Source: Cryptosporangium arvum DSM 44712
GTDB taxonomy: Bacteria; Actinomycetota; Actinomycetes; Mycobacteriales; Cryptosporangiaceae
Assembly (NCBI RefSeq): GCF_000585375.1
Contig: NZ_KK073874.1
Span: 2,790,001 to 2,854,000, forward strand
Reading direction: 5' to 3'
Length of the DNA: 64,000 nucleotides
Both the position numbers and the translations under genes were made by a program. The notes under the pieces are model-generated. The model was not told where the DNA came from. It made no database searches and saw nothing but the letters and a program-made list of their open reading frames with translations. Below, piece by piece: positions 1-64,000 of this stretch. The first letter of the stretch is position 1. Every line of letters starts with the position of its first letter.

Positions 1-239
1 GTGACCCGGTGGTCGGCGCCGTGTCGTTCCGGTCGACGACCTGGGTGACGACGCCGGTGAGCGCCACTGTGGCGGCCAGCGCTCCGGCCGCCAACGCCGG
101 CACGAGCACCCGACGGCGGCGGCCCGCTGTTCGACCGGGCGCCCGGTCGAACTCGCGGAGCAGCGCACCGCGCCGCGCGTCGGCCGCGGGTAGCAGAGCC
201 TCGGGAAGGGGTGACGGATCCTGCGGGGAAGTGCTCACG
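1..239 (-). CDS. Partial single-pass membrane protein (N-terminal part only)
   Basis: Reading the minus strand from a GTG at 239 gives an open frame to the window edge: VSTSPQDPSPLPEALLPAAD at the start, an Arg-rich stretch (GRRRR) at about residues 41-45, then one hydrophobic helix (VLVPALAAGALAATVALTGV). The layout of a short cytoplasmic N-terminus, basic patch, single transmembrane segment and then an outside part resembles actinobacterial anti-sigma-like or CU044_5270-type proteins, but the domain that would decide this lies outside the window. It is encoded on the same strand as the sulfotransferase operon, 35 bases downstream of it. No good ribosome binding site is visible. Confidence 0.5.
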
Positions 240-274
240 TCCTGTCCTGTCCGCGGCGCCCGGACAGGTTCCCG

Positions 275-1435
275 CTAGCTGCTCCGGTGGGAGGAAAGGT
301 AGTCGGTGAAGCGCTCGTCGACCTGCCCGGGGGTCAGGCCGAAGTCGTCGAGCGTGTAGCGGTGCGCGGGTTTCCGGTCCCCGGTGCGGCTCTCCTCGTG
401 CAGCGCGGCCATCGCGGCGCGGGCGGCGTCGGTGAGGTCGAGACCGAAGTGGCCGTAGACGCGCTCCGCGGTGCCGACCGGGTCGGCGACGAACTCCGAG
501 TACTCGACGTCGCAGAATTGCGCCGGGTCGTACTTCGCCCGGTCGGCGCGGAACCGGTCGAGGCCGCGGGACCACAGGTCGAGCTGGTCGCGCCCGACCA
601 CGTCGCCGGTGAAGCGCGTCGACCACCCGGCGGTGGCCGCCTGCGCGAGGCTGCACACCGACGCCATCGCGGTGCGCGGTGCGCGGTGGGTCTGGATCAC
701 CAGCGCGTCGGGGTACGCGGCGAACAGCGCGTCGAGCGCGAAGAGGTGGCTGGGGTTCTTGAGCACCCAGCGTTTCCCGGCGTCCGGCAGGCCGATCAGC
801 TGCAGGTTGTGCCGGTGCCGGGCGTACGCCGACACCCAGTCGCGCTCGGCCAGCCAGGCCGAGTACCGGGGCAGGTGCGCGAGGCACTCGAACGACACCG
901 ACTCCATCGACTGGCGGAGCAGCTGCCAGCACTCCTCGACCTGGTCGGCCGACATGTAGTGCAACCCCATGAACTCGGGGTGCTCGACGTGGTGCTGCGC
1001 GAACGCGCCCTGGATGCGCTGGTAGAGCGGGTCGGCGTCCCAGGCCTCGCGCGGGGGCCGGGGCTGCGGGGCCTCGGTGAGCCACATCTCGAGGCCCTGG
1101 TGGGCCGGGTCGGCGGTGAGGAGCCGGTGGAGCGCGGTGGTACCGGTCCGGGGCAGCCCGGTGACGAAGATCGGACGCTCGACCGGCACCCGGGCGTACT
1201 CCGGGTGCTGCTTCCACGCGAACTCCGACAGCAGCCGGGCCACCAGCGCGCCCCGCAGGAACGCCCGTTTCACCGCGTTACCGAGCGGCGTGAGGGCGGC
1301 GTCCGCGGCGTAGGACTCCAGCAGGACGGCGAGGCCCTCGCGGTAGTCGTCGTCGCCGAAGTCGTCGAGCCCGGTGATCTTGGTGGCCGAGGCGTGCAGA
1401 TCCTCGACCGTGCCGACTTTGTCCCGTCCGGCCAT
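275..1435 (-). CDS. PAPS-dependent sulfotransferase family protein
   Basis: A 386-residue protein of the sulfotransferase family (Sulfotransfer_3 type), expected to move a sulfuryl group from PAPS to a hydroxyl acceptor in the cytoplasm. The 5'-phosphosulfate-binding loop is clear (PIFVTGLPRTGTTALHRLL, near residue 75), and a second conserved region HRAPRTAMASVCSL matches the 3'-phosphate-binding segment. The start ATG overlaps the upstream SDR stop by one base (TGATG), so it is the last gene of a four-gene operon. Sulfotransferase plus SDR plus DUF1214 on one strand resembles Rv3529c-Rv3531c in the mycobacterial cholesterol (KstR) cluster, from memory of that locus. The divergent cysD-cysNC genes would supply its PAPS. 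The acceptor substrate is unknown. Confidence 0.85.
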   Translation of the reverse strand: MAGRDKVGTVEDLHASATKITGLDDFGDDDYREGLAVLLESYAADAALTPLGNAVKRAFLRGALVARLLSEFAWKQHPEYARVPVERPIFVTGLPRTGTTALHRLLTADPAHQGLEMWLTEAPQPRPPREAWDADPLYQRIQGAFAQHHVEHPEFMGLHYMSADQVEECWQLLRQSMESVSFECLAHLPRYSAWLAERDWVSAYARHRHNLQLIGLPDAGKRWVLKNPSHLFALDALFAAYPDALVIQTHRAPRTAMASVCSLAQAATAGWSTRFTGDVVGRDQLDLWSRGLDRFRADRAKYDPAQFCDVEYSEFVADPVGTAERVYGHFGLDLTDAARAAMAALHEESRTGDRKPAHRYTLDDFGLTPGQVDERFTDYLSSHRSS

Positions 1436-2217
1436 CAGTGGTGCCACTCCCCGCAGTTGACGTCCAGGCACTGACCGGTGATGCCGCTGGCCATCGAGGA
1501 GGCCAGGAACACCACCGCGTCGGCGATCTCGTCGGGTTCGGGCAGCCGGCGCAGGTCGAGGTCGGCCGCGGTCTCGTCGTACACCTCCTTCGACGTCACC
1601 CCGCGCTCGCCGGCGAGGTAGTCGAAGTACCACTTGAGGTTGTCGGCCCAGATGTAGCCGGGCGCGACCGAGTTGACCCGGACCCCCTGCGGCCCGACCT
1701 CGGTGGCCAGGTTCTGAGCCAGCGCGAGCAGCGCGGCTTTGGCCATCTTGTAGGGGCCGAACGTCAGCCGGGAGTGGCGGAGCACCGCCGAGTTGATGAA
1801 GACGACCGCGCCCGCGCTGTCCTGCAGCGCTGGGAGGAACCGCCGGGTGAGCGCGAGCGCGGCCAGCACGTTGGTCTCGAAGCCGCGCCGGATGCCGTCC
1901 GGGTCGACGTCGGACAATTTTTCCAGCGGCGGGATCGCGAACGCGTTGTTGATCAGCGCGTCGACCCGCCCGAACGCCGTCAACGCACCCTCGGCGAGGG
2001 CCTCGACGTCGTCGTCCTTGCGGATGTCGGTGCGGAACGTGACCGCGCGCCGCCCGAGGGCGGTGACCTCCTTGGCCACCTCGGCCAGGCGGGCCTCGGT
2101 GCGCGCGGCCAGCACGACGTCGGCGCCGGCGGCCGCGCTGCGCACCGCGATCGAGCGCCCCAGCCCCGGGCCGACGCCCGAGACCACGACGACCTTGTCC
2201 TGCAACAGGCCGCTCAT
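1435..2217 (-). CDS. Short-chain dehydrogenase/reductase (SDR)
   Basis: A 260-residue classical SDR, an NAD(P)-dependent alcohol/ketone oxidoreductase. The nucleotide-binding motif is SGVGPGLGRS near residue 14, with a glycine pattern slightly different from TGxxxGIG. NNAF is at the NNAG position, and the catalytic Ser (INSAV) and YKMAK motif are present. The C-terminus is long and ends in CLDVNCGEWHH. The ATG at 2217 overlaps the DUF1214 stop by four bases (ATGA), so the two are translationally coupled. By analogy with the mycobacterial sulfotransferase/SDR pair in the KstR regulon it may act on a steroid or similar hydrophobic alcohol; this is inference from context. Confidence 0.87.
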   Translation of the reverse strand: MSGLLQDKVVVVSGVGPGLGRSIAVRSAAAGADVVLAARTEARLAEVAKEVTALGRRAVTFRTDIRKDDDVEALAEGALTAFGRVDALINNAFAIPPLEKLSDVDPDGIRRGFETNVLAALALTRRFLPALQDSAGAVVFINSAVLRHSRLTFGPYKMAKAALLALAQNLATEVGPQGVRVNSVAPGYIWADNLKWYFDYLAGERGVTSKEVYDETAADLDLRRLPEPDEIADAVVFLASSMASGITGQCLDVNCGEWHH

Positions 2218-3413
2218 CCGAGCATCCGGCGGTTCACGGCTGCCTGCCTTCCGGCGATCCGCGCGGCCCACGCCTCGGGCGTGATCCGCTGCTCCTGGTG
2301 GTACGGGACCCGATCGGCGAGCTCGCTCACCGGCACCAGCTCCACGGTGGGACCGTCCGCCGCGGTCATCGCGCGGGCCACCCGCTGCCAGCGCAGCTGC
2401 ACGAACCCGCGGTCGTGCCCGGTGCGCTCGATCCAGTTCGTCAGCCCCGGGTCCTGCTCGCTGATCACGAACCGGATCAGCCCGTCGGGGTCGGCTTTCG
2501 CCTGGTCGGTGGTGAGGCTCGTCTGGTGGTTCTGGTAGTCGAGCGAGATGTACCAGCGGCTGCCGAGCTGCAGGCCCTGGTACGGCGCGTCCGACTTCGG
2601 CACGGTCACCACCATCGCGACGTCGTCGGGCAGCTCGTAGTGCCCGGCCGACGAGTACTGGGTGGACAACCCGCCGGGCGTGAGGCGGGGCTCGGTGAGC
2701 GTGTTCACCGGCAGCTTCAGGTAGAACCACTCAGGGAACTGCAGCCAGGTGCGTAACCGCGAGAGCAGCATCTTGCCGGCCACCGCGTAGCGCTTCTCCA
2801 GCTGCGCCGCGGTCGGCGGCGTCGGCGCCCCGCCCGCGGTGTCGACCCGGTGGATGCGGATCTCCCCGCGCGTCTCGGTGGCCCAGTCGCTGTAGACCTC
2901 GCGCACCGCGAGCATCGTCGCGCCCGGCGCCAGCGTCACGTAGTTCTTCCGCGCGGCGCCCGGCCCGAACCGCACCTCGAACGTGCCGTCCGCGGCCACG
3001 TCGATCGACCGGTCGTCGAACGCGGACGGGCTGTCGGGCACCTCGGCCGGTGAGTAGTCGCCGGAGAGCACCTGGAAACTCAGGTCCCGCGTGGTGCCCC
3101 GGCGCCCGGTGACCACGTACTCCGCCTCGGGGCGCAGGTGCGCGTTGAAGTAGAGCGTGTCGGGGTTGTCCAGCGCCATCTTCGTGTACGGCCCGGTGGA
3201 CTGGGTGAAGAACGGGAACTCGCGCTCGTACGCCCACGCCATGTGCAGCGAGGCCTTGATGCTGCCGGCGAGGTAGTCGTAGCCCTCGAGCAGATCCTGC
3301 TCGGTCTTCACGTGCGGGGCGTCGGCGATGATCTTCTCGGCTTCGACGATGGCGTCGGCGAACGGCTGAGTGAACGCCGTCGCGCGCAAGAACTGGTTCT
3401 CGTTATCAGTCAA
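2214..3413 (-). CDS. DUF1214-type conserved protein
   Basis: A 399-residue protein with the pattern of the DUF1214/DUF1254 group: an N-terminal helical part (residues 1-75), then a beta-rich region with TGPYTKMALDNPDTLYFN and, near the C-terminus, RWYISLDYQNHQTSLTT. No signal peptide or transmembrane helix is apparent. The start is taken as TTG at 3413, which overlaps the end of the SnoaL-like gene by eight bases; no better start lies in frame nearby. Members of this family are common in actinobacterial steroid and terpenoid gene clusters, but no reaction is established. It sits between the SnoaL-like gene and the SDR in a tightly packed operon. Confidence 0.75.
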   Translation of the reverse strand: MTDNENQFLRATAFTQPFADAIVEAEKIIADAPHVKTEQDLLEGYDYLAGSIKASLHMAWAYEREFPFFTQSTGPYTKMALDNPDTLYFNAHLRPEAEYVVTGRRGTTRDLSFQVLSGDYSPAEVPDSPSAFDDRSIDVAADGTFEVRFGPGAARKNYVTLAPGATMLAVREVYSDWATETRGEIRIHRVDTAGGAPTPPTAAQLEKRYAVAGKMLLSRLRTWLQFPEWFYLKLPVNTLTEPRLTPGGLSTQYSSAGHYELPDDVAMVVTVPKSDAPYQGLQLGSRWYISLDYQNHQTSLTTDQAKADPDGLIRFVISEQDPGLTNWIERTGHDRGFVQLRWQRVARAMTAADGPTVELVPVSELADRVPYHQEQRITPEAWAARIAGRQAAVNRRMLG

Positions 3414-3900
3414 CGGTGGCCCACCGGTTCGCCGTGATGCGGAACTTCGGGAGGTCGTCGAGCGAGAGCGTCGCCTCGTACGTGCGGTCGTAGCCGGTGC
3501 GGCTGATCCGCCAGGCGCCGTCGGTGTCGCGCGCGTACTCGTCCTGGTAGAACGCCGCGCCCTGGATCACGATCCGGTACTCCGGCGCGATGATCAGGTC
3601 GGTGAACGCCCACCGCCCGGTCGCGGTATCGCCGTTCACCTCGATCTCCGGCTGCCCGGCCGCGTGAACGCTGATCAGCCCCGGGCCGAGGTTCTCCTTC
3701 ATGAACGTGATGATCGCGGCGCGGCCGGTCAGCAGTAACCGATCGCCCATCGCCGGCGTGCCGTAGTCGGCCACCGCGTCCACGGTCAGCGTGTCGGCTA
3801 GGTCGTCCCACGCTTTCTGGTCGACGCTGCGCAGGTAGCGGTACTTCAGCCGGCGGATGTCCTCCAGCGTGAGCAGGTGTTCCAGCGTGCGGCTCTCCAT
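3406..3900 (-). CDS. SnoaL-like / NTF2-fold protein
   Basis: A 164-residue protein with the length and pattern of the SnoaL-like NTF2 superfamily: LEDIRRLKYRYLRSVDQKAWD near the start, a central strand region GRWAFTDLII, and a C-terminal RISRTGYDRTYE. These small cone-shaped proteins often act as isomerases, dehydratases or ring-opening enzymes, and many have only a binding role. It is the first gene of the minus-strand operon SnoaL-DUF1214-SDR-sulfotransferase, which starts 57 bases from the divergent cysD. The KstR-like palindrome at 3934-3947 is 34 bases upstream of its start. The exact substrate cannot be told from sequence. Confidence 0.75.
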   Translation of the reverse strand: MESRTLEHLLTLEDIRRLKYRYLRSVDQKAWDDLADTLTVDAVADYGTPAMGDRLLLTGRAAIITFMKENLGPGLISVHAAGQPEIEVNGDTATGRWAFTDLIIAPEYRIVIQGAAFYQDEYARDTDGAWRISRTGYDRTYEATLSLDDLPKFRITANRWATVD

Positions 3901-3933
3901 CCACACAGCCTGCCGCGTCCTGGCCTCCGACAC

Positions 3934-3947
3934 AAGAACCTGTTCTA
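3934..3947. promoter_or_regulatory. KstR-like operator in the divergent sulfotransferase/cysD promoter
   Basis: A perfect 12-base palindrome AGAACCTGTTCT at 3935-3946 lies in the 57-base gap between the SnoaL operon and cysD. With its flanks it matches the KstR consensus TnnAACnnGTTnnA at every fixed position except the first T. KstR is the TetR-family repressor of cholesterol catabolism in mycobacteria and rhodococci. The match and the neighbouring gene content are seen; control by KstR is inferred. Confidence 0.5.
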
Positions 3948-3957
3948 ATTCTGACGC

Positions 3958-4869
3958 ATGACGGTGTCCTACGAGATGACCCACCTGCAGGCCCTGGAGG
4001 CCGAAGCGGTCCACATCGTCCGCGAGGTCGCGGCGACGTTCGAGCGGCCGGTGCTGCTGTTCTCCGGCGGTAAGGACTCCGTCGTGATGCTGCACCTGGC
4101 CGTGAAGGCGTTCTGGCCGGCGCCGCTCCCGTTCGGTGTCCTGCACGTCGATACCGGCCACAACTTCGACGAGGTGCTGGCCTATCGCGACGAGAGCGTC
4201 CGCAGGCTCGGCGTCCGCCTGATCGTGGGGAACGTCCAGGAGGACATCGACGCGGGCCGGGTGGTGGAGGAGACCGGGCCCGGCGCCAGCCGCAACCGCC
4301 TCCAGACCACCACCCTGCTGCGGACGATCGGCGAGCACCGTTTCGACGCGGTGTTCGGTGGGGCCAGGCGGGACGAGGAGAAGGCGCGGGCCAAGGAGCG
4401 GGTGTTCAGCTTCCGCGACAAGCACGGCCAGTGGGATCCGCGCGGCCAGCGGCCCGAGCTCTGGAACCTCTACAACGGCAGGCACCGGCCGGGCGAACAC
4501 ATCCGGGTGTTCCCGCTGTCGAACTGGACCGAGCTCGACATCTGGCGCTACATCCGGGACGAGCGCATCGAGCTGCCGTCGCTCTACTACGCCCACCGGC
4601 GGCCGGTCGTCGCGCGGGACGGCATGCTGCTGGCCCACACCCGGCACCTGGCGCTGCTGCCCGGGGAGGAGCCGGTGGAGACGCTGGTGCGGTTCCGCAC
4701 GGTCGGCGACGCGACCTGCACCGGGTGCGTGGAGTCGTCCGCGGCCACCCCCGACGAGGTCGTGACCGAGATCGCGGCCACCCGGGTCACCGAGCGCGGG
4801 GCCACCCGCGCCGACGACCGGATCTCCGCCGCCGGCATGGAAGACCGCAAGCGGGAGGGCTACTTCTAA
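3958..4869 (+). CDS. cysD: Sulfate adenylyltransferase subunit 2
   Basis: A 303-residue CysD, the catalytic ATP pyrophosphatase subunit of ATP sulfurylase (sulfate + ATP to adenylylsulfate + PPi). The PP-loop SGGKDSVVMLHLA is near residue 36, and VLHVDTGHNFDE and FGGARRDEEKARAKERVFS are family signatures. The length is normal. No Shine-Dalgarno sequence is visible before the ATG at 3958, so the mRNA may be short-leadered; a start at the internal ATG six codons on (MTHLQALEAE) is possible. The TAA stop directly abuts the cysNC ATG, so the two are co-expressed. It is divergent from the sulfotransferase operon, which would consume the PAPS made here. Confidence 0.95.
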   Translation: MTVSYEMTHLQALEAEAVHIVREVAATFERPVLLFSGGKDSVVMLHLAVKAFWPAPLPFGVLHVDTGHNFDEVLAYRDESVRRLGVRLIVGNVQEDIDAGRVVEETGPGASRNRLQTTTLLRTIGEHRFDAVFGGARRDEEKARAKERVFSFRDKHGQWDPRGQRPELWNLYNGRHRPGEHIRVFPLSNWTELDIWRYIRDERIELPSLYYAHRRPVVARDGMLLAHTRHLALLPGEEPVETLVRFRTVGDATCTGCVESSAATPDEVVTEIAATRVTERGATRADDRISAAGMEDRKREGYF

Positions 4870-6729
4870 ATGAAGTCACTACGGGTAGCGACGGCGGGCT
4901 CCGTCGACGACGGGAAGTCCACGCTGGTCGGGCGTCTGCTCTACGACTCCAAGGCGACGTTCACCGACCAGCTGGCCGCGGTCGAGCAGGCCAGCCGCGA
5001 CCGGGGCGAGGAGCTCAACCTCGCACTGCTCACCGACGGCCTGCGGGCCGAGCGCGAACAGGGCATCACGATCGACGTCGCCTACCGGTACTTCGCGACG
5101 CCGAAGCGCTCGTTCGTCATCGCCGACACCCCCGGGCACATCCAGTACACCCGCAACATGGTGACCGGCGCGTCCACGGCCGACCTCGCGCTGATCCTGG
5201 TCGACGCGGTGAACGGGCTCACCGAGCAGTCCCGGCGGCACGCGTTCCTGGCCAGCCTGCTCGGCGTGCCGCACGTGGTGCTGTGCGTGAACAAGATGGA
5301 CCTGGTCGGGTGGTCCGCGGCGCGGTTCGAGGAGATCAGCGCCGACTTCACGAACTTCGCCGCCCGCCTGGAGGTGCCCGATCTGAGCGTCGTGCCGGTC
5401 TCCGCGCTGCTCGGCGACAACGTCGTCCACCGCGGCGCGAACATGCCCTGGTACGAGGGGCTCCCACTGCTGCACCACCTGGAGCAGGTGCACGTCGCGT
5501 CCGACCGCAACCTGATCGACGCCCGGTTCCCGGTGCAGTACGTGGTGCGTTCCCCGGGTTTCCGCGGGTACGCCGGGACGCTCGGCGGGGGTGTGCTGCG
5601 CCCCGGTGACGAGGTCGTGGCCCTGCCCGGCGGGTTCACCACCACCGTGCGGGCGCTGTGGGGGCCGGGCGGCGTCCGGCTGGACGAGGCGTTCGCGCCC
5701 CAGGCGGTCACCGTGCAGCTCGCCGACGAGATCGACGTCGGCCGCGGTGATCTGCTGTGCCGGCCGGGCAACCGGCCGCACGTCGGCACCGATCTCGACG
5801 CGCTGGTCTGCTGGTTCTCCGAGCGCGGCGCGCTCGACGTCGGCGGCCGGTACGTGCTGCGCCACACCACCCGGGAGACGCGGGCGCGGGTCGGGACCCT
5901 GGAGTACCGGCTGGACGTCAACACGCTGCACCGCGATCCGGACGCCACCGAGCTGCGCCTCAACCAGATCGGCCGGGTGCGGCTGCACACGCAGACGCCA
6001 CTGAGCTACGACCCGTACCGGCGCAACCGGGCGACCGGCGGGTTCATCCTGGTCGACGAGGTGACGAACGAGACGGTCGCGGCCGGCATGATCACCGGTC
6101 CCGCGGTCGCGTCCTCGTCGGTGCGCTGGCACTCGTCCGGCGTCACCCGGGACGACCGGGCGACCCGCGGCGGCACCGTGTGGCTGACCGGGCTGCCGGC
6201 GTCCGGCAAGTCGTCGGTCGCGGTCGAGCTGGAGCGGCGCCTGGTCGCGGCCGGTCGCCCGGCGTACCTGCTCGACGGCGACAACCTGCGCCACGGGCTC
6301 AGCGCCGACCTGGGCTTCTCCCGGGAGGACCGGGCCGAGAACGTCCGCCGGGTCGGCGAGGTCGCGAAGCTGTTCGCCGACTCCGGCGCGATCGCGGTGG
6401 TGTCGCTGGTCAGCCCGTACCGCGCCGATCGCGACGCGGTCCGGGCCGCCCACCGGGAGGCCGGCCTGCCCTTCCACGAGGTGTTCGTGGACACGCCGGT
6501 CGAGGTGTGCGCGTCCCGCGATCCGAAGGGCCTCTACGCCCGGGGCGAGCCGGGCCTGACCGGCGTGGACGCCCCCTACGAGGCGCCGTTCACCCCCGAA
6601 GCCGTCCTCCGCCCCGGCGACGGCGACCCGGCCACCATGGCTGCCGCCATCGCCGACCTACTGGAGAACCAGCGCCTCCAGGCCGGGGAGGGGGCCGCCG
6701 ATCAGCGTGGATCGCACCACGTCGAGTAG
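4870..6729 (+). CDS. cysNC: Bifunctional sulfate adenylyltransferase subunit 1 / adenylylsulfate kinase
   Basis: A 619-residue fusion. Residues 1 to about 430 are the CysN GTPase that drives ATP sulfurylase: P-loop GSVDDGKST, G2/G3 region EREQGITID and DTPGHIQYTRNM, and NKMD. Residues from about 435 on are APS kinase (CysC): a second P-loop GLPASGKSS, then LDGDNLRHGLSADLGFSREDR, which phosphorylates APS to PAPS. It follows cysD with no gap. Having the kinase fused, and no reductase nearby, fits production of PAPS for sulfation rather than assimilatory reduction alone. The last 72 bases overlap the convergent membrane-protein gene, an unusually long tail-to-tail overlap. Confidence 0.95.
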   Translation: MKSLRVATAGSVDDGKSTLVGRLLYDSKATFTDQLAAVEQASRDRGEELNLALLTDGLRAEREQGITIDVAYRYFATPKRSFVIADTPGHIQYTRNMVTGASTADLALILVDAVNGLTEQSRRHAFLASLLGVPHVVLCVNKMDLVGWSAARFEEISADFTNFAARLEVPDLSVVPVSALLGDNVVHRGANMPWYEGLPLLHHLEQVHVASDRNLIDARFPVQYVVRSPGFRGYAGTLGGGVLRPGDEVVALPGGFTTTVRALWGPGGVRLDEAFAPQAVTVQLADEIDVGRGDLLCRPGNRPHVGTDLDALVCWFSERGALDVGGRYVLRHTTRETRARVGTLEYRLDVNTLHRDPDATELRLNQIGRVRLHTQTPLSYDPYRRNRATGGFILVDEVTNETVAAGMITGPAVASSSVRWHSSGVTRDDRATRGGTVWLTGLPASGKSSVAVELERRLVAAGRPAYLLDGDNLRHGLSADLGFSREDRAENVRRVGEVAKLFADSGAIAVVSLVSPYRADRDAVRAAHREAGLPFHEVFVDTPVEVCASRDPKGLYARGEPGLTGVDAPYEAPFTPEAVLRPGDGDPATMAAAIADLLENQRLQAGEGAADQRGSHHVE

Positions 6730-8661
6730 TTGGGGATGGGTGAGGCGGCCGGGTGCCAGCAGGGTTTCGGTGGCGCCGGTGCCGCGGTGGGCCAGGAGGC
6801 TCAGAGCGAACACGCCGGTGGTGATCTGCGGGTAGCCGTAGTGGGTCCGGATTCGGTCGGCCGTGGTCAGGGCCAGGGCCAGCTCCGGCGTCAGCAGCGT
6901 CCCGCCCCGGTAGGCCGGTGTGGGCGTGCGGTCGTAGTCGCGCGGGTCGACGGACTCCTTGAGCCCGGCCCCCGCCGGAGTGCCGGTCCGCTGCCACAGC
7001 TGCGCCCAGCCGGGCTGCGGGTCGACCCGGGCCAGCACGGCGAGCACCTCACCCGTGTGCAGGGTGACGACCCGTTCCTCGTCGGCGACGCGTAGTGCCT
7101 CGAGCACCGGCGGGCTGAACACCGCGTCGTCGTCCCAGCGGGTCGGCTCCACGGGCTGCCACACCGCCGGGTCGGCCAACTCCGTCCACGGCGTGGAGGT
7201 CGCGAGCCGGGTCAGGTAGTCGATGCGTCCGGTGATCGTCTTCGTCGAGGTGACGCCGTACTCGGCGACCATCAGGTAGCGGTCCTCGATCCACCACTCC
7301 GGGTGCTCGGCCACGGGTATCGCGTCGACGGCTCTGCCGAGGATCCGCGCCCCTCGCGTCGGCGGCACCGGCTCGGAGATCCGCACGTCGCCGCGCCAGT
7401 CCAGGCTGATGCCCGGTAACGCCAGCTCGGTGAGCGTGACGGGCGGCACCGGGACGGGCAGCGGCACCGACCAGACCGTCTGGATCGGATCGGTCATCAG
7501 CGGGCGTCGGCGCACCCGGTCGTAGACCGTGCATTCGACGCCGTGGGCGGTCGCCACCAGCACACCCTCGCCGGTCACGGTGCGCGCGCCGGTGGGGACA
7601 CCGATGAGCTTGCTCATGGTCCGCAGACCCGCGACCGGAACCTGGGCGGTGTCCTCGTACCGCCAGCCGTACTGGCGCGCGAGGCTCTGCCGGCCACCCA
7701 GCCGCCGGGGTGCGGGGAGTCGGCGCCAGACCGCGCGCCAGGCGACCACCACCGCCGCTTCGAGCGCGATCACCGCGGTGGTCACGAGGACGAAGTTGGT
7801 CTCGAGCCGGCGGTTGGCCTCGATGATGAGGATCAACCCGGCGAGGCCGAAGAACACGCCGGCCGGCACCTTCAGCTTCGGGACGAAGAACGCCAGCCCG
7901 GCGACGATCAGCGCCACCGTGCCGTAACTGGCCGCGAGCGCGAAGCCGATCGGCACGCCGACCAGGAAGAACGGGAAGCTCAGGAACAGACCGCCGGGAA
8001 CGCCCAGCACCCCGCAGGCGACGGCGATCCGTTTGTTGACCTTCTGTTCCTCGGGCAGGGGCGTGTCGGCGACGCTGAAGTCGACCGGCCGGTGCCACTC
8101 GGTGAGCGCCGCGAGGATCCGGTCGCGGAAGCCCTCGCCCCCCGCTCCGAACTCGAGTGTCGCCTCGCGGCCGTCGAGCGTGACCAGCCGGCCGCCGTGC
8201 GGATCGTGGCCCGCGACCGCGGTGGTAACCAGCCGGTCGACCTCCGCCCAGGCGGCCGTCTCGACGCGCCGGTTGTGCGTCCAGACCAGGCCGCCGCGGT
8301 AGACGTACGTCGCCCGGTAGCCGTCGATGAGCTGGAAGAACGCGTAGCCGACGACGAACAGGCCGCCGAGGATCACCAGGATCATGACGTACGCGAAGAT
8401 CCGGAGCTCGGTGATGCGCGCCAGCCAGCCGAGCACCCACGCCACGCCGAACACGACCGCCGCGAAGATCAGGAATCCGAGGCAGGCGGCGATCGGGTTC
8501 GTGCCTTTGACCGCGTACTCGAGCGGCCCGAAGCCGCGGCTGGTGGCGGCCGACGTCACCCGCTCCGGCGGAGTTGCCGGTTCGGCCGGGACCGCGTTCT
8601 GCGGCTCGGTGGGAACACTGGGCGGCGGTGCGACATCCCTGGGCGGGTTATCCGGATTCAT
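6658..8661 (-). CDS. Multi-pass membrane protein with PH-like segment and Clp-N-like C-terminus
   Basis: A 667-residue protein of unknown role. It has a Pro-rich cytoplasmic N-terminus (1-50), two transmembrane helices at about 55-110, and a segment YRATYVYRGGLVWTHNRR followed by a strand-rich part that looks like a bacterial PH-type domain (about 115-195). A cluster of hydrophobic helices follows (about 215-310), then a long soluble region. The last 75 residues (ELALALTTADRIRTHYGYPQ, then TTGVFALSLLAHRGTGATETLL) resemble one repeat of a Clp N-terminal domain. No enzyme motif was seen. The gene stands alone and its 3' end overlaps cysNC by 72 bases. Confidence 0.7.
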   Translation of the reverse strand: MNPDNPPRDVAPPPSVPTEPQNAVPAEPATPPERVTSAATSRGFGPLEYAVKGTNPIAACLGFLIFAAVVFGVAWVLGWLARITELRIFAYVMILVILGGLFVVGYAFFQLIDGYRATYVYRGGLVWTHNRRVETAAWAEVDRLVTTAVAGHDPHGGRLVTLDGREATLEFGAGGEGFRDRILAALTEWHRPVDFSVADTPLPEEQKVNKRIAVACGVLGVPGGLFLSFPFFLVGVPIGFALAASYGTVALIVAGLAFFVPKLKVPAGVFFGLAGLILIIEANRRLETNFVLVTTAVIALEAAVVVAWRAVWRRLPAPRRLGGRQSLARQYGWRYEDTAQVPVAGLRTMSKLIGVPTGARTVTGEGVLVATAHGVECTVYDRVRRRPLMTDPIQTVWSVPLPVPVPPVTLTELALPGISLDWRGDVRISEPVPPTRGARILGRAVDAIPVAEHPEWWIEDRYLMVAEYGVTSTKTITGRIDYLTRLATSTPWTELADPAVWQPVEPTRWDDDAVFSPPVLEALRVADEERVVTLHTGEVLAVLARVDPQPGWAQLWQRTGTPAGAGLKESVDPRDYDRTPTPAYRGGTLLTPELALALTTADRIRTHYGYPQITTGVFALSLLAHRGTGATETLLAPGRLTHPQLLDVVRSTLIGGPLPGLEALVLQ

Positions 8662-8817
8662 CCCCGTTTTCCGATCGTCGACGACGAGTCCCGCGCGATG
8701 TTAAAGACGCAGCGCAAGCACGACCGGGACGGACCGCGACGAGATCCCTAGTGGACGGGCGGTCCTCGGCCCTGGACAGAGCGGCGTGGCATGCGTCATA
8801 GTCGGTCGCGGCATACT

Positions 8818-8830
8818 GCATACAGTATGG
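8818..8830. promoter_or_regulatory. Palindromic operator CATACAGTATG before the first OFA transporter
   Basis: CATACAGTATG at 8819-8829 is a perfect 5-1-5 palindrome, and a further half-site (GCATACTG) directly precedes it at 8811-8818. It lies 16 bases upstream of the transporter ATG, just before an AGGAGGT ribosome binding site. The same palindrome recurs before the other units of the oxalate regulon; the GntR protein at 21331 is the likely binder. Confidence 0.7.
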
Positions 8831-8845
8831 CTAGGAGGTACCGCG

Positions 8846-10123
8846 ATGAGCTTCACTCTCGTTTCCGACTTCCACGGCCGGCAGTACCGGGTGGGGGAGA
8901 ACGCCACCGACCTGACCGGCCGGTCCCGGGCCTGGATGCTCCGCGCGTCGTTGGCCGCGATGGCCGCCGCCGGCCTGCTTCAGTACGGCCTGGCCGCGGC
9001 GCTGCCCGCGCTGGCCCGCGGCAACGGCTGGAGCAGCACCGACGTGCTGTGCGTCCTCGGGTTGTGGGTCGCGGGCCAGGCCGGGGTCGCGGCCCCGGCC
9101 ACCGCGCTCTACCGCCGGGCCGGGACGCGGCTGTTGTTCCCGGCCGCGGTGCTCTGTGCCGCCGGGCTCGCGACGCCGGCCCACACCGGCAGCCTCACGC
9201 TCGTGCTGCTGGGCTACTCGGTGCTCGGCGGACTGGGGGCCGGGCTGGTCTACGTGGTGTGCATCGGGGTGGCCACCGAGTGGTTCCCGGAGCGGATCGC
9301 GGGCGTCACCGGCGCGGTGAGCGGCGCGTTCGGTTACGGCGCGGTGCCGTTCGTCGCGGTCGTGTACGTCGTGGACGCGGGCCCGATCCTGTTCGACGTC
9401 GCCGCCGTGCTGGTGGCGGTCGTCGTCACCGGCGCCGCGCTGGTGGTGCGCCGCCCGCCGGAGCGCTGGTGGCCGGCCGGGATCGACCCCCGGCTCTGGG
9501 CGCTCGACCGCCGCCTGAACCGCAGCATCCCGGCCAACGCCCCGGCGATCCGGTCGTACCGCCCGGCGGACGCCTGGCGCAGCGGGATGTTGCCGCTGAT
9601 GTGGGCGCTCGTCGGCGTCATCGCCGCGATGGCGCTGTTCGACCTGGGCTACCTGGCCGTCTCCGGAAGTACCGCCGCGATCGGTGTGCTCGCGCTGGCC
9701 ACCGGGCTGGCCCGGGTGGTCACCGGGCGGCTCTCCGACCGGCTCGGGCGCCGCCGGATGCTGATGGCCGCGCTGCTGCTCGGCGGGCTGGCCCAGTTCG
9801 GGCTGCTCGCCGGGGGAGAGCCGGGGCCGGTCGCGCTGTCGGCTGCGGTCGCCGGTGTCGGGACGGGCGCGGGGTACTCGCTGCTCGTCGGCCTGGTGCG
9901 CGACTGGTTCGGCGACGAGGCGACGCTGGTCAACTACGGCCTCGTCTACACCGGCAAGGCGGTCGGCGGGGTGGTGGGCCTGCTGCTGGTGGCGGCCAGT
10001 TCACCGGCCCGCGGCGAAATCGTCGCGGTCGTGGTGGTCGGTGCGCTCGGCGTCCTCGGGGCGTGCGCGGCGGGCCTTCTCCGCCGGCCCGGCCGCCCGG
10101 CCCTGCGCCTCCCGGGACGCTGA
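8846..10123 (+). CDS. MFS transporter, oxalate/formate antiporter (OFA) family
   Basis: A 425-residue integral membrane protein with about 12 transmembrane segments. The MFS loop motif is GRLSDRLGRRRM, and a repeat of related character (VATEWFPERIAGVTG and VRDWFGDEATLVNYG) is typical of OFA-family carriers. The start at 8846 is set by the perfect AGGAGGT at 8833-8839. The N-terminus FHGRQYRVGENATDLTGRSR is closely like that of the second transporter at 13696, so the two are paralogues. It is transcribed alone behind its own regulon operator. The likely role is uptake of oxalate, perhaps in exchange for formate or another carboxylate; the substrate is inferred from context. Confidence 0.88.
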   Translation: MSFTLVSDFHGRQYRVGENATDLTGRSRAWMLRASLAAMAAAGLLQYGLAAALPALARGNGWSSTDVLCVLGLWVAGQAGVAAPATALYRRAGTRLLFPAAVLCAAGLATPAHTGSLTLVLLGYSVLGGLGAGLVYVVCIGVATEWFPERIAGVTGAVSGAFGYGAVPFVAVVYVVDAGPILFDVAAVLVAVVVTGAALVVRRPPERWWPAGIDPRLWALDRRLNRSIPANAPAIRSYRPADAWRSGMLPLMWALVGVIAAMALFDLGYLAVSGSTAAIGVLALATGLARVVTGRLSDRLGRRRMLMAALLLGGLAQFGLLAGGEPGPVALSAAVAGVGTGAGYSLLVGLVRDWFGDEATLVNYGLVYTGKAVGGVVGLLLVAASSPARGEIVAVVVVGALGVLGACAAGLLRRPGRPALRLPGR

Positions 10124-10197
10124 CCCCACCGGCGTCCGACCAGCCACTTCGGATCGATTCCCGCAATCGGTGGACACCGCAGTGTGAACTGCGCCAC

Positions 10198-10230
10198 CAT
10201 ACTGATCACGTCATACGGTATGCAATATGC
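10198..10230. promoter_or_regulatory. Palindromic operator cluster before frc
   Basis: CATACGGTATG at 10212-10222 is a perfect 5-1-5 palindrome. A half-site CATACTG lies upstream at 10198-10204 and an ATATGC follows at 10225-10230. The cluster ends 28 bases before the frc start codon. The arrangement palindrome plus CAATATGC is repeated, in degenerate form, before hyi at 30009-30027. Confidence 0.7.
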
Positions 10231-10258
10231 AAGCGCCCGACGACGCAGGAGGACGACG

Positions 10259-11485
10259 ATGGGTAAGGCACTCGACGGAATCCGAATCCTCGACATGACG
10301 CACGTCCAATCCGGACCCTCCGCCACCCAGTTGCTCGCCTGGCTGGGAGCCGACGTCATCAAGCTCGAAGCCCCGGGCCGGGGCGACATCACCCGCGGCC
10401 AGCTCCGCGACCTGCCCGACGTCGACAGCCTGTATTTCACGATGCTGAACTGCAACAAGCGCAGCATCACGGTGAACATGAAGTCCGACGACGGCAAGGA
10501 GATCTTCACGAAGCTCGTCGGCGAAGCCGACGTGCTGGTGGAGAACTTCGGACCGGGCGTCGTCGACCGCTTCGGGTTCTCCTGGGAGCGGCTGCAGGAG
10601 CTCAACCCCGGGCTGATCTACGCCTCGATCAAGGGCTTCGGCCCCGGGCGCTACGCCGGGTTCAAGGCCTACGAGGTCGTGGCCCAGGCGATGGGCGGCT
10701 CGATGAGCACCACCGGCTACGAGGACGGCCCGCCGACCGCGACCGGCGCCCAGATCGGCGACTCCGGCACCGGCGTGCACCTGGTCGCCGGCATCCTCGC
10801 CGCGCTCTACCAGCGCACGAGCACCGGTCGCGGCCAGCGCGTTCAGGTGGCGATGCAGGACGCCGTGCTCAACCTGTGCCGGGTCAAGCTGCGCGACCAG
10901 CAGCGGCTGGCTCACGGTCCGCTCGGCGAGTACCCCAACGACAACTTCGGAGACGAGGTGCCGCGCTCGGGCAACGCGTCCGGCGGCGGCCAGCCCGGCT
11001 GGGCGGTGAAGTGCGCTCCCGGCGGGCCCAACGACTACATCTACGTGATCGTCCAGCCCACCGGGTGGGCACCGATCGCGAAGCTCATCGGCCGGCCCGA
11101 ACTCGCCGACGACCCGGCCTGGAACACCCCGAAGGCGCGGCTGAACAAGCTCGACAAGATGTTCGCGCTGATCGAGGAGTGGACCGAGAAGCACACCAAG
11201 TGGGCCGTGATGGAGGACCTGAACGCCCACGACATCCCCTGCGGCCCGATCCTGTCCACCCGTGAGCTGATCGAGGACGACACGCTCGCGCAGCTCGGCT
11301 CGGTCGTCGAGGTCGACCACCCGGAGCGCGGCGCGTTCAAGACCGTCGGCATGCCGATCAAGCTGTCCGATTCCCCCGTCGAGGTCGAGCGGTCACCGCT
11401 GCTCGGCGAGCACACCGACCAGGTTCTGGCCGAGCTCGGTCTGGCCGACCGCGCCGACGCGTACCGCGCCGCCGGCGCGATCTGA
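10259..11485 (+). CDS. frc: Formyl-CoA:oxalate CoA-transferase
   Basis: A 408-residue class III (CaiB/BaiF) CoA-transferase that moves CoA from formyl-CoA to oxalate, giving oxalyl-CoA and formate. Similarity to the Oxalobacter formigenes enzyme is strong: [41 protein letters not shown] and [11 protein letters not shown]. The catalytic aspartate is D168 in QIGDSGTG. The glycine loop, GGGGQ in Oxalobacter, reads SGGGQ here. The start at 10259 follows AGGAGGA at 10247-10253. It heads an operon that continues with an acyl-CoA synthetase, a second transporter, a ketopantoate-reductase-like protein and formate dehydrogenase. This gene is the firmest evidence that the regulon handles oxalate. Confidence 0.95.
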
Positions 11486-11496
11486 GGAGAGTTCCG

Positions 11497-13620
11497 ATGG
11501 CTTACGACACCGACGCTGTCCGGCGCGTTCTCGACGCCGCGAAAGGTCGGGACTCGCTGACCGCCCCCGAAGGCCGGGCCGTCGTCGAGGCCTACGGCAT
11601 CCGCACCCCCGGCGAGGGCCTCGCCACCAACCCCGAGGACGCGGTCGCGGTCGCCACTGCGATCGGCTTCCCCGTCGTGCTGAAGATCGTCTCCCCGGAC
11701 ATCCTCCACAAGACCGAAGCCGGGGGAGTGATCGTCGGGGTCGCCGACGGCGCGGCGGCCGCGGACGCCTACCGCACGATCGTGCGCAACGCCCGCGAGT
11801 ACGACGCCGACGCCCGGATCGTCGGCGTCCAGGTGCAGGAGCAGCTCACCAGCGGTCACGAGGTGATCGTCGGCGCGGTCACCGACCCGACGTTCGGCAA
11901 GATCGTCGCGTTCGGACTCGGCGGCGTGCTGGTCGAGGTGCTCAAGGACGTGACGTTCCGGCTGGCGCCGACGTCGCTGGAGACCGCCCGTTCGATGGTC
12001 GACGGCATCAAGGCGGCCGAGATCCTGCGCGGGGTGCGCGGGGCCGAGCCGGCCGACCCCGAGGCGCTCGCGGACCTCATCACGAAGGTGTCCGACCTGG
12101 TCACCGACTTCCCGGAGATCGCCGAGGTCGACCTCAACCCGGTGCTGGCCACCAGCACCGGCGCCACCGCCGTGGACGTCCGGATCCTGGTCGACCCGGC
12201 GGCGGCGAAGACTCCGGTGCGCTTCGGGCGCGACGAGATCCTCGCGTCGATGAACCGGATCATGCGCCCGGCCGCCGTCGCGGTCATCGGGGCGTCCGGC
12301 GAGGACGGCAAGATCGGCAACTCGGTGATGAAGAACCTGGTCAACGGCGGATATCGGGGTCGGATCCACCCGGTGAACCCGAAGGCGGCCGACATCCTCG
12401 GGTTGCCCGCCGTGAAGAGCATCACCGACGTCCCGGGCGACGTCGACGTGGCGATCTTCGCGATCCCGGCGAAGTTCGTGCCGCAGGCTCTGGAGGAGGC
12501 CGGGGCCAAGGGGGTCGCCGGGGCGATCCTGATCCCGTCGGGCTTCGGCGAGACCGGCAACCACGATCTCCAGGACGAGGTCGTCGAGATCGCCCGCAAG
12601 CACGGGGTACGCATCCTCGGGCCGAACATCTACGGCTACTACTACACCCCCGAGCACCTCTCGGCGACGTTCTGCACCCCCTACGACGTGCCGGGCGGCG
12701 TCGCGCTCTCCTCGCAGAGCGGCGGCATCGGGATGGCGATCCTCGGCTTCAGCCGCTCGGCCCAGATGGGCGTTTCGGCGATCGTCGGGGTCGGCAACAA
12801 GGCCGACATCGACGAGGACGACCTGCTGACGTTCTTCGAGGACGACCCCCACACGCACCTGATCGCCATGCACCTGGAGGACCTCAAGGACGGGCGGGCG
12901 TTCGCCGAGACCGCGCAGCGTGTGTCGAAGCGCAAGCCGGTGATCGTGCTGAAGGCCGGCCGCACCTCGGCGGGGGCGCGGGCGGCCGGTTCGCACACCG
13001 GCGCGCTGGCCGGTGACGACGCGGTCTACGACGACATCCTGCGCGAGAGCGGCGTGGTCCGGGCACCTGGGCTCAACGACATGCTCGAGTACGCCCGGGG
13101 CGTACCGCTGCTACCCACGCCGCAGGGCGAGAACGTCGTGATCATCACCGGGGCCGGCGGCTCCGGGGTGCTGCTCTCCGACGCCTGCGTCGACAACGGG
13201 TTGTCGCTGATGCACATCCCGGGCGACCTGGACGAGGCGTTCCGCGCGTTCATCCCGCCGTTCGGCGCGGCCGGCAACCCGGTCGACATCACCGGCGGCG
13301 AACCACCGTCCACGTACCGGAACACGGTCGCGCTGGGCCTCTCCGACCCCCGGATCCACTCCCTGATCCTGGGTTACTGGCACACGATCGTGACGCCGCC
13401 GATGACGTTCGCCGAGCTCGTCGTCGACGTCGTCGAGGAGTTCCGGGCCCGGGGGATCCACAAGCCGGTCGTGGCCTCGCTCTCCGGTGACGTCGAGGTC
13501 GAGGAAGCGAGCGAGTTCCTCTACCGCCACGGGATCGTGGCCTACCCCTACACGACCGAGAAGCCGGTGGCTGTCCTCGGCGCCAAGTACCGATGGGCCC
13601 GCGCCGCGGGCCTGCTCTGA
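11497..13620 (+). CDS. ADP-forming acyl-CoA synthetase, fused subunits (candidate oxalate-CoA ligase)
   Basis: A 707-residue NDP-forming acyl-CoA synthetase (acid + ATP + CoA to acyl-CoA + ADP + Pi). The ATP-grasp (beta-type) domain comes first (about 1-235), followed by the CoA-binding and ligase (alpha-type) domains (about 245-707), the reverse of the more common alpha-beta order. The phosphohistidine is H500 in SHTGALAG. In the CoA-ligase domain GPNIYGYYYTP replaces the usual GPNC-type motif. It begins 11 bases after frc and precedes the second transporter. A role in charging oxalate (or formate/acetate) with CoA, priming or replacing Frc, is inferred from position only. Confidence 0.85.
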   Translation: MAYDTDAVRRVLDAAKGRDSLTAPEGRAVVEAYGIRTPGEGLATNPEDAVAVATAIGFPVVLKIVSPDILHKTEAGGVIVGVADGAAAADAYRTIVRNAREYDADARIVGVQVQEQLTSGHEVIVGAVTDPTFGKIVAFGLGGVLVEVLKDVTFRLAPTSLETARSMVDGIKAAEILRGVRGAEPADPEALADLITKVSDLVTDFPEIAEVDLNPVLATSTGATAVDVRILVDPAAAKTPVRFGRDEILASMNRIMRPAAVAVIGASGEDGKIGNSVMKNLVNGGYRGRIHPVNPKAADILGLPAVKSITDVPGDVDVAIFAIPAKFVPQALEEAGAKGVAGAILIPSGFGETGNHDLQDEVVEIARKHGVRILGPNIYGYYYTPEHLSATFCTPYDVPGGVALSSQSGGIGMAILGFSRSAQMGVSAIVGVGNKADIDEDDLLTFFEDDPHTHLIAMHLEDLKDGRAFAETAQRVSKRKPVIVLKAGRTSAGARAAGSHTGALAGDDAVYDDILRESGVVRAPGLNDMLEYARGVPLLPTPQGENVVIITGAGGSGVLLSDACVDNGLSLMHIPGDLDEAFRAFIPPFGAAGNPVDITGGEPPSTYRNTVALGLSDPRIHSLILGYWHTIVTPPMTFAELVVDVVEEFRARGIHKPVVASLSGDVEVEEASEFLYRHGIVAYPYTTEKPVAVLGAKYRWARAAGLL

Positions 13621-13695
13621 CCTGGTTTGTGAGCCAACTCAGTACGGCGGTGAACAGCGGCACCCGTTCCGAACCCCTGCTCCTGGAGGTCCAGC

Positions 13696-15087
13696 GTGAG
13701 TACTTCCGAAATGTCCAAGCCCGACGGACAGACTGATGGGTATCGAGAAGTAAAGGACGTGAACGGCCGCGTCTACCGGGTCGGGGAGACCGATCAGCAG
13801 ATCCTGGGTCGCTCCCGTCGGTGGATGGTCATCCTGCCCTGGTTCGCCATGATGGCGATCAGCTCGTCGGAGTACGCGTTCACCTCCGCCGAGGAGACGC
13901 TGTCCAGTGCGCACAACTGGCACGGCTCGCACATCTTCTGGTTGCTCGGCGTCTGGGTCTTCTTCCAGGCGGCGGTCGCGTTCCCGGTCGGCAAGCTCCG
14001 GGAGAGCGGCCGCCTCCCGGTGAAGGCCGCGATGATGCTGGGTGCGATCGGGACCGTGCTGGGCTATGTGGCGCTCGCTTACGCACCGAACGTGTTCTGG
14101 GCCTACCTGGGCTTCGGGTTCTTCGGCGGCACCGGCGCGGGCATCGTCTACGCGACCTGCGTCAACATCGTCGGGAAGTGGTACCCGGAGCGGAAGGGCG
14201 GCAAGACCGGCTTCGTCAACGGCGGCTTCGCCTACGGATCGGTGCCGTTCATCTTCCTGTTCAAGTCGTACATGGACACCAGCAACTACAGCGGCCTGCT
14301 GCTCGTCGTCGGTCTGTTCCTGGCGTTCGCGGTCGCGGCCAGCGGCTTCTTCATGGCCGACCCGCCGAAGAACTGGTGGCCGCCGCACGTCGACCCGCTG
14401 CGTGCCTCGGCCGATGACCCGCGGATCCGCCGGTCGCTGGAGATGAACCCGCCCGCGGTGAAGCAGTACACGCCGATGGAGGCCGTCCGGACCGGCATCC
14501 TGCCGCTGATGTGGTTCTGTCTGCTCTGCACGGCAGGTATCAACATCTTCGGCATCGCGTTCCAGGTGCCGTTCGGCGACGAGATGGGCTTCGCCGGCGG
14601 GATCGTGGCGCTGGCGATGAGCCTGAAGGCGATCGTCAACGGCACCGGCCGGGGCGTCATCGGCTGGATCTCCGACCGGTACGGCCGGCGCCGGACGCTG
14701 ATCTTCGTCTGCTTCGTGCTCGGGCTCTCGCAGTACGCGGTGTACTTCTCCGGCTCGATCGGGAGCCTCCCGCTCTTCCTGCTCGCCTCGATGGTGTCCG
14801 GCTTCGGTGGTGGTGCGATCTTCCCGCTGTTCGCGGCGATGACCGCGGACTACTTCGGGGAGAACAACAACGCCTCCAACTACGGCCTGGTCTACAGCTC
14901 GAAGCTCGTGTCCGGCCTGGTCGGATCCGGTCTCGGCGCGGTGGTCGTCGCGACCTGGGGCTACGGCGGCGCGTTCATCCTGGCCGGCTCGATCGGCCTT
15001 GGCGCCGGCTGCCTGGCGTTCTTCCTCAAGCAGCCCGGACGCAACCTGCGCGACCTGCGTCAGGAATCAGTTGCCCTGTCTGCCTGA
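13696..15087 (+). CDS. MFS transporter, oxalate/formate antiporter (OFA) family, second copy
   Basis: A 463-residue 12-helix MFS carrier. WISDRYGRRRTLIF is the MFS cytoplasmic loop motif, and the N-terminus VNGRVYRVGETDQQILGRSR is shared with the transporter at 8846. The C-half AMTADYFGENNNASNYGLVY is characteristic of OFA-family proteins. The GTG start at 13696 follows TGGAGGT. It is third in the frc operon, so oxalate or formate is the expected substrate. Two paralogues in one regulon could split uptake and antiport, or serve different C1/C2 acids. A strong hairpin follows immediately (15094-15133). Confidence 0.88.
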   Translation: MSTSEMSKPDGQTDGYREVKDVNGRVYRVGETDQQILGRSRRWMVILPWFAMMAISSSEYAFTSAEETLSSAHNWHGSHIFWLLGVWVFFQAAVAFPVGKLRESGRLPVKAAMMLGAIGTVLGYVALAYAPNVFWAYLGFGFFGGTGAGIVYATCVNIVGKWYPERKGGKTGFVNGGFAYGSVPFIFLFKSYMDTSNYSGLLLVVGLFLAFAVAASGFFMADPPKNWWPPHVDPLRASADDPRIRRSLEMNPPAVKQYTPMEAVRTGILPLMWFCLLCTAGINIFGIAFQVPFGDEMGFAGGIVALAMSLKAIVNGTGRGVIGWISDRYGRRRTLIFVCFVLGLSQYAVYFSGSIGSLPLFLLASMVSGFGGGAIFPLFAAMTADYFGENNNASNYGLVYSSKLVSGLVGSGLGAVVVATWGYGGAFILAGSIGLGAGCLAFFLKQPGRNLRDLRQESVALSA

Positions 15088-15093
15088 TCGCCC

Positions 15094-15133
15094 CCGCGTG
15101 GCCGCGCCGGCGGAATCCGGCGCGGCCACGCGG
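15094..15133 (+). terminator. Strong 17-bp hairpin between the transporter and the panE-like gene
   Basis: Two perfectly complementary 17-base arms (15094-15110 and 15117-15133) flank a six-base loop, seven bases after the transporter stop. There is no T-tract, as is usual in actinobacteria. Because the next gene (15154) continues in the same direction, it probably acts as a partial terminator or mRNA end that lowers expression of the reductase and formate dehydrogenase genes relative to frc. Confidence 0.65.
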
Positions 15134-15153
15134 ACCCATCCGTGAGGAGCAGT

Positions 15154-16143
15154 ATGAGGATCGCCGTGCTCGGCGCCGGTGCGATCGGTGCGTACGTGGG
15201 CGCCGCCCTGCATCGCGGGGGCGCCGAGGTGCACCTGATCGCCCGCGGACCCCACCTGGCCGCCCTGCGGGAACACGGGGTGCGCGTGTTCAGCCCCCGG
15301 GGCAACTTCACCGCCGCCGCCTCCGCCACCGACGACCCCCGCGAGGTCGGCCCGGTCGACTACGTCTTCCTGGGTCTGAAGGCCCACCAGTACGCCGGGT
15401 GCGGATCGCTGATCTCCCCGCTGCTCGGTCCGGACACCGCGGTGATCGCGGCCCAGAACGGCATCCCCTGGTGGTACTTCCACGGGTTGACCGGGCCGCT
15501 GCGCGATCGCCGGATCGAAGCCGTCGACCCGGGCGGCACGGTCTCCGAGGTCCTCCCGGTCCGCCGCGCGATCGGCTGCGTCGTCTACTGCTCGACCGAG
15601 ATCGAGTCGCCGGGCGTCATCCGGCACCTCGAGGGGACGCGGTTCTCGATCGGTGAGCCGTCGGGCGAGGTCTCCGACCGGTGCCGCGCGTTCAGTGACG
15701 CGATGGTGGCCGGGGGTCTCAAGTGTCCGGTCGAGTCGAATCTGCGTGACGACATTTGGGTCAAGCTGATGGGTAACGTCGCATTCAACCCGCTGTCTGC
15801 CCTGACCAGGGCTACCATGATCGAGATGTGCGGGCACCCTGGTGTCCGTGGCCTGATCGCCGAGATGATGCGGGAGACGGTCGCGATCGCGGGCGCGACC
15901 GGGTGCCATCCGTCGATCTCGATCGACCGCCGGATCGCCGGTGCCGCCCGCGTCGGCCACCACAAGACGTCCACTCTCCAGGATCTGGAAGCGGGCAAGG
16001 AACTCGAGCTCGAGGCGATCATCGGCGCGGTCGTGGAGATCGCGACGCTGACCGGGGTTCCCGCGCCCACCCTGCGCAACGTCTACGCCGCGGTCGATCT
16101 GCTGGCGCGCACCGTGACCGGGCCTCGCGTCCCGGTCGCGTGA
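15154..16143 (+). CDS. Ketopantoate reductase (PanE/ApbA) family protein, probable oxalyl-CoA reductase
   Basis: A 329-residue member of the 2-dehydropantoate 2-reductase family. The Rossmann motif GAGAIGAYVG is at the N-terminus; GLKAHQ carries the usual catalytic lysine, with DDIWVKLMGNVAFNP and HHKTSTLQDLEAGKELELEA following. The start at 15154 follows GAGGAG. Pantothenate genes are absent; instead it lies between an OFA transporter and formate dehydrogenase in the frc operon. In Methylobacterium extorquens the paralogue PanE2 is the NADPH-dependent oxalyl-CoA reductase that makes glyoxylate, and glyoxylate-using enzymes (gcl, hyi, glxR) are in this regulon. That role is inferred here; a housekeeping panE is the alternative. 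Confidence 0.85.
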   Translation: MRIAVLGAGAIGAYVGAALHRGGAEVHLIARGPHLAALREHGVRVFSPRGNFTAAASATDDPREVGPVDYVFLGLKAHQYAGCGSLISPLLGPDTAVIAAQNGIPWWYFHGLTGPLRDRRIEAVDPGGTVSEVLPVRRAIGCVVYCSTEIESPGVIRHLEGTRFSIGEPSGEVSDRCRAFSDAMVAGGLKCPVESNLRDDIWVKLMGNVAFNPLSALTRATMIEMCGHPGVRGLIAEMMRETVAIAGATGCHPSISIDRRIAGAARVGHHKTSTLQDLEAGKELELEAIIGAVVEIATLTGVPAPTLRNVYAAVDLLARTVTGPRVPVA

Positions 16144-16171
16144 CCCGCCCGGACCGCAACAGGAGGCACCG

Positions 16172-16669
16172 ATGACACGGACCGACGAGTCACGCGCCGC
16201 GCTGGAGCCACCGGCGTTACGCCGCAGGCGCCGTACCGAGCCCGCGAACCCGCTGGCCGGCCTCGATCCGCAGCTGGTGCTCACCGTGCGCAGAGTGGTG
16301 GAGGCCCACCGCGACTGGCGCGGGCCGCTGCTGCCGGTGCTGCACGCGTTGCAGGACGAGCTCGGGTACCTGCCGGCCGACGCGACACCGATCCTGGCGC
16401 ACGAGCTGAACCTCTCGCGGGCCGAGGTGCACGGCGTGATCACGTTCTACACCGACTTCCGGTCCGAGCCCGGCCCGACCAGAACCGTGCGCATCTGCCG
16501 GGCCGAAGCCTGCCAGGCGGTCGGCGCGGAGTCGTTGGTGGAGGCGGCCGGCGGCCGCGCCGAGCAGGTGTTCTGCCTGGGCAACTGCGCGCTCGGCCCC
16601 TCGGTGGAGGTCGACGGCCGGGTACTCGGCCGGGTCACCCCGGAGAAGCTGCGCGAGGTGCTGTCGTGA
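16172..16669 (+). CDS. fdsG: NAD-dependent formate dehydrogenase, gamma subunit (NuoE-like)
   Basis: A 165-residue thioredoxin-fold [2Fe-2S] protein of the NuoE/FdsG type, part of the soluble molybdenum NAD+-formate dehydrogenase. Cluster ligands are C109 and C114 (RICRAEACQ) and C135 and C139 (FCLGNCA); HGVITFYTDF is a family signature. An AGGAGG at 16161-16166 sets the ATG at 16172. The N-terminal 30 residues are a basic extension. The GTG of fdsB overlaps its stop. It passes electrons between the FeS chain and the FMN/NAD site of FdsB. Confidence 0.92.
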   Translation: MTRTDESRAALEPPALRRRRRTEPANPLAGLDPQLVLTVRRVVEAHRDWRGPLLPVLHALQDELGYLPADATPILAHELNLSRAEVHGVITFYTDFRSEPGPTRTVRICRAEACQAVGAESLVEAAGGRAEQVFCLGNCALGPSVEVDGRVLGRVTPEKLREVLS

Positions 16670-18246
16670 CCGTCTACGTTCCGCGTGACTCCTCGGCCCG
16701 GTCGGTCGGCGCCGACGACGTGGCCGACGCGCTGACCGGGCTCGGCGTCGACGTGGTGCGCAACGGGTCGCGTGGGATGTTCTGGCTCGAGCCGTTCGTC
16801 GAGGTGGACACGCCGTCGGGCCGGGTGGGCTACGGCCCGGTGGCCGCGGCCGACGTCCCCGGGCTGCTGGCGGCCGGGATGCCGGACGGCGGCGCCCACC
16901 CGCTGCGTGTCGGCCTCGTGGACGACGTTCCCTGGCTGGCCCGGCAGAACCGGATCACGTTCGCGCGGATGGGCGTGGTCGACCCGTTGTCGCCGGACGA
17001 CTACGAGGCCCACGGCGGCCTCGCCGGCCTGCGTCGCGCGTTGTCGCTGTCGCCGGCCGAGGTGGTCGAGGAGGTCACCGAGTCCGGTCTGCGCGGCCGC
17101 GGCGGCGCGGGCTTCCCGGCCGGCATCAAGTGGAAGACCGTGCTCGGCTGCGACGGCCCGCTGAAGTTCGTGTGCGCCAACGCCGACGAAGGCGACAGCG
17201 GCACGTTCGCCGACCGGATGATGCTCGAAGGCGACCCGTTCGCGCTGATCGAGGGCATGACGATCGCCGCGCACGCGGTCGGTGCGACCGAGGGGTACGT
17301 CTACATCCGCTCGGAGTACCCGGACGCGGTGGCGACGTTCCGGACGGCGATCGACCTGGCGTCGTCGCGGGGTTGGCTCGGAACCGGGATCCTCGGGAGT
17401 TCGCTGGACTTCCAGCTCCACGTCCGGGTGGGTGCGGGGGCCTACATCTGCGGCGAGGAAACCTCGATGCTCGAGTCGCTCGAGGGCAAGCGGGGCATGG
17501 TGCGCGCCAAGCCGCCGATCCCGGCGATCGAGGGCCTGTTCGGCCGGCCGACGGTCGTCAACAACGTGCTGACGCTGGCCACCGTGCCGGCGATCCTGGC
17601 GTCCGGAGCCGCCGCGTACCGGAAGCTCGGGATGGAGCGGTCCCGGGGCACGCAGGTGTTCCAGCTCGGCGGCAACGTGGCCCGCGGCGGCATCGTCGAG
17701 ACCGCGTTCGGGCTCACGCTCGGCGAGCTCGTGCACGACTACGGCGGCGGCAGCCGCTCCGGGCGCCCGGTGCGTGCCGTCCAGGTCGGCGGACCGCTCG
17801 GCGCCTACGTCCCGACGTCGCAGTTCGGGCTGCCGCTGGAGTACGAGTCGTTCGCCGCGGCCGGCGCGATGCTGGGCCACGGCGGTGTGGTCGTGTTCGA
17901 CGACACCGTGGACATGGCCTCGCAGGCCCGGTTCGCGTTCGAGTTCTGCGCCGAGGAGTCGTGCGGCAAGTGCACACCCTGCCGCGTCGGCGCGGTCCGC
18001 GGCGTCGAGGTGATCGACCGCATCCGCACCGGGGAGGACCGGGAGAAGAACCTGGTCCTGCTGGAGGACCTGTGCGTCCTGATGACCGACGGCTCGCTCT
18101 GCGCGATGGGCGGCCTGACGCCCATGCCGGTGCGTAGCGCACTCAACCATTTCGCCGAGGACTTCGAGCCCCCGGCACCGGGCCCGGTCGAACCGGTCCC
18201 GGAGAACGCCGCGAAGGCCGGATCCCGCACGGAGGTCTCCTCATGA
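16666..18246 (+). CDS. fdsB: NAD-dependent formate dehydrogenase, beta subunit (NuoF-like)
   Basis: A 526-residue FMN- and NAD-binding subunit of formate dehydrogenase. Residues 1 to about 115 form the extra N-terminal thioredoxin-like part found in FdsB. The FMN-binding glycine loop GLRGRGGAGFPAG is at 141-153, the NAD site region ANADEGDSGTFADR at 171-184, and the [4Fe-4S] ligands are C433, C436, C439 (ESCGKCTPCR) and C479. The GTG start overlaps fdsG by four bases (GTGA) and its stop overlaps fdsA by four (ATGA). It reduces NAD+ with electrons from formate oxidation in FdsA. Confidence 0.94.
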   Translation: MTVYVPRDSSARSVGADDVADALTGLGVDVVRNGSRGMFWLEPFVEVDTPSGRVGYGPVAAADVPGLLAAGMPDGGAHPLRVGLVDDVPWLARQNRITFARMGVVDPLSPDDYEAHGGLAGLRRALSLSPAEVVEEVTESGLRGRGGAGFPAGIKWKTVLGCDGPLKFVCANADEGDSGTFADRMMLEGDPFALIEGMTIAAHAVGATEGYVYIRSEYPDAVATFRTAIDLASSRGWLGTGILGSSLDFQLHVRVGAGAYICGEETSMLESLEGKRGMVRAKPPIPAIEGLFGRPTVVNNVLTLATVPAILASGAAAYRKLGMERSRGTQVFQLGGNVARGGIVETAFGLTLGELVHDYGGGSRSGRPVRAVQVGGPLGAYVPTSQFGLPLEYESFAAAGAMLGHGGVVVFDDTVDMASQARFAFEFCAEESCGKCTPCRVGAVRGVEVIDRIRTGEDREKNLVLLEDLCVLMTDGSLCAMGGLTPMPVRSALNHFAEDFEPPAPGPVEPVPENAAKAGSRTEVSS

Positions 18247-21020
18247 CCCTGCTCAAAGAACCCGATTTCGGGACGCCTGCGAAGCCGGGGGACCCGACCG
18301 TCACGGTGGAAGTGGACGGGTTGCCGGTCGCGGTGCCCCCGGGCACGTCGGTGATGCGCGCGGCCGCGCAGGCCGGCGTGAACGTCCCGAAGCTCTGCGC
18401 CACCGATTCGCTGGAGGCGTTCGGCTCCTGCCGGCTGTGCGTCGTCGAGATCGACGGGCGCAAAGGCACCCCGGCCTCCTGCACCACCCCGGTCGGCGAC
18501 GGGATGAAGATCCGCACGCAGTCGCCGCACCTGGAGCGGCTGCGCCGCGGCGTCATGGAGCTCTACATCTCCGACCACCCGCTGGACTGCCTGACCTGCC
18601 CCGCCAACGGCGACTGCGAACTGCAGGACATGGCGGGCGAGGTCGGCCTGCGCGAGGTGCGCTACGGCTACGAGGGCGAGAACCACCTGGACGCCCCGAC
18701 CGACACCAGCAACCCGTACTTCGACTTCGACGAGTCCAAGTGCATCGCGTGTTCGCGCTGCGTGCGGGCGTGCGACGAGGTCCAGGGCACGCTCGCGCTG
18801 ACGATCGCCAACCGCGGGTTCGCCTCCAAGGTCGCGCCCGGCCCGACGTCGTTCCTGGACTCCGAGTGCGTCTCCTGCGGCGCGTGCGTCCAGGCCTGCC
18901 CTACCTCGACGCTGCAGGAGAAGTCCGTCGTCGAGCTGGGCATGCCGTCGCGCACGGTGATCACCACGTGCGCGTACTGCGGCGTCGGCTGTTCGTTCAA
19001 GGCCGAGCTGCGCGGCACCGAACTGGTGCGGATGGTGCCGCACAAGGACGGCGGCGCGAACGAGGGCCACTCGTGCGTGAAGGGCCGGTTCGCGTTCGGG
19101 TACGCCACCCACCCCGACCGGGTGCTCAACCCGATGGTGCGCGAGTCGATCACCGATCCGTGGCGCGAGGTCTCCTGGGACGAGGCGATCTCCACGGTCG
19201 CGCGGGGGTTCCGCTCGATCCAGGACCGCCACGGCGCGGGCGCGATCGGCGCGATCTCCTCGTCGCGCTGCACGAACGAGGAGGTCTGGGTCGTCCAGAA
19301 GATGGTGCGGGCGGCGTTCGGCAACAACAACGTCGACACCTGCGCGCGGGTCTGCCACTCGCCGACCGGCTACGGACTGAAGCAGACGTTCGGCGAGTCG
19401 GCCGGGACGCAGGACTTCAAGTCGGTGGCGCTCGCCGACGTGATCGTGGTGATCGGCGCGAACCCGACCGACGGGCACCCGGTGTTCGCGTCCCGGATGA
19501 AGCGCAGGCTGCGCGAGGGCGCGCAGTTGATCGTGATCGACCCGCGGCGCATCGACCTGGTGCGCTCCCCCCACGTCGAGGCGGCCCACCACCTGCAGCT
19601 CACCCCCGGCACCAACGTCGCGATCGTCAACGCGCTCGCGCACGTCGTGGTCACCGAGGGGCTGGTCTCCGACGACTTCGTGGCGTCGCGCTGCGAGGGC
19701 TACGACGAGTGGGCGGAGTTCATCGCCGCGCCCGAGAACAGCCCGGAATCCGTGGAGCGCATCACCGGAGTGCCGGCGGCCTCGGTGCGCGCGGCGGCCC
19801 GCCTGTACGCGAGCGCCGGTAACGGGGCCATCTACTACGGCCTCGGCGTCACCGAGCACAGCCAGGGCTCGACGATGGTGATGGGCCTGGCCAACCTCGC
19901 GATGGCCACCGGGAACGTCGGCCGCGACGGGGTCGGCGTCAACCCGCTGCGCGGGCAGAACAACGTGCAGGGCTCCTGCGACATGGGCTCGTTCCCGCAC
20001 GAACTACCCGGCTACCGCCACGTCTCCGACGACGTCGTGCGCGGCCAGTTCGAGTCGCAGTGGGACGTGTCGATCCGGCCCGAGCCCGGGCTGCGCATCC
20101 CGAACATGTTCGACGCCGCGATCGACGGGTCGTTCCGCGGGCTCTTCGTGCACGGCGAGGACATCGCGCAGTCCGACCCGAACCTGCAGCACGTGAGCGC
20201 GGCGCTCTCGGCGATGGAGCTGGTTGTCGTGCAGGACCTGTTCCTCAACGAGACCGCGAAGTTCGCGCACGTGTTCCTGCCGGGGGCGTCGTTCCTGGAG
20301 AAGGACGGGACGTTCACGAACGCGGAGCGGCGGATCAACCGGGTGCGCGCGGTGATGCCGCCGAAGACCGGCAAGGCCGAGTGGGAGATCGTCTCGGAGA
20401 TCGCGACCGCGATGGGCTATCCGATGGCCTACTCCCACCCGTCCGAGATCATGGACGAGATCGCGGCGATGACGCCGACGTTCGCCGGCGTGTCGTTCGA
20501 GGCGCTGGACAAGCTCGGCAGCATCCAGTGGCCGTGCAACGCGTCCGCGCCGGAAGGAACGCCGATCATGCACGTGGAGTCGTTCACGCGCGGGCTCGGG
20601 AAGTTCGTGCGGACCGCGTTCGTGGCCACCGAGGAACGCACGACGCGCCGGTTCCCGCTGGTGCTCACCACCGGGCGGATCCTGAGCCAGTACAACGTCG
20701 GCGCGCAGACCCGGCGTACCGGCAACGTGGCCTGGCACCCGGAGGACCTGCTGGAACTGCACCCCCACGACGCCGCGGAGCGGGGGATCGGCGAGGGCGA
20801 CCGGGTGACGCTGGCCAGCCGGGTGGGCGAGACGACGCTGCGGGCGACGATCTCCGAGCGGATGCCGGTCGGCGTCGTCTACACGACGTTCCACCATCCG
20901 ATCACCGGGGCGAACGTGGTGACCACCGAGCACTCCGACTGGGCCACGAACTGCCCGGAGTACAAGGTGACCGCCGTCCAGGTGTCGCTGTCCGCCCCGA
21001 TCCCGGCCGGGGTCGATTGA
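18243..21020 (+). CDS. fdsA: NAD-dependent formate dehydrogenase, catalytic alpha subunit
   Basis: A 925-residue molybdopterin enzyme that oxidises formate to CO2. In order: N-terminal [2Fe-2S] (C52, C63, C66, C80); a His-Cys3 [4Fe-4S] (H112, C116, C119, C125); two ferredoxin-type [4Fe-4S] clusters (C167/170/173/177 and C209/212/215/219); the bis-MGD domain with its own cluster (C243, C246, C250, C278) and conserved K280. The active-site residue is C371 in CARVCHSPT, so this is the cysteine, not selenocysteine, form. In the regulon it recovers NADH from formate released when formyl-CoA is used by Frc. The FdsC sulfuration chaperone is not in the window. Confidence 0.96.
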   Translation: MTLLKEPDFGTPAKPGDPTVTVEVDGLPVAVPPGTSVMRAAAQAGVNVPKLCATDSLEAFGSCRLCVVEIDGRKGTPASCTTPVGDGMKIRTQSPHLERLRRGVMELYISDHPLDCLTCPANGDCELQDMAGEVGLREVRYGYEGENHLDAPTDTSNPYFDFDESKCIACSRCVRACDEVQGTLALTIANRGFASKVAPGPTSFLDSECVSCGACVQACPTSTLQEKSVVELGMPSRTVITTCAYCGVGCSFKAELRGTELVRMVPHKDGGANEGHSCVKGRFAFGYATHPDRVLNPMVRESITDPWREVSWDEAISTVARGFRSIQDRHGAGAIGAISSSRCTNEEVWVVQKMVRAAFGNNNVDTCARVCHSPTGYGLKQTFGESAGTQDFKSVALADVIVVIGANPTDGHPVFASRMKRRLREGAQLIVIDPRRIDLVRSPHVEAAHHLQLTPGTNVAIVNALAHVVVTEGLVSDDFVASRCEGYDEWAEFIAAPENSPESVERITGVPAASVRAAARLYASAGNGAIYYGLGVTEHSQGSTMVMGLANLAMATGNVGRDGVGVNPLRGQNNVQGSCDMGSFPHELPGYRHVSDDVVRGQFESQWDVSIRPEPGLRIPNMFDAAIDGSFRGLFVHGEDIAQSDPNLQHVSAALSAMELVVVQDLFLNETAKFAHVFLPGASFLEKDGTFTNAERRINRVRAVMPPKTGKAEWEIVSEIATAMGYPMAYSHPSEIMDEIAAMTPTFAGVSFEALDKLGSIQWPCNASAPEGTPIMHVESFTRGLGKFVRTAFVATEERTTRRFPLVLTTGRILSQYNVGAQTRRTGNVAWHPEDLLELHPHDAAERGIGEGDRVTLASRVGETTLRATISERMPVGVVYTTFHHPITGANVVTTEHSDWATNCPEYKVTAVQVSLSAPIPAGVD

Positions 21021-21223
21021 TGTCGGCGGTGGTGCCGGAGCGGCGGTTGATCGACGACATCGCACGGCAGTTCGGGCACCTGCCGCCGGACGCCGCGGCG
21101 GACGCGATCGCCGATCACGTCCGCCGGTTCTGGGATCCGCGGATGCGGGCGCGGCTGCTGACGCTGGCCGACGACGAGGGCCTCGACCCGCTCCCGGCCG
21201 CCGCGGCGGCCCGCCTGCGCTGA
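21020..21223 (+). CDS. fdsD: Formate dehydrogenase delta subunit
   Basis: A 67-residue protein starting at an ATG that overlaps the fdsA stop by one base (TGATG). LIDDIARQFGHLPPDAAADA and HVRRFWDPRMRARLL match the FdsD family: small, acidic-to-neutral, with the conserved FWDPRM box. FdsD is needed for assembly or stability of the FdsGBA complex. It completes the fdsGBAD operon and is followed after nine bases by a perfect hairpin. Confidence 0.9.
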   Translation: MSAVVPERRLIDDIARQFGHLPPDAAADAIADHVRRFWDPRMRARLLTLADDEGLDPLPAAAAARLR

Positions 21224-21232
21224 ACGAACACC

Positions 21233-21260
21233 AGTGGCCCGCGCCGTAGCGCGGGCCACT
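21233..21260 (+). terminator. Perfect 12-bp hairpin terminator after fdsD
   Basis: Arms at 21233-21244 and 21249-21260 are perfectly complementary with a CGTA loop, nine bases past the fdsD stop and eight bases before the gntR operator. No T-run follows, as is common at high G+C. Confidence 0.8.
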
Positions 21261-21267
21261 GACCTGC

Positions 21268-21294
21268 GCATGCGGTATCCCACCGACTGTATGC
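21268..21294. promoter_or_regulatory. Degenerate regulon operator before gntR
   Basis: GCATGCGGTATCC (21268-21280) is a two-mismatch version of the CATACNGTATG palindrome, and a half-site ACTGTATGC follows at 21286-21294; the outer arms GCATGCGGT and ACTGTATGC are themselves near-complementary. It lies 37-63 bases before the gntR start, consistent with weaker autoregulation. Confidence 0.55.
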
Positions 21295-21330
21295 TAGAAA
21301 CCGAGGACTCACTTCACCGCCGGAGGATCG

Positions 21331-22056
21331 ATGAGCGAGATGAGCCCGGCGGGCCGGCGGGCTTCCCGGCGCAAGCCGCTCGAACGGCCGGCGCCGCTGC
21401 GTCAGGTGGTCACCGACGAGATCGCGGACATGATCATCACCGGCGAGCTCCAGCCGGGTGAACACCTCGTCGAGCAGGAGCTCGCGGCGCAGCTGGGCGT
21501 CTCGCGCCAACCGGTGCGCGAGGCGCTGCAACGCCTGCACTCCGAGGGCTGGGTCGACCTGCGGCCTGGCCTCGGCGCGTTCGTGCACACGCCCACCGCC
21601 GACGAGGCCGACCAGCTGCTCGCCACCCGCACGCTGCTCGAGGCCGAGTCCGCCCGGCTCGCGGCCGCGAACGCCACCCCGGCGCTCGTCGAGCAGCTCT
21701 GGCAGCTCCAGGCGGTCGGCGAACAGGCCGTCGCCGCGGACGACGACGCCGGCATGGTCGCCGCGAACGCCGCGCTGCACCGGCAGATCATGGAGATGTC
21801 CGGCAACACGGTGCTGGGCGAGCTGATCGCGCTCGTGGACAGCCGGGTGCGGTGGTACTACCGCCCGATCGCCCGCTCGCGCGGCCGCGAAGCCTGGGAC
21901 GAGCACCGCGAGCTCATCGAGACAATCGCCGGCGGCAACGCGCGCAAGGCCGGCGAACTGATGCGCAAACACACCGAGCGCACCCGCAAGACCTACCACG
22001 TGCGAGCGGCCGACGCCGAGAAGACGCCCGCGTCACCGGTGGAAAAGGGCGCGTAG
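21331..22056 (+). CDS. GntR-family regulator (FadR/FCD type), likely regulator of the oxalate regulon
   Basis: A 241-residue regulator. The winged helix-turn-helix is at about 28-90 (GELQPGEHLVEQELAAQLGV followed by SRQPVREALQRL), followed by an all-helical FCD effector domain (95-220) with the expected polar/His residues (D-x3-N-x2-LHRQIM and WDEHRELIETIAGG) that usually bind a metal and a carboxylate ligand. The ATG at 21331 follows GGAGGA at 21322-21327. FCD-type GntR proteins bind short palindromes and respond to small organic acids. Its position in the middle of the regulon, with the recurring CATACNGTATG operators, makes it the best candidate for their binder; the inducer (oxalate, oxalyl-CoA or glyoxylate) is not known. 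Confidence 0.9.
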   Translation: MSEMSPAGRRASRRKPLERPAPLRQVVTDEIADMIITGELQPGEHLVEQELAAQLGVSRQPVREALQRLHSEGWVDLRPGLGAFVHTPTADEADQLLATRTLLEAESARLAAANATPALVEQLWQLQAVGEQAVAADDDAGMVAANAALHRQIMEMSGNTVLGELIALVDSRVRWYYRPIARSRGREAWDEHRELIETIAGGNARKAGELMRKHTERTRKTYHVRAADAEKTPASPVEKGA

Positions 22057-22071
22057 CCGCTTGGTCGGTGT

Positions 22072-25026
22072 CTACCGATCAAGCCATCCCTGAAGGCGAT
22101 CAACCAATGTCGTCCGCGGAGTCGTCGCCGGTCGGACCTGTGTGGCGGCGGTCCGCCGCCTGGCCTCCAGCCATTCCCGCAGTCTCGGCTCGTGTGGAAT
22201 GGTGGCCGCGCTTGATGCGCGCAGAACGGGAGCGGGTGCGCCGAGCGAGGCGAGAAGTTGCTCGGCGCGTCGCAAGTTCCACCGATGGGAGAACGGCGGG
22301 CCGTCGCCCCATGCCTGCCGATAGCCCTGGAGGGCGTGCTGCCTCGCCTCCTCGTCCCGACCGAGCAACGAAAGCGTTCGGGCCACGAGCTGATGCGGCC
22401 GATCGTAAGGATGCAGGCGCGGTAGTCGGGCGAGACTCTGGCCGAGTGTGGCTTCCGCGTCGCGGGTTCGTCCCAGGGCGGCGAGGGCCCACGCGCTCTC
22501 CGCCGAGATCGCCGTCTGTCCCCCGACCCGGCGCAGACGGTCGACGTCCTCGGCCGCCTTCAAGGCGGCGTCGAGGTCGCCGTGGCGCATGGACACGTCG
22601 AAACTCAGGAGACGAAGCCTGAGCTTCATTCGCCAGTCCGATGCCGACTGCTCCGCATCGACGAGCCGATCACCTACTTCTGGATTTCCGGCCCAGTTCT
22701 CCAAGGCCAACGTCCAGTACTGGACATCGTCGGCGAGCCAGGGGTAGCGCTCCGCGGCCGAGCGCTCGTTGATCCGGGTGAGTGCCGAGCGAGCCGCTTC
22801 GACTTCTCCCGTCGTGGCGGCGAGAATGGCCCGCCGAAGGAGTAGATCGGCGAGATCCTGGACGTCGGCACCAGCGGTGGTCTGGCTCATGAAATCGAGG
22901 GCTTTGGAGTAGAGCGCGAAGCCACCCGTCGAGCGGTAGTGCGTAGAGAGCCGACCCAGCGAGAGCCTGATCTCCGGCAGTTCGGGCCGAGGCTGGTTGA
23001 GCAGGTATGCGAGAAGCCCGGCCTCGACGGCCACACCCCGGTCGTGTTCCGCAGCGAGATGGAGGGCGATCGACAGATCCGCTCGAAGGATGACGATCGT
23101 GCTGTTCTCATAGGGCTGGAGGAGTTCCGTGACCGTGGCGTTGGCGCCGAGTCTCACCAACAGCGGTTTGGCAAGTTGCCCGTTCCATAGGGACACGACG
23201 CGTCCGTGATTGCCGGACCCGGTGAGAGCGCGGAACAGCGTGATGGTCGGTTGGAGGTCTTCGACGCTCGTGACCTCGTTGGGTGTTTCCGGCGGAAGCG
23301 CCGCGAAGTGATCGCGGATCTGCTCGTTGGCGGTGACCCGCTCGGTGGCGTTCAGCCGGTCGTACGAAAATGCCCGGACAACCGGATGCATGTCGTACGT
23401 ATTGGCTTGGCGGTCCCACCAGAGCAGTCCGCGAGCCTCAAGATCGCGGAGTGCCGCGTCGAGCGCCGCACCTGCCTCCGCGGTCGAGAGGTCGGAGTCG
23501 TAACCGAAGGGATTGACGTCCTGCACCAATCGCCATCCCACCGAGCCGGACAGGGCCGAAAGCCAGCTCAGCAGCCGGGCTGTCTGGGGGTCGAGATTCT
23601 GAAAGGCGGCGTCGAGAATGTGCCGCTGTTTGGCGGCCAGGTCGACCGCACCGATGGAGAACGGCTGATGTTCACGCCAACTGTCGAAGTCTCCCGGCGC
23701 CAACCGGTGGTCGCGCACCAGCCCGGCGACGATAGCGATGAGCAGCGGGTGATTGTCGAGCGGACGGAAGAAGCTCTCGATGTTTCGTGCGCCTCCCGAA
23801 ACGCCGAGCTTGGTCAGCAGCGAGCGCACCGCGCTGTCATCGATTCCGGGAAGCCGGTACCGATACACGCCCGGCAGCAGACTTCGTCCTGGACCCTCCA
23901 GGGCGTCCGGTGCCATGCGCGTCGTGACGATGACTTTGGAGGGTGAGGTTCCCACGAGCGCCCGCACGAAGTCGTACCCGACTCCATCGATCATCGAATG
24001 CTTGTCCGCCCGCGCGTCCGCTTCCACGATCGTGTCGGTCACTTTCGACGGATCGTACTGGTGATACGCCATGAGCAGACGCTCAAAACCGTCCAGTGCG
24101 AGGAGGATCGGACGCCGGCGGAGCTCGGTGAGAACGAGTTCGGGAAGCTCCTCGCGCGGGATGCGACTGACCTGCCACGCGGTGGATGCGGTCAGGTACC
24201 CCAGCAGTTGCTGGAGAAAGCGATTGATCGATGCCGACCCGTCGTAGAAGCTCCACCAGAAACGGCCGGCTAGACGAGGGATCGCCGCCTCGGCGTGATT
24301 ATCGAACCATTCCCAGGTCAGTGCGCTCTTACCGGTACCACCGATCGCCTCGACGACGGCCACCGGGGCCGCGGACGAGGCCCATCGGGTGAGCAGCCGC
24401 AGCTCTTTCCGGCGGCCGGTGAACGGCGATCCGCCGACGTAGGCGGGGATGGCGTACGGCTGCGGAGCTGAGGGAAGCGTGCGCCGGTTGGCGTGCCAGG
24501 AGGCCTGGGTTACGGCCTGGGCGTGAGTCAGGCGTCGATCGGGATCGGGTGGCCGGTTGAACTCGAGTGCTCGGTACAGGTCGTTCCGGAACGTCTCGAT
24601 CTCGTTGAAGAACTTGACCGTGTGATGTGCTCGTACTTTCTCGACGAACTTTGCCAGATCCCCGAGCTCCCGATACTCCGCATACGTATGGGTGCGAACG
24701 TGAGCAGCCAGGTACCGGTCGTCGGCAATGAACGGAACGATCGGCGTGCCATGTTTGGCCGTGGCCCACTGATACTCGAGCTCGGTGTACGAGAGGTCTT
24801 CCCCGGGTGGACGATCGCCGTAGCGATCGGCGATGAGTAACACAAAGATGTCGCTTTTGCTGACTTCTCGGCGACACACCTCAAGTGGGGGAGCGGTCTC
24901 CGGGTAGAAGTTCTCCATCGCCACTGGTTCCATGCCCAGGCGGTAGCACAGTTCGATGGCGATCTGCCGGTACGGACGCAAGGTGCCGCTCGCGCTGGAG
25001 ATGAAGACCCGAGTCACAGGCGGCAT
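22072..25026 (-). CDS. DUF4062 / STAND-type NTPase with helical-repeat C-terminus (candidate defence protein)
   Basis: A 984-residue protein. Residues 1-160 are a DUF4062 domain (VFISSASGTLRPYR at 7-20, ADRYG at 66-70, YTELEYQWA at 80-88), a fold related to TIR domains. An NTPase of the NB-ARC/NACHT (STAND) kind follows: Walker A IGGTGKSA near 228-235 and Walker B LLALDGFERLL near 308-318. A winged-helix-like part precedes a long helical, TPR-like C-terminus (about 600-940). This effector-switch-sensor layout is typical of bacterial innate-immunity NTPases. The gene is visibly lower in G+C than its neighbours, points against the flanking metabolic genes, and ends 15 bases from gntR, suggesting acquisition. 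No partner gene is evident. Confidence 0.8.
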   Translation of the reverse strand: MPPVTRVFISSASGTLRPYRQIAIELCYRLGMEPVAMENFYPETAPPLEVCRREVSKSDIFVLLIADRYGDRPPGEDLSYTELEYQWATAKHGTPIVPFIADDRYLAAHVRTHTYAEYRELGDLAKFVEKVRAHHTVKFFNEIETFRNDLYRALEFNRPPDPDRRLTHAQAVTQASWHANRRTLPSAPQPYAIPAYVGGSPFTGRRKELRLLTRWASSAAPVAVVEAIGGTGKSALTWEWFDNHAEAAIPRLAGRFWWSFYDGSASINRFLQQLLGYLTASTAWQVSRIPREELPELVLTELRRRPILLALDGFERLLMAYHQYDPSKVTDTIVEADARADKHSMIDGVGYDFVRALVGTSPSKVIVTTRMAPDALEGPGRSLLPGVYRYRLPGIDDSAVRSLLTKLGVSGGARNIESFFRPLDNHPLLIAIVAGLVRDHRLAPGDFDSWREHQPFSIGAVDLAAKQRHILDAAFQNLDPQTARLLSWLSALSGSVGWRLVQDVNPFGYDSDLSTAEAGAALDAALRDLEARGLLWWDRQANTYDMHPVVRAFSYDRLNATERVTANEQIRDHFAALPPETPNEVTSVEDLQPTITLFRALTGSGNHGRVVSLWNGQLAKPLLVRLGANATVTELLQPYENSTIVILRADLSIALHLAAEHDRGVAVEAGLLAYLLNQPRPELPEIRLSLGRLSTHYRSTGGFALYSKALDFMSQTTAGADVQDLADLLLRRAILAATTGEVEAARSALTRINERSAAERYPWLADDVQYWTLALENWAGNPEVGDRLVDAEQSASDWRMKLRLRLLSFDVSMRHGDLDAALKAAEDVDRLRRVGGQTAISAESAWALAALGRTRDAEATLGQSLARLPRLHPYDRPHQLVARTLSLLGRDEEARQHALQGYRQAWGDGPPFSHRWNLRRAEQLLASLGAPAPVLRASSAATIPHEPRLREWLEARRRTAATQVRPATTPRTTLVDRLQGWLDR

Positions 25027-25088
25027 GGTAGTCGGCGCTTCGCCGATTCCACGGCCCCCTTGCCGCGGTCAGCGTAGAGGCGAGAGTG

Positions 25089-25328
25089 TCATGCGATTCC
25101 CCACGTCGTGCCGCGTTCCGCCGTGGAACTGACTAGTTGAACGTTTTCCGCTTGAGGTCCTTTAGGTCCCTGTGTAACCAGAAATTCGACACGTTGTCCG
25201 TCTTCCAGCGCCTTATAGCCGTCCATGAGTATCGCCGAATAATGCACGAAGACGTCTGCGCCGCCATCTATCGCTATGAATCCATAGCCCTTTTCGGCGT
25301 TGAACCATTTCACGGTGCCTTGTGCCAT
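25089..25328 (-). CDS. Cold-shock protein (CspA family)
   Basis: A 79-residue single OB-fold nucleic-acid chaperone. [18 protein letters not shown] holds RNP1 (KGYGFI) and DVFVHYSAI holds RNP2; the family end [11 protein letters not shown] is intact, followed by a 15-residue tail. The start is ATG 25328, preceded by GGAGG; a longer frame reaching upstream overlaps the divergent csp promoter and has no family similarity. It faces away from the second csp gene with 115 bases between starts. Confidence 0.92.
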
Positions 25329-25443
25329 CGAATCCTCCGCGTCCTCTTCCGGCCTATGGGCGCCTCCAAGGATGCTAGTGGATCTGGTGTGCAATGCTGT
25401 CTCCATGGTGAGGCCCATAGCGGAGCGGGCCGGGGGAGGGACG

Positions 25444-25644
25444 ATGGAAACGGGTGTGGTGAAGTGGTTCAACAACGAGAAGGGCTTCGGGTTCATCGCT
25501 CCGGATGACGGGGGGCCGGATGTCTTTGCCCACTATTCGGCAATTCAGGTTCAGGGTTACAAAGAGCTGGCGGACGGTCAGTTAGTTCAATTTGACATCA
25601 CCCAGGGACAAAGGGACCCCAGGCGGCGAATATTCGGCCGTTGA
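25444..25644 (+). CDS. Cold-shock protein, C-terminus frameshifted
   Basis: The first 53 or so residues are a good CspA-type sequence ([20 protein letters not shown], with RNP2 DVFAHYSAI). After FDITQGQ the frame goes wrong: it reads [10 protein letters not shown] and stops at 25644. Adding one A in the AAA at 25610-25612 would restore [10 protein letters not shown], the normal family ending, with a stop at 25677-25679. So a single-base deletion has removed the last beta-strand. Either a real mutation producing a damaged 66-residue protein or a sequencing error in a short homopolymer. Confidence 0.75.
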
Positions 25645-25685
25645 CTGACGCGCCTTTGCGCTCTCGCGGTATCGCGTGACCCGGT

Positions 25686-25722
25686 GATCGCGTGGCGGAG
25701 CGATCCGGGCCGCCACGCGATC
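25686..25722. terminator. Bidirectional hairpin between csp and the ThDP enzyme gene
   Basis: Perfect 13-base arms at 25686-25698 and 25710-25722 with an 11-base loop sit between two convergent genes, eight bases from the stop of the minus-strand ThDP enzyme gene. It could end transcripts from both sides. Confidence 0.7.
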
Positions 25723-25730
25723 GGCCGACC

Positions 25731-27500
25731 CTACTTGTACATCGTCTGGTTCATCGTTCCCGGCGCGTAGGCGTCGGGGTCGACCCACACGTTGATCAGG
25801 GACGGCAGGCCCGATTCGCGGGCCCGCCGGAGCGCGGGCCCGATGTCCGCGGGGTCGCGGACCTCCTCGCCGTAGCCGCCGAGCATCCGGGCGAACTCGT
25901 CGTAGCGCACGTCGCCGAGCGTGTTCCCCACCCGCTGGCGGGCCTCGCCGTACTTGCGCATCTGCCCGTACCGGATCTGGTTCATCGACGAGTTGTTGCC
26001 GACCACGCCGACGAACGGCAGGTCGAACCGGACCAGCGTCTCGAAGTCCCAGCCGGTCAGCGAGAACGCGCCGTCCCCGAAGAGCGCCACGACCTCCTTG
26101 TCGGGCCGGGCGTACTTCGCCGCCAGCACGAACGGCACACCGACGCCGAGCGTGCCGAGCGGCCCCGGGTCCATCCAGTGCCCGGGGGTCTTCGGCTGCA
26201 CCACGCCGCCGGAGAACGTCACGATGTCGCCGCCGTCACCGATGTAGATCGAGTCCTCGGTGAGGAACTCGTTGATCTCGTGCGCGAGGCGCAGCGGATG
26301 GATCGGGGAGGCGTCGGAGAGCTGCCGGGGCAGCCGCTTCTGGTAGGCCGCCGACTCCTCGGCCCGCAGCTCCTCGAACCACGCCCGCCGGTTCGGTTTC
26401 GCCAGCCGCCCCGACGACGCCGCGGTCACCGCGGCCAGCACCGCCCCGGGGTCGCCGACGATGCCCAGGTCGATGTCCCGGTTCTTGCCGACCGTGCGGT
26501 AGTCCATGTCGATCTGCACGACCGTGGCTCCCGCGGGCAGCCGCCGCCCGTAGCCCATCCGGAAGTCGAACGGCGTGCCGACGATGATGATGACGTCGGC
26601 GTTGTTGAACGCGTACCGGCGCGAGAGGTGGAAGTGGTGCGGGTCGCCGGGCGGCAGCGAGCCGCGGGCCGAGCCGTTCATGAACACGGGGATGTCCAGC
26701 GTCCGCGCGAAGTCGATCGCCGCGTCGGTGCCGCGCCCGGTCCAGACCTGGGATCCCAGCAGGACGGCCGGCTTCGACGAGTGCGCCAGGACGTCGGCCA
26801 GCCGCTCCACCGCCGCCGGGTCGCCTGCGCTCTTCGTCGACACCCGGTAGCGTCCCGGCTCCGGGATCGTGCAGTCCTTCAGGTCGACCTCGGCGTCCAG
26901 CACGTCGCGCGGGATCTCCAGGAACGACGGCCCGGGCGCGCCGGCGTAGCACTCGCGGAACGCCATCGAGACCATGTCGGCGCTGCGCGTGGTGTGCGGC
27001 ACGGTCGCGGCGAACTTCGTGATCGGCGTCATCATGTCGACGTGCGGCAGGTCCTGCAGTGAGCCCATCTTGTGCTGGCTCAGCGCGCCCTGGCCGCCGA
27101 TGAGAAGCATCGGGCTCTCGGCGCGGAACGCGTTCGCGACGCCGGTGACCGCGTCGGTGGTGCCGGGCCCGGCGGTGACGACCGCGACGCCGGGCTTGCC
27201 GGTGACCCGGGCGTACCCGTCGGCCGCGTGTGCGGCGACCTGCTCGTGCCGGACGTCGACCACCGCGATGCCCTCGTCGACACAACCGTCGTAGATGTCG
27301 ATGATGTGCCCGCCGCAGAGGGTGAAGATCACGTCGACGCCTTCGGCTTTGAGCGCCTTCGCGACCAGGTGACCACCGGAGATCCGGTCCGGGTCACCGC
27401 TGCGCGCCCGCAGGATCGCCGCGGTGGCGCCCGACTCGCCGTCCGTTTCCGGAGAGGACCCAGCCGCTGCCGCGGGGGGTTCCGTCGTGGTCTGACTCAT
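25731..27500 (-). CDS. ThDP-dependent oxalyl-CoA decarboxylase / 2-hydroxyacyl-CoA lyase family enzyme
   Basis: A 589-residue thiamine-diphosphate enzyme with the three-domain acetolactate-synthase fold. The cofactor-activating glutamate is E86 (RHEQ) and the ThDP motif runs from GDG at 475 to NN at 502-503. It is divergent from the SucCD-like genes behind a perfect regulon operator, which suggests oxalyl-CoA decarboxylation to formyl-CoA. However, it lacks the ARLNW and GDSAF signatures of classical Oxc (it has [11 protein letters not shown] at 309-318 and GDGAF) and resembles the ILVBL/HACL2-like branch. It may be a non-orthologous decarboxylase or a 2-hydroxyacyl-CoA lyase. The N-terminal 35 residues are a disordered extension. 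Confidence 0.8.
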
Positions 27501-27540
27501 GATTCCTCAACTCCTCGATCGTTGCCGCGGATTGAAGACT

Positions 27541-27553
27541 GCATACCGTATGC
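27541..27553. promoter_or_regulatory. Perfect regulon operator before the ThDP enzyme gene
   Basis: GCATACCGTATGC is a perfect 13-base palindrome 41 bases upstream of the ThDP enzyme start (27500, minus strand). It is the most symmetrical copy of the CATACNGTATG motif in the window and shares the divergent promoter region with the copy at 27616-27628. Confidence 0.75.
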
Positions 27554-27615
27554 GGCGCCCCTATGGTCCCTCCGCGAGGGAGGGCTGTCCAGAGCAGATT
27601 GTCGACGGGAATATT

Positions 27616-27628
27616 GCATACAGTATGG
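27616..27628. promoter_or_regulatory. Regulon operator before sucCD-like genes
   Basis: CATACAGTATG at 27617-27627 is identical to the core found before the first transporter (8819-8829). It lies 39 bases upstream of the sucC-like ATG. Confidence 0.72.
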
Positions 27629-27666
27629 CATCACGGTTACGCTGGGGTTCCCTCAACCGGAGGACG

Positions 27667-28824
27667 ATGGCTGTGGACCTGTACGAGTACCAGGCACGCG
27701 ATCTGTTCGAGGCCCACGAAGTCCCGGTGCTACCGGGAGTCGTGGTCACCACCCCGGAGGCCGCGCGGGCGGCCGCGGCCGAGCTCGGGTGTTCGGTCGT
27801 CATCAAGGCCCAGGTCAAGACCGGTGGGCGCGGCAAGGCCGGCGGGGTGAAGCTCGCCGCCGACGCCGACGAGGCCCGGGCGAAGGCAGACGACATCCTC
27901 GGCATGGACATCAAAGGTCACCGGGTGAACCGCGTCCTGGTCACGACCGCGACCGACATCGCCGACGAGTACTACTTCTCCTACCTCCTCGACCGTACGA
28001 ACCGGACGTTCCTCGCGATGGCGTCGCTGGAGGGCGGGGTCGAGATCGAGGAGACCGCGGCCACCAACCCCGAGGCACTGGTCCGGGTGCCGATCGATCC
28101 GCTGACCGGCGTCGACTCCGCCAAGGCGCGGGAGATCGTCGCGGCGGTCGGGCTGCCGGAGCAGGCGGCCGAGGCCGTCGAGAGCCTCTGGTCGGCGTTC
28201 GTCGCCGAGGACGCGCTGCTGGTGGAGGTCAACCCGCTGGTGCGTGACGCCGGCGGGGCGATCGTCGCGCTCGACGGCAAGGTGACGCTCGACGACAACG
28301 CCGGGATCCGGCACGTCGCCCACGCCGGGCTGCGCGACCACGACTCGGCCGACCCGCTCGAGGCCCGGGCCCACGCGAAGGACCTGAACTACGTGCGGCT
28401 CGACGGCCGGGTCGGCGTGATCGGCAACGGTGCCGGCCTGGTCATGTCCACGCTCGACGTCGTCGCGCTGGCCGGGGCCCGGCCGGCGAACTTCCTCGAC
28501 ATCGGCGGCGGTGCCTCGGCCGAGGTGATGGCGAACGGACTGGAGATCGTGCTGGCCGACCCGGCCGTGCGCAGCGTCCTGGTGAACGTCTTCGGTGGCA
28601 TCACCGCGTGCGACGCGGTCGCCGACGGCATCGTGCGAGCGTTCGCGCTGCTGGCCAGCCGGGGTGAGCCGGTGGACCGGCCGGTCGTCGTCCGGCTCGA
28701 CGGCAACCGCGCGGACGAGGGCAGGCGCATCCTCGGCGCCGCCGGGCTCCCCGGCCTCGAACTCGTGGACACGATGGACGGCGCGGCCGCCCGGGCCGCC
28801 GAACTCGCAGGCCGGGAGGCATGA
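27667..28824 (+). CDS. SucC-like ADP-forming CoA ligase, beta subunit
   Basis: A 385-residue ATP-grasp beta subunit of the succinyl-CoA synthetase type. [20 protein letters not shown] starts it, [20 protein letters not shown] is the ATP-grasp glycine-rich loop, and VEVNPL and [16 protein letters not shown] are conserved. The ATG at 27667 follows GGAGG; an in-frame ATG at 27625 lies inside the operator and is unlikely. Housekeeping SucCD is normally elsewhere, so this regulated copy may act on another acid, such as malate (MtkAB type), oxalate or glycerate, or may recycle succinyl-CoA when succinate accepts CoA. The substrate is not decidable here. Confidence 0.88.
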
Positions 28825-28825
28825 G

Positions 28826-29704
28826 ATGGCGATCTTTCTGACCGAGAAGAGCCGGGTGCTCGTCCAGGGCATGACCGGCGCCGAGGGCATGAAGCACACC
28901 CGTCGGATGCTCACCGCCGGCACCACCGTCGTCGGTGGCGTCAACCCGCGAAAAGCCGGAACCACGGCGGATTTCGACGGGATGAGGCTGCCGGTCTTCG
29001 CCGGGGTGGCCGAGGCGATGGGTGAGACCGGTGCGGACACCACGGTGATCTTCGTGCCGCCCGCGTTCACGCTGGCCGCGGGACTGGAGGCGATAAGCGC
29101 CGGGATCGGCCTCGCGGTCGTGATCACCGAGGGCGTGCCGGTGCACGACACTGCGGCGCTGTGGGCGCACGCGGTGGCGGCGGGCAACACCACACGCATC
29201 ATCGGCCCGAACTGTCCCGGGCTGATCAGCCCGGGGAAGTCCAACGCGGGGATCATCCCGGCCGACATCACCGGCCCGGGGCGGGTGGGGCTGGTGTCGA
29301 AGTCCGGCACGCTCACCTACCAGCTCATGTACGAGCTGCATGACCTCGGGTTCTCCACGTGCGTCGGGATCGGCGGCGACCCGATCGTCGGGACGACCCA
29401 CGTCGACTGTCTGCAGGCCTTCCAGGACGACCCGGAGACCGACGCGATCGTGATGATCGGCGAGATCGGCGGCGACGCCGAGGAGCGGGCCGCCGACTAC
29501 GTCGCCGCCCACGTGACGAAGCCGGTCGTCGGGTACGTGGCGGGTTTCACCGCGCCCGAGGGCAAGACGATGGGGCACGCCGGCGCGATCGTCAGCGGAT
29601 CGTCGGGCACGGCCGAGGCGAAACAGAAGGCGCTGGAAGCCGCCGGGGTCCGAGTTGGACGAACTCCTACGGAGACGGCGAAATTGCTTCGAGCGTTGCT
29701 ATAA
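28826..29704 (+). CDS. SucD-like ADP-forming CoA ligase, alpha subunit
   Basis: A 292-residue alpha subunit that binds CoA and carries the phosphohistidine. [14 protein letters not shown] is the CoA-binding loop, [13 protein letters not shown] the phosphate-binding segment, and the active histidine is in [10 protein letters not shown]. It begins two bases after the sucC-like stop, so the subunits are co-translated. It has the normal SucD length. With the beta subunit it forms a nucleotide-dependent CoA ligase under control of the oxalate-regulon operator; the in vivo acid substrate is unknown. Confidence 0.88.
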
Positions 29705-29746
29705 CGTTCGTTTCCGGCGATCTCTCGACGGCGAGGGGAGCGTGCG

Positions 29747-29971
29747 GTGCGGTGGAATCTGCGGTGGGTAGCCGCGAACGCTGACATCTGGCGTCCGGCG
29801 GATCTGCTGCAGGCGTGCCGCGCCGCCGGGTACTCGCCGTCGCTGAGCAAGGTCGCTTCCTGGTGGAACGGGACGCCGAGCACGGTGCGACTCGACGAGC
29901 TCGACATGATCTGTACGGCGCTGAACTGCAAGATCGCTGATCTTCTCGAGGCCGAGCCGCCGTCGTCGTGA
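29747..29971 (+). CDS. Small Cro/CI-type (XRE, HTH_26) DNA-binding protein
   Basis: A 74-residue protein made of little more than one helix-turn-helix: RWNLRWVAANADIWRPADLL, then SKVASWWNGTPSTVRLDELD and MICTALNCKIADLL. This is the compact XRE type often found next to mobile or accessory genes in actinobacteria. The GTG at 29747 follows GAGGGGAG. It lies between the SucD-like gene and hyi on the same strand, 42 bases after sucD. It may be a local regulator; its target is unknown. Confidence 0.78.
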   Translation: MRWNLRWVAANADIWRPADLLQACRAAGYSPSLSKVASWWNGTPSTVRLDELDMICTALNCKIADLLEAEPPSS

Positions 29972-30007
29972 CGGAGATGGAGAACGGCTTTTTTCTGTCC
30001 GCCGACT

Positions 30008-30020
30008 GCATACAGGATTC
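30008..30020. promoter_or_regulatory. Degenerate regulon operator overlapping the hyi ribosome binding site
   Basis: CATACAGGATT at 30009-30019 keeps the left arm of CATACNGTATG and part of the right arm, and is followed by CAATATGC exactly as at the frc operator (10212-10230). Its AGGA (30014-30017) is also the only Shine-Dalgarno-like sequence, six bases before the hyi ATG. Confidence 0.5.
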
Positions 30021-30023
30021 AAT

Positions 30024-30821
30024 ATGCGATACGACGTCAACCTGTCCCTTCTCTTCACCGAGTTACCGCTGCTGGAACGGCCGGCGGCCGCGCGCGACGC
30101 CGGGTTCGACGCGGTCGAGTTCTGGTGGCCGTTCCCGGACGCGGTGCCGTCCGACGCCGAGGTCGATCGGTTCGTCGCCGCCGTGCGCGACGCCGGTGTC
30201 CGGCTCGTCGGGCTGAACTTCTTCGCCGGCGACATGCCCGGCGGCGACCGGGGCGTGCTCTCCTGGCCCGGCCGCACCGGCGAGTTCCTCGACAGCGTGA
30301 ACGTCGCCGTCGGGATCGGCGCGCAGCTCGGCTGCCGGGCGTTCAACGCGCTCTACGGCAACCGCCTCGGCGGGGTCGACCCGGGCGAGCAGGACGACGT
30401 CGCGGTGGAGGCGCTGGTGCTCGCCGCGCACGCGGTCTCCCGGATCGACGGCACCGTCCTGATCGAACCGCTGTCCGGGACACCTCGGTACCCGCTGCGG
30501 ACGGCGGCCGACGCGCTCGCGGTGATCGACCGGCTGCCCGGACGGGCCAACCTCCGCCTGCTCGCCGACCTGTACCACCTCGCGGTCAACGGCGACGACC
30601 TCGACGCGGTGATCGAACGGCACACCGCACGCATCGGCCACGTCCAGATCGCCGACGCGCCCGGCCGCCACCAGCCCGGCACCGGTTCGCTGCCGCTCGC
30701 ACGCCACCTGGAGCAGCTCACCGCCCACGGCTACGACGGCTGGGTGGGCCTCGAGTACATCCCGGAGGGCCCGAGCGCCGACAGCTTCGCCTGGCTCCCG
30801 CGGGCGGGGGTGGCGTCGTGA
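30024..30821 (+). CDS. hyi: Hydroxypyruvate isomerase
   Basis: A 265-residue TIM-barrel enzyme of the AP-endonuclease-2/Hyi family that interconverts hydroxypyruvate and tartronate semialdehyde. DAVEFWWPFPDAVPSD, VGLNFFAGDMPGGDRG and NALYGNR match Hyi; the two metal-binding/catalytic glutamates are in VLIEPLSG and GLEYIPEGP. The ATG at 30024 directly follows the degenerate operator, leaving almost no leader. Its stop overlaps the glxR GTG by four bases. It opens the hyi-glxR-gcl operon that converts glyoxylate to glycerate. Confidence 0.9.
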   Translation: MRYDVNLSLLFTELPLLERPAAARDAGFDAVEFWWPFPDAVPSDAEVDRFVAAVRDAGVRLVGLNFFAGDMPGGDRGVLSWPGRTGEFLDSVNVAVGIGAQLGCRAFNALYGNRLGGVDPGEQDDVAVEALVLAAHAVSRIDGTVLIEPLSGTPRYPLRTAADALAVIDRLPGRANLRLLADLYHLAVNGDDLDAVIERHTARIGHVQIADAPGRHQPGTGSLPLARHLEQLTAHGYDGWVGLEYIPEGPSADSFAWLPRAGVAS

Positions 30822-31687
30822 GCACGATCGGGTTCGTCGGGCTCGGTGTCATGGGGGCGCCGATGGCGCGGCACCTGGTGACGGCCGGACACGACGTCAC
30901 CGGGTTCGACGTCCACACGCCGGCGGTGGACGCGTTCGCGGCGGACGGCGGCGCCCCGGCCACCTCGGTGGCCGACGCGGTGCGGGGTGCGGACGTCGTG
31001 ATCACGATGCTGCCGAACCATCCCCAGGTCGAGGAGGTCGCCGCCCAGGTGCTCCCGGCGGTGCCCCCGGGCACCCTGTTCGCCGACATGAGCTCGATCC
31101 GCCCCGAGACGTCGGTGCGTCTGGCGGCCGAGGGCGCGGCGACCGGCGTCCGGGTGATCGACGCGCCGGTCTCCGGCGGTCAGACCGGTGCCCGGCAGGC
31201 CACGCTCTCGATCATGGTCGGCGGCGACGAGGTCGCGTTCGCGGCCGCCCGCCCGGTGCTCGAGGTGCTCGGCACACCCCGCCACGTCGGCGGGGCCGGC
31301 GCCGGTCAGGTCGTCAAGGCGGCGAACCAACTGGTCGTGGCCGGGATCTACGCGCTGGTCAGCGAAGCGATCGTGCTGCTCGAAGGCTCGGACGTCGGCG
31401 CGAAGACCGGGCTCGACGTCCTCGCCGGTGGCCTCGCGGCCAGCCGCATCCTCGACCTCAAGCGCGAGTCGATGCTCGCGCGCGAGTTCACGCCCGGCTT
31501 CCGCATCGACCTGCACCACAAGGACATGGCGATCGCGCTCGACGCCGCCCGCGACGCCGGTGTCGCGCTGCCGGTCACCGGGCTGGTCGCCCAGTTGGTC
31601 GCGGCCGCCCGCGCGATGGGCCACGGCTCGCTGGACCACTCCGCGCTCCTGAAGGTCACCGAAACCCTCTCCGGCCGGGAGGCCTGA
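30818..31687 (+). CDS. glxR: 2-hydroxy-3-oxopropionate (tartronate semialdehyde) reductase
   Basis: A 289-residue beta-hydroxyacid dehydrogenase that reduces tartronate semialdehyde to D-glycerate. GFVGLGVMGAPMARHL is the NAD(P)-binding signature, DAPVSGGQTGARQATLSIM the substrate loop, and the catalytic lysine is in VVKAANQL. The GTG start overlaps hyi by four bases and the stop overlaps gcl by one. The order hyi-glxR-gcl places the pathway steps in one transcript. Glycerate kinase, the next step, is not in the window. Confidence 0.92.
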   Translation: MSTIGFVGLGVMGAPMARHLVTAGHDVTGFDVHTPAVDAFAADGGAPATSVADAVRGADVVITMLPNHPQVEEVAAQVLPAVPPGTLFADMSSIRPETSVRLAAEGAATGVRVIDAPVSGGQTGARQATLSIMVGGDEVAFAAARPVLEVLGTPRHVGGAGAGQVVKAANQLVVAGIYALVSEAIVLLEGSDVGAKTGLDVLAGGLAASRILDLKRESMLAREFTPGFRIDLHHKDMAIALDAARDAGVALPVTGLVAQLVAAARAMGHGSLDHSALLKVTETLSGREA

Positions 31688-33381
31688 TGCCCACCGTTCC
31701 CGCGATGCAGGCGGTCGTCGAGATCCTCGAGTCCGAGGGCGTCGACACCGTCTTCGGCTGCCCCGGCGCGGCGATCCTGCCGCTCTACGCGGCGCTGCAG
31801 AACCACGGCGGCATCGAGCACCTGATCGTCCGCCACGAAGAGGGCGCCACCCACATGGCCGACGGCTGGGCCCGCACCACCGGCAACGTCGGGGTCGCGA
31901 TCGGCACGTCCGGCCCGGCCGGCACGAACATGATCACCGGCCTCTACACCGCGCAGGCCGACTCGATCCCGATCCTCTGCTTCACCGGCCAGGCCGTCTC
32001 CAGCAAGCTGCACCAGGAGGCGTTCCAGGCCGTCGACATCGTGGAGATCGCGAAGCCGGTCACGAAGTGGGCCGTGCAGGTCAAGGAAGCCGCGCAGGTG
32101 CCGTGGATCGTGCGCAAGGCGTTCCAGGTGGCGCGGGAAGGGCGTCCCGGTCCGGTGCTCGTCGACCTCCCGCTCGACGTCCAGAAAGAGCTCATCGAAT
32201 GGGACGCGACGATCGACGCGCCGCTGCCCGTCACGCCGGTCGTCCCGCACGGGCCGCGGGTGGAGCGCGCGCTGGACCTCCTGCTCTCGGCGCAGCGGCC
32301 GCTGATCCTCGCCGGTGGCGGCGTCATCCTCGCCGACGCCTCGGCCGAGCTGCGCGAGCTGGCCGAGTACCTGCAGGTGCCGGTGCAGGTGACGCTGATG
32401 GGCAAGGGCGCGCTCGACGACGACCACGGCCTGCACGCGGGGATGACCGGGATCCAGACGTCGCAGCGCTACGGCAACGCGTCGTTCCTGGAGTCCGATC
32501 TGGTGCTCGCGGTCGGCGCGCGCTTCGGTGACCGGCACACCGGCGCGCTCGACGTGTACCGCGGCGACCGGGTGTTCATCCACGTGGACGTCGAGCCGAC
32601 CCAGATCGGGAAGGTGTTCGGGCCCGACCTGGGGGTCGTGTCGGACGCCCGGCTGTTCCTGCGGGCGCTGCTCGAGGCCGCCCGGGCCCGGCACGCGAAG
32701 CGACAGCCGAACGGGTGGGTGACGCGGGTGCAGCACCTGCGCCGGTCGCTGACCCGGCGCGAGGACTTCGACGACGTCCCGGTGAAGGCGCCGCGGGTCT
32801 ACCGGGAGATCAACGAGGCGTTCGGGCCGGACACGTACTTCGTGACCGCGATCGGGCTCTACCAGATCTGGAGCGGGCAGCACCAGAAGGTGCACGAGCC
32901 GCGGCGCTACCAGGTGTGCGGCCAGGCCGGTCCGCTCGGCTGGGAGATCCCGGCCGCGATCGGCGTGAAGAAGGCGGCGCCGGACGCCGAGGTCGTCGGC
33001 GTGGTGGGCGACTACTCGTTCCAGTTCCTGGTCGAGGAACTGGCGGTGGCGGCGCAGTACGACGTGCCGTTCGTGCTGATCATGCTGAACAACGAGTACC
33101 TCGGGCTGATCCGACAGGCCGAACTCCCGTACGGCATGAACTACGAGGTGGACATCCACTACGACGCGGTCGGCACCGACAACGTCAAGATCATGGAGGC
33201 GTACGGCTGCTCCGGACGCCGGGTGACCCGCCCCGAGGAGATCCGCGACACGATCGAGTGGGCGCGCAAGGAGGCCGCGCGCACGAGCCGCCCGGCCCTC
33301 GTCGAGATCCTGATCGAGCGCGAGGCGAACACCCCCCACGGCCCCGCGATCGACGCCGTGGCGGAGTTCGAGCCGAGCTGA
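31687..33381 (+). CDS. gcl: Glyoxylate carboligase-like ThDP enzyme with glutamate at position 51
   Basis: A 564-residue enzyme expected to join two glyoxylates into tartronate semialdehyde plus CO2. It is close to E. coli Gcl along most of its length (GTSGPAGTNMITGLYTAQAD, FQAVDIVEIAKPVTKWA, CGQAGPLGWEIPAAIGV, NNEYLGLIRQ). E. coli Gcl is known for having Val51 in place of the cofactor-activating glutamate; here the segment reads RHEEGATHM, so residue 51 is Glu, the canonical ThDP residue. The C-terminal tail of about 25 residues seen in E. coli is missing. The ATG overlaps glxR by one base. Assignment as Gcl is strong from context; kinetics or product may differ. Confidence 0.88.
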   Translation: MPTVPAMQAVVEILESEGVDTVFGCPGAAILPLYAALQNHGGIEHLIVRHEEGATHMADGWARTTGNVGVAIGTSGPAGTNMITGLYTAQADSIPILCFTGQAVSSKLHQEAFQAVDIVEIAKPVTKWAVQVKEAAQVPWIVRKAFQVAREGRPGPVLVDLPLDVQKELIEWDATIDAPLPVTPVVPHGPRVERALDLLLSAQRPLILAGGGVILADASAELRELAEYLQVPVQVTLMGKGALDDDHGLHAGMTGIQTSQRYGNASFLESDLVLAVGARFGDRHTGALDVYRGDRVFIHVDVEPTQIGKVFGPDLGVVSDARLFLRALLEAARARHAKRQPNGWVTRVQHLRRSLTRREDFDDVPVKAPRVYREINEAFGPDTYFVTAIGLYQIWSGQHQKVHEPRRYQVCGQAGPLGWEIPAAIGVKKAAPDAEVVGVVGDYSFQFLVEELAVAAQYDVPFVLIMLNNEYLGLIRQAELPYGMNYEVDIHYDAVGTDNVKIMEAYGCSGRRVTRPEEIRDTIEWARKEAARTSRPALVEILIEREANTPHGPAIDAVAEFEPS

Positions 33382-33400
33382 TGGGGGTCGCGGCACCGGC

Positions 33401-33835
33401 TCAGCGCCGGCGGAGCAGCACGGCCACCGCGACGCCGACGCCGAGCCATCCGGCCGCGAGCAGCAGCACCAGGCCGCGGCCGTAGTCCAGGGGCAGGGCG
33501 GACGGGACCGAAGCGTCCCGTCCGCCGCCGTCGACGAGCGGCAGCGCCACGAGCGTCAGCACGCCGCTGACCGCGGCCGCGGCGCCCACCAGGACCCGCA
33601 CCGCCCCGCGCCGGCCCGGCCGGTCTCCGGGCCGATCCGGCAGCAGGCGACGCAGCAACCGCCCGGCGGCGATCACGACCGGGGTGAGCACCGCGTCGAC
33701 CGCGAGCCAGCCGACAACCACGACGAGAAGCCACCGGCCCAGCGGCGACGGACCGGACGCCCCGAGCAGGCCGAGCATGCCGTAGAGCAGGATCGCGGTG
33801 CCGAGGAGAGCCGGCACCGCCCGGACGAGCCTCAT
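33401..33835 (-). CDS. Small four-helix membrane protein
   Basis: A 144-residue protein with four predicted transmembrane stretches (ALLGTAILLYGMLGLLGA, LLVVVVGWLAVDAVLTPVVI, VLVGAAAAVSGVLTLVAL, LVLLLAAGWLGVGVAVAVLL) and an Arg-rich loop. The ATG at 33835 overlaps the oxidoreductase stop by four bases (ATGA), which sets the start and makes it the last gene of the five-gene operon. No family was recognised. It could be a membrane partner of the molybdopterin oxidoreductase; this is inferred from coupling only. Confidence 0.72.
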   Translation of the reverse strand: MRLVRAVPALLGTAILLYGMLGLLGASGPSPLGRWLLVVVVGWLAVDAVLTPVVIAAGRLLRRLLPDRPGDRPGRRGAVRVLVGAAAAVSGVLTLVALPLVDGGGRDASVPSALPLDYGRGLVLLLAAGWLGVGVAVAVLLRRR

Positions 33836-35031
33836 CCGTGCGCACCGATCCACGCCACCCACTTGGTCTGCAGCACTCCCGGCCGGTTGGGGGCGATGAG
33901 CCGGCACGGGTAGCCGTGGTCGAGGTCGAGCGTCTCACCGTTGAGGCGCAGCGCGACGAGCGTCAGTGGGTCCTGGGCGAAGGCCGCAGGCAGCGTGCTC
34001 ACGCGGTAGGCGCCGGAGCGCTGCAGGGACTCGATCCGGATGTCCGCCCCGGGCGCCACCCCGGCCTCGGCCAGCAGGTCACGCAGCCGGACCCCGGTCC
34101 AGCGCGCGGTCGCGCTCCAGCCTTCGACGCACGCGATCGGCAGCTCGGCGGTGTGCTGGGGGAGGGCGGCGAGCGCGTCGCGCCCGAGCCGGAGGGGCCG
34201 GGGGCCGGCCACGACCAGCCGGTAGTCGTCGCGGGTCGCCGCGGCGACCACGCCCGCACCGGCCGCGGACCGGTTGACGGGCAGGCCCTGGGGGCCGAGG
34301 CCGGGCCGGCGCGGAGCCAGCACCGACAGCTTGCTGAGCGGACGGACGGTCTGGCCCACGGTCGCGAGCGTCACGACCCCGGCCGCCGCGGCCACGGTGG
34401 CGACGACCGCCCGCCGGGTGACCACCGCGCCGTCGACCGGCGCGGGGGTCGCGGAGCGGCTCTCGCGGAGGACGCGGCGGACCACGGTGGCTTGTGCTCC
34501 GATGTGGATCACCAGGGCACCGGTCGTGATCCAGGCGGTCCAGTAGTGCGCGGCCGGGAACCCGAAGCCCAGCACCGCGTACTGGCGCGCGGTGTTCAGC
34601 ACGCCGCTCGCCAGCTGGAACACCGCACCGGCGACGAGCACCAGCAGCGCGGCCCGGGAGAGCAGGTCGGCGCCGTTGCGCACCGGCGGCCACCGGAACA
34701 GCGTCGGGTACACCGCCCAGAGCTTGGCCAGCAGCAGCGGCACGGTGGCCAGCCCGGTCGCCACGTGTAGTCCTTGCGTGACCCGGTAGAGCGACACCGG
34801 CCTCCGCGGCCAGACGAACCAGTCCGGCGGGTGCTGGATCCCGTGACTGATCAGCCCGGTGACCAGGCAGATCCCGAACGCCGCCCCGAGCCAGAGGCCG
34901 AGCCGGGCGGAGAGCGCGGCCGAGCGCCCCGCCGGCCGGATCGCCCCGGGCGCGAACGGTCCGCGGCGCAGCACGTCGGGCGGCTCCGGGAAGGGCCGCC
35001 GCCAGAGCGGTACCCGGCGCGGGGCGCTCAC
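33832..35031 (-). CDS. Membrane-anchored molybdopterin-dependent oxidoreductase (cytochrome b-like N-terminus + SUOX-type domain)
   Basis: A 399-residue fusion. The N-terminal half has four transmembrane helices with paired histidines suited to b-type haem (GLISHGIQH, GLHVATG, AHYWTAW, VIHIGAQ). A fifth hydrophobic segment preceded by RRAVVATVAAAAG comes next. The C-terminal 160 residues are a sulfite-oxidase/YedY-type molybdopterin domain with the Mo-ligand cysteine in IACVEGWSATARW. It therefore combines a YedZ-like haem anchor and a YedY-like catalytic domain in one chain. The GTG at 35031 overlaps the methyltransferase stop by four bases. Substrate unknown; it may act on sulfoxides or another small oxidised compound outside the membrane. 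Confidence 0.85.
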   Translation of the reverse strand: MSAPRRVPLWRRPFPEPPDVLRRGPFAPGAIRPAGRSAALSARLGLWLGAAFGICLVTGLISHGIQHPPDWFVWPRRPVSLYRVTQGLHVATGLATVPLLLAKLWAVYPTLFRWPPVRNGADLLSRAALLVLVAGAVFQLASGVLNTARQYAVLGFGFPAAHYWTAWITTGALVIHIGAQATVVRRVLRESRSATPAPVDGAVVTRRAVVATVAAAAGVVTLATVGQTVRPLSKLSVLAPRRPGLGPQGLPVNRSAAGAGVVAAATRDDYRLVVAGPRPLRLGRDALAALPQHTAELPIACVEGWSATARWTGVRLRDLLAEAGVAPGADIRIESLQRSGAYRVSTLPAAFAQDPLTLVALRLNGETLDLDHGYPCRLIAPNRPGVLQTKWVAWIGAHG

Positions 35032-35669
35032 CGGCGGACCAGGGTCGCGAACCATCGTCCGGCGGTCACCCACTCCTCGTCGACGACGAGCCCGGCGGCG
35101 GCTCCGACCCGGTGGACCTCGTCGGCCCCGAGGTCGGCCCACGGCACCCATTCGCTGTAGCGGCGGTCGTGTTCGAGGCGGAACCGGTAGCGGCGGCCCG
35201 CCCCGGGCGGGGCCAGCTCCACGACGACCCTCCCGGCGGCACCCATCAGCGCGGCCACCCGCCGCAGCAACCGCACCGGGTCACCGCCGATCCCGATGTT
35301 GCCGTCCGCGAGCAGCACCGACGTCCACCGGCCGGCTCCGGGAACCCGGCCGAACACCGACCGGCGGAGCGCGGCGGCACCTCGTCGGCGGGCGGCGGCG
35401 ACGGCCGCCGGGACGATGTCGACCGCCAGCACCGGCCGACCGGCCAGCGCGAGGGCGGCGGCCAGCCGGCCCGGCCCGCAGCCGGCGTCGAGCGTCGAGC
35501 CGGCGCACCGCGCGAGCAGGCTCCGGTCACCGGGCCGGGCCGGGCGGTGCCAATCGTCCAGCGCGAGCGGCGCGAGGCCGCCCCGCTCGTGCCGGATCAG
35601 CAGCCGGTGCGGCCGACCGGCCTCCAGTGCGGTGATCCCCTCGCCGTACAACCGCGCGGCCGACGTCAT
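35028..35669 (-). CDS. SAM-dependent methyltransferase
   Basis: A 213-residue class I methyltransferase. The SAM-binding glycine motif is LDAGCGPGRLAAALA near residue 60, followed by the acidic residue in VLAVDIVPAAV and the motif II region SVLLADGNIGIGGD. The ATG overlaps the DUF2064 stop by four bases, and its own stop overlaps the oxidoreductase GTG by four. The acceptor is unknown; the operon partners (two glycosyltransferase-type proteins) suggest a glycan or lipid-linked substrate. Confidence 0.85.
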   Translation of the reverse strand: MTSAARLYGEGITALEAGRPHRLLIRHERGGLAPLALDDWHRPARPGDRSLLARCAGSTLDAGCGPGRLAAALALAGRPVLAVDIVPAAVAAARRRGAAALRRSVFGRVPGAGRWTSVLLADGNIGIGGDPVRLLRRVAALMGAAGRVVVELAPPGAGRRYRFRLEHDRRYSEWVPWADLGADEVHRVGAAAGLVVDEEWVTAGRWFATLVRR

Positions 35670-36367
35670 GAGACACCGGCCTTCGCCCGGGCCGCGGTCC
35701 GGGTGTCGGTCCGGGTGTCCTTCGCCCGGGCCGTGATCTGCCGCCAGGCCGCCGCGAAACCGGATTCGGGCGCGGCCGCGGCCGCGGCTGCGGCGTCGGC
35801 CGCGGTGTCGACGTCACGCTCGACGGGCGCGGCGGCGATCCGCAGACCGGCCGCGCGCAGCGCGACCCGGGTGGCGTTGCCGGTGTCCGGGCGCGACATC
35901 GGGACGTCCCGCAGGAGATCGGCGTGACGCGGATCGTGCAGGCCCAGCGTCCACCAGCCGCCGTCGCGCGCGGGGCCCAGCACGGCGTCGACGCCGACGT
36001 GGACGAGCCGGGCGCCGACCGCCGCGAGGCGGTCCGGCCCCACCTGCGGGGTGTCCATGCCGACGAGCACCGTCGCCAGGCCGGGCGCGGCGGCGTCGGC
36101 GAACGCGGCGGCGATCCGCGTGGCCAGCCCCGGCCCGCGCTGCGTGATGACCTCGAACCCGCGGAGGGAGAGGTCGCCCAGTTCGCCGGGGTGGTCGATC
36201 GCGAGCACCCGGCGCTGCGCCGGGGTCGCCCGCACCGCGTCCAGAGTGTCCTGGAGCGCCGCGCGGGCGAGCGCGGCCGCCTCCACCGGGGTGCACGGTG
36301 GACAGAGGCGGGTCTTCACCCGGCCCGGCACCGGGGCTTTCGCGAGCACGAGCAGTTGGACGTTCAT
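35666..36367 (-). CDS. DUF2064 / TIGR04282-family glycosyltransferase-like protein
   Basis: A 233-residue protein of the DUF2064 group, a GT-A nucleotidyl/glycosyltransferase fold. The start VQLLVLAKAPVPGRVKTRLC is diagnostic, and GPGLATRIAAAFADA, LVGMDTPQ and GPARDGGWWTLGL follow the family pattern. Members are found beside GT2 enzymes and methyltransferases in arsenosugar-type and other small-molecule glycosylation clusters; no arsenic genes are seen here. It overlaps both neighbours by four bases. An Ala-rich stretch near the C-terminus (about 200-210) is low complexity. Confidence 0.85.
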   Translation of the reverse strand: MNVQLLVLAKAPVPGRVKTRLCPPCTPVEAAALARAALQDTLDAVRATPAQRRVLAIDHPGELGDLSLRGFEVITQRGPGLATRIAAAFADAAAPGLATVLVGMDTPQVGPDRLAAVGARLVHVGVDAVLGPARDGGWWTLGLHDPRHADLLRDVPMSRPDTGNATRVALRAAGLRIAAAPVERDVDTAADAAAAAAAAPESGFAAAWRQITARAKDTRTDTRTAARAKAGVS

Positions 36368-37047
36368 CGGGTCAGCACCCGCCCCATGTCGACGACCGTG
36401 CGCACCGTCCCGCCGAGGGTGCCGGTGACCTTCGACGTGCTCCCGGCGGTGCGGGGCGCGTAGGCCACGTCGACCTCGGCCACGCGCAGCCCGGCCCCGG
36501 CGGCCGCGACGACCGTCTCCAGCGGGTAGCCGAACCGCCGATCGGCCAGATCCAGCCCGCGGAGCGCGGCCCGGCGTCCGGCGCGCATCGGGCCCAGGTC
36601 GTGCAGGCGCAGCCCGGTCCGCCGCCGGAGCCGGGCGGAGAGCACCGCGTTGGCCCAGCGGGCGTGCGCCGGCCAGGCCCGGCGCGCGGTGGGGCGGCGG
36701 CGGCCGATCACCAGGTCGGCCTCGTCGCGCGCCACCGGGTCGGCGACCCGGGGCAACTCGGCCGGGTCCAGGGATCCGTCGGCGTCGCAGAAGCACACCA
36801 CGTCCGCGGTGGACGCCTCGAGCCCGGCGTGCGCGGCCGCGCCGTAACCGCGGACCGGAACCGCGAGCACGGTCGCGCCGAGCTCGCGGGCGAGGTCGGC
36901 CGAGCCGTCCGTGGAACCGTTGTCGGCCACGATCGCGCGGTAGCCGTCCGGCAGCCGCCCGAGCAGCCAGGGCAGGGAGAGCGCTTCGTTCAAGCAGGGG
37001 AAAACCACGTCGACCGCAACCGGCCGATGAGCTTCTGGCTTCGACAT
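36364..37047 (-). CDS. Family 2 glycosyltransferase
   Basis: A 227-residue GT-A glycosyltransferase without transmembrane helices. VDVVFPCLNEALSLPWLLGR opens the nucleotide-sugar fold, ADNGSTDGSADLA follows, and CFCDADGSLDP holds the DxD metal site. It is like the soluble polyprenyl-phosphate-type GT2 enzymes, missing their C-terminal membrane part. It is first in the minus-strand operon GT2-DUF2064-methyltransferase-oxidoreductase-membrane protein, all linked by four-base overlaps. Divergent from the GT-C-like membrane protein at 37180. Confidence 0.87.
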   Translation of the reverse strand: MSKPEAHRPVAVDVVFPCLNEALSLPWLLGRLPDGYRAIVADNGSTDGSADLARELGATVLAVPVRGYGAAAHAGLEASTADVVCFCDADGSLDPAELPRVADPVARDEADLVIGRRRPTARRAWPAHARWANAVLSARLRRRTGLRLHDLGPMRAGRRAALRGLDLADRRFGYPLETVVAAAGAGLRVAEVDVAYAPRTAGSTSKVTGTLGGTVRTVVDMGRVLTR

Positions 37048-37053
37048 CTGCCG

Positions 37054-37128
37054 ACCGTAAAACCGCTCCGGCCTGCGAAGACCTTACGGTCTGCGAACGT
37101 CGGCGGGAGTTCTTACGGTTGTCGAACG
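37054..37128. promoter_or_regulatory. Three TTACGGT sites in the divergent envelope-gene promoter
   Basis: TTACGGT occurs at 37084-37090 and 37113-37119 and, inverted, at 37054-37060, with spacings of 30 and 29 bases. The two direct copies extend to 17-base near-repeats (37083-37099 and 37112-37128, 14 of 17 identical). Helically phased direct repeats of this sort are typical of OmpR-family regulator sites; the response regulator at 38550 is the obvious candidate. Confidence 0.5.
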
Positions 37129-37166
37129 GCTGGTGCGACGCGCCCGGAACCGACCGGCCGGCGGCC

Positions 37167-37172
37167 TAGCGT
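37167..37172 (+). promoter_or_regulatory. -10 element of a probable leaderless promoter
   Basis: TAGCGT fits the actinobacterial -10 pattern TAnnnT and ends seven bases before the ATG at 37180. There is no ribosome binding site, so the transcript may start at or next to the start codon. The same hexamer with the same spacing precedes lat (54824-54829). Confidence 0.4.
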
Positions 37173-37179
37173 CCGGTGG

Positions 37180-38553
37180 ATGACCGTCTCTCTGCGTCGC
37201 CGTCCGCTGCCGTCCGAACGGTCCCGGGACGACGCCGGTGGCCCCGGGCGGTCGGGGCCGGGCGCCATCGGCGCGGTCGCCGGAGCGGCGCTGCTGGTGG
37301 CCGGTGTCGCCGGGTGGGGTGCGTGGCTGACCGCGCGCGGCGTCGACCTCCACCTCTCCGGTGGACAGCCGCTGACCGGCCGGCTCGACGTCCGGCTGGG
37401 TCCGGCCCTGCTGCTGCCGGTGGTGGTCGGGGTCGGGTTGATCGCCGCCGGGCCGGTCGCCGCGGCCCGGTGGCGGTGGCCGGTCCTCCTGGCCTGGACC
37501 TGGGCCGCCGGAGCGGGGTGGGCCGTGTCGCTGGCGCTCGTCGACGGCGTCGGGGCGCTCGGGGCTCCGCTGGCCACCCGCTGGGAGTACCTGCACGACG
37601 TCGACCGGGTCGCCGCGGTGCCGGAGTTTCTCGGCACGTTCACCGACCACGTCCTCGGCGGTTCGCCCGGCTTCCAATGGGTGACGCACGTGTCCGGGCA
37701 CCCACCGGGTGCGCTCCTGGTGTTCGCCGGGCTCGACCGGCTCGGCCTGTCCGGCCCGGGATGGGCGGCCGCGCTGTGCGTCGCCGCCGGTGCGTCGGCC
37801 GCCCCGGCGGTGCTGGTGACCGTCCGGAGCCTCGCCGGGGCCGACGTCGCGCGCCGGGTCGCGCCGTTCGTCGTGCTCGCGCCGACCGCGCTGTGGATAG
37901 CTACCTCGGCCGACGCGCTGTTCTGCGGCGTCACCAGCTGGGGGATCGCGGCCCTGGCGTCGTCGGCGGCGGGGCGCGGACGGGCCGCCGACGTGCGTGC
38001 GGCCGCCGGCGGCCTCGCGCTCGGCGCCGCGCTGTTCCTCTCCTACGGCCTAGTGCTGATCGGGGTGCTCGCGGTCGTCGTGGTCGCGGTCCGGAGGCGG
38101 GTGCGTCCGCTGCTCGTGGGCGGAGCGGTGGTGGTCGCGGTCGTCGCTTCGTTCGCCGCGCTGGGCTTCTGGTGGTGGGACGGGTTCCTCACGGCCGCCG
38201 ACCGGGTCCGCGAGGGCTCGGCCTGGATCGACCGGCCGACCGGATACTTCGTGGCCGTGAACCTCGCCGCGGTCGCGGTGTGCGTGGGGCCGGCCGCCGT
38301 CGGAGGTCTCACCGTTCTGGCGCGGGGCGGGTTGGCGCGAGCCTCGGCGTTGCCGTTGACGGCGGGCGCCCTGGTGCTGGCGGCCACCGCGAGCGGCCTC
38401 GCCAAAGGCGAGGTCGAGCGGATCTTCCTGCCGTTCGCGGTCTGGCTGCTGGTCGCGGCCGGTGCGCTGCCGGCGCCCGAACGGCGGCGTTGGTTGGCGG
38501 CCCAGGCCGTGGTCGCGCTCGCCGTCCAGCTGGGGTGGATGCTGAAGTGGTGA
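37180..38553 (+). CDS. Multi-pass GT-C-like membrane protein
   Basis: A 457-residue integral membrane protein with about ten or more hydrophobic helices. A large outside loop after helix 4 contains WEYLHDVDRVAAVPEFLGTF and VTHVSGHPPGALLVFAGL; the latter HPPG motif occurs in actinobacterial GT39/GT-C-like mannosyltransferases. Specific activity is not recognisable. The start at 37180 lies seven bases after a -10-like TAGCGT and has no ribosome binding site. Its stop overlaps the GTG of the response regulator by four bases, so it forms an operon with the two-component system. Confidence 0.78.
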   Translation: MTVSLRRRPLPSERSRDDAGGPGRSGPGAIGAVAGAALLVAGVAGWGAWLTARGVDLHLSGGQPLTGRLDVRLGPALLLPVVVGVGLIAAGPVAAARWRWPVLLAWTWAAGAGWAVSLALVDGVGALGAPLATRWEYLHDVDRVAAVPEFLGTFTDHVLGGSPGFQWVTHVSGHPPGALLVFAGLDRLGLSGPGWAAALCVAAGASAAPAVLVTVRSLAGADVARRVAPFVVLAPTALWIATSADALFCGVTSWGIAALASSAAGRGRAADVRAAAGGLALGAALFLSYGLVLIGVLAVVVVAVRRRVRPLLVGGAVVVAVVASFAALGFWWWDGFLTAADRVREGSAWIDRPTGYFVAVNLAAVAVCVGPAAVGGLTVLARGGLARASALPLTAGALVLAATASGLAKGEVERIFLPFAVWLLVAAGALPAPERRRWLAAQAVVALAVQLGWMLKW

Positions 38554-39239
38554 GCCGAGTGCTGGTGGTGGACGACGATCCGACGGTCAGCGAAGTCGTG
38601 GGCCGGTACCTGCGACGGGCCGGGTTCCTCGTCGACCTGGTCGGCGACGGCCCGGCGGCGCTGCGTGCGGCGGCCGCGGCGGCGCCGGATCTCGTCGTGC
38701 TCGACCTGATGCTCCCCGGCATGTCGGGGCTCGAGGTGTGCCGCCGGCTGCGTGCCCACGGGGACGTGCCGATCGTGATGCTCACCGCGCTCGGCGACGA
38801 GGCCGACCGGGTGGTGGGCCTCGAGACCGGTGCCGACGACTACGTCACGAAGCCGTTCTCGCCCCGTGAGCTGGCGCTGCGGGTCCAGTCGGTGCTGCGG
38901 CGCGCGGGCGGGTCGCGTCCGGGTGCGTCCGTGCCGGAGCTCGAGGACGGCGATCTGCGGGTGAACCCGGACGCGCACCTGGCCTTCCGGAACAACACGC
39001 AGCTGCCGCTGACCGTCCGCGAGTTCGACCTTCTGGTGCACTTCCTGCGCCATCCGGGCCGGGTCTTCACCCGCGCCGACCTGCTCGAACAGGTGTGGGG
39101 ATGGACGGTCGGCGACCAGGCGACGGTCACCGTCCACGTGCGCAGGCTGCGCGAGAAGATCGAGGTCGACCCGGCCCGTCCGGCCCGGATCGTCACCGCG
39201 TGGGGTGTCGGCTACCGCTACGAACGAACGGGCCACTGA
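38550..39239 (+). CDS. OmpR/PhoB-family response regulator
   Basis: A 229-residue two-domain regulator. The receiver has the acidic pocket VLVVDDDPT, the phospho-acceptor in LVVLDLMLPGMSG (D52 region) and the switch lysine in DDYVTKPFSPREL. The C-terminal winged helix ends with VTVHVRRLREKIEVD and GVGYRYE. The GTG at 38550 overlaps the membrane-protein stop (GTGA) and the stop overlaps the kinase ATG by one base. Likely targets are the TTACGGT repeats upstream of the same operon, giving autoregulation. Confidence 0.92.
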   Translation: MSRVLVVDDDPTVSEVVGRYLRRAGFLVDLVGDGPAALRAAAAAAPDLVVLDLMLPGMSGLEVCRRLRAHGDVPIVMLTALGDEADRVVGLETGADDYVTKPFSPRELALRVQSVLRRAGGSRPGASVPELEDGDLRVNPDAHLAFRNNTQLPLTVREFDLLVHFLRHPGRVFTRADLLEQVWGWTVGDQATVTVHVRRLREKIEVDPARPARIVTAWGVGYRYERTGH

Positions 39240-40267
39240 TGCGCGACGTCCTGGTCATCTGTGCTCTGGCGCTGGGTTCGTCCGGCGCGGTGGCGTCGTT
39301 CGGGCTGGCCGCACTGCGGATCCTGCGGGGCCGCTCGGTCACCGCGCACCTGGGCGTGCTGCTCGCCGTGACGGTGGCGTCGGTGGTCACCGGCGTCGTG
39401 GTGGTGGCCGAGGCGATGTTCCTGAGCGCCCACGACCTCGGTGTCGTCGGGATGGTGCTGATCGTGTCCGGAGTGGTGAGCCTCGGCTTCGCGCTCGTCG
39501 CCGGCCGCCGGCTCGCCCGGGCCAGCGTCTGGGCGGCCGAGGCGCGGGCCCGGGAACAGGCGCTCGAACGCAGCCGCCGCGAAGTCGTCGCCTGGGTCTC
39601 GCACGATCTGCGCACCCCGCTGGCCGGCCTGCGTGCGATGGCCGAAGCGCTGGAGGACGGGATGGTCGAGCCCGACGGCGTGCCCGGCTACCACCGGCGC
39701 ATCCGGTTGGAGGCCGACCGGATCACCGCGCTCGTCGACGATCTGTTCGAGCTGTCCCGGATCAACGCCGGAGCCCTGCGGCTGACGCTCGACGCCGTCC
39801 CGCTCGGCGAGGTCGTCTCGGACGCCGTGGCGAGCGCGACGCCGGTGGCGCGGGCGAAGGGTGTGCGTCTGGTGGCCGACCACTCGTCCTACGGCGTGGT
39901 GCGCGGGAGCGAGCCGGAACTGGGGCGGGTGCTGGGCAACCTGCTGGTCAACGCGATCCGGCACACCCCGCAGGAGGGCATCGTGACCGTGGTGGGCGGC
40001 TCCGACGAGGGAACGGGCTGGGTCGCGGTGAGCGACGAGTGCGGCGGCATCCCGGCGGACGACCTGCCCCGGGTCTTCGACACCGCCTTCCGGGGCGAGA
40101 GCGCACGCACACCGGCCGCGGCCGGGGATCCGCTGGGGTCGGGCGGCGGGCTGGGGCTCGCGATCGCCCGGGGGCTGGTCGAGGTCCACGGAGGACGGAT
40201 CGCGGTCGACAACACCCCCGGCGGCTGCCAGTTCACCGTCCGCCTCCCGGCCGCCGCCGCACGCTAG
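39239..40267 (+). CDS. Sensor histidine kinase
   Basis: A 342-residue membrane kinase with three N-terminal hydrophobic helices in the first 90 residues and almost no extracytoplasmic domain. It thus probably senses membrane state or a partner, perhaps the GT-C-like protein. The HisKA box is VVAWVSHDLRTPLAGLR, the ATP-binding N box NLLVNAIRHTP, the G1 box ECGGIPADDL and the G2 box GGGLGLAIARGL. No clear HAMP domain is seen. Its TAG stop shares a CTAG with the stop of the convergent epimerase, so the two genes overlap by four bases. Confidence 0.9.
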   Translation: MRDVLVICALALGSSGAVASFGLAALRILRGRSVTAHLGVLLAVTVASVVTGVVVVAEAMFLSAHDLGVVGMVLIVSGVVSLGFALVAGRRLARASVWAAEARAREQALERSRREVVAWVSHDLRTPLAGLRAMAEALEDGMVEPDGVPGYHRRIRLEADRITALVDDLFELSRINAGALRLTLDAVPLGEVVSDAVASATPVARAKGVRLVADHSSYGVVRGSEPELGRVLGNLLVNAIRHTPQEGIVTVVGGSDEGTGWVAVSDECGGIPADDLPRVFDTAFRGESARTPAAAGDPLGSGGGLGLAIARGLVEVHGGRIAVDNTPGGCQFTVRLPAAAAR

Positions 40268-41316
40268 CCCCGCAGCGGGGCCCGGGCGAAGTGGGTGACC
40301 CCGTCGGTGAACGGCACGGCGGCGACGAAACCCAGGCGGGCGGCGGCGCGCGCGGGGGACGCGACGACGTGCCGGACGTCGCCGAGGCGGTAGTCGCCGG
40401 TCACCACCGGAGCGGGCCCGCCGAACGCCGCCGCCAGCGTGCGCGCCATCTCCCCGATCGACCGCGGCTCACCGGAGGCGACGTTGCACGGCAGAAGCGA
40501 GCCGTCGGCGAGGGTGGAGAGCGCCCGGAGCGCGGCGACGTTCGCGGCCGCCACGTCCGTGACGTGCACGAAGTCACGCCGCTGGGCGCCGTCCTCGAAG
40601 ACGCGGGGTGCCTCACCGCGCTCGAGCGCGGAGCGGAACAGCGAGGCCACGCCCGCGTAGGGAGTGTCGCGCGGCATCCGGGGGCCGTAGACGTTGTGGT
40701 AGCGCAGCGCCACGACCCGCGCCCCGGTGTCGCGTGCCCAGGCCGCCGCGAGGTGCTCCTGCGCGACCTTCGTCGCCGCGTACACGCTGCGCGGATCCAG
40801 CCGGGTGTCCTCGTCCACCAGGCCGGGTTCCAGCGTCTGTCCGCACCGCGGGCAGGTCGGCTCGAACCGGCCGGCGGACAGGTCGGCCGCCGCGCGGGGG
40901 CCCGGGGACGTCGTGCCGTGCCGGGCACAGCGGTAGCTGCCCTCCCCGTAGACCACCATCGAGCTGGCCAGGACCAGCCGCCGCACCCCGTGCTCGGCCG
41001 CCGACGCCAGGACGACGGCGGTGCCGAGGTCGTTGTCGGCCACGTACGCGGGCAGGTCGGCGACGTTCACGCCCAGGCCGACCCGCGCCGCCTGGTGGAC
41101 GACCGCGTCGACACCGCGGACGACCGCGGACATCGCGTCGGCGTCGCGGACGTCGGCCCGGACGATTTCGTGGCCGTCGAGCACCGCGGGGGCGCCGGCC
41201 GGGTGGAGGTCCGGCGCGAGCGAGTCGACGACGACCGGGTGGTGCCCCGCCCGCGCCAGGCTCTCGACGACGTGTGATCCGATGAAACCGGCGCCGCCGG
41301 TGACGAGCACTCGCAT
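40264..41316 (-). CDS. NAD-dependent sugar-nucleotide epimerase with Cys-rich insert
   Basis: A 350-residue extended SDR. VLVTGGAGFIGSHVVESLA is the NAD site, SSMVVYGEG carries the catalytic Ser, and SVYAATKVAQEHL the YxxxK. An insert after the Ser, YRCARHG followed by PTCPRCGQTLEP, provides three cysteines and a histidine like a small zinc ribbon; this insert is known in actinobacterial dTDP-L-rhamnose 4-epimerase-like proteins. It likely epimerises a dTDP- or UDP-sugar for the cell envelope. The ATG at 41316 is chosen because the longer frame upstream has no similarity to the family. Confidence 0.87.
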   Translation of the reverse strand: MRVLVTGGAGFIGSHVVESLARAGHHPVVVDSLAPDLHPAGAPAVLDGHEIVRADVRDADAMSAVVRGVDAVVHQAARVGLGVNVADLPAYVADNDLGTAVVLASAAEHGVRRLVLASSMVVYGEGSYRCARHGTTSPGPRAAADLSAGRFEPTCPRCGQTLEPGLVDEDTRLDPRSVYAATKVAQEHLAAAWARDTGARVVALRYHNVYGPRMPRDTPYAGVASLFRSALERGEAPRVFEDGAQRRDFVHVTDVAAANVAALRALSTLADGSLLPCNVASGEPRSIGEMARTLAAAFGGPAPVVTGDYRLGDVRHVVASPARAAARLGFVAAVPFTDGVTHFARAPLRG

Positions 41317-41386
41317 GGGTCCGACGGTAGGACCGGTGCCCGTCGGGACCGGCTCGAAGCGCCACCGCGTAAGGGAACCGTGAGAT

Positions 41387-43780
41387 CTACGTCGGCTTGC
41401 GGCTCCCGAGCGAGCGGAACACCCCGCCGTCGACCTGGTAGAACCAGATCCTGGCGGCGTCGGGGTGCAGTTCGCCGTCGTCCTGGAAGCGCAGCCGGCC
41501 GAACGTGCCCTCGCCGCGGTAGTCGTCGACAAACGTACGCATCGCGGTCCGGTCGCCGGCGCCGGCGTCGAGGCCGGCGATCAGGATGCGTGTCGCGTCG
41601 TACCCGGCCGGGGAGAGGACGCCGGGCTCGACCGCGAACGCCGAGCGGTAGGAGCGGCGGAAATCCGGGGGCGCGGACTCCTGCGGGAAGCACGGGCAGG
41701 TCACCACGGCGCCCTGTGCGTACGGAGCCCCGGCGCCGGTGATGAAGCCGCTGTTGTCGGAACCGGCGTTGCCGACGAACCTCGCGGTGACGCCGGCTTC
41801 GCGAAGTGCGCGCAGGAGCGGGCCGCCGACCGGGTACCCACCGGCGAACACGACGGTGTCGGGCGTGGCGTTCCGCGCGGCCGTGACCACGGCGGCCGGG
41901 TCCTGCTCCAGGATCGGGGCGTCGATCACGGTGAGCGAACCACGCAGCTCGGTGCGGATCGTGGTGATCTCCGACGTGCTGGCGGGCCGGCCGTCGGAGA
42001 CCAGCAGGACGCTGCGCGCTCCGGTGTCGCGCAGGTGGGCGGCGATCGCGCGGGCCTCGGCGCGTTCGCCCGGCACCATCCGGTGGAACGTGCGCCAGCC
42101 CTGGCGGGAGAGGGCGTCGGAGGTGGCCATCGGGGTCAGGAACGGGAGGCCGGCCTCGTCCAGCACCCGGCCGGCTTCGGCGACCTCGCCGTCGAACAGC
42201 GGGCCGACGACGCCGACGACCTCGGCGCGGTCGGTGAGGGTGCGGGCCAGGGCGGCCGCGGTGAGCGGGTCGCCCTGGGTGTCGAGGACCTCCAGGCGGA
42301 CCGGGCAGGCCGGGCGGGCCCTGGTGCGCTGGTCGGCGGCGAGCCGGGCGGCGTCGCGGATCTGCGCGGTGACGCCGGCGCTCTGGCCGGTCTCCGCGCC
42401 GAGCACGGCGATGACCCGATTGCAGGCCGCGGCGGGGGTCGTCCGTGTCGACGGGTCGTCGTCGAACCGCCCGGTTCCGTTGGCGACCGCCACGACCAGC
42501 GCGGCGACGAGCACGATCGCGCCCGTGACCGTCCCGACCAGGGCGCGCCGGCTGCGCCGCGGCGAGCCGCTCCCGCCGTCCGGTCGGCCACCCCGAGCGC
42601 CGTGGTCCGGTGCGCCGTGGTCCGGTGCGCCGCGGTCCCGAGCACCGTGCTCCGGCGCGCCGCCGACCCCAGCGCCGTGGTCCGGTGCGCCGGGTTCGTG
42701 CGTCCCGGGTGGTGGTGCGTCGGCGGCGGGGGTGAGGAGGAGGGCTCCTTCGGCGACCACCAGTTCGGGCTGTTCGACGGTGGTGGGGGCGAGACCGAGG
42801 GCGCGGTGGAGTGCGGTGGCCACCAGCGGGAAGCGGGAGCCGCCGCCCACCAGGTACACCGCGTCCGGGGCGCCGGCTCCGGCCGCTCGCAGGGTCGCCC
42901 CGACCGTGGCGACCGTCCGCGCGATCAGCGGCGCCGCGAGCGCGTCCAGCTCCTCGCGCCCGAGCGGCACCTCCACCCCGATCAGCGGCAGCACGATCTG
43001 CGTCGACGCGACCCTCGACAGCATCTCCTTCGCGCGCTTGACGTCGTCCCAGAGCTGGCGGTGCGCGCGCCGGTCGTCGGCCGTGGACGGTGTGGTCAGC
43101 CGCGCCCACGACCCCGGGTCGGGGTGCGCGGCCCGGAGATGCGCGACGATCGCCGCGTCCACGTCGAGCCCGCCGGTGTCGGGCAGGCCGTCGGTGGCCA
43201 GCACCCCGTACCCGTCCCACTCGCGCCGCACGACGCTCACGTCGAAGGTCCCGGCGCCGAGGTCGTAGACCACCGCGATCCCACCCGGCGGTAACGCGGC
43301 CGCATGCACCGCGAACGCCCTCGCCGCCGCCACCGGCTCCGCCACCAGCACCGGCGAACCGATCCCGGCCCGGGTCGCGGCGGCGCGCAGGACCGCCCGG
43401 CGGGCCGGGCCCCAGGCCGCCGGGTGCGTCAGCAGCACCTCCGCGGGCGGTTCACCCGCGGTGCGGACCGCTTCGGTGAGCACCCGACGCAGCACCGCCG
43501 CGATCAGTTCGACGACCGGGACCTCACGCGGCCCGAGCAGCACCCGGCCCTCGTCGACGTGCAGTTTCGGGTTCGGTTCGAAGCGCTCGGGGCGGCTGCG
43601 TGCCGCGTACTGGGCGTCGGCGCCGACGAGCACGTCGTCGGGGTCGGCGAGCACCGCCGACGGCAGGATCGGCGAACCGTCGAAGAGCAGCGGCCGCACC
43701 CGCCCGTCGGGCCACCGCAGCATCGCGATCGTCGTCGACGTGCCGAAGTCCACCGCCAGCCGCGGGCGGGCCTGTCGCAT
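41387..43780 (-). CDS. Hsp70-type ATPase / transmembrane helix / type I periplasmic-binding-protein fusion
   Basis: A 797-residue protein in three parts. Residues 1 to about 350 are an Hsp70 (actin-fold) ATPase: phosphate-1 VDFGTSTT at 10-17, phosphate-2 YDLGAGTFD at 172-180, adenosine GGGSRFP at 312-318; there is no Hsp70 substrate-binding domain. Residues 351-411 are a repetitive GAPDHGA linker ending in RRSRR. A single membrane helix follows at about 413-434. Residues about 450-797 have the Leu/Ile/Val-binding (Peripla_BP_6) fold with two likely disulfide pairs. The topology predicts ATPase inside and ligand-binding domain outside. It looks like a transmembrane sensor or chaperone switch rather than a transporter; no permease or ABC ATPase is near. 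Confidence 0.82.
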   Translation of the reverse strand: MRQARPRLAVDFGTSTTIAMLRWPDGRVRPLLFDGSPILPSAVLADPDDVLVGADAQYAARSRPERFEPNPKLHVDEGRVLLGPREVPVVELIAAVLRRVLTEAVRTAGEPPAEVLLTHPAAWGPARRAVLRAAATRAGIGSPVLVAEPVAAARAFAVHAAALPPGGIAVVYDLGAGTFDVSVVRREWDGYGVLATDGLPDTGGLDVDAAIVAHLRAAHPDPGSWARLTTPSTADDRRAHRQLWDDVKRAKEMLSRVASTQIVLPLIGVEVPLGREELDALAAPLIARTVATVGATLRAAGAGAPDAVYLVGGGSRFPLVATALHRALGLAPTTVEQPELVVAEGALLLTPAADAPPPGTHEPGAPDHGAGVGGAPEHGARDRGAPDHGAPDHGARGGRPDGGSGSPRRSRRALVGTVTGAIVLVAALVVAVANGTGRFDDDPSTRTTPAAACNRVIAVLGAETGQSAGVTAQIRDAARLAADQRTRARPACPVRLEVLDTQGDPLTAAALARTLTDRAEVVGVVGPLFDGEVAEAGRVLDEAGLPFLTPMATSDALSRQGWRTFHRMVPGERAEARAIAAHLRDTGARSVLLVSDGRPASTSEITTIRTELRGSLTVIDAPILEQDPAAVVTAARNATPDTVVFAGGYPVGGPLLRALREAGVTARFVGNAGSDNSGFITGAGAPYAQGAVVTCPCFPQESAPPDFRRSYRSAFAVEPGVLSPAGYDATRILIAGLDAGAGDRTAMRTFVDDYRGEGTFGRLRFQDDGELHPDAARIWFYQVDGGVFRSLGSRKPT
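42598..42699 (-). repeat. 15-bp in-frame minisatellite in the fusion-protein linker
   Basis: Six to seven imperfect copies of the 15-base unit GCGCCGTGGTCCGGT, on the plus strand, encode G-A-P-D-H repeats on the coding strand. Units at 42598, 42613 and 42673 are identical; those between have drifted. Length changes would keep the frame and only alter linker length. Confidence 0.75.
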
Positions 43781-43814
43781 GCCGACACCCTATTGGGACG
43801 GTCGGGCCGCCCCG

Positions 43815-44162
43815 TCACCGTCCCTTCGCGCTCGCGCACGCGATGCAGAACGCGGTCGACGGGCGGGCGGCGAGGCGTTCGGGGGCGATCGATCCGCCGC
43901 ACGACTCGCAGCGGCCGTAGTCACCGGACGCGTGCCGCGCGAGGGCGTGGTCCAGCTCGTCGAGGCGGCCACGCGCGGACGACAGCAGCGCGGCGGTGTG
44001 CGCGCGCTCGTAGGCGATCGTGGTGCCTTCCGGGTCGTGCTCGTCGTCGGTGTTGCTCATCGCGGCGGCCTCGATGATGCCGTCCAGGTCCGCGCTGAGC
44101 GCGCTGACCTGGGCGGCGGTGTCCGCGCGTTCGTCGGTGAGCGCGCGGTGCACGTCGTCCAC
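43815..44162 (-). CDS. DksA/TraR-family zinc-finger protein
   Basis: A 115-residue protein with a helical N-terminus and a C-terminal C4 zinc finger (RCESCGGSI and FCIACASA), the TraR/DksA layout. RLDELDHALARHASGDYG precedes the finger as in the family. DksA-type proteins bind in the RNA polymerase secondary channel; short actinobacterial members are mostly uncharacterised. The GTG at 44162 is used; the gene starts five bases after the stop of the upstream DinB gene, so they form an operon. Confidence 0.85.
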   Translation of the reverse strand: MDDVHRALTDERADTAAQVSALSADLDGIIEAAAMSNTDDEHDPEGTTIAYERAHTAALLSSARGRLDELDHALARHASGDYGRCESCGGSIAPERLAARPSTAFCIACASAKGR

Positions 44163-44166
44163 GACG

Positions 44167-44670
44167 TCAGGGCAGCAGGCCGCGGACGTAGGCGGCCTGA
44201 CCCGCGTGCTGCGCGTCGTCGTCGTAGACGCTCACCAGCCGGACGCCGAGCGTGACCGGCGGATCCCAGCGCTCGTCGACGACCCGGTCGAGGTCGGCCC
44301 CGGAGAGCCCGCCCAGGTACTCGAGCGTGCGGGCGTGCACCGCGTCGTAGTACTCGATCAGGGCCCGGTCGCTCTCCGGGCGCACGCCGGCCACCTCGGC
44401 GGGGGTGTGTCCGTAGCCGGTGTCGGACGGGTCGGACTTCACCCCGAAGCGGGCACCCCAGTTGCCGGTGACGTACTCCTGGTCGTCGTCGCGCAGCTCG
44501 GACACGTGGTGGTCCTGCACCCGGGTGAGGTGCCAGATCAGCCAGCCGATCGAGTTCGCTCCCGGGCCCGGCGCCCAGCTCAGCTGCTCGGCGGTCAGGC
44601 CCTCCCCGGCGGCTCGCACCAGTTCGGGCAGGCGTCCGTAGGTCTCGATGAGAAGCTCGTTGACGTTCAT
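44167..44670 (-). CDS. DinB/DUF664-family protein
   Basis: A 167-residue four-helix-bundle protein. MNVNELLIETYGRLPELVRA begins the first helix. The metal ligands of the family are suggested by IWHLTRVQDHH in helix 2 and QHAGQAAYVRG near the C-terminus. Actinobacterial DinB-like proteins include mycothiol- or bacillithiol-dependent S-transferases, so a thiol-transfer or detoxification role is possible but not shown. ATG 44670 is the family start. It is transcribed divergently from the DUF1992 gene with 54 bases between. Confidence 0.85.
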   Translation of the reverse strand: MNVNELLIETYGRLPELVRAAGEGLTAEQLSWAPGPGANSIGWLIWHLTRVQDHHVSELRDDDQEYVTGNWGARFGVKSDPSDTGYGHTPAEVAGVRPESDRALIEYYDAVHARTLEYLGGLSGADLDRVVDERWDPPVTLGVRLVSVYDDDAQHAGQAAYVRGLLP

Positions 44671-44724
44671 CAAAGGGCGTGTTCCCCCCGTTCGCGCCGG
44701 ATAATCGCGGGGCACACTGGAGGC

Positions 44725-45117
44725 ATGGCACAACCCACGGGACCCATCGAGTCGTGGGTCGAGCGGCAGATCAGCGCCGCGATCGAACGCGGCGAGTTCG
44801 ACGACCTGCCCGGCGAGGGCAAACCCATCCCGGGCATCGACGACCCGCCGGACCCGCTGTGGTGGATCAAGCGCAAGATGAAGCGCGAAGGCCTCTCGGT
44901 CGTACCGCCCTCGCTGGCGTTGCGCAAAGAGGTCGAGGACGCGCTGGAGAAGGCGGAAGCGGCGCACCGGGAGCAGGAGATCTGGGATCTCCTGGAGCCG
45001 ATCAACAAGAAGATCCGCGCGGCGATCCGGGTCGCGCCGGTGGGCCCCCCGCTCAACCTGATGCCGATCGACATCGACCGGGTGGTCCGCCGCTGGAACG
45101 AGCGCCGCGCGCGCTGA
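44725..45117 (+). CDS. DUF1992 (DnaJ-homologue-subfamily-C-28-like) protein
   Basis: A 130-residue protein with the DUF1992 signature IESWVERQISAAIERGEFDD, LPGEGKPIPGIDDPPDP and WWIKRKMKREGLSVVPPSLA. The family is widespread; its role is unknown, although in animals the domain is attached to a J-protein. A GGAGG sits only one base from the ATG, too close to work well, and GATAAT at 44699-44704 could be a -10 element, so a leaderless or very short leader mRNA is likely. Convergent with htpG. Confidence 0.87.
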   Translation: MAQPTGPIESWVERQISAAIERGEFDDLPGEGKPIPGIDDPPDPLWWIKRKMKREGLSVVPPSLALRKEVEDALEKAEAAHREQEIWDLLEPINKKIRAAIRVAPVGPPLNLMPIDIDRVVRRWNERRAR

Positions 45118-45129
45118 GCCCGCGGATCA

Positions 45130-45186
45130 CCGGGCCTACGACGAGCAAGCGGGCCGCGTAGGCCCGGGAGCTCGTCGTAGGCCCGG
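45130..45186. terminator. Bidirectional 17-bp hairpin between DUF1992 gene and htpG
   Basis: Perfectly complementary 17-base arms at 45130-45146 and 45170-45186, with an inner CGGGCC/GGCCCG pair in the loop, lie between two convergent genes. The core CCGGGCCTACG ... CGTAGGCCCGG with trailing AAA recurs at 63342-63390. Confidence 0.78.
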
Positions 45187-45190
45187 AAAC

Positions 45191-46999
45191 TCAGAGCGTC
45201 TTCGTGAGCCGCTCCGCGAGCAGCCGCGAGAAGCGCGCGGGATCCGCGAGCTCCCCACCCTCGGCCAGCAGCGCCATCCCGTAGAGGAGCTCGGCCGCCT
45301 CGGCGTCCTGCGTCCCGGCCGCGAACGCGTCGCGCAACCCCGTGACCAGCGGGTGCGACGGGTTCAACTCGAGGATCCGCTTCACCGACGGCAACGGCTG
45401 GCCCATCGCGCGGAACATCTTCTCCAGCGTCGGCGTGAGGTCGTCCGCGTCACCGACGACGCACGCGGGGGAGTCCACCAGCCGGGTGGAGAGCCGCACC
45501 TCCTTCACCGACTCCGCGAGCGCGCCCGACATCCAGGTCAGGAAGTCCTCGAAGCCGGCCGGGGTCTCGGCCGCGGTGTCGCCCAGGTCCACCTGGCCCT
45601 TCGCCACCGACTTCAGCGGGATGCCGTCGTACTCGGTGACCTGGTCGACCCACACCTCGTCGACCGGGTCGGTGAGCACCAGCACCTCGTAGCCCTTGGC
45701 GCGGAACGCCTCCAGGTGCGGCGAGTTCTCGATCGTCGCCCGGGAGTCGCCGGTGAGGTAGTAGATCTCGGTCTGGCCCTCCGGCCGCCGCTCGACGTAC
45801 TCGCGCAGCGTGGTCAGTTCGGAACCCCGCGTCGACGAGAACGACAGCAGGTCGAGGATGATCTCGCGGTTAGCGGCGTCCTCGATCAGGCCCTCCTTGA
45901 GCGCCCGCCCGAACTCGGCCCAGAACGTGGCGTACTTCTCGGCCGGCAGCTCCTTGATCGTGCCGAGCACCTTGCGGACCAGGCGGCGGCGCACCGCCTG
46001 GATCTGCCGGTCCTGCTGCAGGATCTCCCGCGAGACGTTCAGCGAGAGGTCGGCCGCGTCCACGACACCCTTGACGAAGCGCAGGTAGGACGGGACCAGC
46101 GCCTCGCAGTCGGCCATGATGAAGACGCGCTTGACGTAGAGCTGCACGCCGCGCTGGGCGTCGCGCGAGTACAGGTCGAACGGCGCCCGGGACGGCAGGA
46201 ACAGCAGCGCGTCGTACTCGAACGTGCCCTCGGCCTTCATGTGGATGGTCTCGAGGGGGTCGGTCCAGTCGTGGCTGACGTGCTTGTAGAACTCGTTGTA
46301 CTCCTCGGCGGTGACCTCGCTGCGCGGGCGGGCCCAGAGCGCTTTCTGCGAGTTGATCGCGGTGCCGTCGAGGCGGATGGGCCAGGCGATGAAGTCCGAG
46401 TACTTCTTGACGATCGACGTCAGCACGGCCGGGTCGGCGTAGTCGTGCAGCTGGTCCTCGGCGTCGGCCGGCTTGAGGTGCAGCGTGACCGCGGTGCCCT
46501 GCGGGGCGTCGTCGACGTCGTCGATCGTGTAGGTGCCTTCGCCGGTCGACTCCCAGCGGGTGCCGGTGGACTCGCCGGCCTTGCGGGTGACGAGCGTGAC
46601 CCGGTCGGCCACCATGAACGACGAGTAGAACCCGACGCCGAACTGCCCGATCAGGTCGGCCGACTCGGCCGAAGCCTCACGCAGGGTGCGCAGCAGCTCC
46701 GCGGTGCCCGACTTCGCGATCGTGCCGATCAGCGACACGACCTCGTCGCGTGTCATCCCGATGCCGTTGTCGCTCACGGTCAGCGTCCGTGCGTCGGCAT
46801 CCGGGGTGAGCGCCACGTGCAGGTCGGAACGGTCGACGTCGAGGTCGGAGTCGACCAGGCTCTCGATCCGGAGTTTGTCCAGCGCATCGGAGCCGTTCGA
46901 AATCAGTTCGCGCAGGAAGATGTCCTTGTTCGAGTAGATCGAATGGATCATCAGCTGCATGAGCTGCCGGGTCTCGGCTTGGAACTCGAGCGTCTCCAC
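45191..46999 (-). CDS. htpG: Molecular chaperone HtpG (Hsp90)
   Basis: A 602-residue Hsp90. FQAETRQLMQLMIHSIYSNK opens the N-terminal ATPase domain, with ELISNGSDALDKL, DNGIGM, GTIAKSGT and GQFGVGFYSSF as the Bergerat-fold motifs. The middle-domain catalytic region VNVSREILQQ appears as LSLNVSREILQQDRQI. The C-terminal dimerisation region is complete. The start is GTG 46999 (V-E-T-L-E-F); only a weak purine run precedes it. The start lies 36 bases from a divergent TetR gene, so the two probably share regulation. Confidence 0.95.
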   Translation of the reverse strand: METLEFQAETRQLMQLMIHSIYSNKDIFLRELISNGSDALDKLRIESLVDSDLDVDRSDLHVALTPDADARTLTVSDNGIGMTRDEVVSLIGTIAKSGTAELLRTLREASAESADLIGQFGVGFYSSFMVADRVTLVTRKAGESTGTRWESTGEGTYTIDDVDDAPQGTAVTLHLKPADAEDQLHDYADPAVLTSIVKKYSDFIAWPIRLDGTAINSQKALWARPRSEVTAEEYNEFYKHVSHDWTDPLETIHMKAEGTFEYDALLFLPSRAPFDLYSRDAQRGVQLYVKRVFIMADCEALVPSYLRFVKGVVDAADLSLNVSREILQQDRQIQAVRRRLVRKVLGTIKELPAEKYATFWAEFGRALKEGLIEDAANREIILDLLSFSSTRGSELTTLREYVERRPEGQTEIYYLTGDSRATIENSPHLEAFRAKGYEVLVLTDPVDEVWVDQVTEYDGIPLKSVAKGQVDLGDTAAETPAGFEDFLTWMSGALAESVKEVRLSTRLVDSPACVVGDADDLTPTLEKMFRAMGQPLPSVKRILELNPSHPLVTGLRDAFAAGTQDAEAAELLYGMALLAEGGELADPARFSRLLAERLTKTL

Positions 47000-47035
47000 T
47001 ACTTTCCCTTTCTCGTCGGGGTCGGACGGAATCGT

Positions 47036-47695
47036 ATGCTCGACCGCATGTCCAGCACGCCGGATGCACCGCCGTCCTCCGCGAGCGCGGCGCGGCGACC
47101 GCAGGCCGAGCGCAGTCAGGAGACCCGCACGCGGATCCTCGACGCTGCGGTCGAGCTGCTCGTCGAGGAGGGCTACGCCCGCGCCAACACGCTGGCGATC
47201 CAGGCCAAGGCCGGGGTGTCCCGCGGGCGGCTGCTGCACCAGTTCCCCTCCAAGGAGGAGCTGCTGGTGGCCGCGGCGCACCACGTCTGGCAGAAGCGGC
47301 GTTCGGCGTCGGCGTCCGGCGAGCCACTGCCCGACGACCCCGGGGCACGCATCGACGTGGTCGTCGAGGGCCTCTGGCTGTCGTTCAACGAGCCTCAGTT
47401 CTGGGCCGCCACCGAACTCTGGGTGGCCGCCCGCACCGAACCGGCGCTCGCGGACGTGATCCGCCCGGCCGAGCGCCGGCTGGGCCGGGAGATCTGGGCG
47501 TCGATGGACGCGCTGTTCGGCCCGGCGCTGACCGCGCACCCCATGTACCAGGTGGTTCGCCACACGCTGTTCACGAGCATGCGTGGGGTCGCGCTGACCT
47601 ACGCGTTCGACAAGCGTGACCCGTCGACCGAGCCGAGCCTGGCCAACTGGAAGCAGCTGGCCAAGGCGATCCTGCTCAATGACGTGGATCACTGA
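47036..47695 (+). CDS. TetR-family regulator
   Basis: A 219-residue TetR-type repressor (215 if the ATG at 47048 is used). The DNA-binding domain is ETRTRILDAAVELLVEEGYA, then TLAIQAKAGVSRGRLLHQFPSKEELL; the C-terminal helical ligand domain (about 85-219) has no recognisable ligand signature. It is divergent from htpG with 36 bases between start codons, so any binding there would affect both. It precedes the thiolase operon by 85 bases on the same strand; either could be its target. Confidence 0.85.
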   Translation: MLDRMSSTPDAPPSSASAARRPQAERSQETRTRILDAAVELLVEEGYARANTLAIQAKAGVSRGRLLHQFPSKEELLVAAAHHVWQKRRSASASGEPLPDDPGARIDVVVEGLWLSFNEPQFWAATELWVAARTEPALADVIRPAERRLGREIWASMDALFGPALTAHPMYQVVRHTLFTSMRGVALTYAFDKRDPSTEPSLANWKQLAKAILLNDVDH

Positions 47696-47780
47696 CGCTT
47701 ATTTCCGGTCCGCCTTGACTGTTTCTGTGCGCCGCGACGAGACTCGGCGGTGACAGGCGGGTCAGCCAAGGGAGGCACCT

Positions 47781-48947
47781 GTGCGTGACGCGGTGATCGT
47801 CGAAGCCGTCCGAACTCCGTCCGGTAAGGGCAAGCCCGGGGGCGCGCTCTCCGGTATCCACCCGGTCGACCTGCTCTCCGGCGCGCTCACCGCGCTGCTG
47901 GAGCGCACCGGGATCGACCCCACCCAGATCGACGACGTGATCGGTGGCTGTGTCGGCCAGGCCGGCGAACAGGCGCTGAACATCACCCGCAACGCGGTGC
48001 TCGGCGCGGGCCTGCCGGAGTCGATCCCCGCCACCACGATCGACCGGCAGTGCGGTTCCAGCCAGCAGGCCGCGCACTTCGCCGCGCAGGGCGTCATCTC
48101 GGGCGCGTACGACGTGGTGATCGCGTGCGGCGTCGAGTCGATGAGCCGGGTGCCGATGGGCACGTCGACGGCGGGCCAGAACCCGTTCGGCACCGGCGTA
48201 CCGAAGCGGTACCCCGAGGGCCTGGTCAACCAGGGCGTCTCGGCCGAGATCATCGCGGGCCGCTGGAAGTTCGGCCGGGAGCAGCTCGACGAGTACTCCG
48301 CGACCTCGCACGCCCGCGCGGCCGCCGCGATCGGGGCCGGTGCGTTCGACCGCGAGATCATCCCGGTCGGTGAGTTCACCACCGACGAGACGGTCCGCGC
48401 CTCCACGACCGCGGAGAAGCTCGCCGGCCTCAAGCCCAGCTTCTACCACGAGAAGCTGGCCGAGCGGTTCCCGGAGATCGGCTGGCACATCACGCCCGGC
48501 AACTCCTCGCCGCTCACCGACGGCGCGTCGGCGGTGCTGATCGTCTCCGCGGAGAAAGCGAAGGAACTCGGCCTCAAGCCCCGCGCCCGGTTCCACTCGT
48601 TCGCGGTCGTCGGCGACGACCCGCTGCTGATGCTCACCGGCCCGATCCCGGCCACCCGGAAGATCCTGGCCAGGTCCGGGCTGAGCATCGACGACCTCGA
48701 CGCCTACGAGGTCAACGAGGCGTTCGCGCCGGTGCCGCTGGCCTGGGCGCAGGAACTCGGCGCCGACCCGGCGAAGCTCAACCCGCGCGGCGGGGCGATC
48801 GCGCTGGGCCACGCGCTCGGTTCGTCCGGCACCCGGCTGCTGACCACGCTCGTCAACTACCTGGAGGACACCGGCGGCCGCTACGGCCTGCAGACCATGT
48901 GCGAGGGCGGCGGCATGGCGAACGCGACGATCATCGAGCGGATCTGA
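47781..48947 (+). CDS. Acetyl-CoA acyltransferase (thiolase)
   Basis: A 388-residue thiolase that cleaves 3-ketoacyl-CoA with CoA. The nucleophile cysteine is in [20 protein letters not shown], the second active cysteine in [10 protein letters not shown], with NEAFAPVP and [10 protein letters not shown] supplying the His residues. [10 protein letters not shown] is the variant seen in steroid-catabolic FadA5/FadA6-type thiolases. GTG 47781 follows GGGAGG. First gene of a four-gene beta-oxidation operon with an SDR, a flavoprotein and an enoyl-CoA hydratase. Confidence 0.92.
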
Positions 48948-48949
48948 GC

Positions 48950-51467
<2,518 letters not shown>

Positions 51468-51468
51468 G

Positions 51469-51496
51469 ACCGGGGCCGCCCGCGGGCGGCCCCGGT
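51469..51496. terminator. Bidirectional 12-bp hairpin between ech and the propeller gene
   Basis: Perfect arms at 51469-51480 and 51485-51496 with a CGCG loop, between two convergent stop codons (51467 and 51502). Confidence 0.8.
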
Positions 51497-51501
51497 TCGC
51501 C

Positions 51502-52428
51502 TCACGGCAGGGGGACGCTGACCGCGGTGTACGGCGTGGTCGGGGTGGGCGTGGTCGTGAAGCGCGCGTTCGGGGTGTAGAGCCGCCCCCGGTAGAGCGC
51601 GAGCGTCGTCGGCACGTCGAAGCGCGGGTCGGTGATCGCGCCGACCACCGTGCCGCGCGTGCCGTCCAGATTCACCACGGCGATCGAGTTGTCGCGGTTC
51701 CGGACGACGAACAACGTCTGCCCGAGCGTCAGCAGACCGTCCCCGTTGGTGAGCGGGAACTCCTGGCCGTCCTTGGTCACCGCGATCTTCGTGGTCCGGC
51801 CGCTCGCCGGGTCGACGTGGAACAGCCCGCCGGTGTTCGACTGGACGATGATCAGGCCGCGTCCGTCCGGCGTCCGCGTGATGCCGTTGGCGTTGTTGCC
51901 TTCGCCGTAGACGATGTCGCCGGTCAGCGGGATCGTCGTGACGTCCTTGCGGGTGGGCACGCCGCTGCGCGGGATCGCCACCCGGTACAGCTGCTTCTGT
52001 CGCGAGTCGGTGAAGTACGCGGCCGTGCGGGTGAGCACGACGTCGTTGACGAACGTGTCGGTCGCCGTGGTCAGGCGCAGGTTCGCGAGCGTCTTCCCGG
52101 ACTTCGTGTCGACGACCCGGGCCGTTCCGGCGGACTGGCCGGCCACGAACAGGCGGCCGCGCTGGTCGAGCTTGAGCCCCACCGACGCGGTGCCGGGCCC
52201 CTGCGCGATGACCTTCGAGCGGCCGGTGCGCAGGTCGACGCGGAGGATGTCACCGTCGGCCAGCGAGCCGAGGTAGGCGACGGGTTCGCGCCCGATCGTG
52301 ATGCCCTCCGGGCGGAAACCGGCCGGGAGCTGGTAGGTCGTGGGGCTGGGGGCCGGGTTCGCGACCGCGGGGGAGGCGGTGAGCGTGATGCCAGTGAGCA
52401 ATGCGGCGGCGAGTGCTATGGCTTTCAT
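51502..52428 (-). CDS. Secreted SMP-30/NHL-like beta-propeller protein
   Basis: A 308-residue exported protein. MKAIALAAALLTGITLTASP forms a signal peptide with cleavage near AVANPAPS. The mature part has repeating four-strand blades (for example AYLGSLADGDILRVDLRTGR, RLFVAGQSAGTARVVD, GLFHVDPASGRTTKIAV) typical of SMP-30/gluconolactonase-like propellers. No catalytic metal ligands could be assigned. ATG 52428 is chosen for the signal peptide; the longer frame upstream runs through a palindrome. The dyad at 52445-52462 sits just before the start. Confidence 0.82.
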   Translation of the reverse strand: MKAIALAAALLTGITLTASPAVANPAPSPTTYQLPAGFRPEGITIGREPVAYLGSLADGDILRVDLRTGRSKVIAQGPGTASVGLKLDQRGRLFVAGQSAGTARVVDTKSGKTLANLRLTTATDTFVNDVVLTRTAAYFTDSRQKQLYRVAIPRSGVPTRKDVTTIPLTGDIVYGEGNNANGITRTPDGRGLIIVQSNTGGLFHVDPASGRTTKIAVTKDGQEFPLTNGDGLLTLGQTLFVVRNRDNSIAVVNLDGTRGTVVGAITDPRFDVPTTLALYRGRLYTPNARFTTTPTPTTPYTAVSVPLP

Positions 52429-52444
52429 GCGGCCCAGGTTATCT

Positions 52445-52462
52445 ACTACAACATCTTGTAGT
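52445..52462. promoter_or_regulatory. Palindrome ACTACAA-N4-TTGTAGT before the propeller gene
   Basis: Perfect seven-base arms (52445-52451, 52456-52462) around CATC, 17 bases upstream of the propeller start. The TACA...TGTA core resembles BlaI/CopY- or MarR-type operators. No such regulator is adjacent. Confidence 0.5.
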
Positions 52463-52468
52463 GAATCC

Positions 52469-53443
52469 TTACGGAACCAGCAGTACCCGACCGTGCTGTA
52501 CCCGGTCGTCGAGGATTCGATGCGCTGCGGCCGCGTCGGCCAGCGGTAACCGCGCGTGCACGGCCGCACGGAGACGGCCGGCCCGTGCGTCGCGCGTCAG
52601 TTCGGCGATCACGTCGCGGGCCTGCGCGGGTGCCGCGGCCCGCCAGGCCAGGTACGAGAAGCCGAGCACCGCGCGCAGGCCGAACAGCGACGTCACCGGA
52701 ACGCTCGTCAGCTCCCCGCCGGCCGCGCCGTACACGACCGCACGCCCGAACGGCGCGAGCAGATCGACGCTCTGCCGCAGGACGTCCCCGCCGATCGCGT
52801 CGACGACGAGGTCGACGCCGCCGGGAGCGGCGGCACGCACCTGCTCGGGCCAGTCCGCGGCGGTGTGGTCGACGCCGGCGTCCGCGCCGAACGACCGCGC
52901 GAACTCCAGTTTGGACGCGCTGCTCGCGGTGGCGATCACCCGGGCTCCGCGCTGCCGCGCGAGTTGCACGATCAGGTGCCCGATGCCTCCGGCGGCGGCG
53001 TGCACGAGCACGGTCTCGCCGGCGGCGAGGCGGCCGAGGCGGAGCACCCCGAGCGCCACCGGGGCGGTGGAGGCCAGCGTCGTGGCGGTTCCGTCGTCGA
53101 CGCCGTCGGGGATCGGGACGAGGTCGTCGGCACCGGCCAGGCTGTACTCGGCGTAGGCGTCCTCGGCGACGAGCGCGCCGACCCGCCGCCCGGCCAGCGA
53201 CGCGTCCACGCCGGGGCCGATCGTGTCGACAACGCCGACCACGTCCCCGGTCGGGCGGCCGGGGAGCGGGCGGGCGAAGAGCGCGCCGCCGGCCGGGCCG
53301 AGCCGGAACCGGGTGTCGACGAAGTTCGTGCCGATGACCTCGGCCCGGAGCCGCACCTGGCCCGGGCCCGGCTCCGGGATCCCGGCGTCCTCGACCCGCA
53401 GCACGTCGGGGCCGCCGTACTCGTAGTAGCGGACACGGCGCAT
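52469..53443 (-). CDS. Zinc-independent quinone oxidoreductase (MDR family)
   Basis: A 324-residue medium-chain reductase of the NADPH:quinone oxidoreductase type. YYEYGGPDVLRVEDAGIPEP starts it, VIGTNFVDTRFRLG is the substrate region, and VLVHAAAGGIGHLIVQLARQ is the NADPH-binding motif (AAxGGxG). The zinc ligands of alcohol dehydrogenases are absent. ATG 53443 follows GGAGG by five bases. It is divergent from a TetR gene and the shared 85-base gap holds palindromes; regulation by that TetR, perhaps in response to a quinone or electrophile, is likely. Confidence 0.9.
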   Translation of the reverse strand: MRRVRYYEYGGPDVLRVEDAGIPEPGPGQVRLRAEVIGTNFVDTRFRLGPAGGALFARPLPGRPTGDVVGVVDTIGPGVDASLAGRRVGALVAEDAYAEYSLAGADDLVPIPDGVDDGTATTLASTAPVALGVLRLGRLAAGETVLVHAAAGGIGHLIVQLARQRGARVIATASSASKLEFARSFGADAGVDHTAADWPEQVRAAAPGGVDLVVDAIGGDVLRQSVDLLAPFGRAVVYGAAGGELTSVPVTSLFGLRAVLGFSYLAWRAAAPAQARDVIAELTRDARAGRLRAAVHARLPLADAAAAHRILDDRVQHGRVLLVP

Positions 53444-53459
53444 GGGCACCTCCCGTAAT

Positions 53460-53506
53460 CTGGACCGGTGGTCAACTTTCTTGACCGTACTGGACCGCTA
53501 GTCCAG
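53460..53506. promoter_or_regulatory. TetR-type operators between quinone reductase and tetR
   Basis: Two perfect dyads lie in the divergent gap: GTCAA-N5-TTGAC at 53471-53485 and CTGGAC-N5-GTCCAG at 53490-53506. A third element CTGGAC-N5-GTCAAC starts at 53460. The recurring CTGGACC/GTCAA arms with five-base spacers suit binding by the TetR protein starting at 53529. Confidence 0.6.
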
Positions 53507-53528
53507 TTGTCATCCCGATCGGAGGCGC

Positions 53529-54098
53529 ATGGAACGTCGAGAACGGGCCGACGCGGCGCGTAACCGGCGCGCGATCCTGGACGCGACCGAGGCGCTGCTC
53601 GCCCGGCAGCGTCCCGAGACGATCTCGATGGAGCTCGTCGCGGCCGAGGCCGGTGTCGGCAAGGGCACCGTGTTCCACCGGTTCGGCAGCCGGATGGGGC
53701 TGATGGTCGCGCTCGCGCAGGAGCGCGCGCTCGGACTGCGTGAGGCGGTCGAGAGCGGTCCGCCCCCACTGGGCCCCGGGGCGTCGCCGGCCGAGCGTCT
53801 ACCGGCCTTTCTCGACGCCGCGGTCGACGTCGTCGTGCGTAACAAGAACCTGCTGGCCGCGCTGGGCCACGCCGAGGCCTCCGCCCCCCACGACCACGGC
53901 GACCTCGCCGACCACCCGGTCTACCGGTTCTGGCACGCCCACGTGGTGTCGCTGCTGACCGGCGACGACACCGACGCGCTCGCGCACGTGGTGCTGGCCG
54001 GGCTGCGCAGCGGACCGGTGATCGCGATGATCGACCGCGGTGAGGCGGAACGGGTGAAGCGGGCGCTGCGGACGATCGTGTCGGGGTTGGTCGGATAA
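53529..54098 (+). CDS. TetR-family regulator
   Basis: A 189-residue TetR repressor. ARNRRAILDATEALLARQRP, then ISMELVAAEAGVGKGTVFHR, is the helix-turn-helix, followed by a helical ligand-binding domain. It is transcribed away from the quinone oxidoreductase gene, with clear dyads between them, the usual arrangement for a TetR that represses both itself and the divergent enzyme. The ligand is unknown. Confidence 0.88.
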   Translation: MERRERADAARNRRAILDATEALLARQRPETISMELVAAEAGVGKGTVFHRFGSRMGLMVALAQERALGLREAVESGPPPLGPGASPAERLPAFLDAAVDVVVRNKNLLAALGHAEASAPHDHGDLADHPVYRFWHAHVVSLLTGDDTDALAHVVLAGLRSGPVIAMIDRGEAERVKRALRTIVSGLVG

Positions 54099-54103
54099 CC
54101 CGC

Positions 54104-54334
54104 TTGCGCCCGCGTCCAGTGCGAGTGGTGTGCGGCGACCGGCAACGGCTCTTCGGGGAGGCGCCGACGGCCTACAAGCGCATCGACCGGGTCGTCGGCG
54201 ACCTCGTCGACCACGCCCTGGTCACCCCGATCCTGACCACCCGGCCCGTGGTCACCTACAAGACCGCGGAGGCCGCTCCCCGTCGGCGCACACCGCGCCG
54301 GTGGGCTCCGGACCCGGTACCGTCCGACCGGTGA
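54104..54334 (+). pseudogene. Remnant of an RtcB-like RNA ligase (C-terminal fragment)
   Basis: The frame reads RVVCGDRQRLFGEAPTAYKR, then IDRVVGDLVDHALVTPILTT and RPVVTYK. The EAP-x-AYK-x-ID-x-VV segment and the closing RPVVTYK match the extreme C-terminus of RtcB tRNA/RNA ligases, but the rest of the protein (about 400 residues with the catalytic His and metal ligands) is missing: the TetR gene ends six bases upstream. No good start exists. It is best read as a leftover of a deleted rtcB. Its frame ends where lrp begins. Confidence 0.5.
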
Positions 54335-54783
54335 CCTCGCCACTCGACGACGACGTCGACCGCACGCTGGTGACCGTGCTGGCCGCCGACGGCCGTGCCA
54401 CGCTCTCGACGCTCGCGGCCGCGGCCGGGCTGTCGGTGTCCGCCACCCAGTCGCGCGTACGCCGACTCGAGCAGCGGGGGGTGATCCGCGGGTACGCCGC
54501 CGACGTCGACCCCGACGCGCTGGGGCTGCCGCTCGCCGCGTTCGTGAGCATCACCCCGCTCGACCCGGCCCAGCCCGACGAGGCCCCCGCCCAGCTCGCC
54601 GCGCTCGACGCGGTGGAGGCGTGCTACTCGGTGGCCGGTGAGGCGAGCTACCTGCTCCTCGTCCGGGTGCCGACACCACGCGCGCTGGAGGAGCTGCTCC
54701 GGGAGATCCGGATCGTCGCCAACGTCCGGACCCACACCACAGTTGTCCTACAAACGTTCTACGAAAGGCGTCCGCGCCCGTAA
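54331..54783 (+). CDS. lrpA: Lrp/AsnC-family regulator (LrpA-like)
   Basis: A 150-residue Lrp-type regulator: N-terminal helix-turn-helix (LSTLAAAAGLSVSATQSRVR, RLEQRGVIRGYAA) and a C-terminal RAM ligand-binding domain (AFVSITPLDP to VLQTF). The GTG at 54331 is used. In Mycobacterium tuberculosis LrpA (Rv3291c) lies next to lat (Rv3290c) and controls it with amino acids as effectors; the same adjacency here supports a role as regulator of the lysine operon, which starts 52 bases downstream. Confidence 0.88.
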   Translation: MTSPLDDDVDRTLVTVLAADGRATLSTLAAAAGLSVSATQSRVRRLEQRGVIRGYAADVDPDALGLPLAAFVSITPLDPAQPDEAPAQLAALDAVEACYSVAGEASYLLLVRVPTPRALEELLREIRIVANVRTHTTVVLQTFYERRPRP

Positions 54784-54800
54784 AATTTCCGGTCTGGCCG

Positions 54801-54829
54801 TTGTGAAACCGTAAAGATCGTCTTAGCGT
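54801..54829 (+). promoter_or_regulatory. Probable leaderless promoter of lat
   Basis: TTGTGA at 54801-54806 and TAGCGT at 54824-54829 are 17 bases apart, a good actinobacterial -35/-10 pair. The -10 ends six bases before the lat ATG (54836) and no ribosome binding site exists, so transcription should begin at or beside the A of the start codon. Confidence 0.55.
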
Positions 54830-54835
54830 GGGGTC

Positions 54836-56164
54836 ATGACCCAGATCGTGGACGCTCCCGGGACGGTCCGAGCGGGCAACGTACATGCCGTTATCGCCAA
54901 GCACCTCCTCGCCGACGGTTTCGACTTCGTACTCGACCTCGAGGCCTCGCAGGGCTCCACGCTGGTGGACGCCCGCGACGGCCACGAGTACCTCGACCTG
55001 TTCACGTTCTTCGCGTCGTCGGCGCTGGGGATGAACCACCCCGCGCTCGCCGACCCGGCCTTCCGCGCCGAGCTGCTGCGCGCCGCCACCAACAAGCCGA
55101 GCAACTCCGACGTCTACACCGTCGAGATGGCACAGTTCGTCGACACGTTCGCCGAGGTGCTCGGCGACGAGCGGCTGCCGCACCTGTTCTTCATCGAGGG
55201 CGGCGGCCTCGCCGTCGAGAACGCACTCAAGGTCGCGTTCGACTGGAAGAGCCGCTGGAACGAGGCGCACGGCCACGACCCGGCGCTCGGCACCCGCATC
55301 CTGCACCTGGAACACGCGTTCCACGGCCGCACCGGCTACACGATGTCGCTCACGAACACCGACCCGAACAAGGTCGCGCGGTTCCCGAAGTTCGACTGGC
55401 CGCGGATTCCGGCGCCGTACACCCGTGAGGACGCGGACATGGACGCGCTCGAGGCTTCGGCCCTCCTGGCCGCCAGGGCCGCGTTCGAGGCCCACCCGCA
55501 CGACATCGCCGCCGCGATCATGGAGCCGATCCAGGGTGAGGGCGGCGACCACCACTTCCGCCCGTCGTTCGTCCGGGCGCTGCGCGACCTCTGCCACGAG
55601 TTCGACGCGCTGTTCATCCTCGACGAGGTGCAGACCGGCGTCGGCCTCACCGGCACCACCTGGGCCTTCCAGCAGCTCGACGTCGTCCCGGACATCGTCG
55701 CGTTCGGCAAGAAGACCCAGGTGTGCGGCATCATGGCCGGCGGCCGCGTGGACGAGGTCGCCGACAACGTGTTCGCGGTGAGCTCGCGCCTCAACTCCAC
55801 CTGGGGCGGCAACCTCACCGACATGGTGCGGGCCCGCCGGATCCTCGAGGTCATCCGCGACGAGAAGCTCGTCGCCCGCTCCGCCACCCTCGGCGAGCAC
55901 CTGTACGAGAGCCTGCGGACGCTCGGCGAGAAGCACCCCGGGGTGAGCAACGTCCGCGGCCGCGGCCTGATGTGCGCCTTCACGCTCACCGACACCGCAC
56001 TGCGCGACGCTCTGCTGAACGGCCTGCACCAGGACGAGAGCGTGCTGATGCTCGGATGCGGCAGCCGGAGCGTCCGCTTCCGCCCGGCCCTGACGATCAG
56101 CGAGGCCGACCTGGACAATGGTGTCGCGGCGATCGATCGGGTGCTGAGTCGCTTGGGAGTCTGA
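54836..56164 (+). CDS. lat: L-lysine 6-transaminase
   Basis: A 442-residue class III aminotransferase that moves the epsilon-amino group of lysine to 2-oxoglutarate, giving allysine/piperideine-6-carboxylate. FFIEGGGLAVENALKVAFDW and EHAFHGRTGYTMSLTNTDPN are Lat signatures; the PLP aspartate is in ILDEVQTGVG and the PLP lysine in VAFGKKTQVCG. It is first in the operon lat-hglS-pcd behind lrpA. The product is oxidised by the third gene. In other actinomycetes Lat also feeds beta-lactam synthesis, but no such genes are here; catabolism is the better reading. Confidence 0.95.
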   Translation: MTQIVDAPGTVRAGNVHAVIAKHLLADGFDFVLDLEASQGSTLVDARDGHEYLDLFTFFASSALGMNHPALADPAFRAELLRAATNKPSNSDVYTVEMAQFVDTFAEVLGDERLPHLFFIEGGGLAVENALKVAFDWKSRWNEAHGHDPALGTRILHLEHAFHGRTGYTMSLTNTDPNKVARFPKFDWPRIPAPYTREDADMDALEASALLAARAAFEAHPHDIAAAIMEPIQGEGGDHHFRPSFVRALRDLCHEFDALFILDEVQTGVGLTGTTWAFQQLDVVPDIVAFGKKTQVCGIMAGGRVDEVADNVFAVSSRLNSTWGGNLTDMVRARRILEVIRDEKLVARSATLGEHLYESLRTLGEKHPGVSNVRGRGLMCAFTLTDTALRDALLNGLHQDESVLMLGCGSRSVRFRPALTISEADLDNGVAAIDRVLSRLGV

Positions 56165-56166
56165 CC

Positions 56167-57510
56167 TTGCAGCAGTGGGAGTTGCGGGCCGCGTTCGCCC
56201 GCTCGCTGTCGGAGATGTACGGCACCGAGGTGCCGGCGTACACCACGCTGCTGCGGGTGTCGGCCGAGGTCAACGCCGACGTGCTGGCCGAGCGCGGCGC
56301 GGAGGCCCAGCGGCTGGGCAGCATCGAGCGGGTGACCGCGGAACGGCACGGGGCGATCCGGGTCGGGACGCCCAGCGAGCTGCGGCAGGTCGGCCGGATC
56401 TTCGCCGGGTTCGGGATGCACCCGGTCGGGTTCTACGACCTGCGCGACGCGTCGGCGTCGTCGGTGCCGGTGGTGTCGACCGCGTTCCGGCCGCTGGAGG
56501 CGGACGAGCTGGCCCGCAACCCGTTCCGGGTCTTCACGTCGGTGCTGGTCGCCGACGACCGGCGGTTCTTCGACGCGGACCTGCAGGCGCGGCTGGAGAC
56601 GTTCCTCGGGCGGCGCGAGCTGTTCCCCGCGCGGGTGCTCGAGCTCGCGGCCCGGGCCGAGTCCGACGGGGAGCTGCCCGACGCGGACGCCGCGGAGCTG
56701 CTGGCCGGGGCGACGGCCTGTTTCGCCCTGTCCCGGGAGCCGATCGACCGGGCCTGGTACGACGAGCTCGCGCGGATCTCCGCGGTGGCCGCCGACATCG
56801 GCGGGGTCACGTCGACGCACATCAACCACCTCACCCCGCGCGTGCTCGACATCGACGAGCTCTACCGGCGGATGAGCGGGCTCGGCATCACGATGATCGA
56901 CGAGATCCAGGGGCCACCGGCCTGGGACGGCCCGGACGTGCTGCTGCGCCAGACGTCGTTCCGCGCTCTCGCCGAACCCCGGCGGTTCACCGACGGACCG
57001 GGGGAGCTGCGCGTGCGCTTCGGCGAGGTCGAGGCCCGCGGCGTCGCTCTCACCGCCGCCGGCCGGGCCCTCTACGACCGGCTGCTGGCCGACGTGGACA
57101 CCCGCCGCGCGTCGAGCGGCCGCCCGCGGGCGGAGGTGGCGGCCGAGGTCTGGCGCGAGCACCTCCCGGCGACCGAGGAGGCCCTGGACCGCGCGGGCCT
57201 CGGCGCCTTCACCTACCGCGCCGTGCCCGGCGTGCCGCGCCCCGGCAGCTCCGACGTCCACGAGTGGGTGCGGGCCGGCGCCGCGGTCCGGGAACCGATC
57301 GTCTACGAGGACTTCCTGCCGCGTTCGGCCGCGGGAATCTTCCAGTCCAACCTCACCGACGCCGGCCGGAGGGACGACGCCCACACCGGCGCCGCCCGCG
57401 ATGCCGGCTGGATGAGCGACGCGCTCGGCCGCGAGGTCGCCGACCCCATCGTCCGCAACGAAGAATTGACGCGCGCCTCGCTGCAGGCGCTCAACCTGGA
57501 GATCTCATGA
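56167..57510 (+). CDS. hglS: 2-oxoadipate dioxygenase/decarboxylase (HglS, DUF1338)
   Basis: A 447-residue DUF1338/HglS-family metalloenzyme, which converts 2-oxoadipate to D-2-hydroxyglutarate with O2 in lysine catabolism (shown in Pseudomonas putida). The motifs are LRAAFARSLSEMYGTEVPAY, FGMHPVGFYDLR, TSTHINHLTPRVLDID and PDVLLRQTSFRAL; the histidines in the second and third are the likely Fe(II) ligands. TTG 56167 is used as start because the family sequence begins right there; no ATG/GTG fits. It begins three bases after lat and overlaps pcd by four. It sits between two lysine-degradation genes, which supports the assignment. Confidence 0.88.
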   Translation: MQQWELRAAFARSLSEMYGTEVPAYTTLLRVSAEVNADVLAERGAEAQRLGSIERVTAERHGAIRVGTPSELRQVGRIFAGFGMHPVGFYDLRDASASSVPVVSTAFRPLEADELARNPFRVFTSVLVADDRRFFDADLQARLETFLGRRELFPARVLELAARAESDGELPDADAAELLAGATACFALSREPIDRAWYDELARISAVAADIGGVTSTHINHLTPRVLDIDELYRRMSGLGITMIDEIQGPPAWDGPDVLLRQTSFRALAEPRRFTDGPGELRVRFGEVEARGVALTAAGRALYDRLLADVDTRRASSGRPRAEVAAEVWREHLPATEEALDRAGLGAFTYRAVPGVPRPGSSDVHEWVRAGAAVREPIVYEDFLPRSAAGIFQSNLTDAGRRDDAHTGAARDAGWMSDALGREVADPIVRNEELTRASLQALNLEIS

Positions 57511-59003
57511 TCGACCTGCGCGAGAGCGCTCAGAACGCGTTGAAGGCCTGCGGCGTCGAGGACGCCGCCCTGACCGGCGGGCTGACCGTCCGCACCCCGC
57601 TCACCGGCGTCGAGCTGCTGAGCGTGCGCGAGACCGCGGACGTCGACGCGGCCGTCACCGCGGCCCACGCCGCCTACCAGCAGTGGCGCACGGTGCCCGC
57701 GCCGGTGCGCGGCGCCCTGGTCAAGCGGCTCGGCCAGCTGATCGATGAGCACAAGGACGACCTGGCCACGCTGGTGACGCTCGAAGCGGGCAAGATCCGC
57801 TCCGAGGCGCTCGGCGAGGTGCAGGAGATGATCGACATCTGCGACTTCGCGGTCGGCCTGTCCCGGCAGCTCTACGGCCGGACGATGCCCTCCGAGCGCC
57901 CCGGCCACCGGCTCATGGAGACCTGGCACCCGCTCGGCGTCGTCGGCGTGATCTCCGCGTTCAACTTCCCGGTCGCGGTCTGGTCGTGGAACACCGCGGT
58001 GGCGCTCGTCTGCGGCGACGCCGTCGTCTGGAAGCCCTCGGAGAAGACGCCGCTGACCGCGCTGGCCTGCTCGGCGCTGCTCGACCGGGCCATCGCCGAG
58101 GCCTCCGCCCCGGCCGACCTGCACAGGGTCGTCATCGGTGGCCGTGAGGTCGGCGAGGCGCTCGTCGACTCGCCGCTGGTGCCGCTGGTCAGCGCGACCG
58201 GCTCGACGCGGATGGGCCGCGAGGTCGGACCGCGGGTGGCGGCCCGGTTCGGCCGCACGCTCCTGGAACTCGGCGGCAACAACGCCGCGGTCGTGACGCC
58301 GTCGGCCGACCTCGACCTCGCGACCCGCGCGATCGTGTTCGCCGCCGCCGGCACCGCCGGACAGCGCTGCACGACGCTGCGTCGTCTGATCGTGCACTCG
58401 TCGGTCGCCGACACGCTCGTCGAGAAGCTCGTCACCGCCTACCGGAAGCTTCCGATCGGGAGCCCGCTCGAGGCCGGCACGCTCGTCGGCCCGCTGATCG
58501 ACGCGGCCGCCTGGGGCCACATGACCGACGCGCTGGACGCGGCTCGCCGTGACGGCGGCGAGGTGCTCGTCGGCGGCGGCCGGCGCGAGGTCGACGGCGA
58601 CGGCTACTACGCCGAGCCGGCCGTCGTCCGCATGCCGGCCCAGACCGACATCGTGCGCACCGAGACGTTCGCGCCGATCCTGTACGTCCTGACCTACGAG
58701 ACGCTCGACGAGGCGATCGCGCTGCACAACGACGTCCCGCAGGGGTTGTCGTCCGGCATCTTCACCCGCGACCAGCAGGAAGCAGAGCGCTTCCTGGCCG
58801 CCGACGGGTCCGACTGCGGCATCGTGAACGTCAACATCGGCACCTCCGGCGCGGAGATCGGCGGCGCGTTCGGCGGCGAGAAGGAGACCGGCGGCGGCCG
58901 CGAATCCGGCTCCGACGCGTGGCGCGCCTACATGCGCCGCGCGACGAACACCGTGAACGCCTCCGGTCAGCTGCTGCTGGCCCAGGACGTGTCGTTCCTC
59001 TGA
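57507..59003 (+). CDS. pcd: L-aminoadipate-semialdehyde (piperideine-6-carboxylate) dehydrogenase
   Basis: A 498-residue aldehyde dehydrogenase of the ALDH7A1/AmaB/Pcd type that oxidises allysine to 2-aminoadipate with NAD+. VISAFNFPVAVWSWN, ELGGNNAAVV (catalytic Glu), AGQRCTTLRR (catalytic Cys) and GGEKETGGGRESGSDAWRAY are characteristic. It overlaps hglS by four bases. With Lat upstream it completes lysine to 2-aminoadipate; a transaminase to 2-oxoadipate is needed before HglS and is not in the window. Its last 37 bases overlap the convergent deacetylase gene. Confidence 0.94.
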   Translation: MIDLRESAQNALKACGVEDAALTGGLTVRTPLTGVELLSVRETADVDAAVTAAHAAYQQWRTVPAPVRGALVKRLGQLIDEHKDDLATLVTLEAGKIRSEALGEVQEMIDICDFAVGLSRQLYGRTMPSERPGHRLMETWHPLGVVGVISAFNFPVAVWSWNTAVALVCGDAVVWKPSEKTPLTALACSALLDRAIAEASAPADLHRVVIGGREVGEALVDSPLVPLVSATGSTRMGREVGPRVAARFGRTLLELGGNNAAVVTPSADLDLATRAIVFAAAGTAGQRCTTLRRLIVHSSVADTLVEKLVTAYRKLPIGSPLEAGTLVGPLIDAAAWGHMTDALDAARRDGGEVLVGGGRREVDGDGYYAEPAVVRMPAQTDIVRTETFAPILYVLTYETLDEAIALHNDVPQGLSSGIFTRDQQEAERFLAADGSDCGIVNVNIGTSGAEIGGAFGGEKETGGGRESGSDAWRAYMRRATNTVNASGQLLLAQDVSFL

Positions 59004-60064
59004 GCTCTCGCGATCGCCTCCGCTTGATGGGGGAGTAGCCGCCCGCCGTAGTTCTCGACGATCGGTAGGAACGGATCCTCCACCTCGGTGCGGACACCGC
59101 TGAGTTCCTCGACGACGGCCAACCCGCAGAACGGCACCGCGAACGGCGAGTACCCACCCTCGTGGGTCAGCACCAACCGCCCTTCGCAGTGCCGTTCCGC
59201 GGCGGCCTTCACCCGGCCGGTCATCCACCGGAACGACTCCGAGCTCAGCATCTGACGGGCCAGCGGGTCGAACCCGTTCGCGTCGAACCCGCAGGCCACC
59301 AGGATCAGGTCGGGGGCGAACCGGTCCAGCGCCGGCTCGACGACGTCGGCGAACGCGGCCCGGTACGCGCCGTCCCCCGACCCGGCCGGCAGCGGCACGT
59401 TGACGATCGTGCCGTGCGCACCGGTGTCGGTCACCGGCCCGGACCGCGGCGGGTAGACACCGTCCTGGTGGATCGAGACCGCCAGCACCGACGGGTCGTC
59501 CCAGAACGTGTCCTGGGTTCCGTTGCCGTGGTGGACGTCCCAGTCCACGATCGCGATCCGTCCGACGCCCAGCGTCGCCTGCGCGTGCCGCGCCGCGACC
59601 GCGATGTTGTTGAACAGGCAGAACCCGCGCCCGTGCTCCGGCGTTGCGTGGTGGCCCGGCGGCCGCACCAGCGCGTACGCGTTCTCCACGGTGCCGCCGA
59701 CGACCGCCTCCACCGCGGTGATCGTCCCCCCGGCGGCCAGCAGCGCGATCTCGTAGGAGAACTCGCCGAACGGCGTCCCGCCGCCGAGGTTCCCGCCGCC
59801 GGCGGCGGCCTGCCGCGCGATCTCGTCCACGTACGAGCGCCGGTGGACGCGGGTCAGCTCGGCGACGGTGGCCGGGCGCGGCGCGAGAACCGTCAGCCGC
59901 TCGAGCAGCCCGGACGCCGCGACCAGGTTCGCGAACCGGCGTTTCGCGTCGGGGCCTTCGATGTGCGTCATCGGCTCCACCCACCGGCTCACCGGCAGCG
60001 GCCCACCCGCCGTCCCGGCGTCGTGCCACATGTACCGCTCGCTCCACACCCAGCCGGTCGCCAT
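58967..60064 (-). CDS. Histone-deacetylase-family amidohydrolase (class II, AcuC/acetylpolyamine-type)
   Basis: A 365-residue zinc amidohydrolase. RPPGHHATPEHGRGFCLFNN has the charge-relay His pair, DWDVHHGNGTQDTF the zinc ligands, ACGFDAN the third ligand, and HEGGYSPFAV the catalytic Tyr. Bacterial members deacetylate polyamines, small amines or proteins such as acetyl-CoA synthetase. It is convergent with, and overlaps, the lysine operon; deacetylation of an acetylated lysine or diamine would fit but is only suggested by location. Divergent from the receiver gene at 60136. Confidence 0.9.
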   Translation of the reverse strand: MATGWVWSERYMWHDAGTAGGPLPVSRWVEPMTHIEGPDAKRRFANLVAASGLLERLTVLAPRPATVAELTRVHRRSYVDEIARQAAAGGGNLGGGTPFGEFSYEIALLAAGGTITAVEAVVGGTVENAYALVRPPGHHATPEHGRGFCLFNNIAVAARHAQATLGVGRIAIVDWDVHHGNGTQDTFWDDPSVLAVSIHQDGVYPPRSGPVTDTGAHGTIVNVPLPAGSGDGAYRAAFADVVEPALDRFAPDLILVACGFDANGFDPLARQMLSSESFRWMTGRVKAAAERHCEGRLVLTHEGGYSPFAVPFCGLAVVEELSGVRTEVEDPFLPIVENYGGRLLPHQAEAIARAQRNDTSWASSS

Positions 60065-60135
60065 GGCACCAGCTTTGCTCAGAACGGCCCGGGAGCGGCC
60101 GAAGAGGGAGTGAGAACTGACGAGGGGCGGCGGGG

Positions 60136-60510
60136 ATGGCGCGGTTGCTGGTGGTGGAGGACGAGCCGGACCTCCGTGACCTGCTCGTCCACCGATTCGA
60201 GGCCGCCGGCCACGAGGTCGTCCCGGTCGCCACGTCCGCGGCCGCCCTCCGCACCGTCGAGGCCGACGGCCCCCCGGACGCCGCCGTGCTCGACGTCGAC
60301 CTGCCGGGCCGGGACGGCGTCGACCTGCTCGCCGACCTGCGCCGACGCCACCCGGCGCTGCCCGCGCTGTTCATCACCGTGCTCTGGTCGGGTGAGCTGC
60401 TCGCCCGCATGAAAGCCACCGGCTGCCCCTACCTCACCAAGCCGTTCGCCGCGCGAGACCTCCGCGACGCCGTCGCCGATCTGCTCCACGGCGGAAACAC
60501 GCCCGGATGA
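60136..60510 (+). CDS. Single-domain response regulator (receiver only)
   Basis: A 124-residue CheY-like receiver with no output domain. LLVVEDEPDLRDLL holds the acidic pocket, AAVLDVDLPGRDGVD the phospho-acceptor aspartate, and PYLTKPFAARDLRDA the switch lysine. Its stop overlaps the ATG of the MASE1 kinase, so the pair is co-translated. It may shuttle phosphate to another protein or act by protein binding. Confidence 0.9.
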   Translation: MARLLVVEDEPDLRDLLVHRFEAAGHEVVPVATSAAALRTVEADGPPDAAVLDVDLPGRDGVDLLADLRRRHPALPALFITVLWSGELLARMKATGCPYLTKPFAARDLRDAVADLLHGGNTPG

Positions 60511-62516
60511 GCCCGGCGCTCGGCTCGGTCGGCTTCGCCACGCTGTTCGGGCTCGCCGCCGTCGCCGGGCGGCTCACGATCCTCGACGGCACGAACCTGA
60601 GCCTGGTCTGGCCGGCCGCGGGCGTCTCGATCGTCTGGTTCGTGGCCCGCCGCGCGACCGTGCTGGACTGGGCCCTGCTGGTCGGCGTCACGCTCGCGGT
60701 CAACCTGGTCACGCACGCCCCGCCGGTGCTCGCCGCGGGGTTCGCGGTGGCCAACGTCGTCCAGATCAGTGTCTTTCTCGCGGTTCTCGGCCGGCTCCGG
60801 CCGGACTGGCGCCGCGGCGGGGCCGATCCGCTGACCACGCTCTCGGACCTCTGGCGCATGATCGCGGCGACGGTCGCCGGCACGTTCGCCGGGGCGCTCA
60901 TCGGACCCACTCTGGCCAACTGGTACGCCGGGTCCTGGAACTGGCTCGGGGAAGTCGTCTGGCTCACCCGCAACGTCTCCAGCATCCTCGCGATCGGCAT
61001 CCTCGGGCTGCTGTTCCTCGGCGGCCGCACCGGCGAGCGGCTGAGCGGCTGGCGGCACGCGGAGCTGGTGGCGCTCGCGGCCTGCTCGGCCGCCGCCTAC
61101 GCGCTCGCGTTCGCGCAGGCGCACGGGCTCCCGCTCGCGTTCCCGCTGCTCCTGGTCACGGTCTGGGCCGGAACCCGGTTCCCGGCCACGCTCGTCGCGC
61201 TGCACGGCGTCACGGTGGGCACGGCGGCGGTCATGTTCACCCTGCACGGTCAGGGCCCCTTCGCCACCGTCGAGTCGTATCCGGGGCGGGCGCTGATGGC
61301 CCAGGCGTTCGTCGCGATGGTGGCCGTACTCGGAACCGTGCTGGCCCTCGGGCGCGACGAGCGCCGGGTCCTCACCGGCGAGCTGGCCGAGACCGCCGCG
61401 GCCAGTGCGGCGCAGGCGGAGCTGCTCACCACGATCGTCGACTCGATGAGCGACGCGTTGATGGTCGTCGGGGCCGACGGGAAGATCCTGCTGCGCAATC
61501 CGGCCGCGCTGGAGCTGTGGCGCGGGGTGGGCCGGCGCCCGGAGCACGTGGGCGCCAGCGGCGAGTTCGAATTCGGCGAACCCGGCGGTGGCCCGATCCC
61601 GGTCTCCGATCTGCCGCACGCGCACGCGTTGGCCGGCGTGACCGTCGTGGACCGCGACGTCGTGGTGCGCCAGCGCTCCACCGGCACCGAGCGTGTCCTG
61701 CAGGTGTCCGCCGCGCCGCTGCCGGCCGAGGACGCCGGCCCCCGAGCGGTGGTGGTCTACCACGACGTCACCGTCGACCGCAGGCACCGCGACGAGCTCA
61801 CCGCGTTCGCCGGCGTCGTCGCCCACGACCTGCTGAATCCCCTCACCACCGTGGAGGGCTGGACCGAAGCGCTTGCCGACACGCTCGGCGACGACCCCGA
61901 CGCCCGCGACTGCATCACCCGGATCCGCCGCGGCTCCACCCGGATGCGTCACCTCATCAACGATCTGCTCGGCTACACCACCGCCCGGGACGGCGCGCTC
62001 ACCTCGGCCCGCGTGCCGCTGGCCGAGCTGGTCGGGGAGATCGCGAGCGCCCGCATCGACCAGGCCCTGGCCGCGAGCGCGCTACCCCCACGCTTCACCG
62101 TGGGCGCGCTGCACGACGTGGAAGCCGACCCGGTGCTGACCCGGCAGCTGCTCGAGAACCTGCTCGGCAACGCGATCAAATACACCGCGCGCGGGGTCGT
62201 GCCGCACGTGACGGTCACGACCGACCTCGTCGACGACCGCGTCCGCCTCACGATCGGCGACAACGGCATCGGCATCCCGCCCGGCCAGCACGAGGCGATC
62301 TTCGCGGACTTCCACCGCGCCCACCGCGACGCCGGGTACACCGGCACCGGCCTGGGGCTGGCGATCTGCGCCCGCATCGTCGAGCGCCACGGCGGCACGA
62401 TCGCGGCGTCCGACAACCCGGGTGGGGCGGGTTCCCGCTTCGTCCTGACCCTGCCCGCGGCGACGACGTCGGCACCGGCACGCGAGTCGGCCGGGGTGGA
62501 TTCGTCCGGAGGCTGA
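60507..62516 (+). CDS. MASE1-PAS sensor histidine kinase
   Basis: A 669-residue kinase. About eight N-terminal membrane helices form a MASE1 sensor domain (LVWPAAGVSIVWFVARRATV, IGILGLLFLGGRTGERLSG). A PAS domain follows at about 310-425 (TIVDSMSDALMVVGADGKIL). The HisKA box is FAGVVAHDLLNPLTTVEGW, with the N box ENLLGNAIKYTA and the G boxes GDNGIGIPPG and GTGLGLAICARIVE. It pairs with the receiver-only protein upstream. The signal is unknown. Confidence 0.92.
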   Translation: MSPALGSVGFATLFGLAAVAGRLTILDGTNLSLVWPAAGVSIVWFVARRATVLDWALLVGVTLAVNLVTHAPPVLAAGFAVANVVQISVFLAVLGRLRPDWRRGGADPLTTLSDLWRMIAATVAGTFAGALIGPTLANWYAGSWNWLGEVVWLTRNVSSILAIGILGLLFLGGRTGERLSGWRHAELVALAACSAAAYALAFAQAHGLPLAFPLLLVTVWAGTRFPATLVALHGVTVGTAAVMFTLHGQGPFATVESYPGRALMAQAFVAMVAVLGTVLALGRDERRVLTGELAETAAASAAQAELLTTIVDSMSDALMVVGADGKILLRNPAALELWRGVGRRPEHVGASGEFEFGEPGGGPIPVSDLPHAHALAGVTVVDRDVVVRQRSTGTERVLQVSAAPLPAEDAGPRAVVVYHDVTVDRRHRDELTAFAGVVAHDLLNPLTTVEGWTEALADTLGDDPDARDCITRIRRGSTRMRHLINDLLGYTTARDGALTSARVPLAELVGEIASARIDQALAASALPPRFTVGALHDVEADPVLTRQLLENLLGNAIKYTARGVVPHVTVTTDLVDDRVRLTIGDNGIGIPPGQHEAIFADFHRAHRDAGYTGTGLGLAICARIVERHGGTIAASDNPGGAGSRFVLTLPAATTSAPARESAGVDSSGG

Positions 62517-62540
62517 TCCGCGGGGCGCGGGGCGTCGGGG

Positions 62541-62780
62541 TCAGGTGCGGGTGCGTCGGATCGTGACCGGGGGCTCGTCGTCGTCCGGCGTCTGGTTCGG
62601 CGCCGTGCGGTGCTCCTCGGCGAAGATCTCGAACCGGGCCTCGTGAGCCGAGGGCCGGTACATCTCATCGAACACGTCGAGAATCGGCGCGCTGATACCC
62701 CGCTTCCGTACCCGGGCCGCGAGAACCACCAGGCCGACGATCACCCCGACGTAGCCGGCGGCGACAACGAGTGCTCCCAC
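62541..62780 (-). CDS. Small actinobacterial membrane protein
   Basis: A 79-residue protein: one N-terminal transmembrane helix (GALVVAAGYVGVIVGLVVLA), then ILDVFDEMYRPSAHEARFEI and a charged tail ending in VTIRRTRT. A short TM protein with the box D-x-F-(D/E)-E-(M/I)-(Y/W)-x-P-(S/T)-A-H is common and conserved in actinomycetes, with no known function. GTG 62780 with AGGAAG upstream is used. A longer frame to 63233 exists but runs through tandem repeats and is rejected. Confidence 0.7.
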   Translation of the reverse strand: MGALVVAAGYVGVIVGLVVLAARVRKRGISAPILDVFDEMYRPSAHEARFEIFAEEHRTAPNQTPDDDEPPVTIRRTRT

Positions 62781-62942
62781 ATCTTCCTGCGACGATCGAG
62801 CCCCGGCCGTAGTTCCCGAAGGTCTGGGGTTTCCCGGGGTGCCACTTCGCGGTGCCCGCTCCCGAAGGTGCCACCACCGGCCGAGCACCCCTCGCGACGC
62901 CCGTGCGCGGCGGTTTTGTGTGGCGGCTTGTATCGACCGTGT

Positions 62943-63007
62943 GCATCGGCCCTGCGCATCGGCCCTGCGCATCGGCCCTGCGCATCGGCCCTGTGCATCG
63001 ATGGTGG
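62943..63007. repeat. 13-bp tandem repeat array
   Basis: The unit GCATCGGCCCTGC occurs at 62943, 62956, 62969 and 62982 (last copy with one change), with a partial fifth at 62995. Confidence 0.85.
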
Positions 63008-63039
63008 GCGAGGCGGCGTGATGCGCGCGACGATGGAGT

Positions 63040-63136
63040 CTTCGTGCGGTGGCCTTCGTGCGGTGGCCTTCGTGCGGTGGCCTTCGTGCGGTGGCCTTCG
63101 TGCGGTGGCCTTGTGCGGTGGCCTTGTGCGGTGGCT
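63040..63136. repeat. 14/13-bp tandem repeat array
   Basis: Five exact copies of CTTCGTGCGGTGGC begin at 63040, 63054, 63068, 63082 and 63096, followed by two 13-base copies lacking one C (63110, 63123) and more degenerate TGTGCGGC units. Confidence 0.85.
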
Positions 63137-63341
63137 CTGTGCGGCGATTCTGTGCGGCAGTCGTGCCCGGCGGCCCTGCGTCGGTGAGCTGCGGGGCTGC
63201 CGATTGGTATCGGCGGGGGAGGTGGTGATGCATTTCGTGAAGCGAGTACGGCCGGCGGGGTCGGTGAGCGCCAGAGCTGACACGAAGGTCGGCCGGGTCG
63301 CAGCCTCGGCACCAACGAGTTCCGGGGGCCTCGACCAGTTC

Positions 63342-63390
63342 CCGGGCCTACGCGACCCGAGGTAGACCCAAGCAATCGTCGTAGGCCCGG
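63342..63390. terminator. Hairpin with the same core as 45130-45186
   Basis: CCGGGCCTACG at 63342-63352 and CGTAGGCCCGG at 63380-63390 are perfect complements. The second arm with its flank (TCGTCGTAGGCCCGGAAA) is the same sequence as at the htpG-side arm near 45172-45189. It is probably a terminator or a dispersed palindromic element. Confidence 0.6.
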
Positions 63391-63412
63391 AAAGCTGCCG
63401 CGCAGGCCGAAG

Positions 63413-63460
63413 CTGAGCCGCTGAGCCGCTGAGCCGCTGAGCCGCTGAGCCGCTGAGCCG
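63413..63460. repeat. 8-bp tandem repeat, six copies
   Basis: Six exact, consecutive copies of CTGAGCCG, starting 22 bases after the hairpin at 63342-63390. Confidence 0.85.
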
Positions 63461-64000
63461 ATAGCGCCGGGACCAACGGGATCACCGGGGCTACCGGGGT
63501 TACCGGGGCGATCGATGCAGTCAAGGCAGTCGGGGTTGTCGGGGCAGCCGGGTGATGAGGCTGCCGGGCGTGGAAGGTCAGGCAGGTCGCAGCCGTGGCC
63601 TGAGCGGTCCGGGCAGCCTTGCGTGGTCTCCACGGCTGACGTGTCCACTCCGGGTCGCCGAGATTCGTGGTGTCGATACGGATCAAGGCACTGGCGAGCG
63701 GGACGACCTCGTCCACGGCCCGTGGTCCGGTCGTCACGTGAACCTCCGGAGCAGCGGCTTGCTGCGCCGCTCCCAGTCGGTGTGGCAGTCGCGGCTGGAG
63801 TGAAAACCTGGGCGGGCGTGGTGGACATCGTGGGCGTGACACCTGCAGTATCGCGGCGGCGCTGGATCTCGCATTCGTTGCTGGCGTGACGGACCTGGTG
63901 GGCGTGCCACCTGTGACTGGCGAGGCGGCCGTGGCGTCCGTCAAGGCAGTGCGCGGTCCGCGTGTTGTGCTACGCCCGAACGGGTTGGGGCGGCACAGCG

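Follow-up and report, generated by a model that had tools for sequence, protein, structure and literature searches.

A CATAC-N-GTATG palindrome as the predicted operator of an FCD-type GntR regulator of oxalate genes in Cryptosporangium arvum

In a stretch of 64,000 nucleotides from the genome of Cryptosporangium arvum DSM 44712 (here called the window), a short palindrome, CATAC-N-GTATG, stands near several genes that may serve the use of oxalate. Does it mark a single regulon and, if so, which protein binds it? The preliminary description of this DNA had assigned it to six promoters and proposed the FCD-type GntR protein encoded among them as the binder. The genes concerned are as follows:

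8846..10123, plus strand: OFA-type MFS transporter, 425 aa (TIGR00890 104.8 bits, below cut-off; MFS_1)
10259..11485, plus strand: frc, formyl-CoA transferase (TIGR03253 660 bits, over the cut-off of 504)
11497..13620, plus strand: NDP-forming acyl-CoA synthetase, ATP-grasp first (by its domains; no NCBIfam model over cut-off)
13696..15087, plus strand: second OFA-type MFS transporter (TIGR00890 189.7 bits, below cut-off)
15154..16143, plus strand: panE-like reductase (NF005089, 2-dehydropantoate 2-reductase, 449 bits, cut-off 223)
16172..21223, plus strand: NAD-dependent formate dehydrogenase gamma, beta, alpha and delta (alpha TIGR01591 904 bits, cut-off 666; gamma and beta below cut-off; delta without a match and named by position)
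21331..22056, plus strand: GntR regulator with GntR HTH and FCD domains (PF00392 74.5 bits and PF07729 87.3 bits, over cut-offs)
22072..25644, no strand assigned: insert of a DUF4062 protein and two cold-shock genes, with no exact or one-mismatch site
25731..27500, minus strand: ThDP enzyme of a non-canonical family, in the place of an oxalyl-CoA decarboxylase gene
27667..29704, plus strand: sucC and sucD, succinate-CoA ligase type (NF001913 495 bits and NF004230 427 bits, both over cut-off)
29747..29971, plus strand: small Cro/C1-type HTH protein, 74 aa (PF13443 51.4 bits; also in the near relatives G012 and G026)
30024..33381, plus strand: hyi, glxR and gcl, glyoxylate to glycerate (gcl NF008431 906 bits, cut-off 791; hyi and glxR match their own families below cut-off)

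A scan of the window found exact copies at 8819-8829, 10212-10222, 27542-27552 and 27617-27627, precisely the four that had been described, versus a mean of 0.00 in 100 dinucleotide shuffles. No additional site appeared at one mismatch, in agreement with the claim that the other units of the window lack the palindrome. When the 30 letter orders of CATAC were used as halves of a 5-1-5 palindrome, CATAC alone was present in the window (4 times), and in the relatives' loci it occurred 36 times versus 6 for the other 29 orders together. Throughout the genome (9,195,993 bases) the exact 11-mer has four copies, all within one 19-kb stretch, and the reversed control none.

With up to two mismatches allowed, the window contains 11 matches, the four exact ones among them (shuffle mean 4.73), and the genome 358, versus 397 for the reversed control. 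Three of the two-mismatch matches (21269, 21283 and 30009) are the degenerate copies noted before, the one at 8812 overlaps an exact site, and those at 7472, 33128 and 37083 are probably due to chance. Such imperfect copies are at genome background, which would fit an origin of the palindromes by chance or from base composition, but the exact sites are not at random frequency: the shuffles, the empty reversed control, the permuted halves and the conservation across genera refute this explanation for all four of them and leave it with practically no probability.

The genome-wide matrix scan that had been asked for was performed with a position matrix built from 46 sites of other genera (the window's genus left out), 150 of 196 first-look candidates being scored. 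It returned five matches at E<=10, i.e. the four exact sites, one of them also read in reverse; the sites at hyi and gntR are absent from these matches. Exact sites and matrix matches are confined, genome-wide, to functionally linked genes, as in a regulon with a single regulator.

The operator appears to be longer than the 11-bp core, a refinement suggested by weaker half-sites located 7 bp outward: CAKAY-TG on the left and GTA on the right, the latter being the weaker. The predicted operators of the six units are:

8812..8829, plus strand: OFA-type transporter (outer half-site CATAC 8812-8816, core 8819-8829)
10212..10229, minus strand: frc operon (core 10212-10222, outer half-site 10225-10229); top-scoring site by the outside matrix in both window and genome
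21276..21295, plus strand: gntR variant, TATCC-N8-GTATGCT (outer-left and inner-right half-sites)
27535..27552, plus strand: ThDP enzyme gene (core 27542-27552; kept in G012, G026, L093 and L094)
27610..27627, plus strand: sucCD-like pair (core 27617-27627; kept in G012, G026 and L093)
30009..30026, minus strand: hyi-glxR-gcl (degenerate core, overlapping the hyi start codon at 30024)

The copies at gntR and hyi had been described as degenerate palindromes. By their mismatches to the 11-mer they are unremarkable, and we dropped this count as a judge of them, since it does not rise above the genome background; the matrix and conservation support them, and both look real. The hyi site (centre 30014) scores 24.1 bits with the outside matrix and is the fifth distinct site in the window, and no position of a 3 Mb Markov sequence reaches 16 bits. 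By eye, it is present in 4 of 13 hyi upstreams (the window, G026, L093 and L094), the remaining nine having no comparable site. The gntR site (centre 21288) scores 13.1 bits, slightly above the best non-regulon position of the window (52457, 11.7 bits). Its variant form is kept in 14 of 23 orthologous upstreams when the full pattern is used (in one of these, G250, the match falls on a different site) and in 18 of 23 when only the right half is required; four of the five upstreams that match neither show a further-diverged form by eye. The full pattern yielded 31 matches in total on both strands of 824 kb, and two in the genome, at 21276-21295 of the window and 309935-309954 of the genome. We suggest that the gntR copy is a spaced operator variant rather than a poor palindrome.

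In the relatives' loci, the genes preceded by a site are those of frc, the ThDP enzyme, sucC, OFA transporters, a panE-like reductase and gntR. Of the 41 exact sites of window and relatives, 36 stand at most 350 bp in front of a regulon gene (32 of 37 for the relatives alone), a tally in which the panE-like gene of G033, whose genome is 74% complete with genes in pieces, is counted twice. Three of the five other sites adjoin a regulon gene on inspection; those at G078 18689 and L095 6148 have no assigned regulon gene. The single exact site of G250 is beyond the stretch examined around gntR, and the Mycobacterium locus L097 has one site with one mismatch, no exact one being found there. In the four near relatives examined (G012, G026, L093 and L094), neither the DUF4062 protein nor the two cold-shock genes stand between gntR and the ThDP gene, which supports the earlier exclusion of this insert from the regulon. 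The proposed extent of the regulon, 8811-33381, holds as far as the six marked units are concerned; its exact boundary, like the reading of the frc unit as one operon through gntR, is estimated from gene spacing.

The link to the GntR protein was surveyed in 298 genomes of the order, an orthologue being defined by at least 55% identity. The palindrome occurs in 52 genomes, i.e. in all 17 with an orthologue versus 35 of the 281 others (Fisher P about 1e-14, which is overstated because related genomes are not independent). The 17 orthologue genomes contain 42 exact copies versus 8 of the reversed control, and 32 of the 42 fall in the stretches around gntR, whereas the other 281 show no excess (41 versus 72). 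The 55% line was chosen after both tables had been seen, the next lower identity being 44%; if every genome matched at E<=1e-40 is counted instead, the site is present in 17 of 28 versus 35 of 270. The 11 genomes with a best GntR match of 39-44% have no palindrome, and the recognition helix of these relatives reads SRGP or SRNP as opposed to SRQP in the seven readable rows of 12. The co-occurrence, together with the genome-wide uniqueness of the sites, supports the proposal that this GntR protein is their binder.

Among the non-orthologue genomes, 35 have a site, and its surroundings were inspected in 33 of them (all but G010 and G183). A regulon gene (panE-like) stands beside the site in G099 alone, and we rejected the idea that every such 11-mer marks a regulon member; in G036, which is of the window's genus but has no orthologue, there are two 11-mers, neither at a regulon gene. 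In G066, likewise without the orthologue, a site stands directly in front of another GntR gene (30% identity), and the window's GntR may thus share the core with other proteins. At nine loci, three of which belong to orthologue genomes, a longer palindrome built on the same 11-base centre stands beside a reading frame that we take, by eye and from a sequence motif, to be TetR-type.

Could another regulator bind the palindrome, e.g. the Cro/C1-type HTH protein encoded at 29747 or one elsewhere in the genome, with GntR travelling along? The co-occurrence is compatible with a different regulator that always accompanies the cluster; the HTH gene lies inside it, also in G012 and G026, and the TetR-type frames and the GntR gene of G066 indicate that the core is not unique to the window's GntR. 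However, among the loci compared, only the window, G012 and G026 gave a match to the HTH gene (E<=1e-10, short query), as opposed to a site in all 17 orthologue genomes, and none of the four exact 11-mers of the genome belongs to the TetR-linked longer palindrome. Moreover, a variant site at gntR itself is typical of autoregulation, which argues against another binder. We regard this alternative as highly improbable.

Based on these observations, it is very probable that the palindrome is the operator of the GntR protein at 21331-22056, which would be an autoregulated repressor of an oxalate regulon of six units. A GntR dimer would bind the core, aided by the weaker outer half-sites, and control the OFA transporter, the frc operon, gntR, the ThDP enzyme, sucCD and hyi-glxR-gcl. 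The regulon is predicted to take up oxalate and convert it to oxalyl-CoA. This would be split to formyl-CoA, with formate oxidised for energy, or alternatively reduced to glyoxylate and assimilated as glycerate. The frc operon would supply the CoA transferase, the acyl-CoA synthetase (which may activate oxalate or recover ATP from a CoA ester), the second OFA transporter, the panE-like reductase and formate dehydrogenase. A pathway metabolite (oxalate, oxalyl-CoA or glyoxylate) would most likely release GntR from its sites.

FCD regulators include both repressors and activators. An activator, or a protein acting in both modes according to site position, would be consistent with the varied distances from site to estimated gene start (1 to 247 bp), but the OFA operator lies 10-27 bp downstream of the sole promoter-like pair found there (TGGACA at 8773 and CATAGT ending at 8802) and the hyi operator overlaps the start codon; both positions fit blocking. 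At frc and in the ThDP/sucC region, the search for such pairs found none. A conserved TTG left of the core was considered as a -35 element and rejected: at the 34 sites flanked by genes on a single side, the TTG lies toward the gene in 14 and away from it in 20. Activation seems unlikely, and repression is favoured by the position of the OFA operator just downstream of a promoter-like -10 and by analogy with NanR.

NanR of E. coli, also an FCD-type GntR protein, represses a scavenging pathway, its operator combines several half-sites a short distance apart, with letters close to those seen here (GGTATA, compared with GTATG), and it lies downstream of the polymerase site, as here (PMC8012715). 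The same paper reports that NanR has a 32-residue N-terminal extension, sialic acid as effector, and GGTATA repeats bound by three dimers; the core here is instead the inverted repeat CATAC-N-GTATG with weaker outer half-sites. The NCBIfam NanR model is the second-best match to the window's GntR protein, but at 99.5 bits it stays far below its cut-off of 260.

The GntR protein has both an N-terminal winged helix and a C-terminal FCD domain, and in the structure model its ligand domain is all-helical (helices 90-231). H150, H192, H214 and N146 are invariant in 14 orthologues and are putative ligands of a metal, as conserved His residues are in this family. A fold search gave FCD-type GntR proteins as the nearest; near the top are the VanR-type repressors Atu1419 (6za3) and PmiR (7xp1), which have the same HTH and all-helical ligand-domain fold but 24-29% sequence identity over the aligned part. 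According to its structure title, Atu1419 (6za3) was solved with palindromic DNA. The system as a whole is of an ordinary kind and well supported.

The panE-like reductase is possibly an oxalyl-CoA reductase, judging from the use of panE2 in PMC12686821. In that paper and in PMC12927642, oxalate assimilation via oxalyl-CoA reductase uses the same enzyme set as found here: CoA transferase, oxalyl-CoA decarboxylation, conversion of oxalyl-CoA to glyoxylate, and glyoxylate carboligase. The use of oxalate by bacteria is also an input to the oxalate-carbonate carbon cycle (PMC12927642). A literature search, which covered few subscription journals and is weak evidence of absence, found no GntR regulator of oxalate genes. 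To our knowledge, neither an operator nor a GntR regulator has been described for the oxalyl-CoA reductase route, and the original panE2 work was reportedly done in Methylorubrum. Our analysis connects an uncharacterised GntR protein with a defined operator and, in nine genera of the order, with oxalate genes; the palindrome can serve as a search motif for such genes in actinobacteria.

In contrast to the oxalyl-CoA reductase route, the ThDP enzyme here is outside the canonical OXC family, and the guess that it makes formyl-CoA from oxalyl-CoA becomes directly testable. A bolder extension, possible although we lean against it, is that half-sites form a grid with 7-bp spacing (CAKAY-TG-CATAC-N-GTATG-NN-GTAGG) on which overlapping GntR dimers would bind cooperatively, the gntR promoter being a skipped-position version, and that the ThDP enzyme represents an unrecognised second oxalyl-CoA decarboxylase family that has taken over from the canonical one in most actinobacteria of this set. 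The enzyme falls below the oxalyl-CoA decarboxylase model TIGR03254 (219.8 bits, cut-off 739.4), as well as below PRK05858 (506, cut-off 587) and NF058623 (364, cut-off 600). Canonical oxalyl-CoA decarboxylases are absent from 17 of the 18 genomes with the ThDP enzyme; those of L095-L097 score 968-983 bits by TIGR03254.

Scanning of the window bore out the four exact copies of the palindrome CATAC-N-GTATG listed in the preliminary description; no additional palindrome with one mismatch was found anywhere in the window. The relevant features are as follows:

8819-8829, exact palindrome
10212-10222, exact palindrome
11497-13620, ATP-grasp-first NDP-forming acyl-CoA synthetase
21268-21294 (region), degenerate copy, gntR site
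21331-22056, gntR, FCD-type GntR regulator
22072-25644, insert between gntR and the ThDP gene
25731-27500, ThDP enzyme
27542-27552, exact palindrome
27617-27627, exact palindrome
30009-30019, degenerate copy, hyi site

The genome, a single contig of 9,195,993 bases, has no exact 11-mers beyond these four and no copy of the reversed control 11-mer. When the letters of CATAC are permuted into all 30 possible 5-1-5 halves, CATAC itself is the sole order present in the window, and it has 36 occurrences in the relatives' loci, versus 6 for the other 29 orders combined. The two degenerate copies proposed earlier are found among the 2-mismatch matches of the window, together with three more, which are probably due to chance. 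Degenerate copies cannot be claimed on mismatches alone, because at two mismatches or fewer the genome contains 358 palindrome matches versus 397 of the reversed control.

In a survey of 298 genomes of the order, 28 matched the GntR protein at E ≤ 1e-40 and 52 contained the exact palindrome. The palindrome occurs in all 17 genomes (the window's included) with a GntR orthologue of at least 55% identity, versus 35 of the 281 genomes without one (Fisher P about 1e-14, to be read as a guide only, since the 55% line was set after both tables were seen and related genomes are non-independent). It was found in none of the 11 genomes matched at 39-44% identity. The orthologue genomes hold 42 sites versus 8 reversed controls, and the other 281 hold 41 versus 72; 32 of the 42 fall inside the regions retrieved around gntR. 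Five more orthologues of 67-81% identity, of which Actinoplanes has two and Virgisporangium, Micromonospora and Mycobacterium have one each, came from a scan of named genomes, in which three further matches at 30-37% identity were left out. The Virgisporangium locus has two GntR paralogues (L094, 10001-10654 and 18295-18930; 75% and 63%), both within the oxalate cluster.

Based on these comparisons, we consider it very probable that the palindrome is the operator of the GntR protein, which would control an autoregulated oxalate regulon. It is improbable that another regulator binds it, as might be suggested by G066, a genome without the orthologue, where an exact palindrome lies about 50 bp before a different GntR gene match (L144, 5060; 30% identity), possibly encoding a paralogous regulator that shares the core. 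This site adds slightly to the weight of that alternative and takes very little from the GntR reading. The palindrome-marked regulon of the preliminary description was right in substance, with support (uniqueness, co-occurrence, sites in relatives) beyond what its author could know. Local FCD/GntR regulators that govern an autoregulated catabolic regulon are a well-known kind of system; no account of this particular oxalate regulon was found in the literature searched.

Reference proteins and sites with at most one mismatch were mapped on the 17 gntR loci, on the five from named genomes and on further contigs. Across these two sets of loci plus L132, 36 of 41 exact sites have a regulon gene no more than 350 bp downstream (32 of 37 leaving out the window's own), as do 58 of 70 when one mismatch is allowed. 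Two of the five leftover exact sites (G222, 10666; G214, 31106) are 50-75 bp before formate dehydrogenase homologues, dropped earlier by a start filter, and the one in A. italicus precedes a canonical oxalyl-CoA decarboxylase by 34 bp; the remaining two (G078, 18689; Micromonospora, 6148) have no regulon gene assigned. No regulon gene was found in six off-locus stretches (L133-L138, one exact site each).

Sites (≤1 mismatch) per gene, a divergent site being counted for both genes
sucC, 20
ThDP/OXC, 19
panE-like, 15 (one counted twice because its hit is split)
gntR, 9
first OFA, 8
frc, 6
second OFA, 4
hyi, 2

The insert, i.e. a DUF4062 gene and two cold-shock genes, is absent from this place in G012, G026, L093 and L094, which supports reading it as an insert. 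The same-genus genomes G036 and G012 share an exact palindrome with a common right flank (L066, 1501; L067, 1501), followed after 19 bp by similar 355-360 aa reading frames, with no regulon genes there. A longer palindrome around ACCGTACCATACNGTATGGTACGGT adjoins TetR-type reading frames (judged by eye) in nine loci:

L065, L076, L077, L078 and L082, 1501-1511 (flanks of L082 differ from the others)
L135, 5216
L137, 5049
L138, 5597
L145, 5879

It looks like another regulator's operator that shares the 11-base core.

A matrix built on 46 sites, all from outside the window's genus, ranked the hyi site and the four exact ones highest in the window, and gave the gntR site 13.1 bits versus 11.7 bits for the best non-regulon position; no position in 3 Mb of Markov sequence reached 16 bits. 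The preliminary description had proposed a genome-wide matrix scan. When the same 46 sites were recast as a calibrated sequence model and searched across the whole genome (E ≤ 10; 150 of 196 first-look candidates scored), the four exact sites passed, giving five matches with the reverse reading of one, but the hyi and gntR sites were not returned.

Across different promoters, conservation extends beyond the core to -11 to -6 (A, G/T, A, T/C, T, G) and, to a lesser degree, to +8 to +10 (G, T, A). The left element is the half-site CATAC repeated seven bases out (perfect at 8812), and the right one, also seven bases out, is similar to GTATG; in five window sites (gntR site left out) the left is clear and the right is not. 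The TTG side was rejected as a plain promoter element, as in one-sided cases it points toward the gene 14 times and away from it 20 times. Upstream of gntR, the form YATHY-N8-GTATSC is conserved in 14 of 23 cases and its right half in 18 of 23; the 824 kb scanned contain 31 matches overall, both strands counted. This form consists of the outer-left and inner-right half-sites, the inner-left being lost; with a final T it has two genome matches, one being the window's gntR site. Sites upstream of hyi were found in G026 (CATACTGCATACAGAATG), L093 (CATACTGCATACAGGATA) and L094 (exact), and none was seen by eye in nine others besides the window's; in G004 and G033 hyi is directly 3' of sucD. The gntR copy is thus conserved widely, whereas conservation of the hyi copy is confined to near relatives.

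The regulator combines a GntR with an FCD domain. Its structure as modelled by AlphaFold (mean pLDDT 86.8, built with 14 sequences) is most similar to GntR regulators of the same fold, namely a Brucella GntR protein, PmiR and VanR-type Atu1419. The recognition helix reads SRQPVREAL, in which SRQP is invariant across 14 aligned orthologues; seven readable relatives at ~40% have SRGP or SRNP instead. The nearest mechanistic parallel is NanR, a repressor with an operator of multiple half-sites (PMC8012715), although the window protein fails the NanR family model.

The ThDP enzyme reaches 219.8 bits with the oxalyl-CoA decarboxylase model, whose cut-off is 739, and passes none of the 25 NCBIfam models listed, of 51 matched; its best-matching solved structures carry the name 2-hydroxyacyl-CoA lyase. 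It holds the place of OXC, yet belongs to a different ThDP family, closer to the models for acetolactate synthase and for 2-hydroxyacyl-CoA lyase. A canonical enzyme (968-983 bits) lies inside the gntR locus of L095 (Micromonospora), L096 and L097 (Mycobacterium), directly behind a palindrome-type site in the first two and 3' of an OFA gene carrying a one-mismatch site in L097. Among 18 genomes, the window's included, whose locus has the non-canonical enzyme at ≥78% identity (G033 is only 74% complete), canonical OXC over cut-off is absent in 17 and present in G281; G078 has a 59% partial match plus a canonical enzyme. The simplest reading, albeit not proven, is functional replacement of canonical OXC.

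Frc, glyoxylate carboligase, both succinate-CoA ligase subunits and formate dehydrogenase alpha exceed the curated cut-offs, while the OFA transporters, hyi and glxR match their own family models below cut-off. The panE-like protein passes a 2-dehydropantoate 2-reductase subfamily model and may be a counterpart of PanE2, which has been employed as an oxalyl-CoA reductase yielding glyoxylate (PMC12686821). The predicted pathway would supply energy via formate, and carbon via glyoxylate and then glycerate. A likely role for SucCD and the acyl-CoA synthetase is to prime CoA esters or to recover them; the synthetase might convert formyl-CoA to formate and ATP, or else prime oxalyl-CoA. Its gene adjoins frc in most mapped loci.
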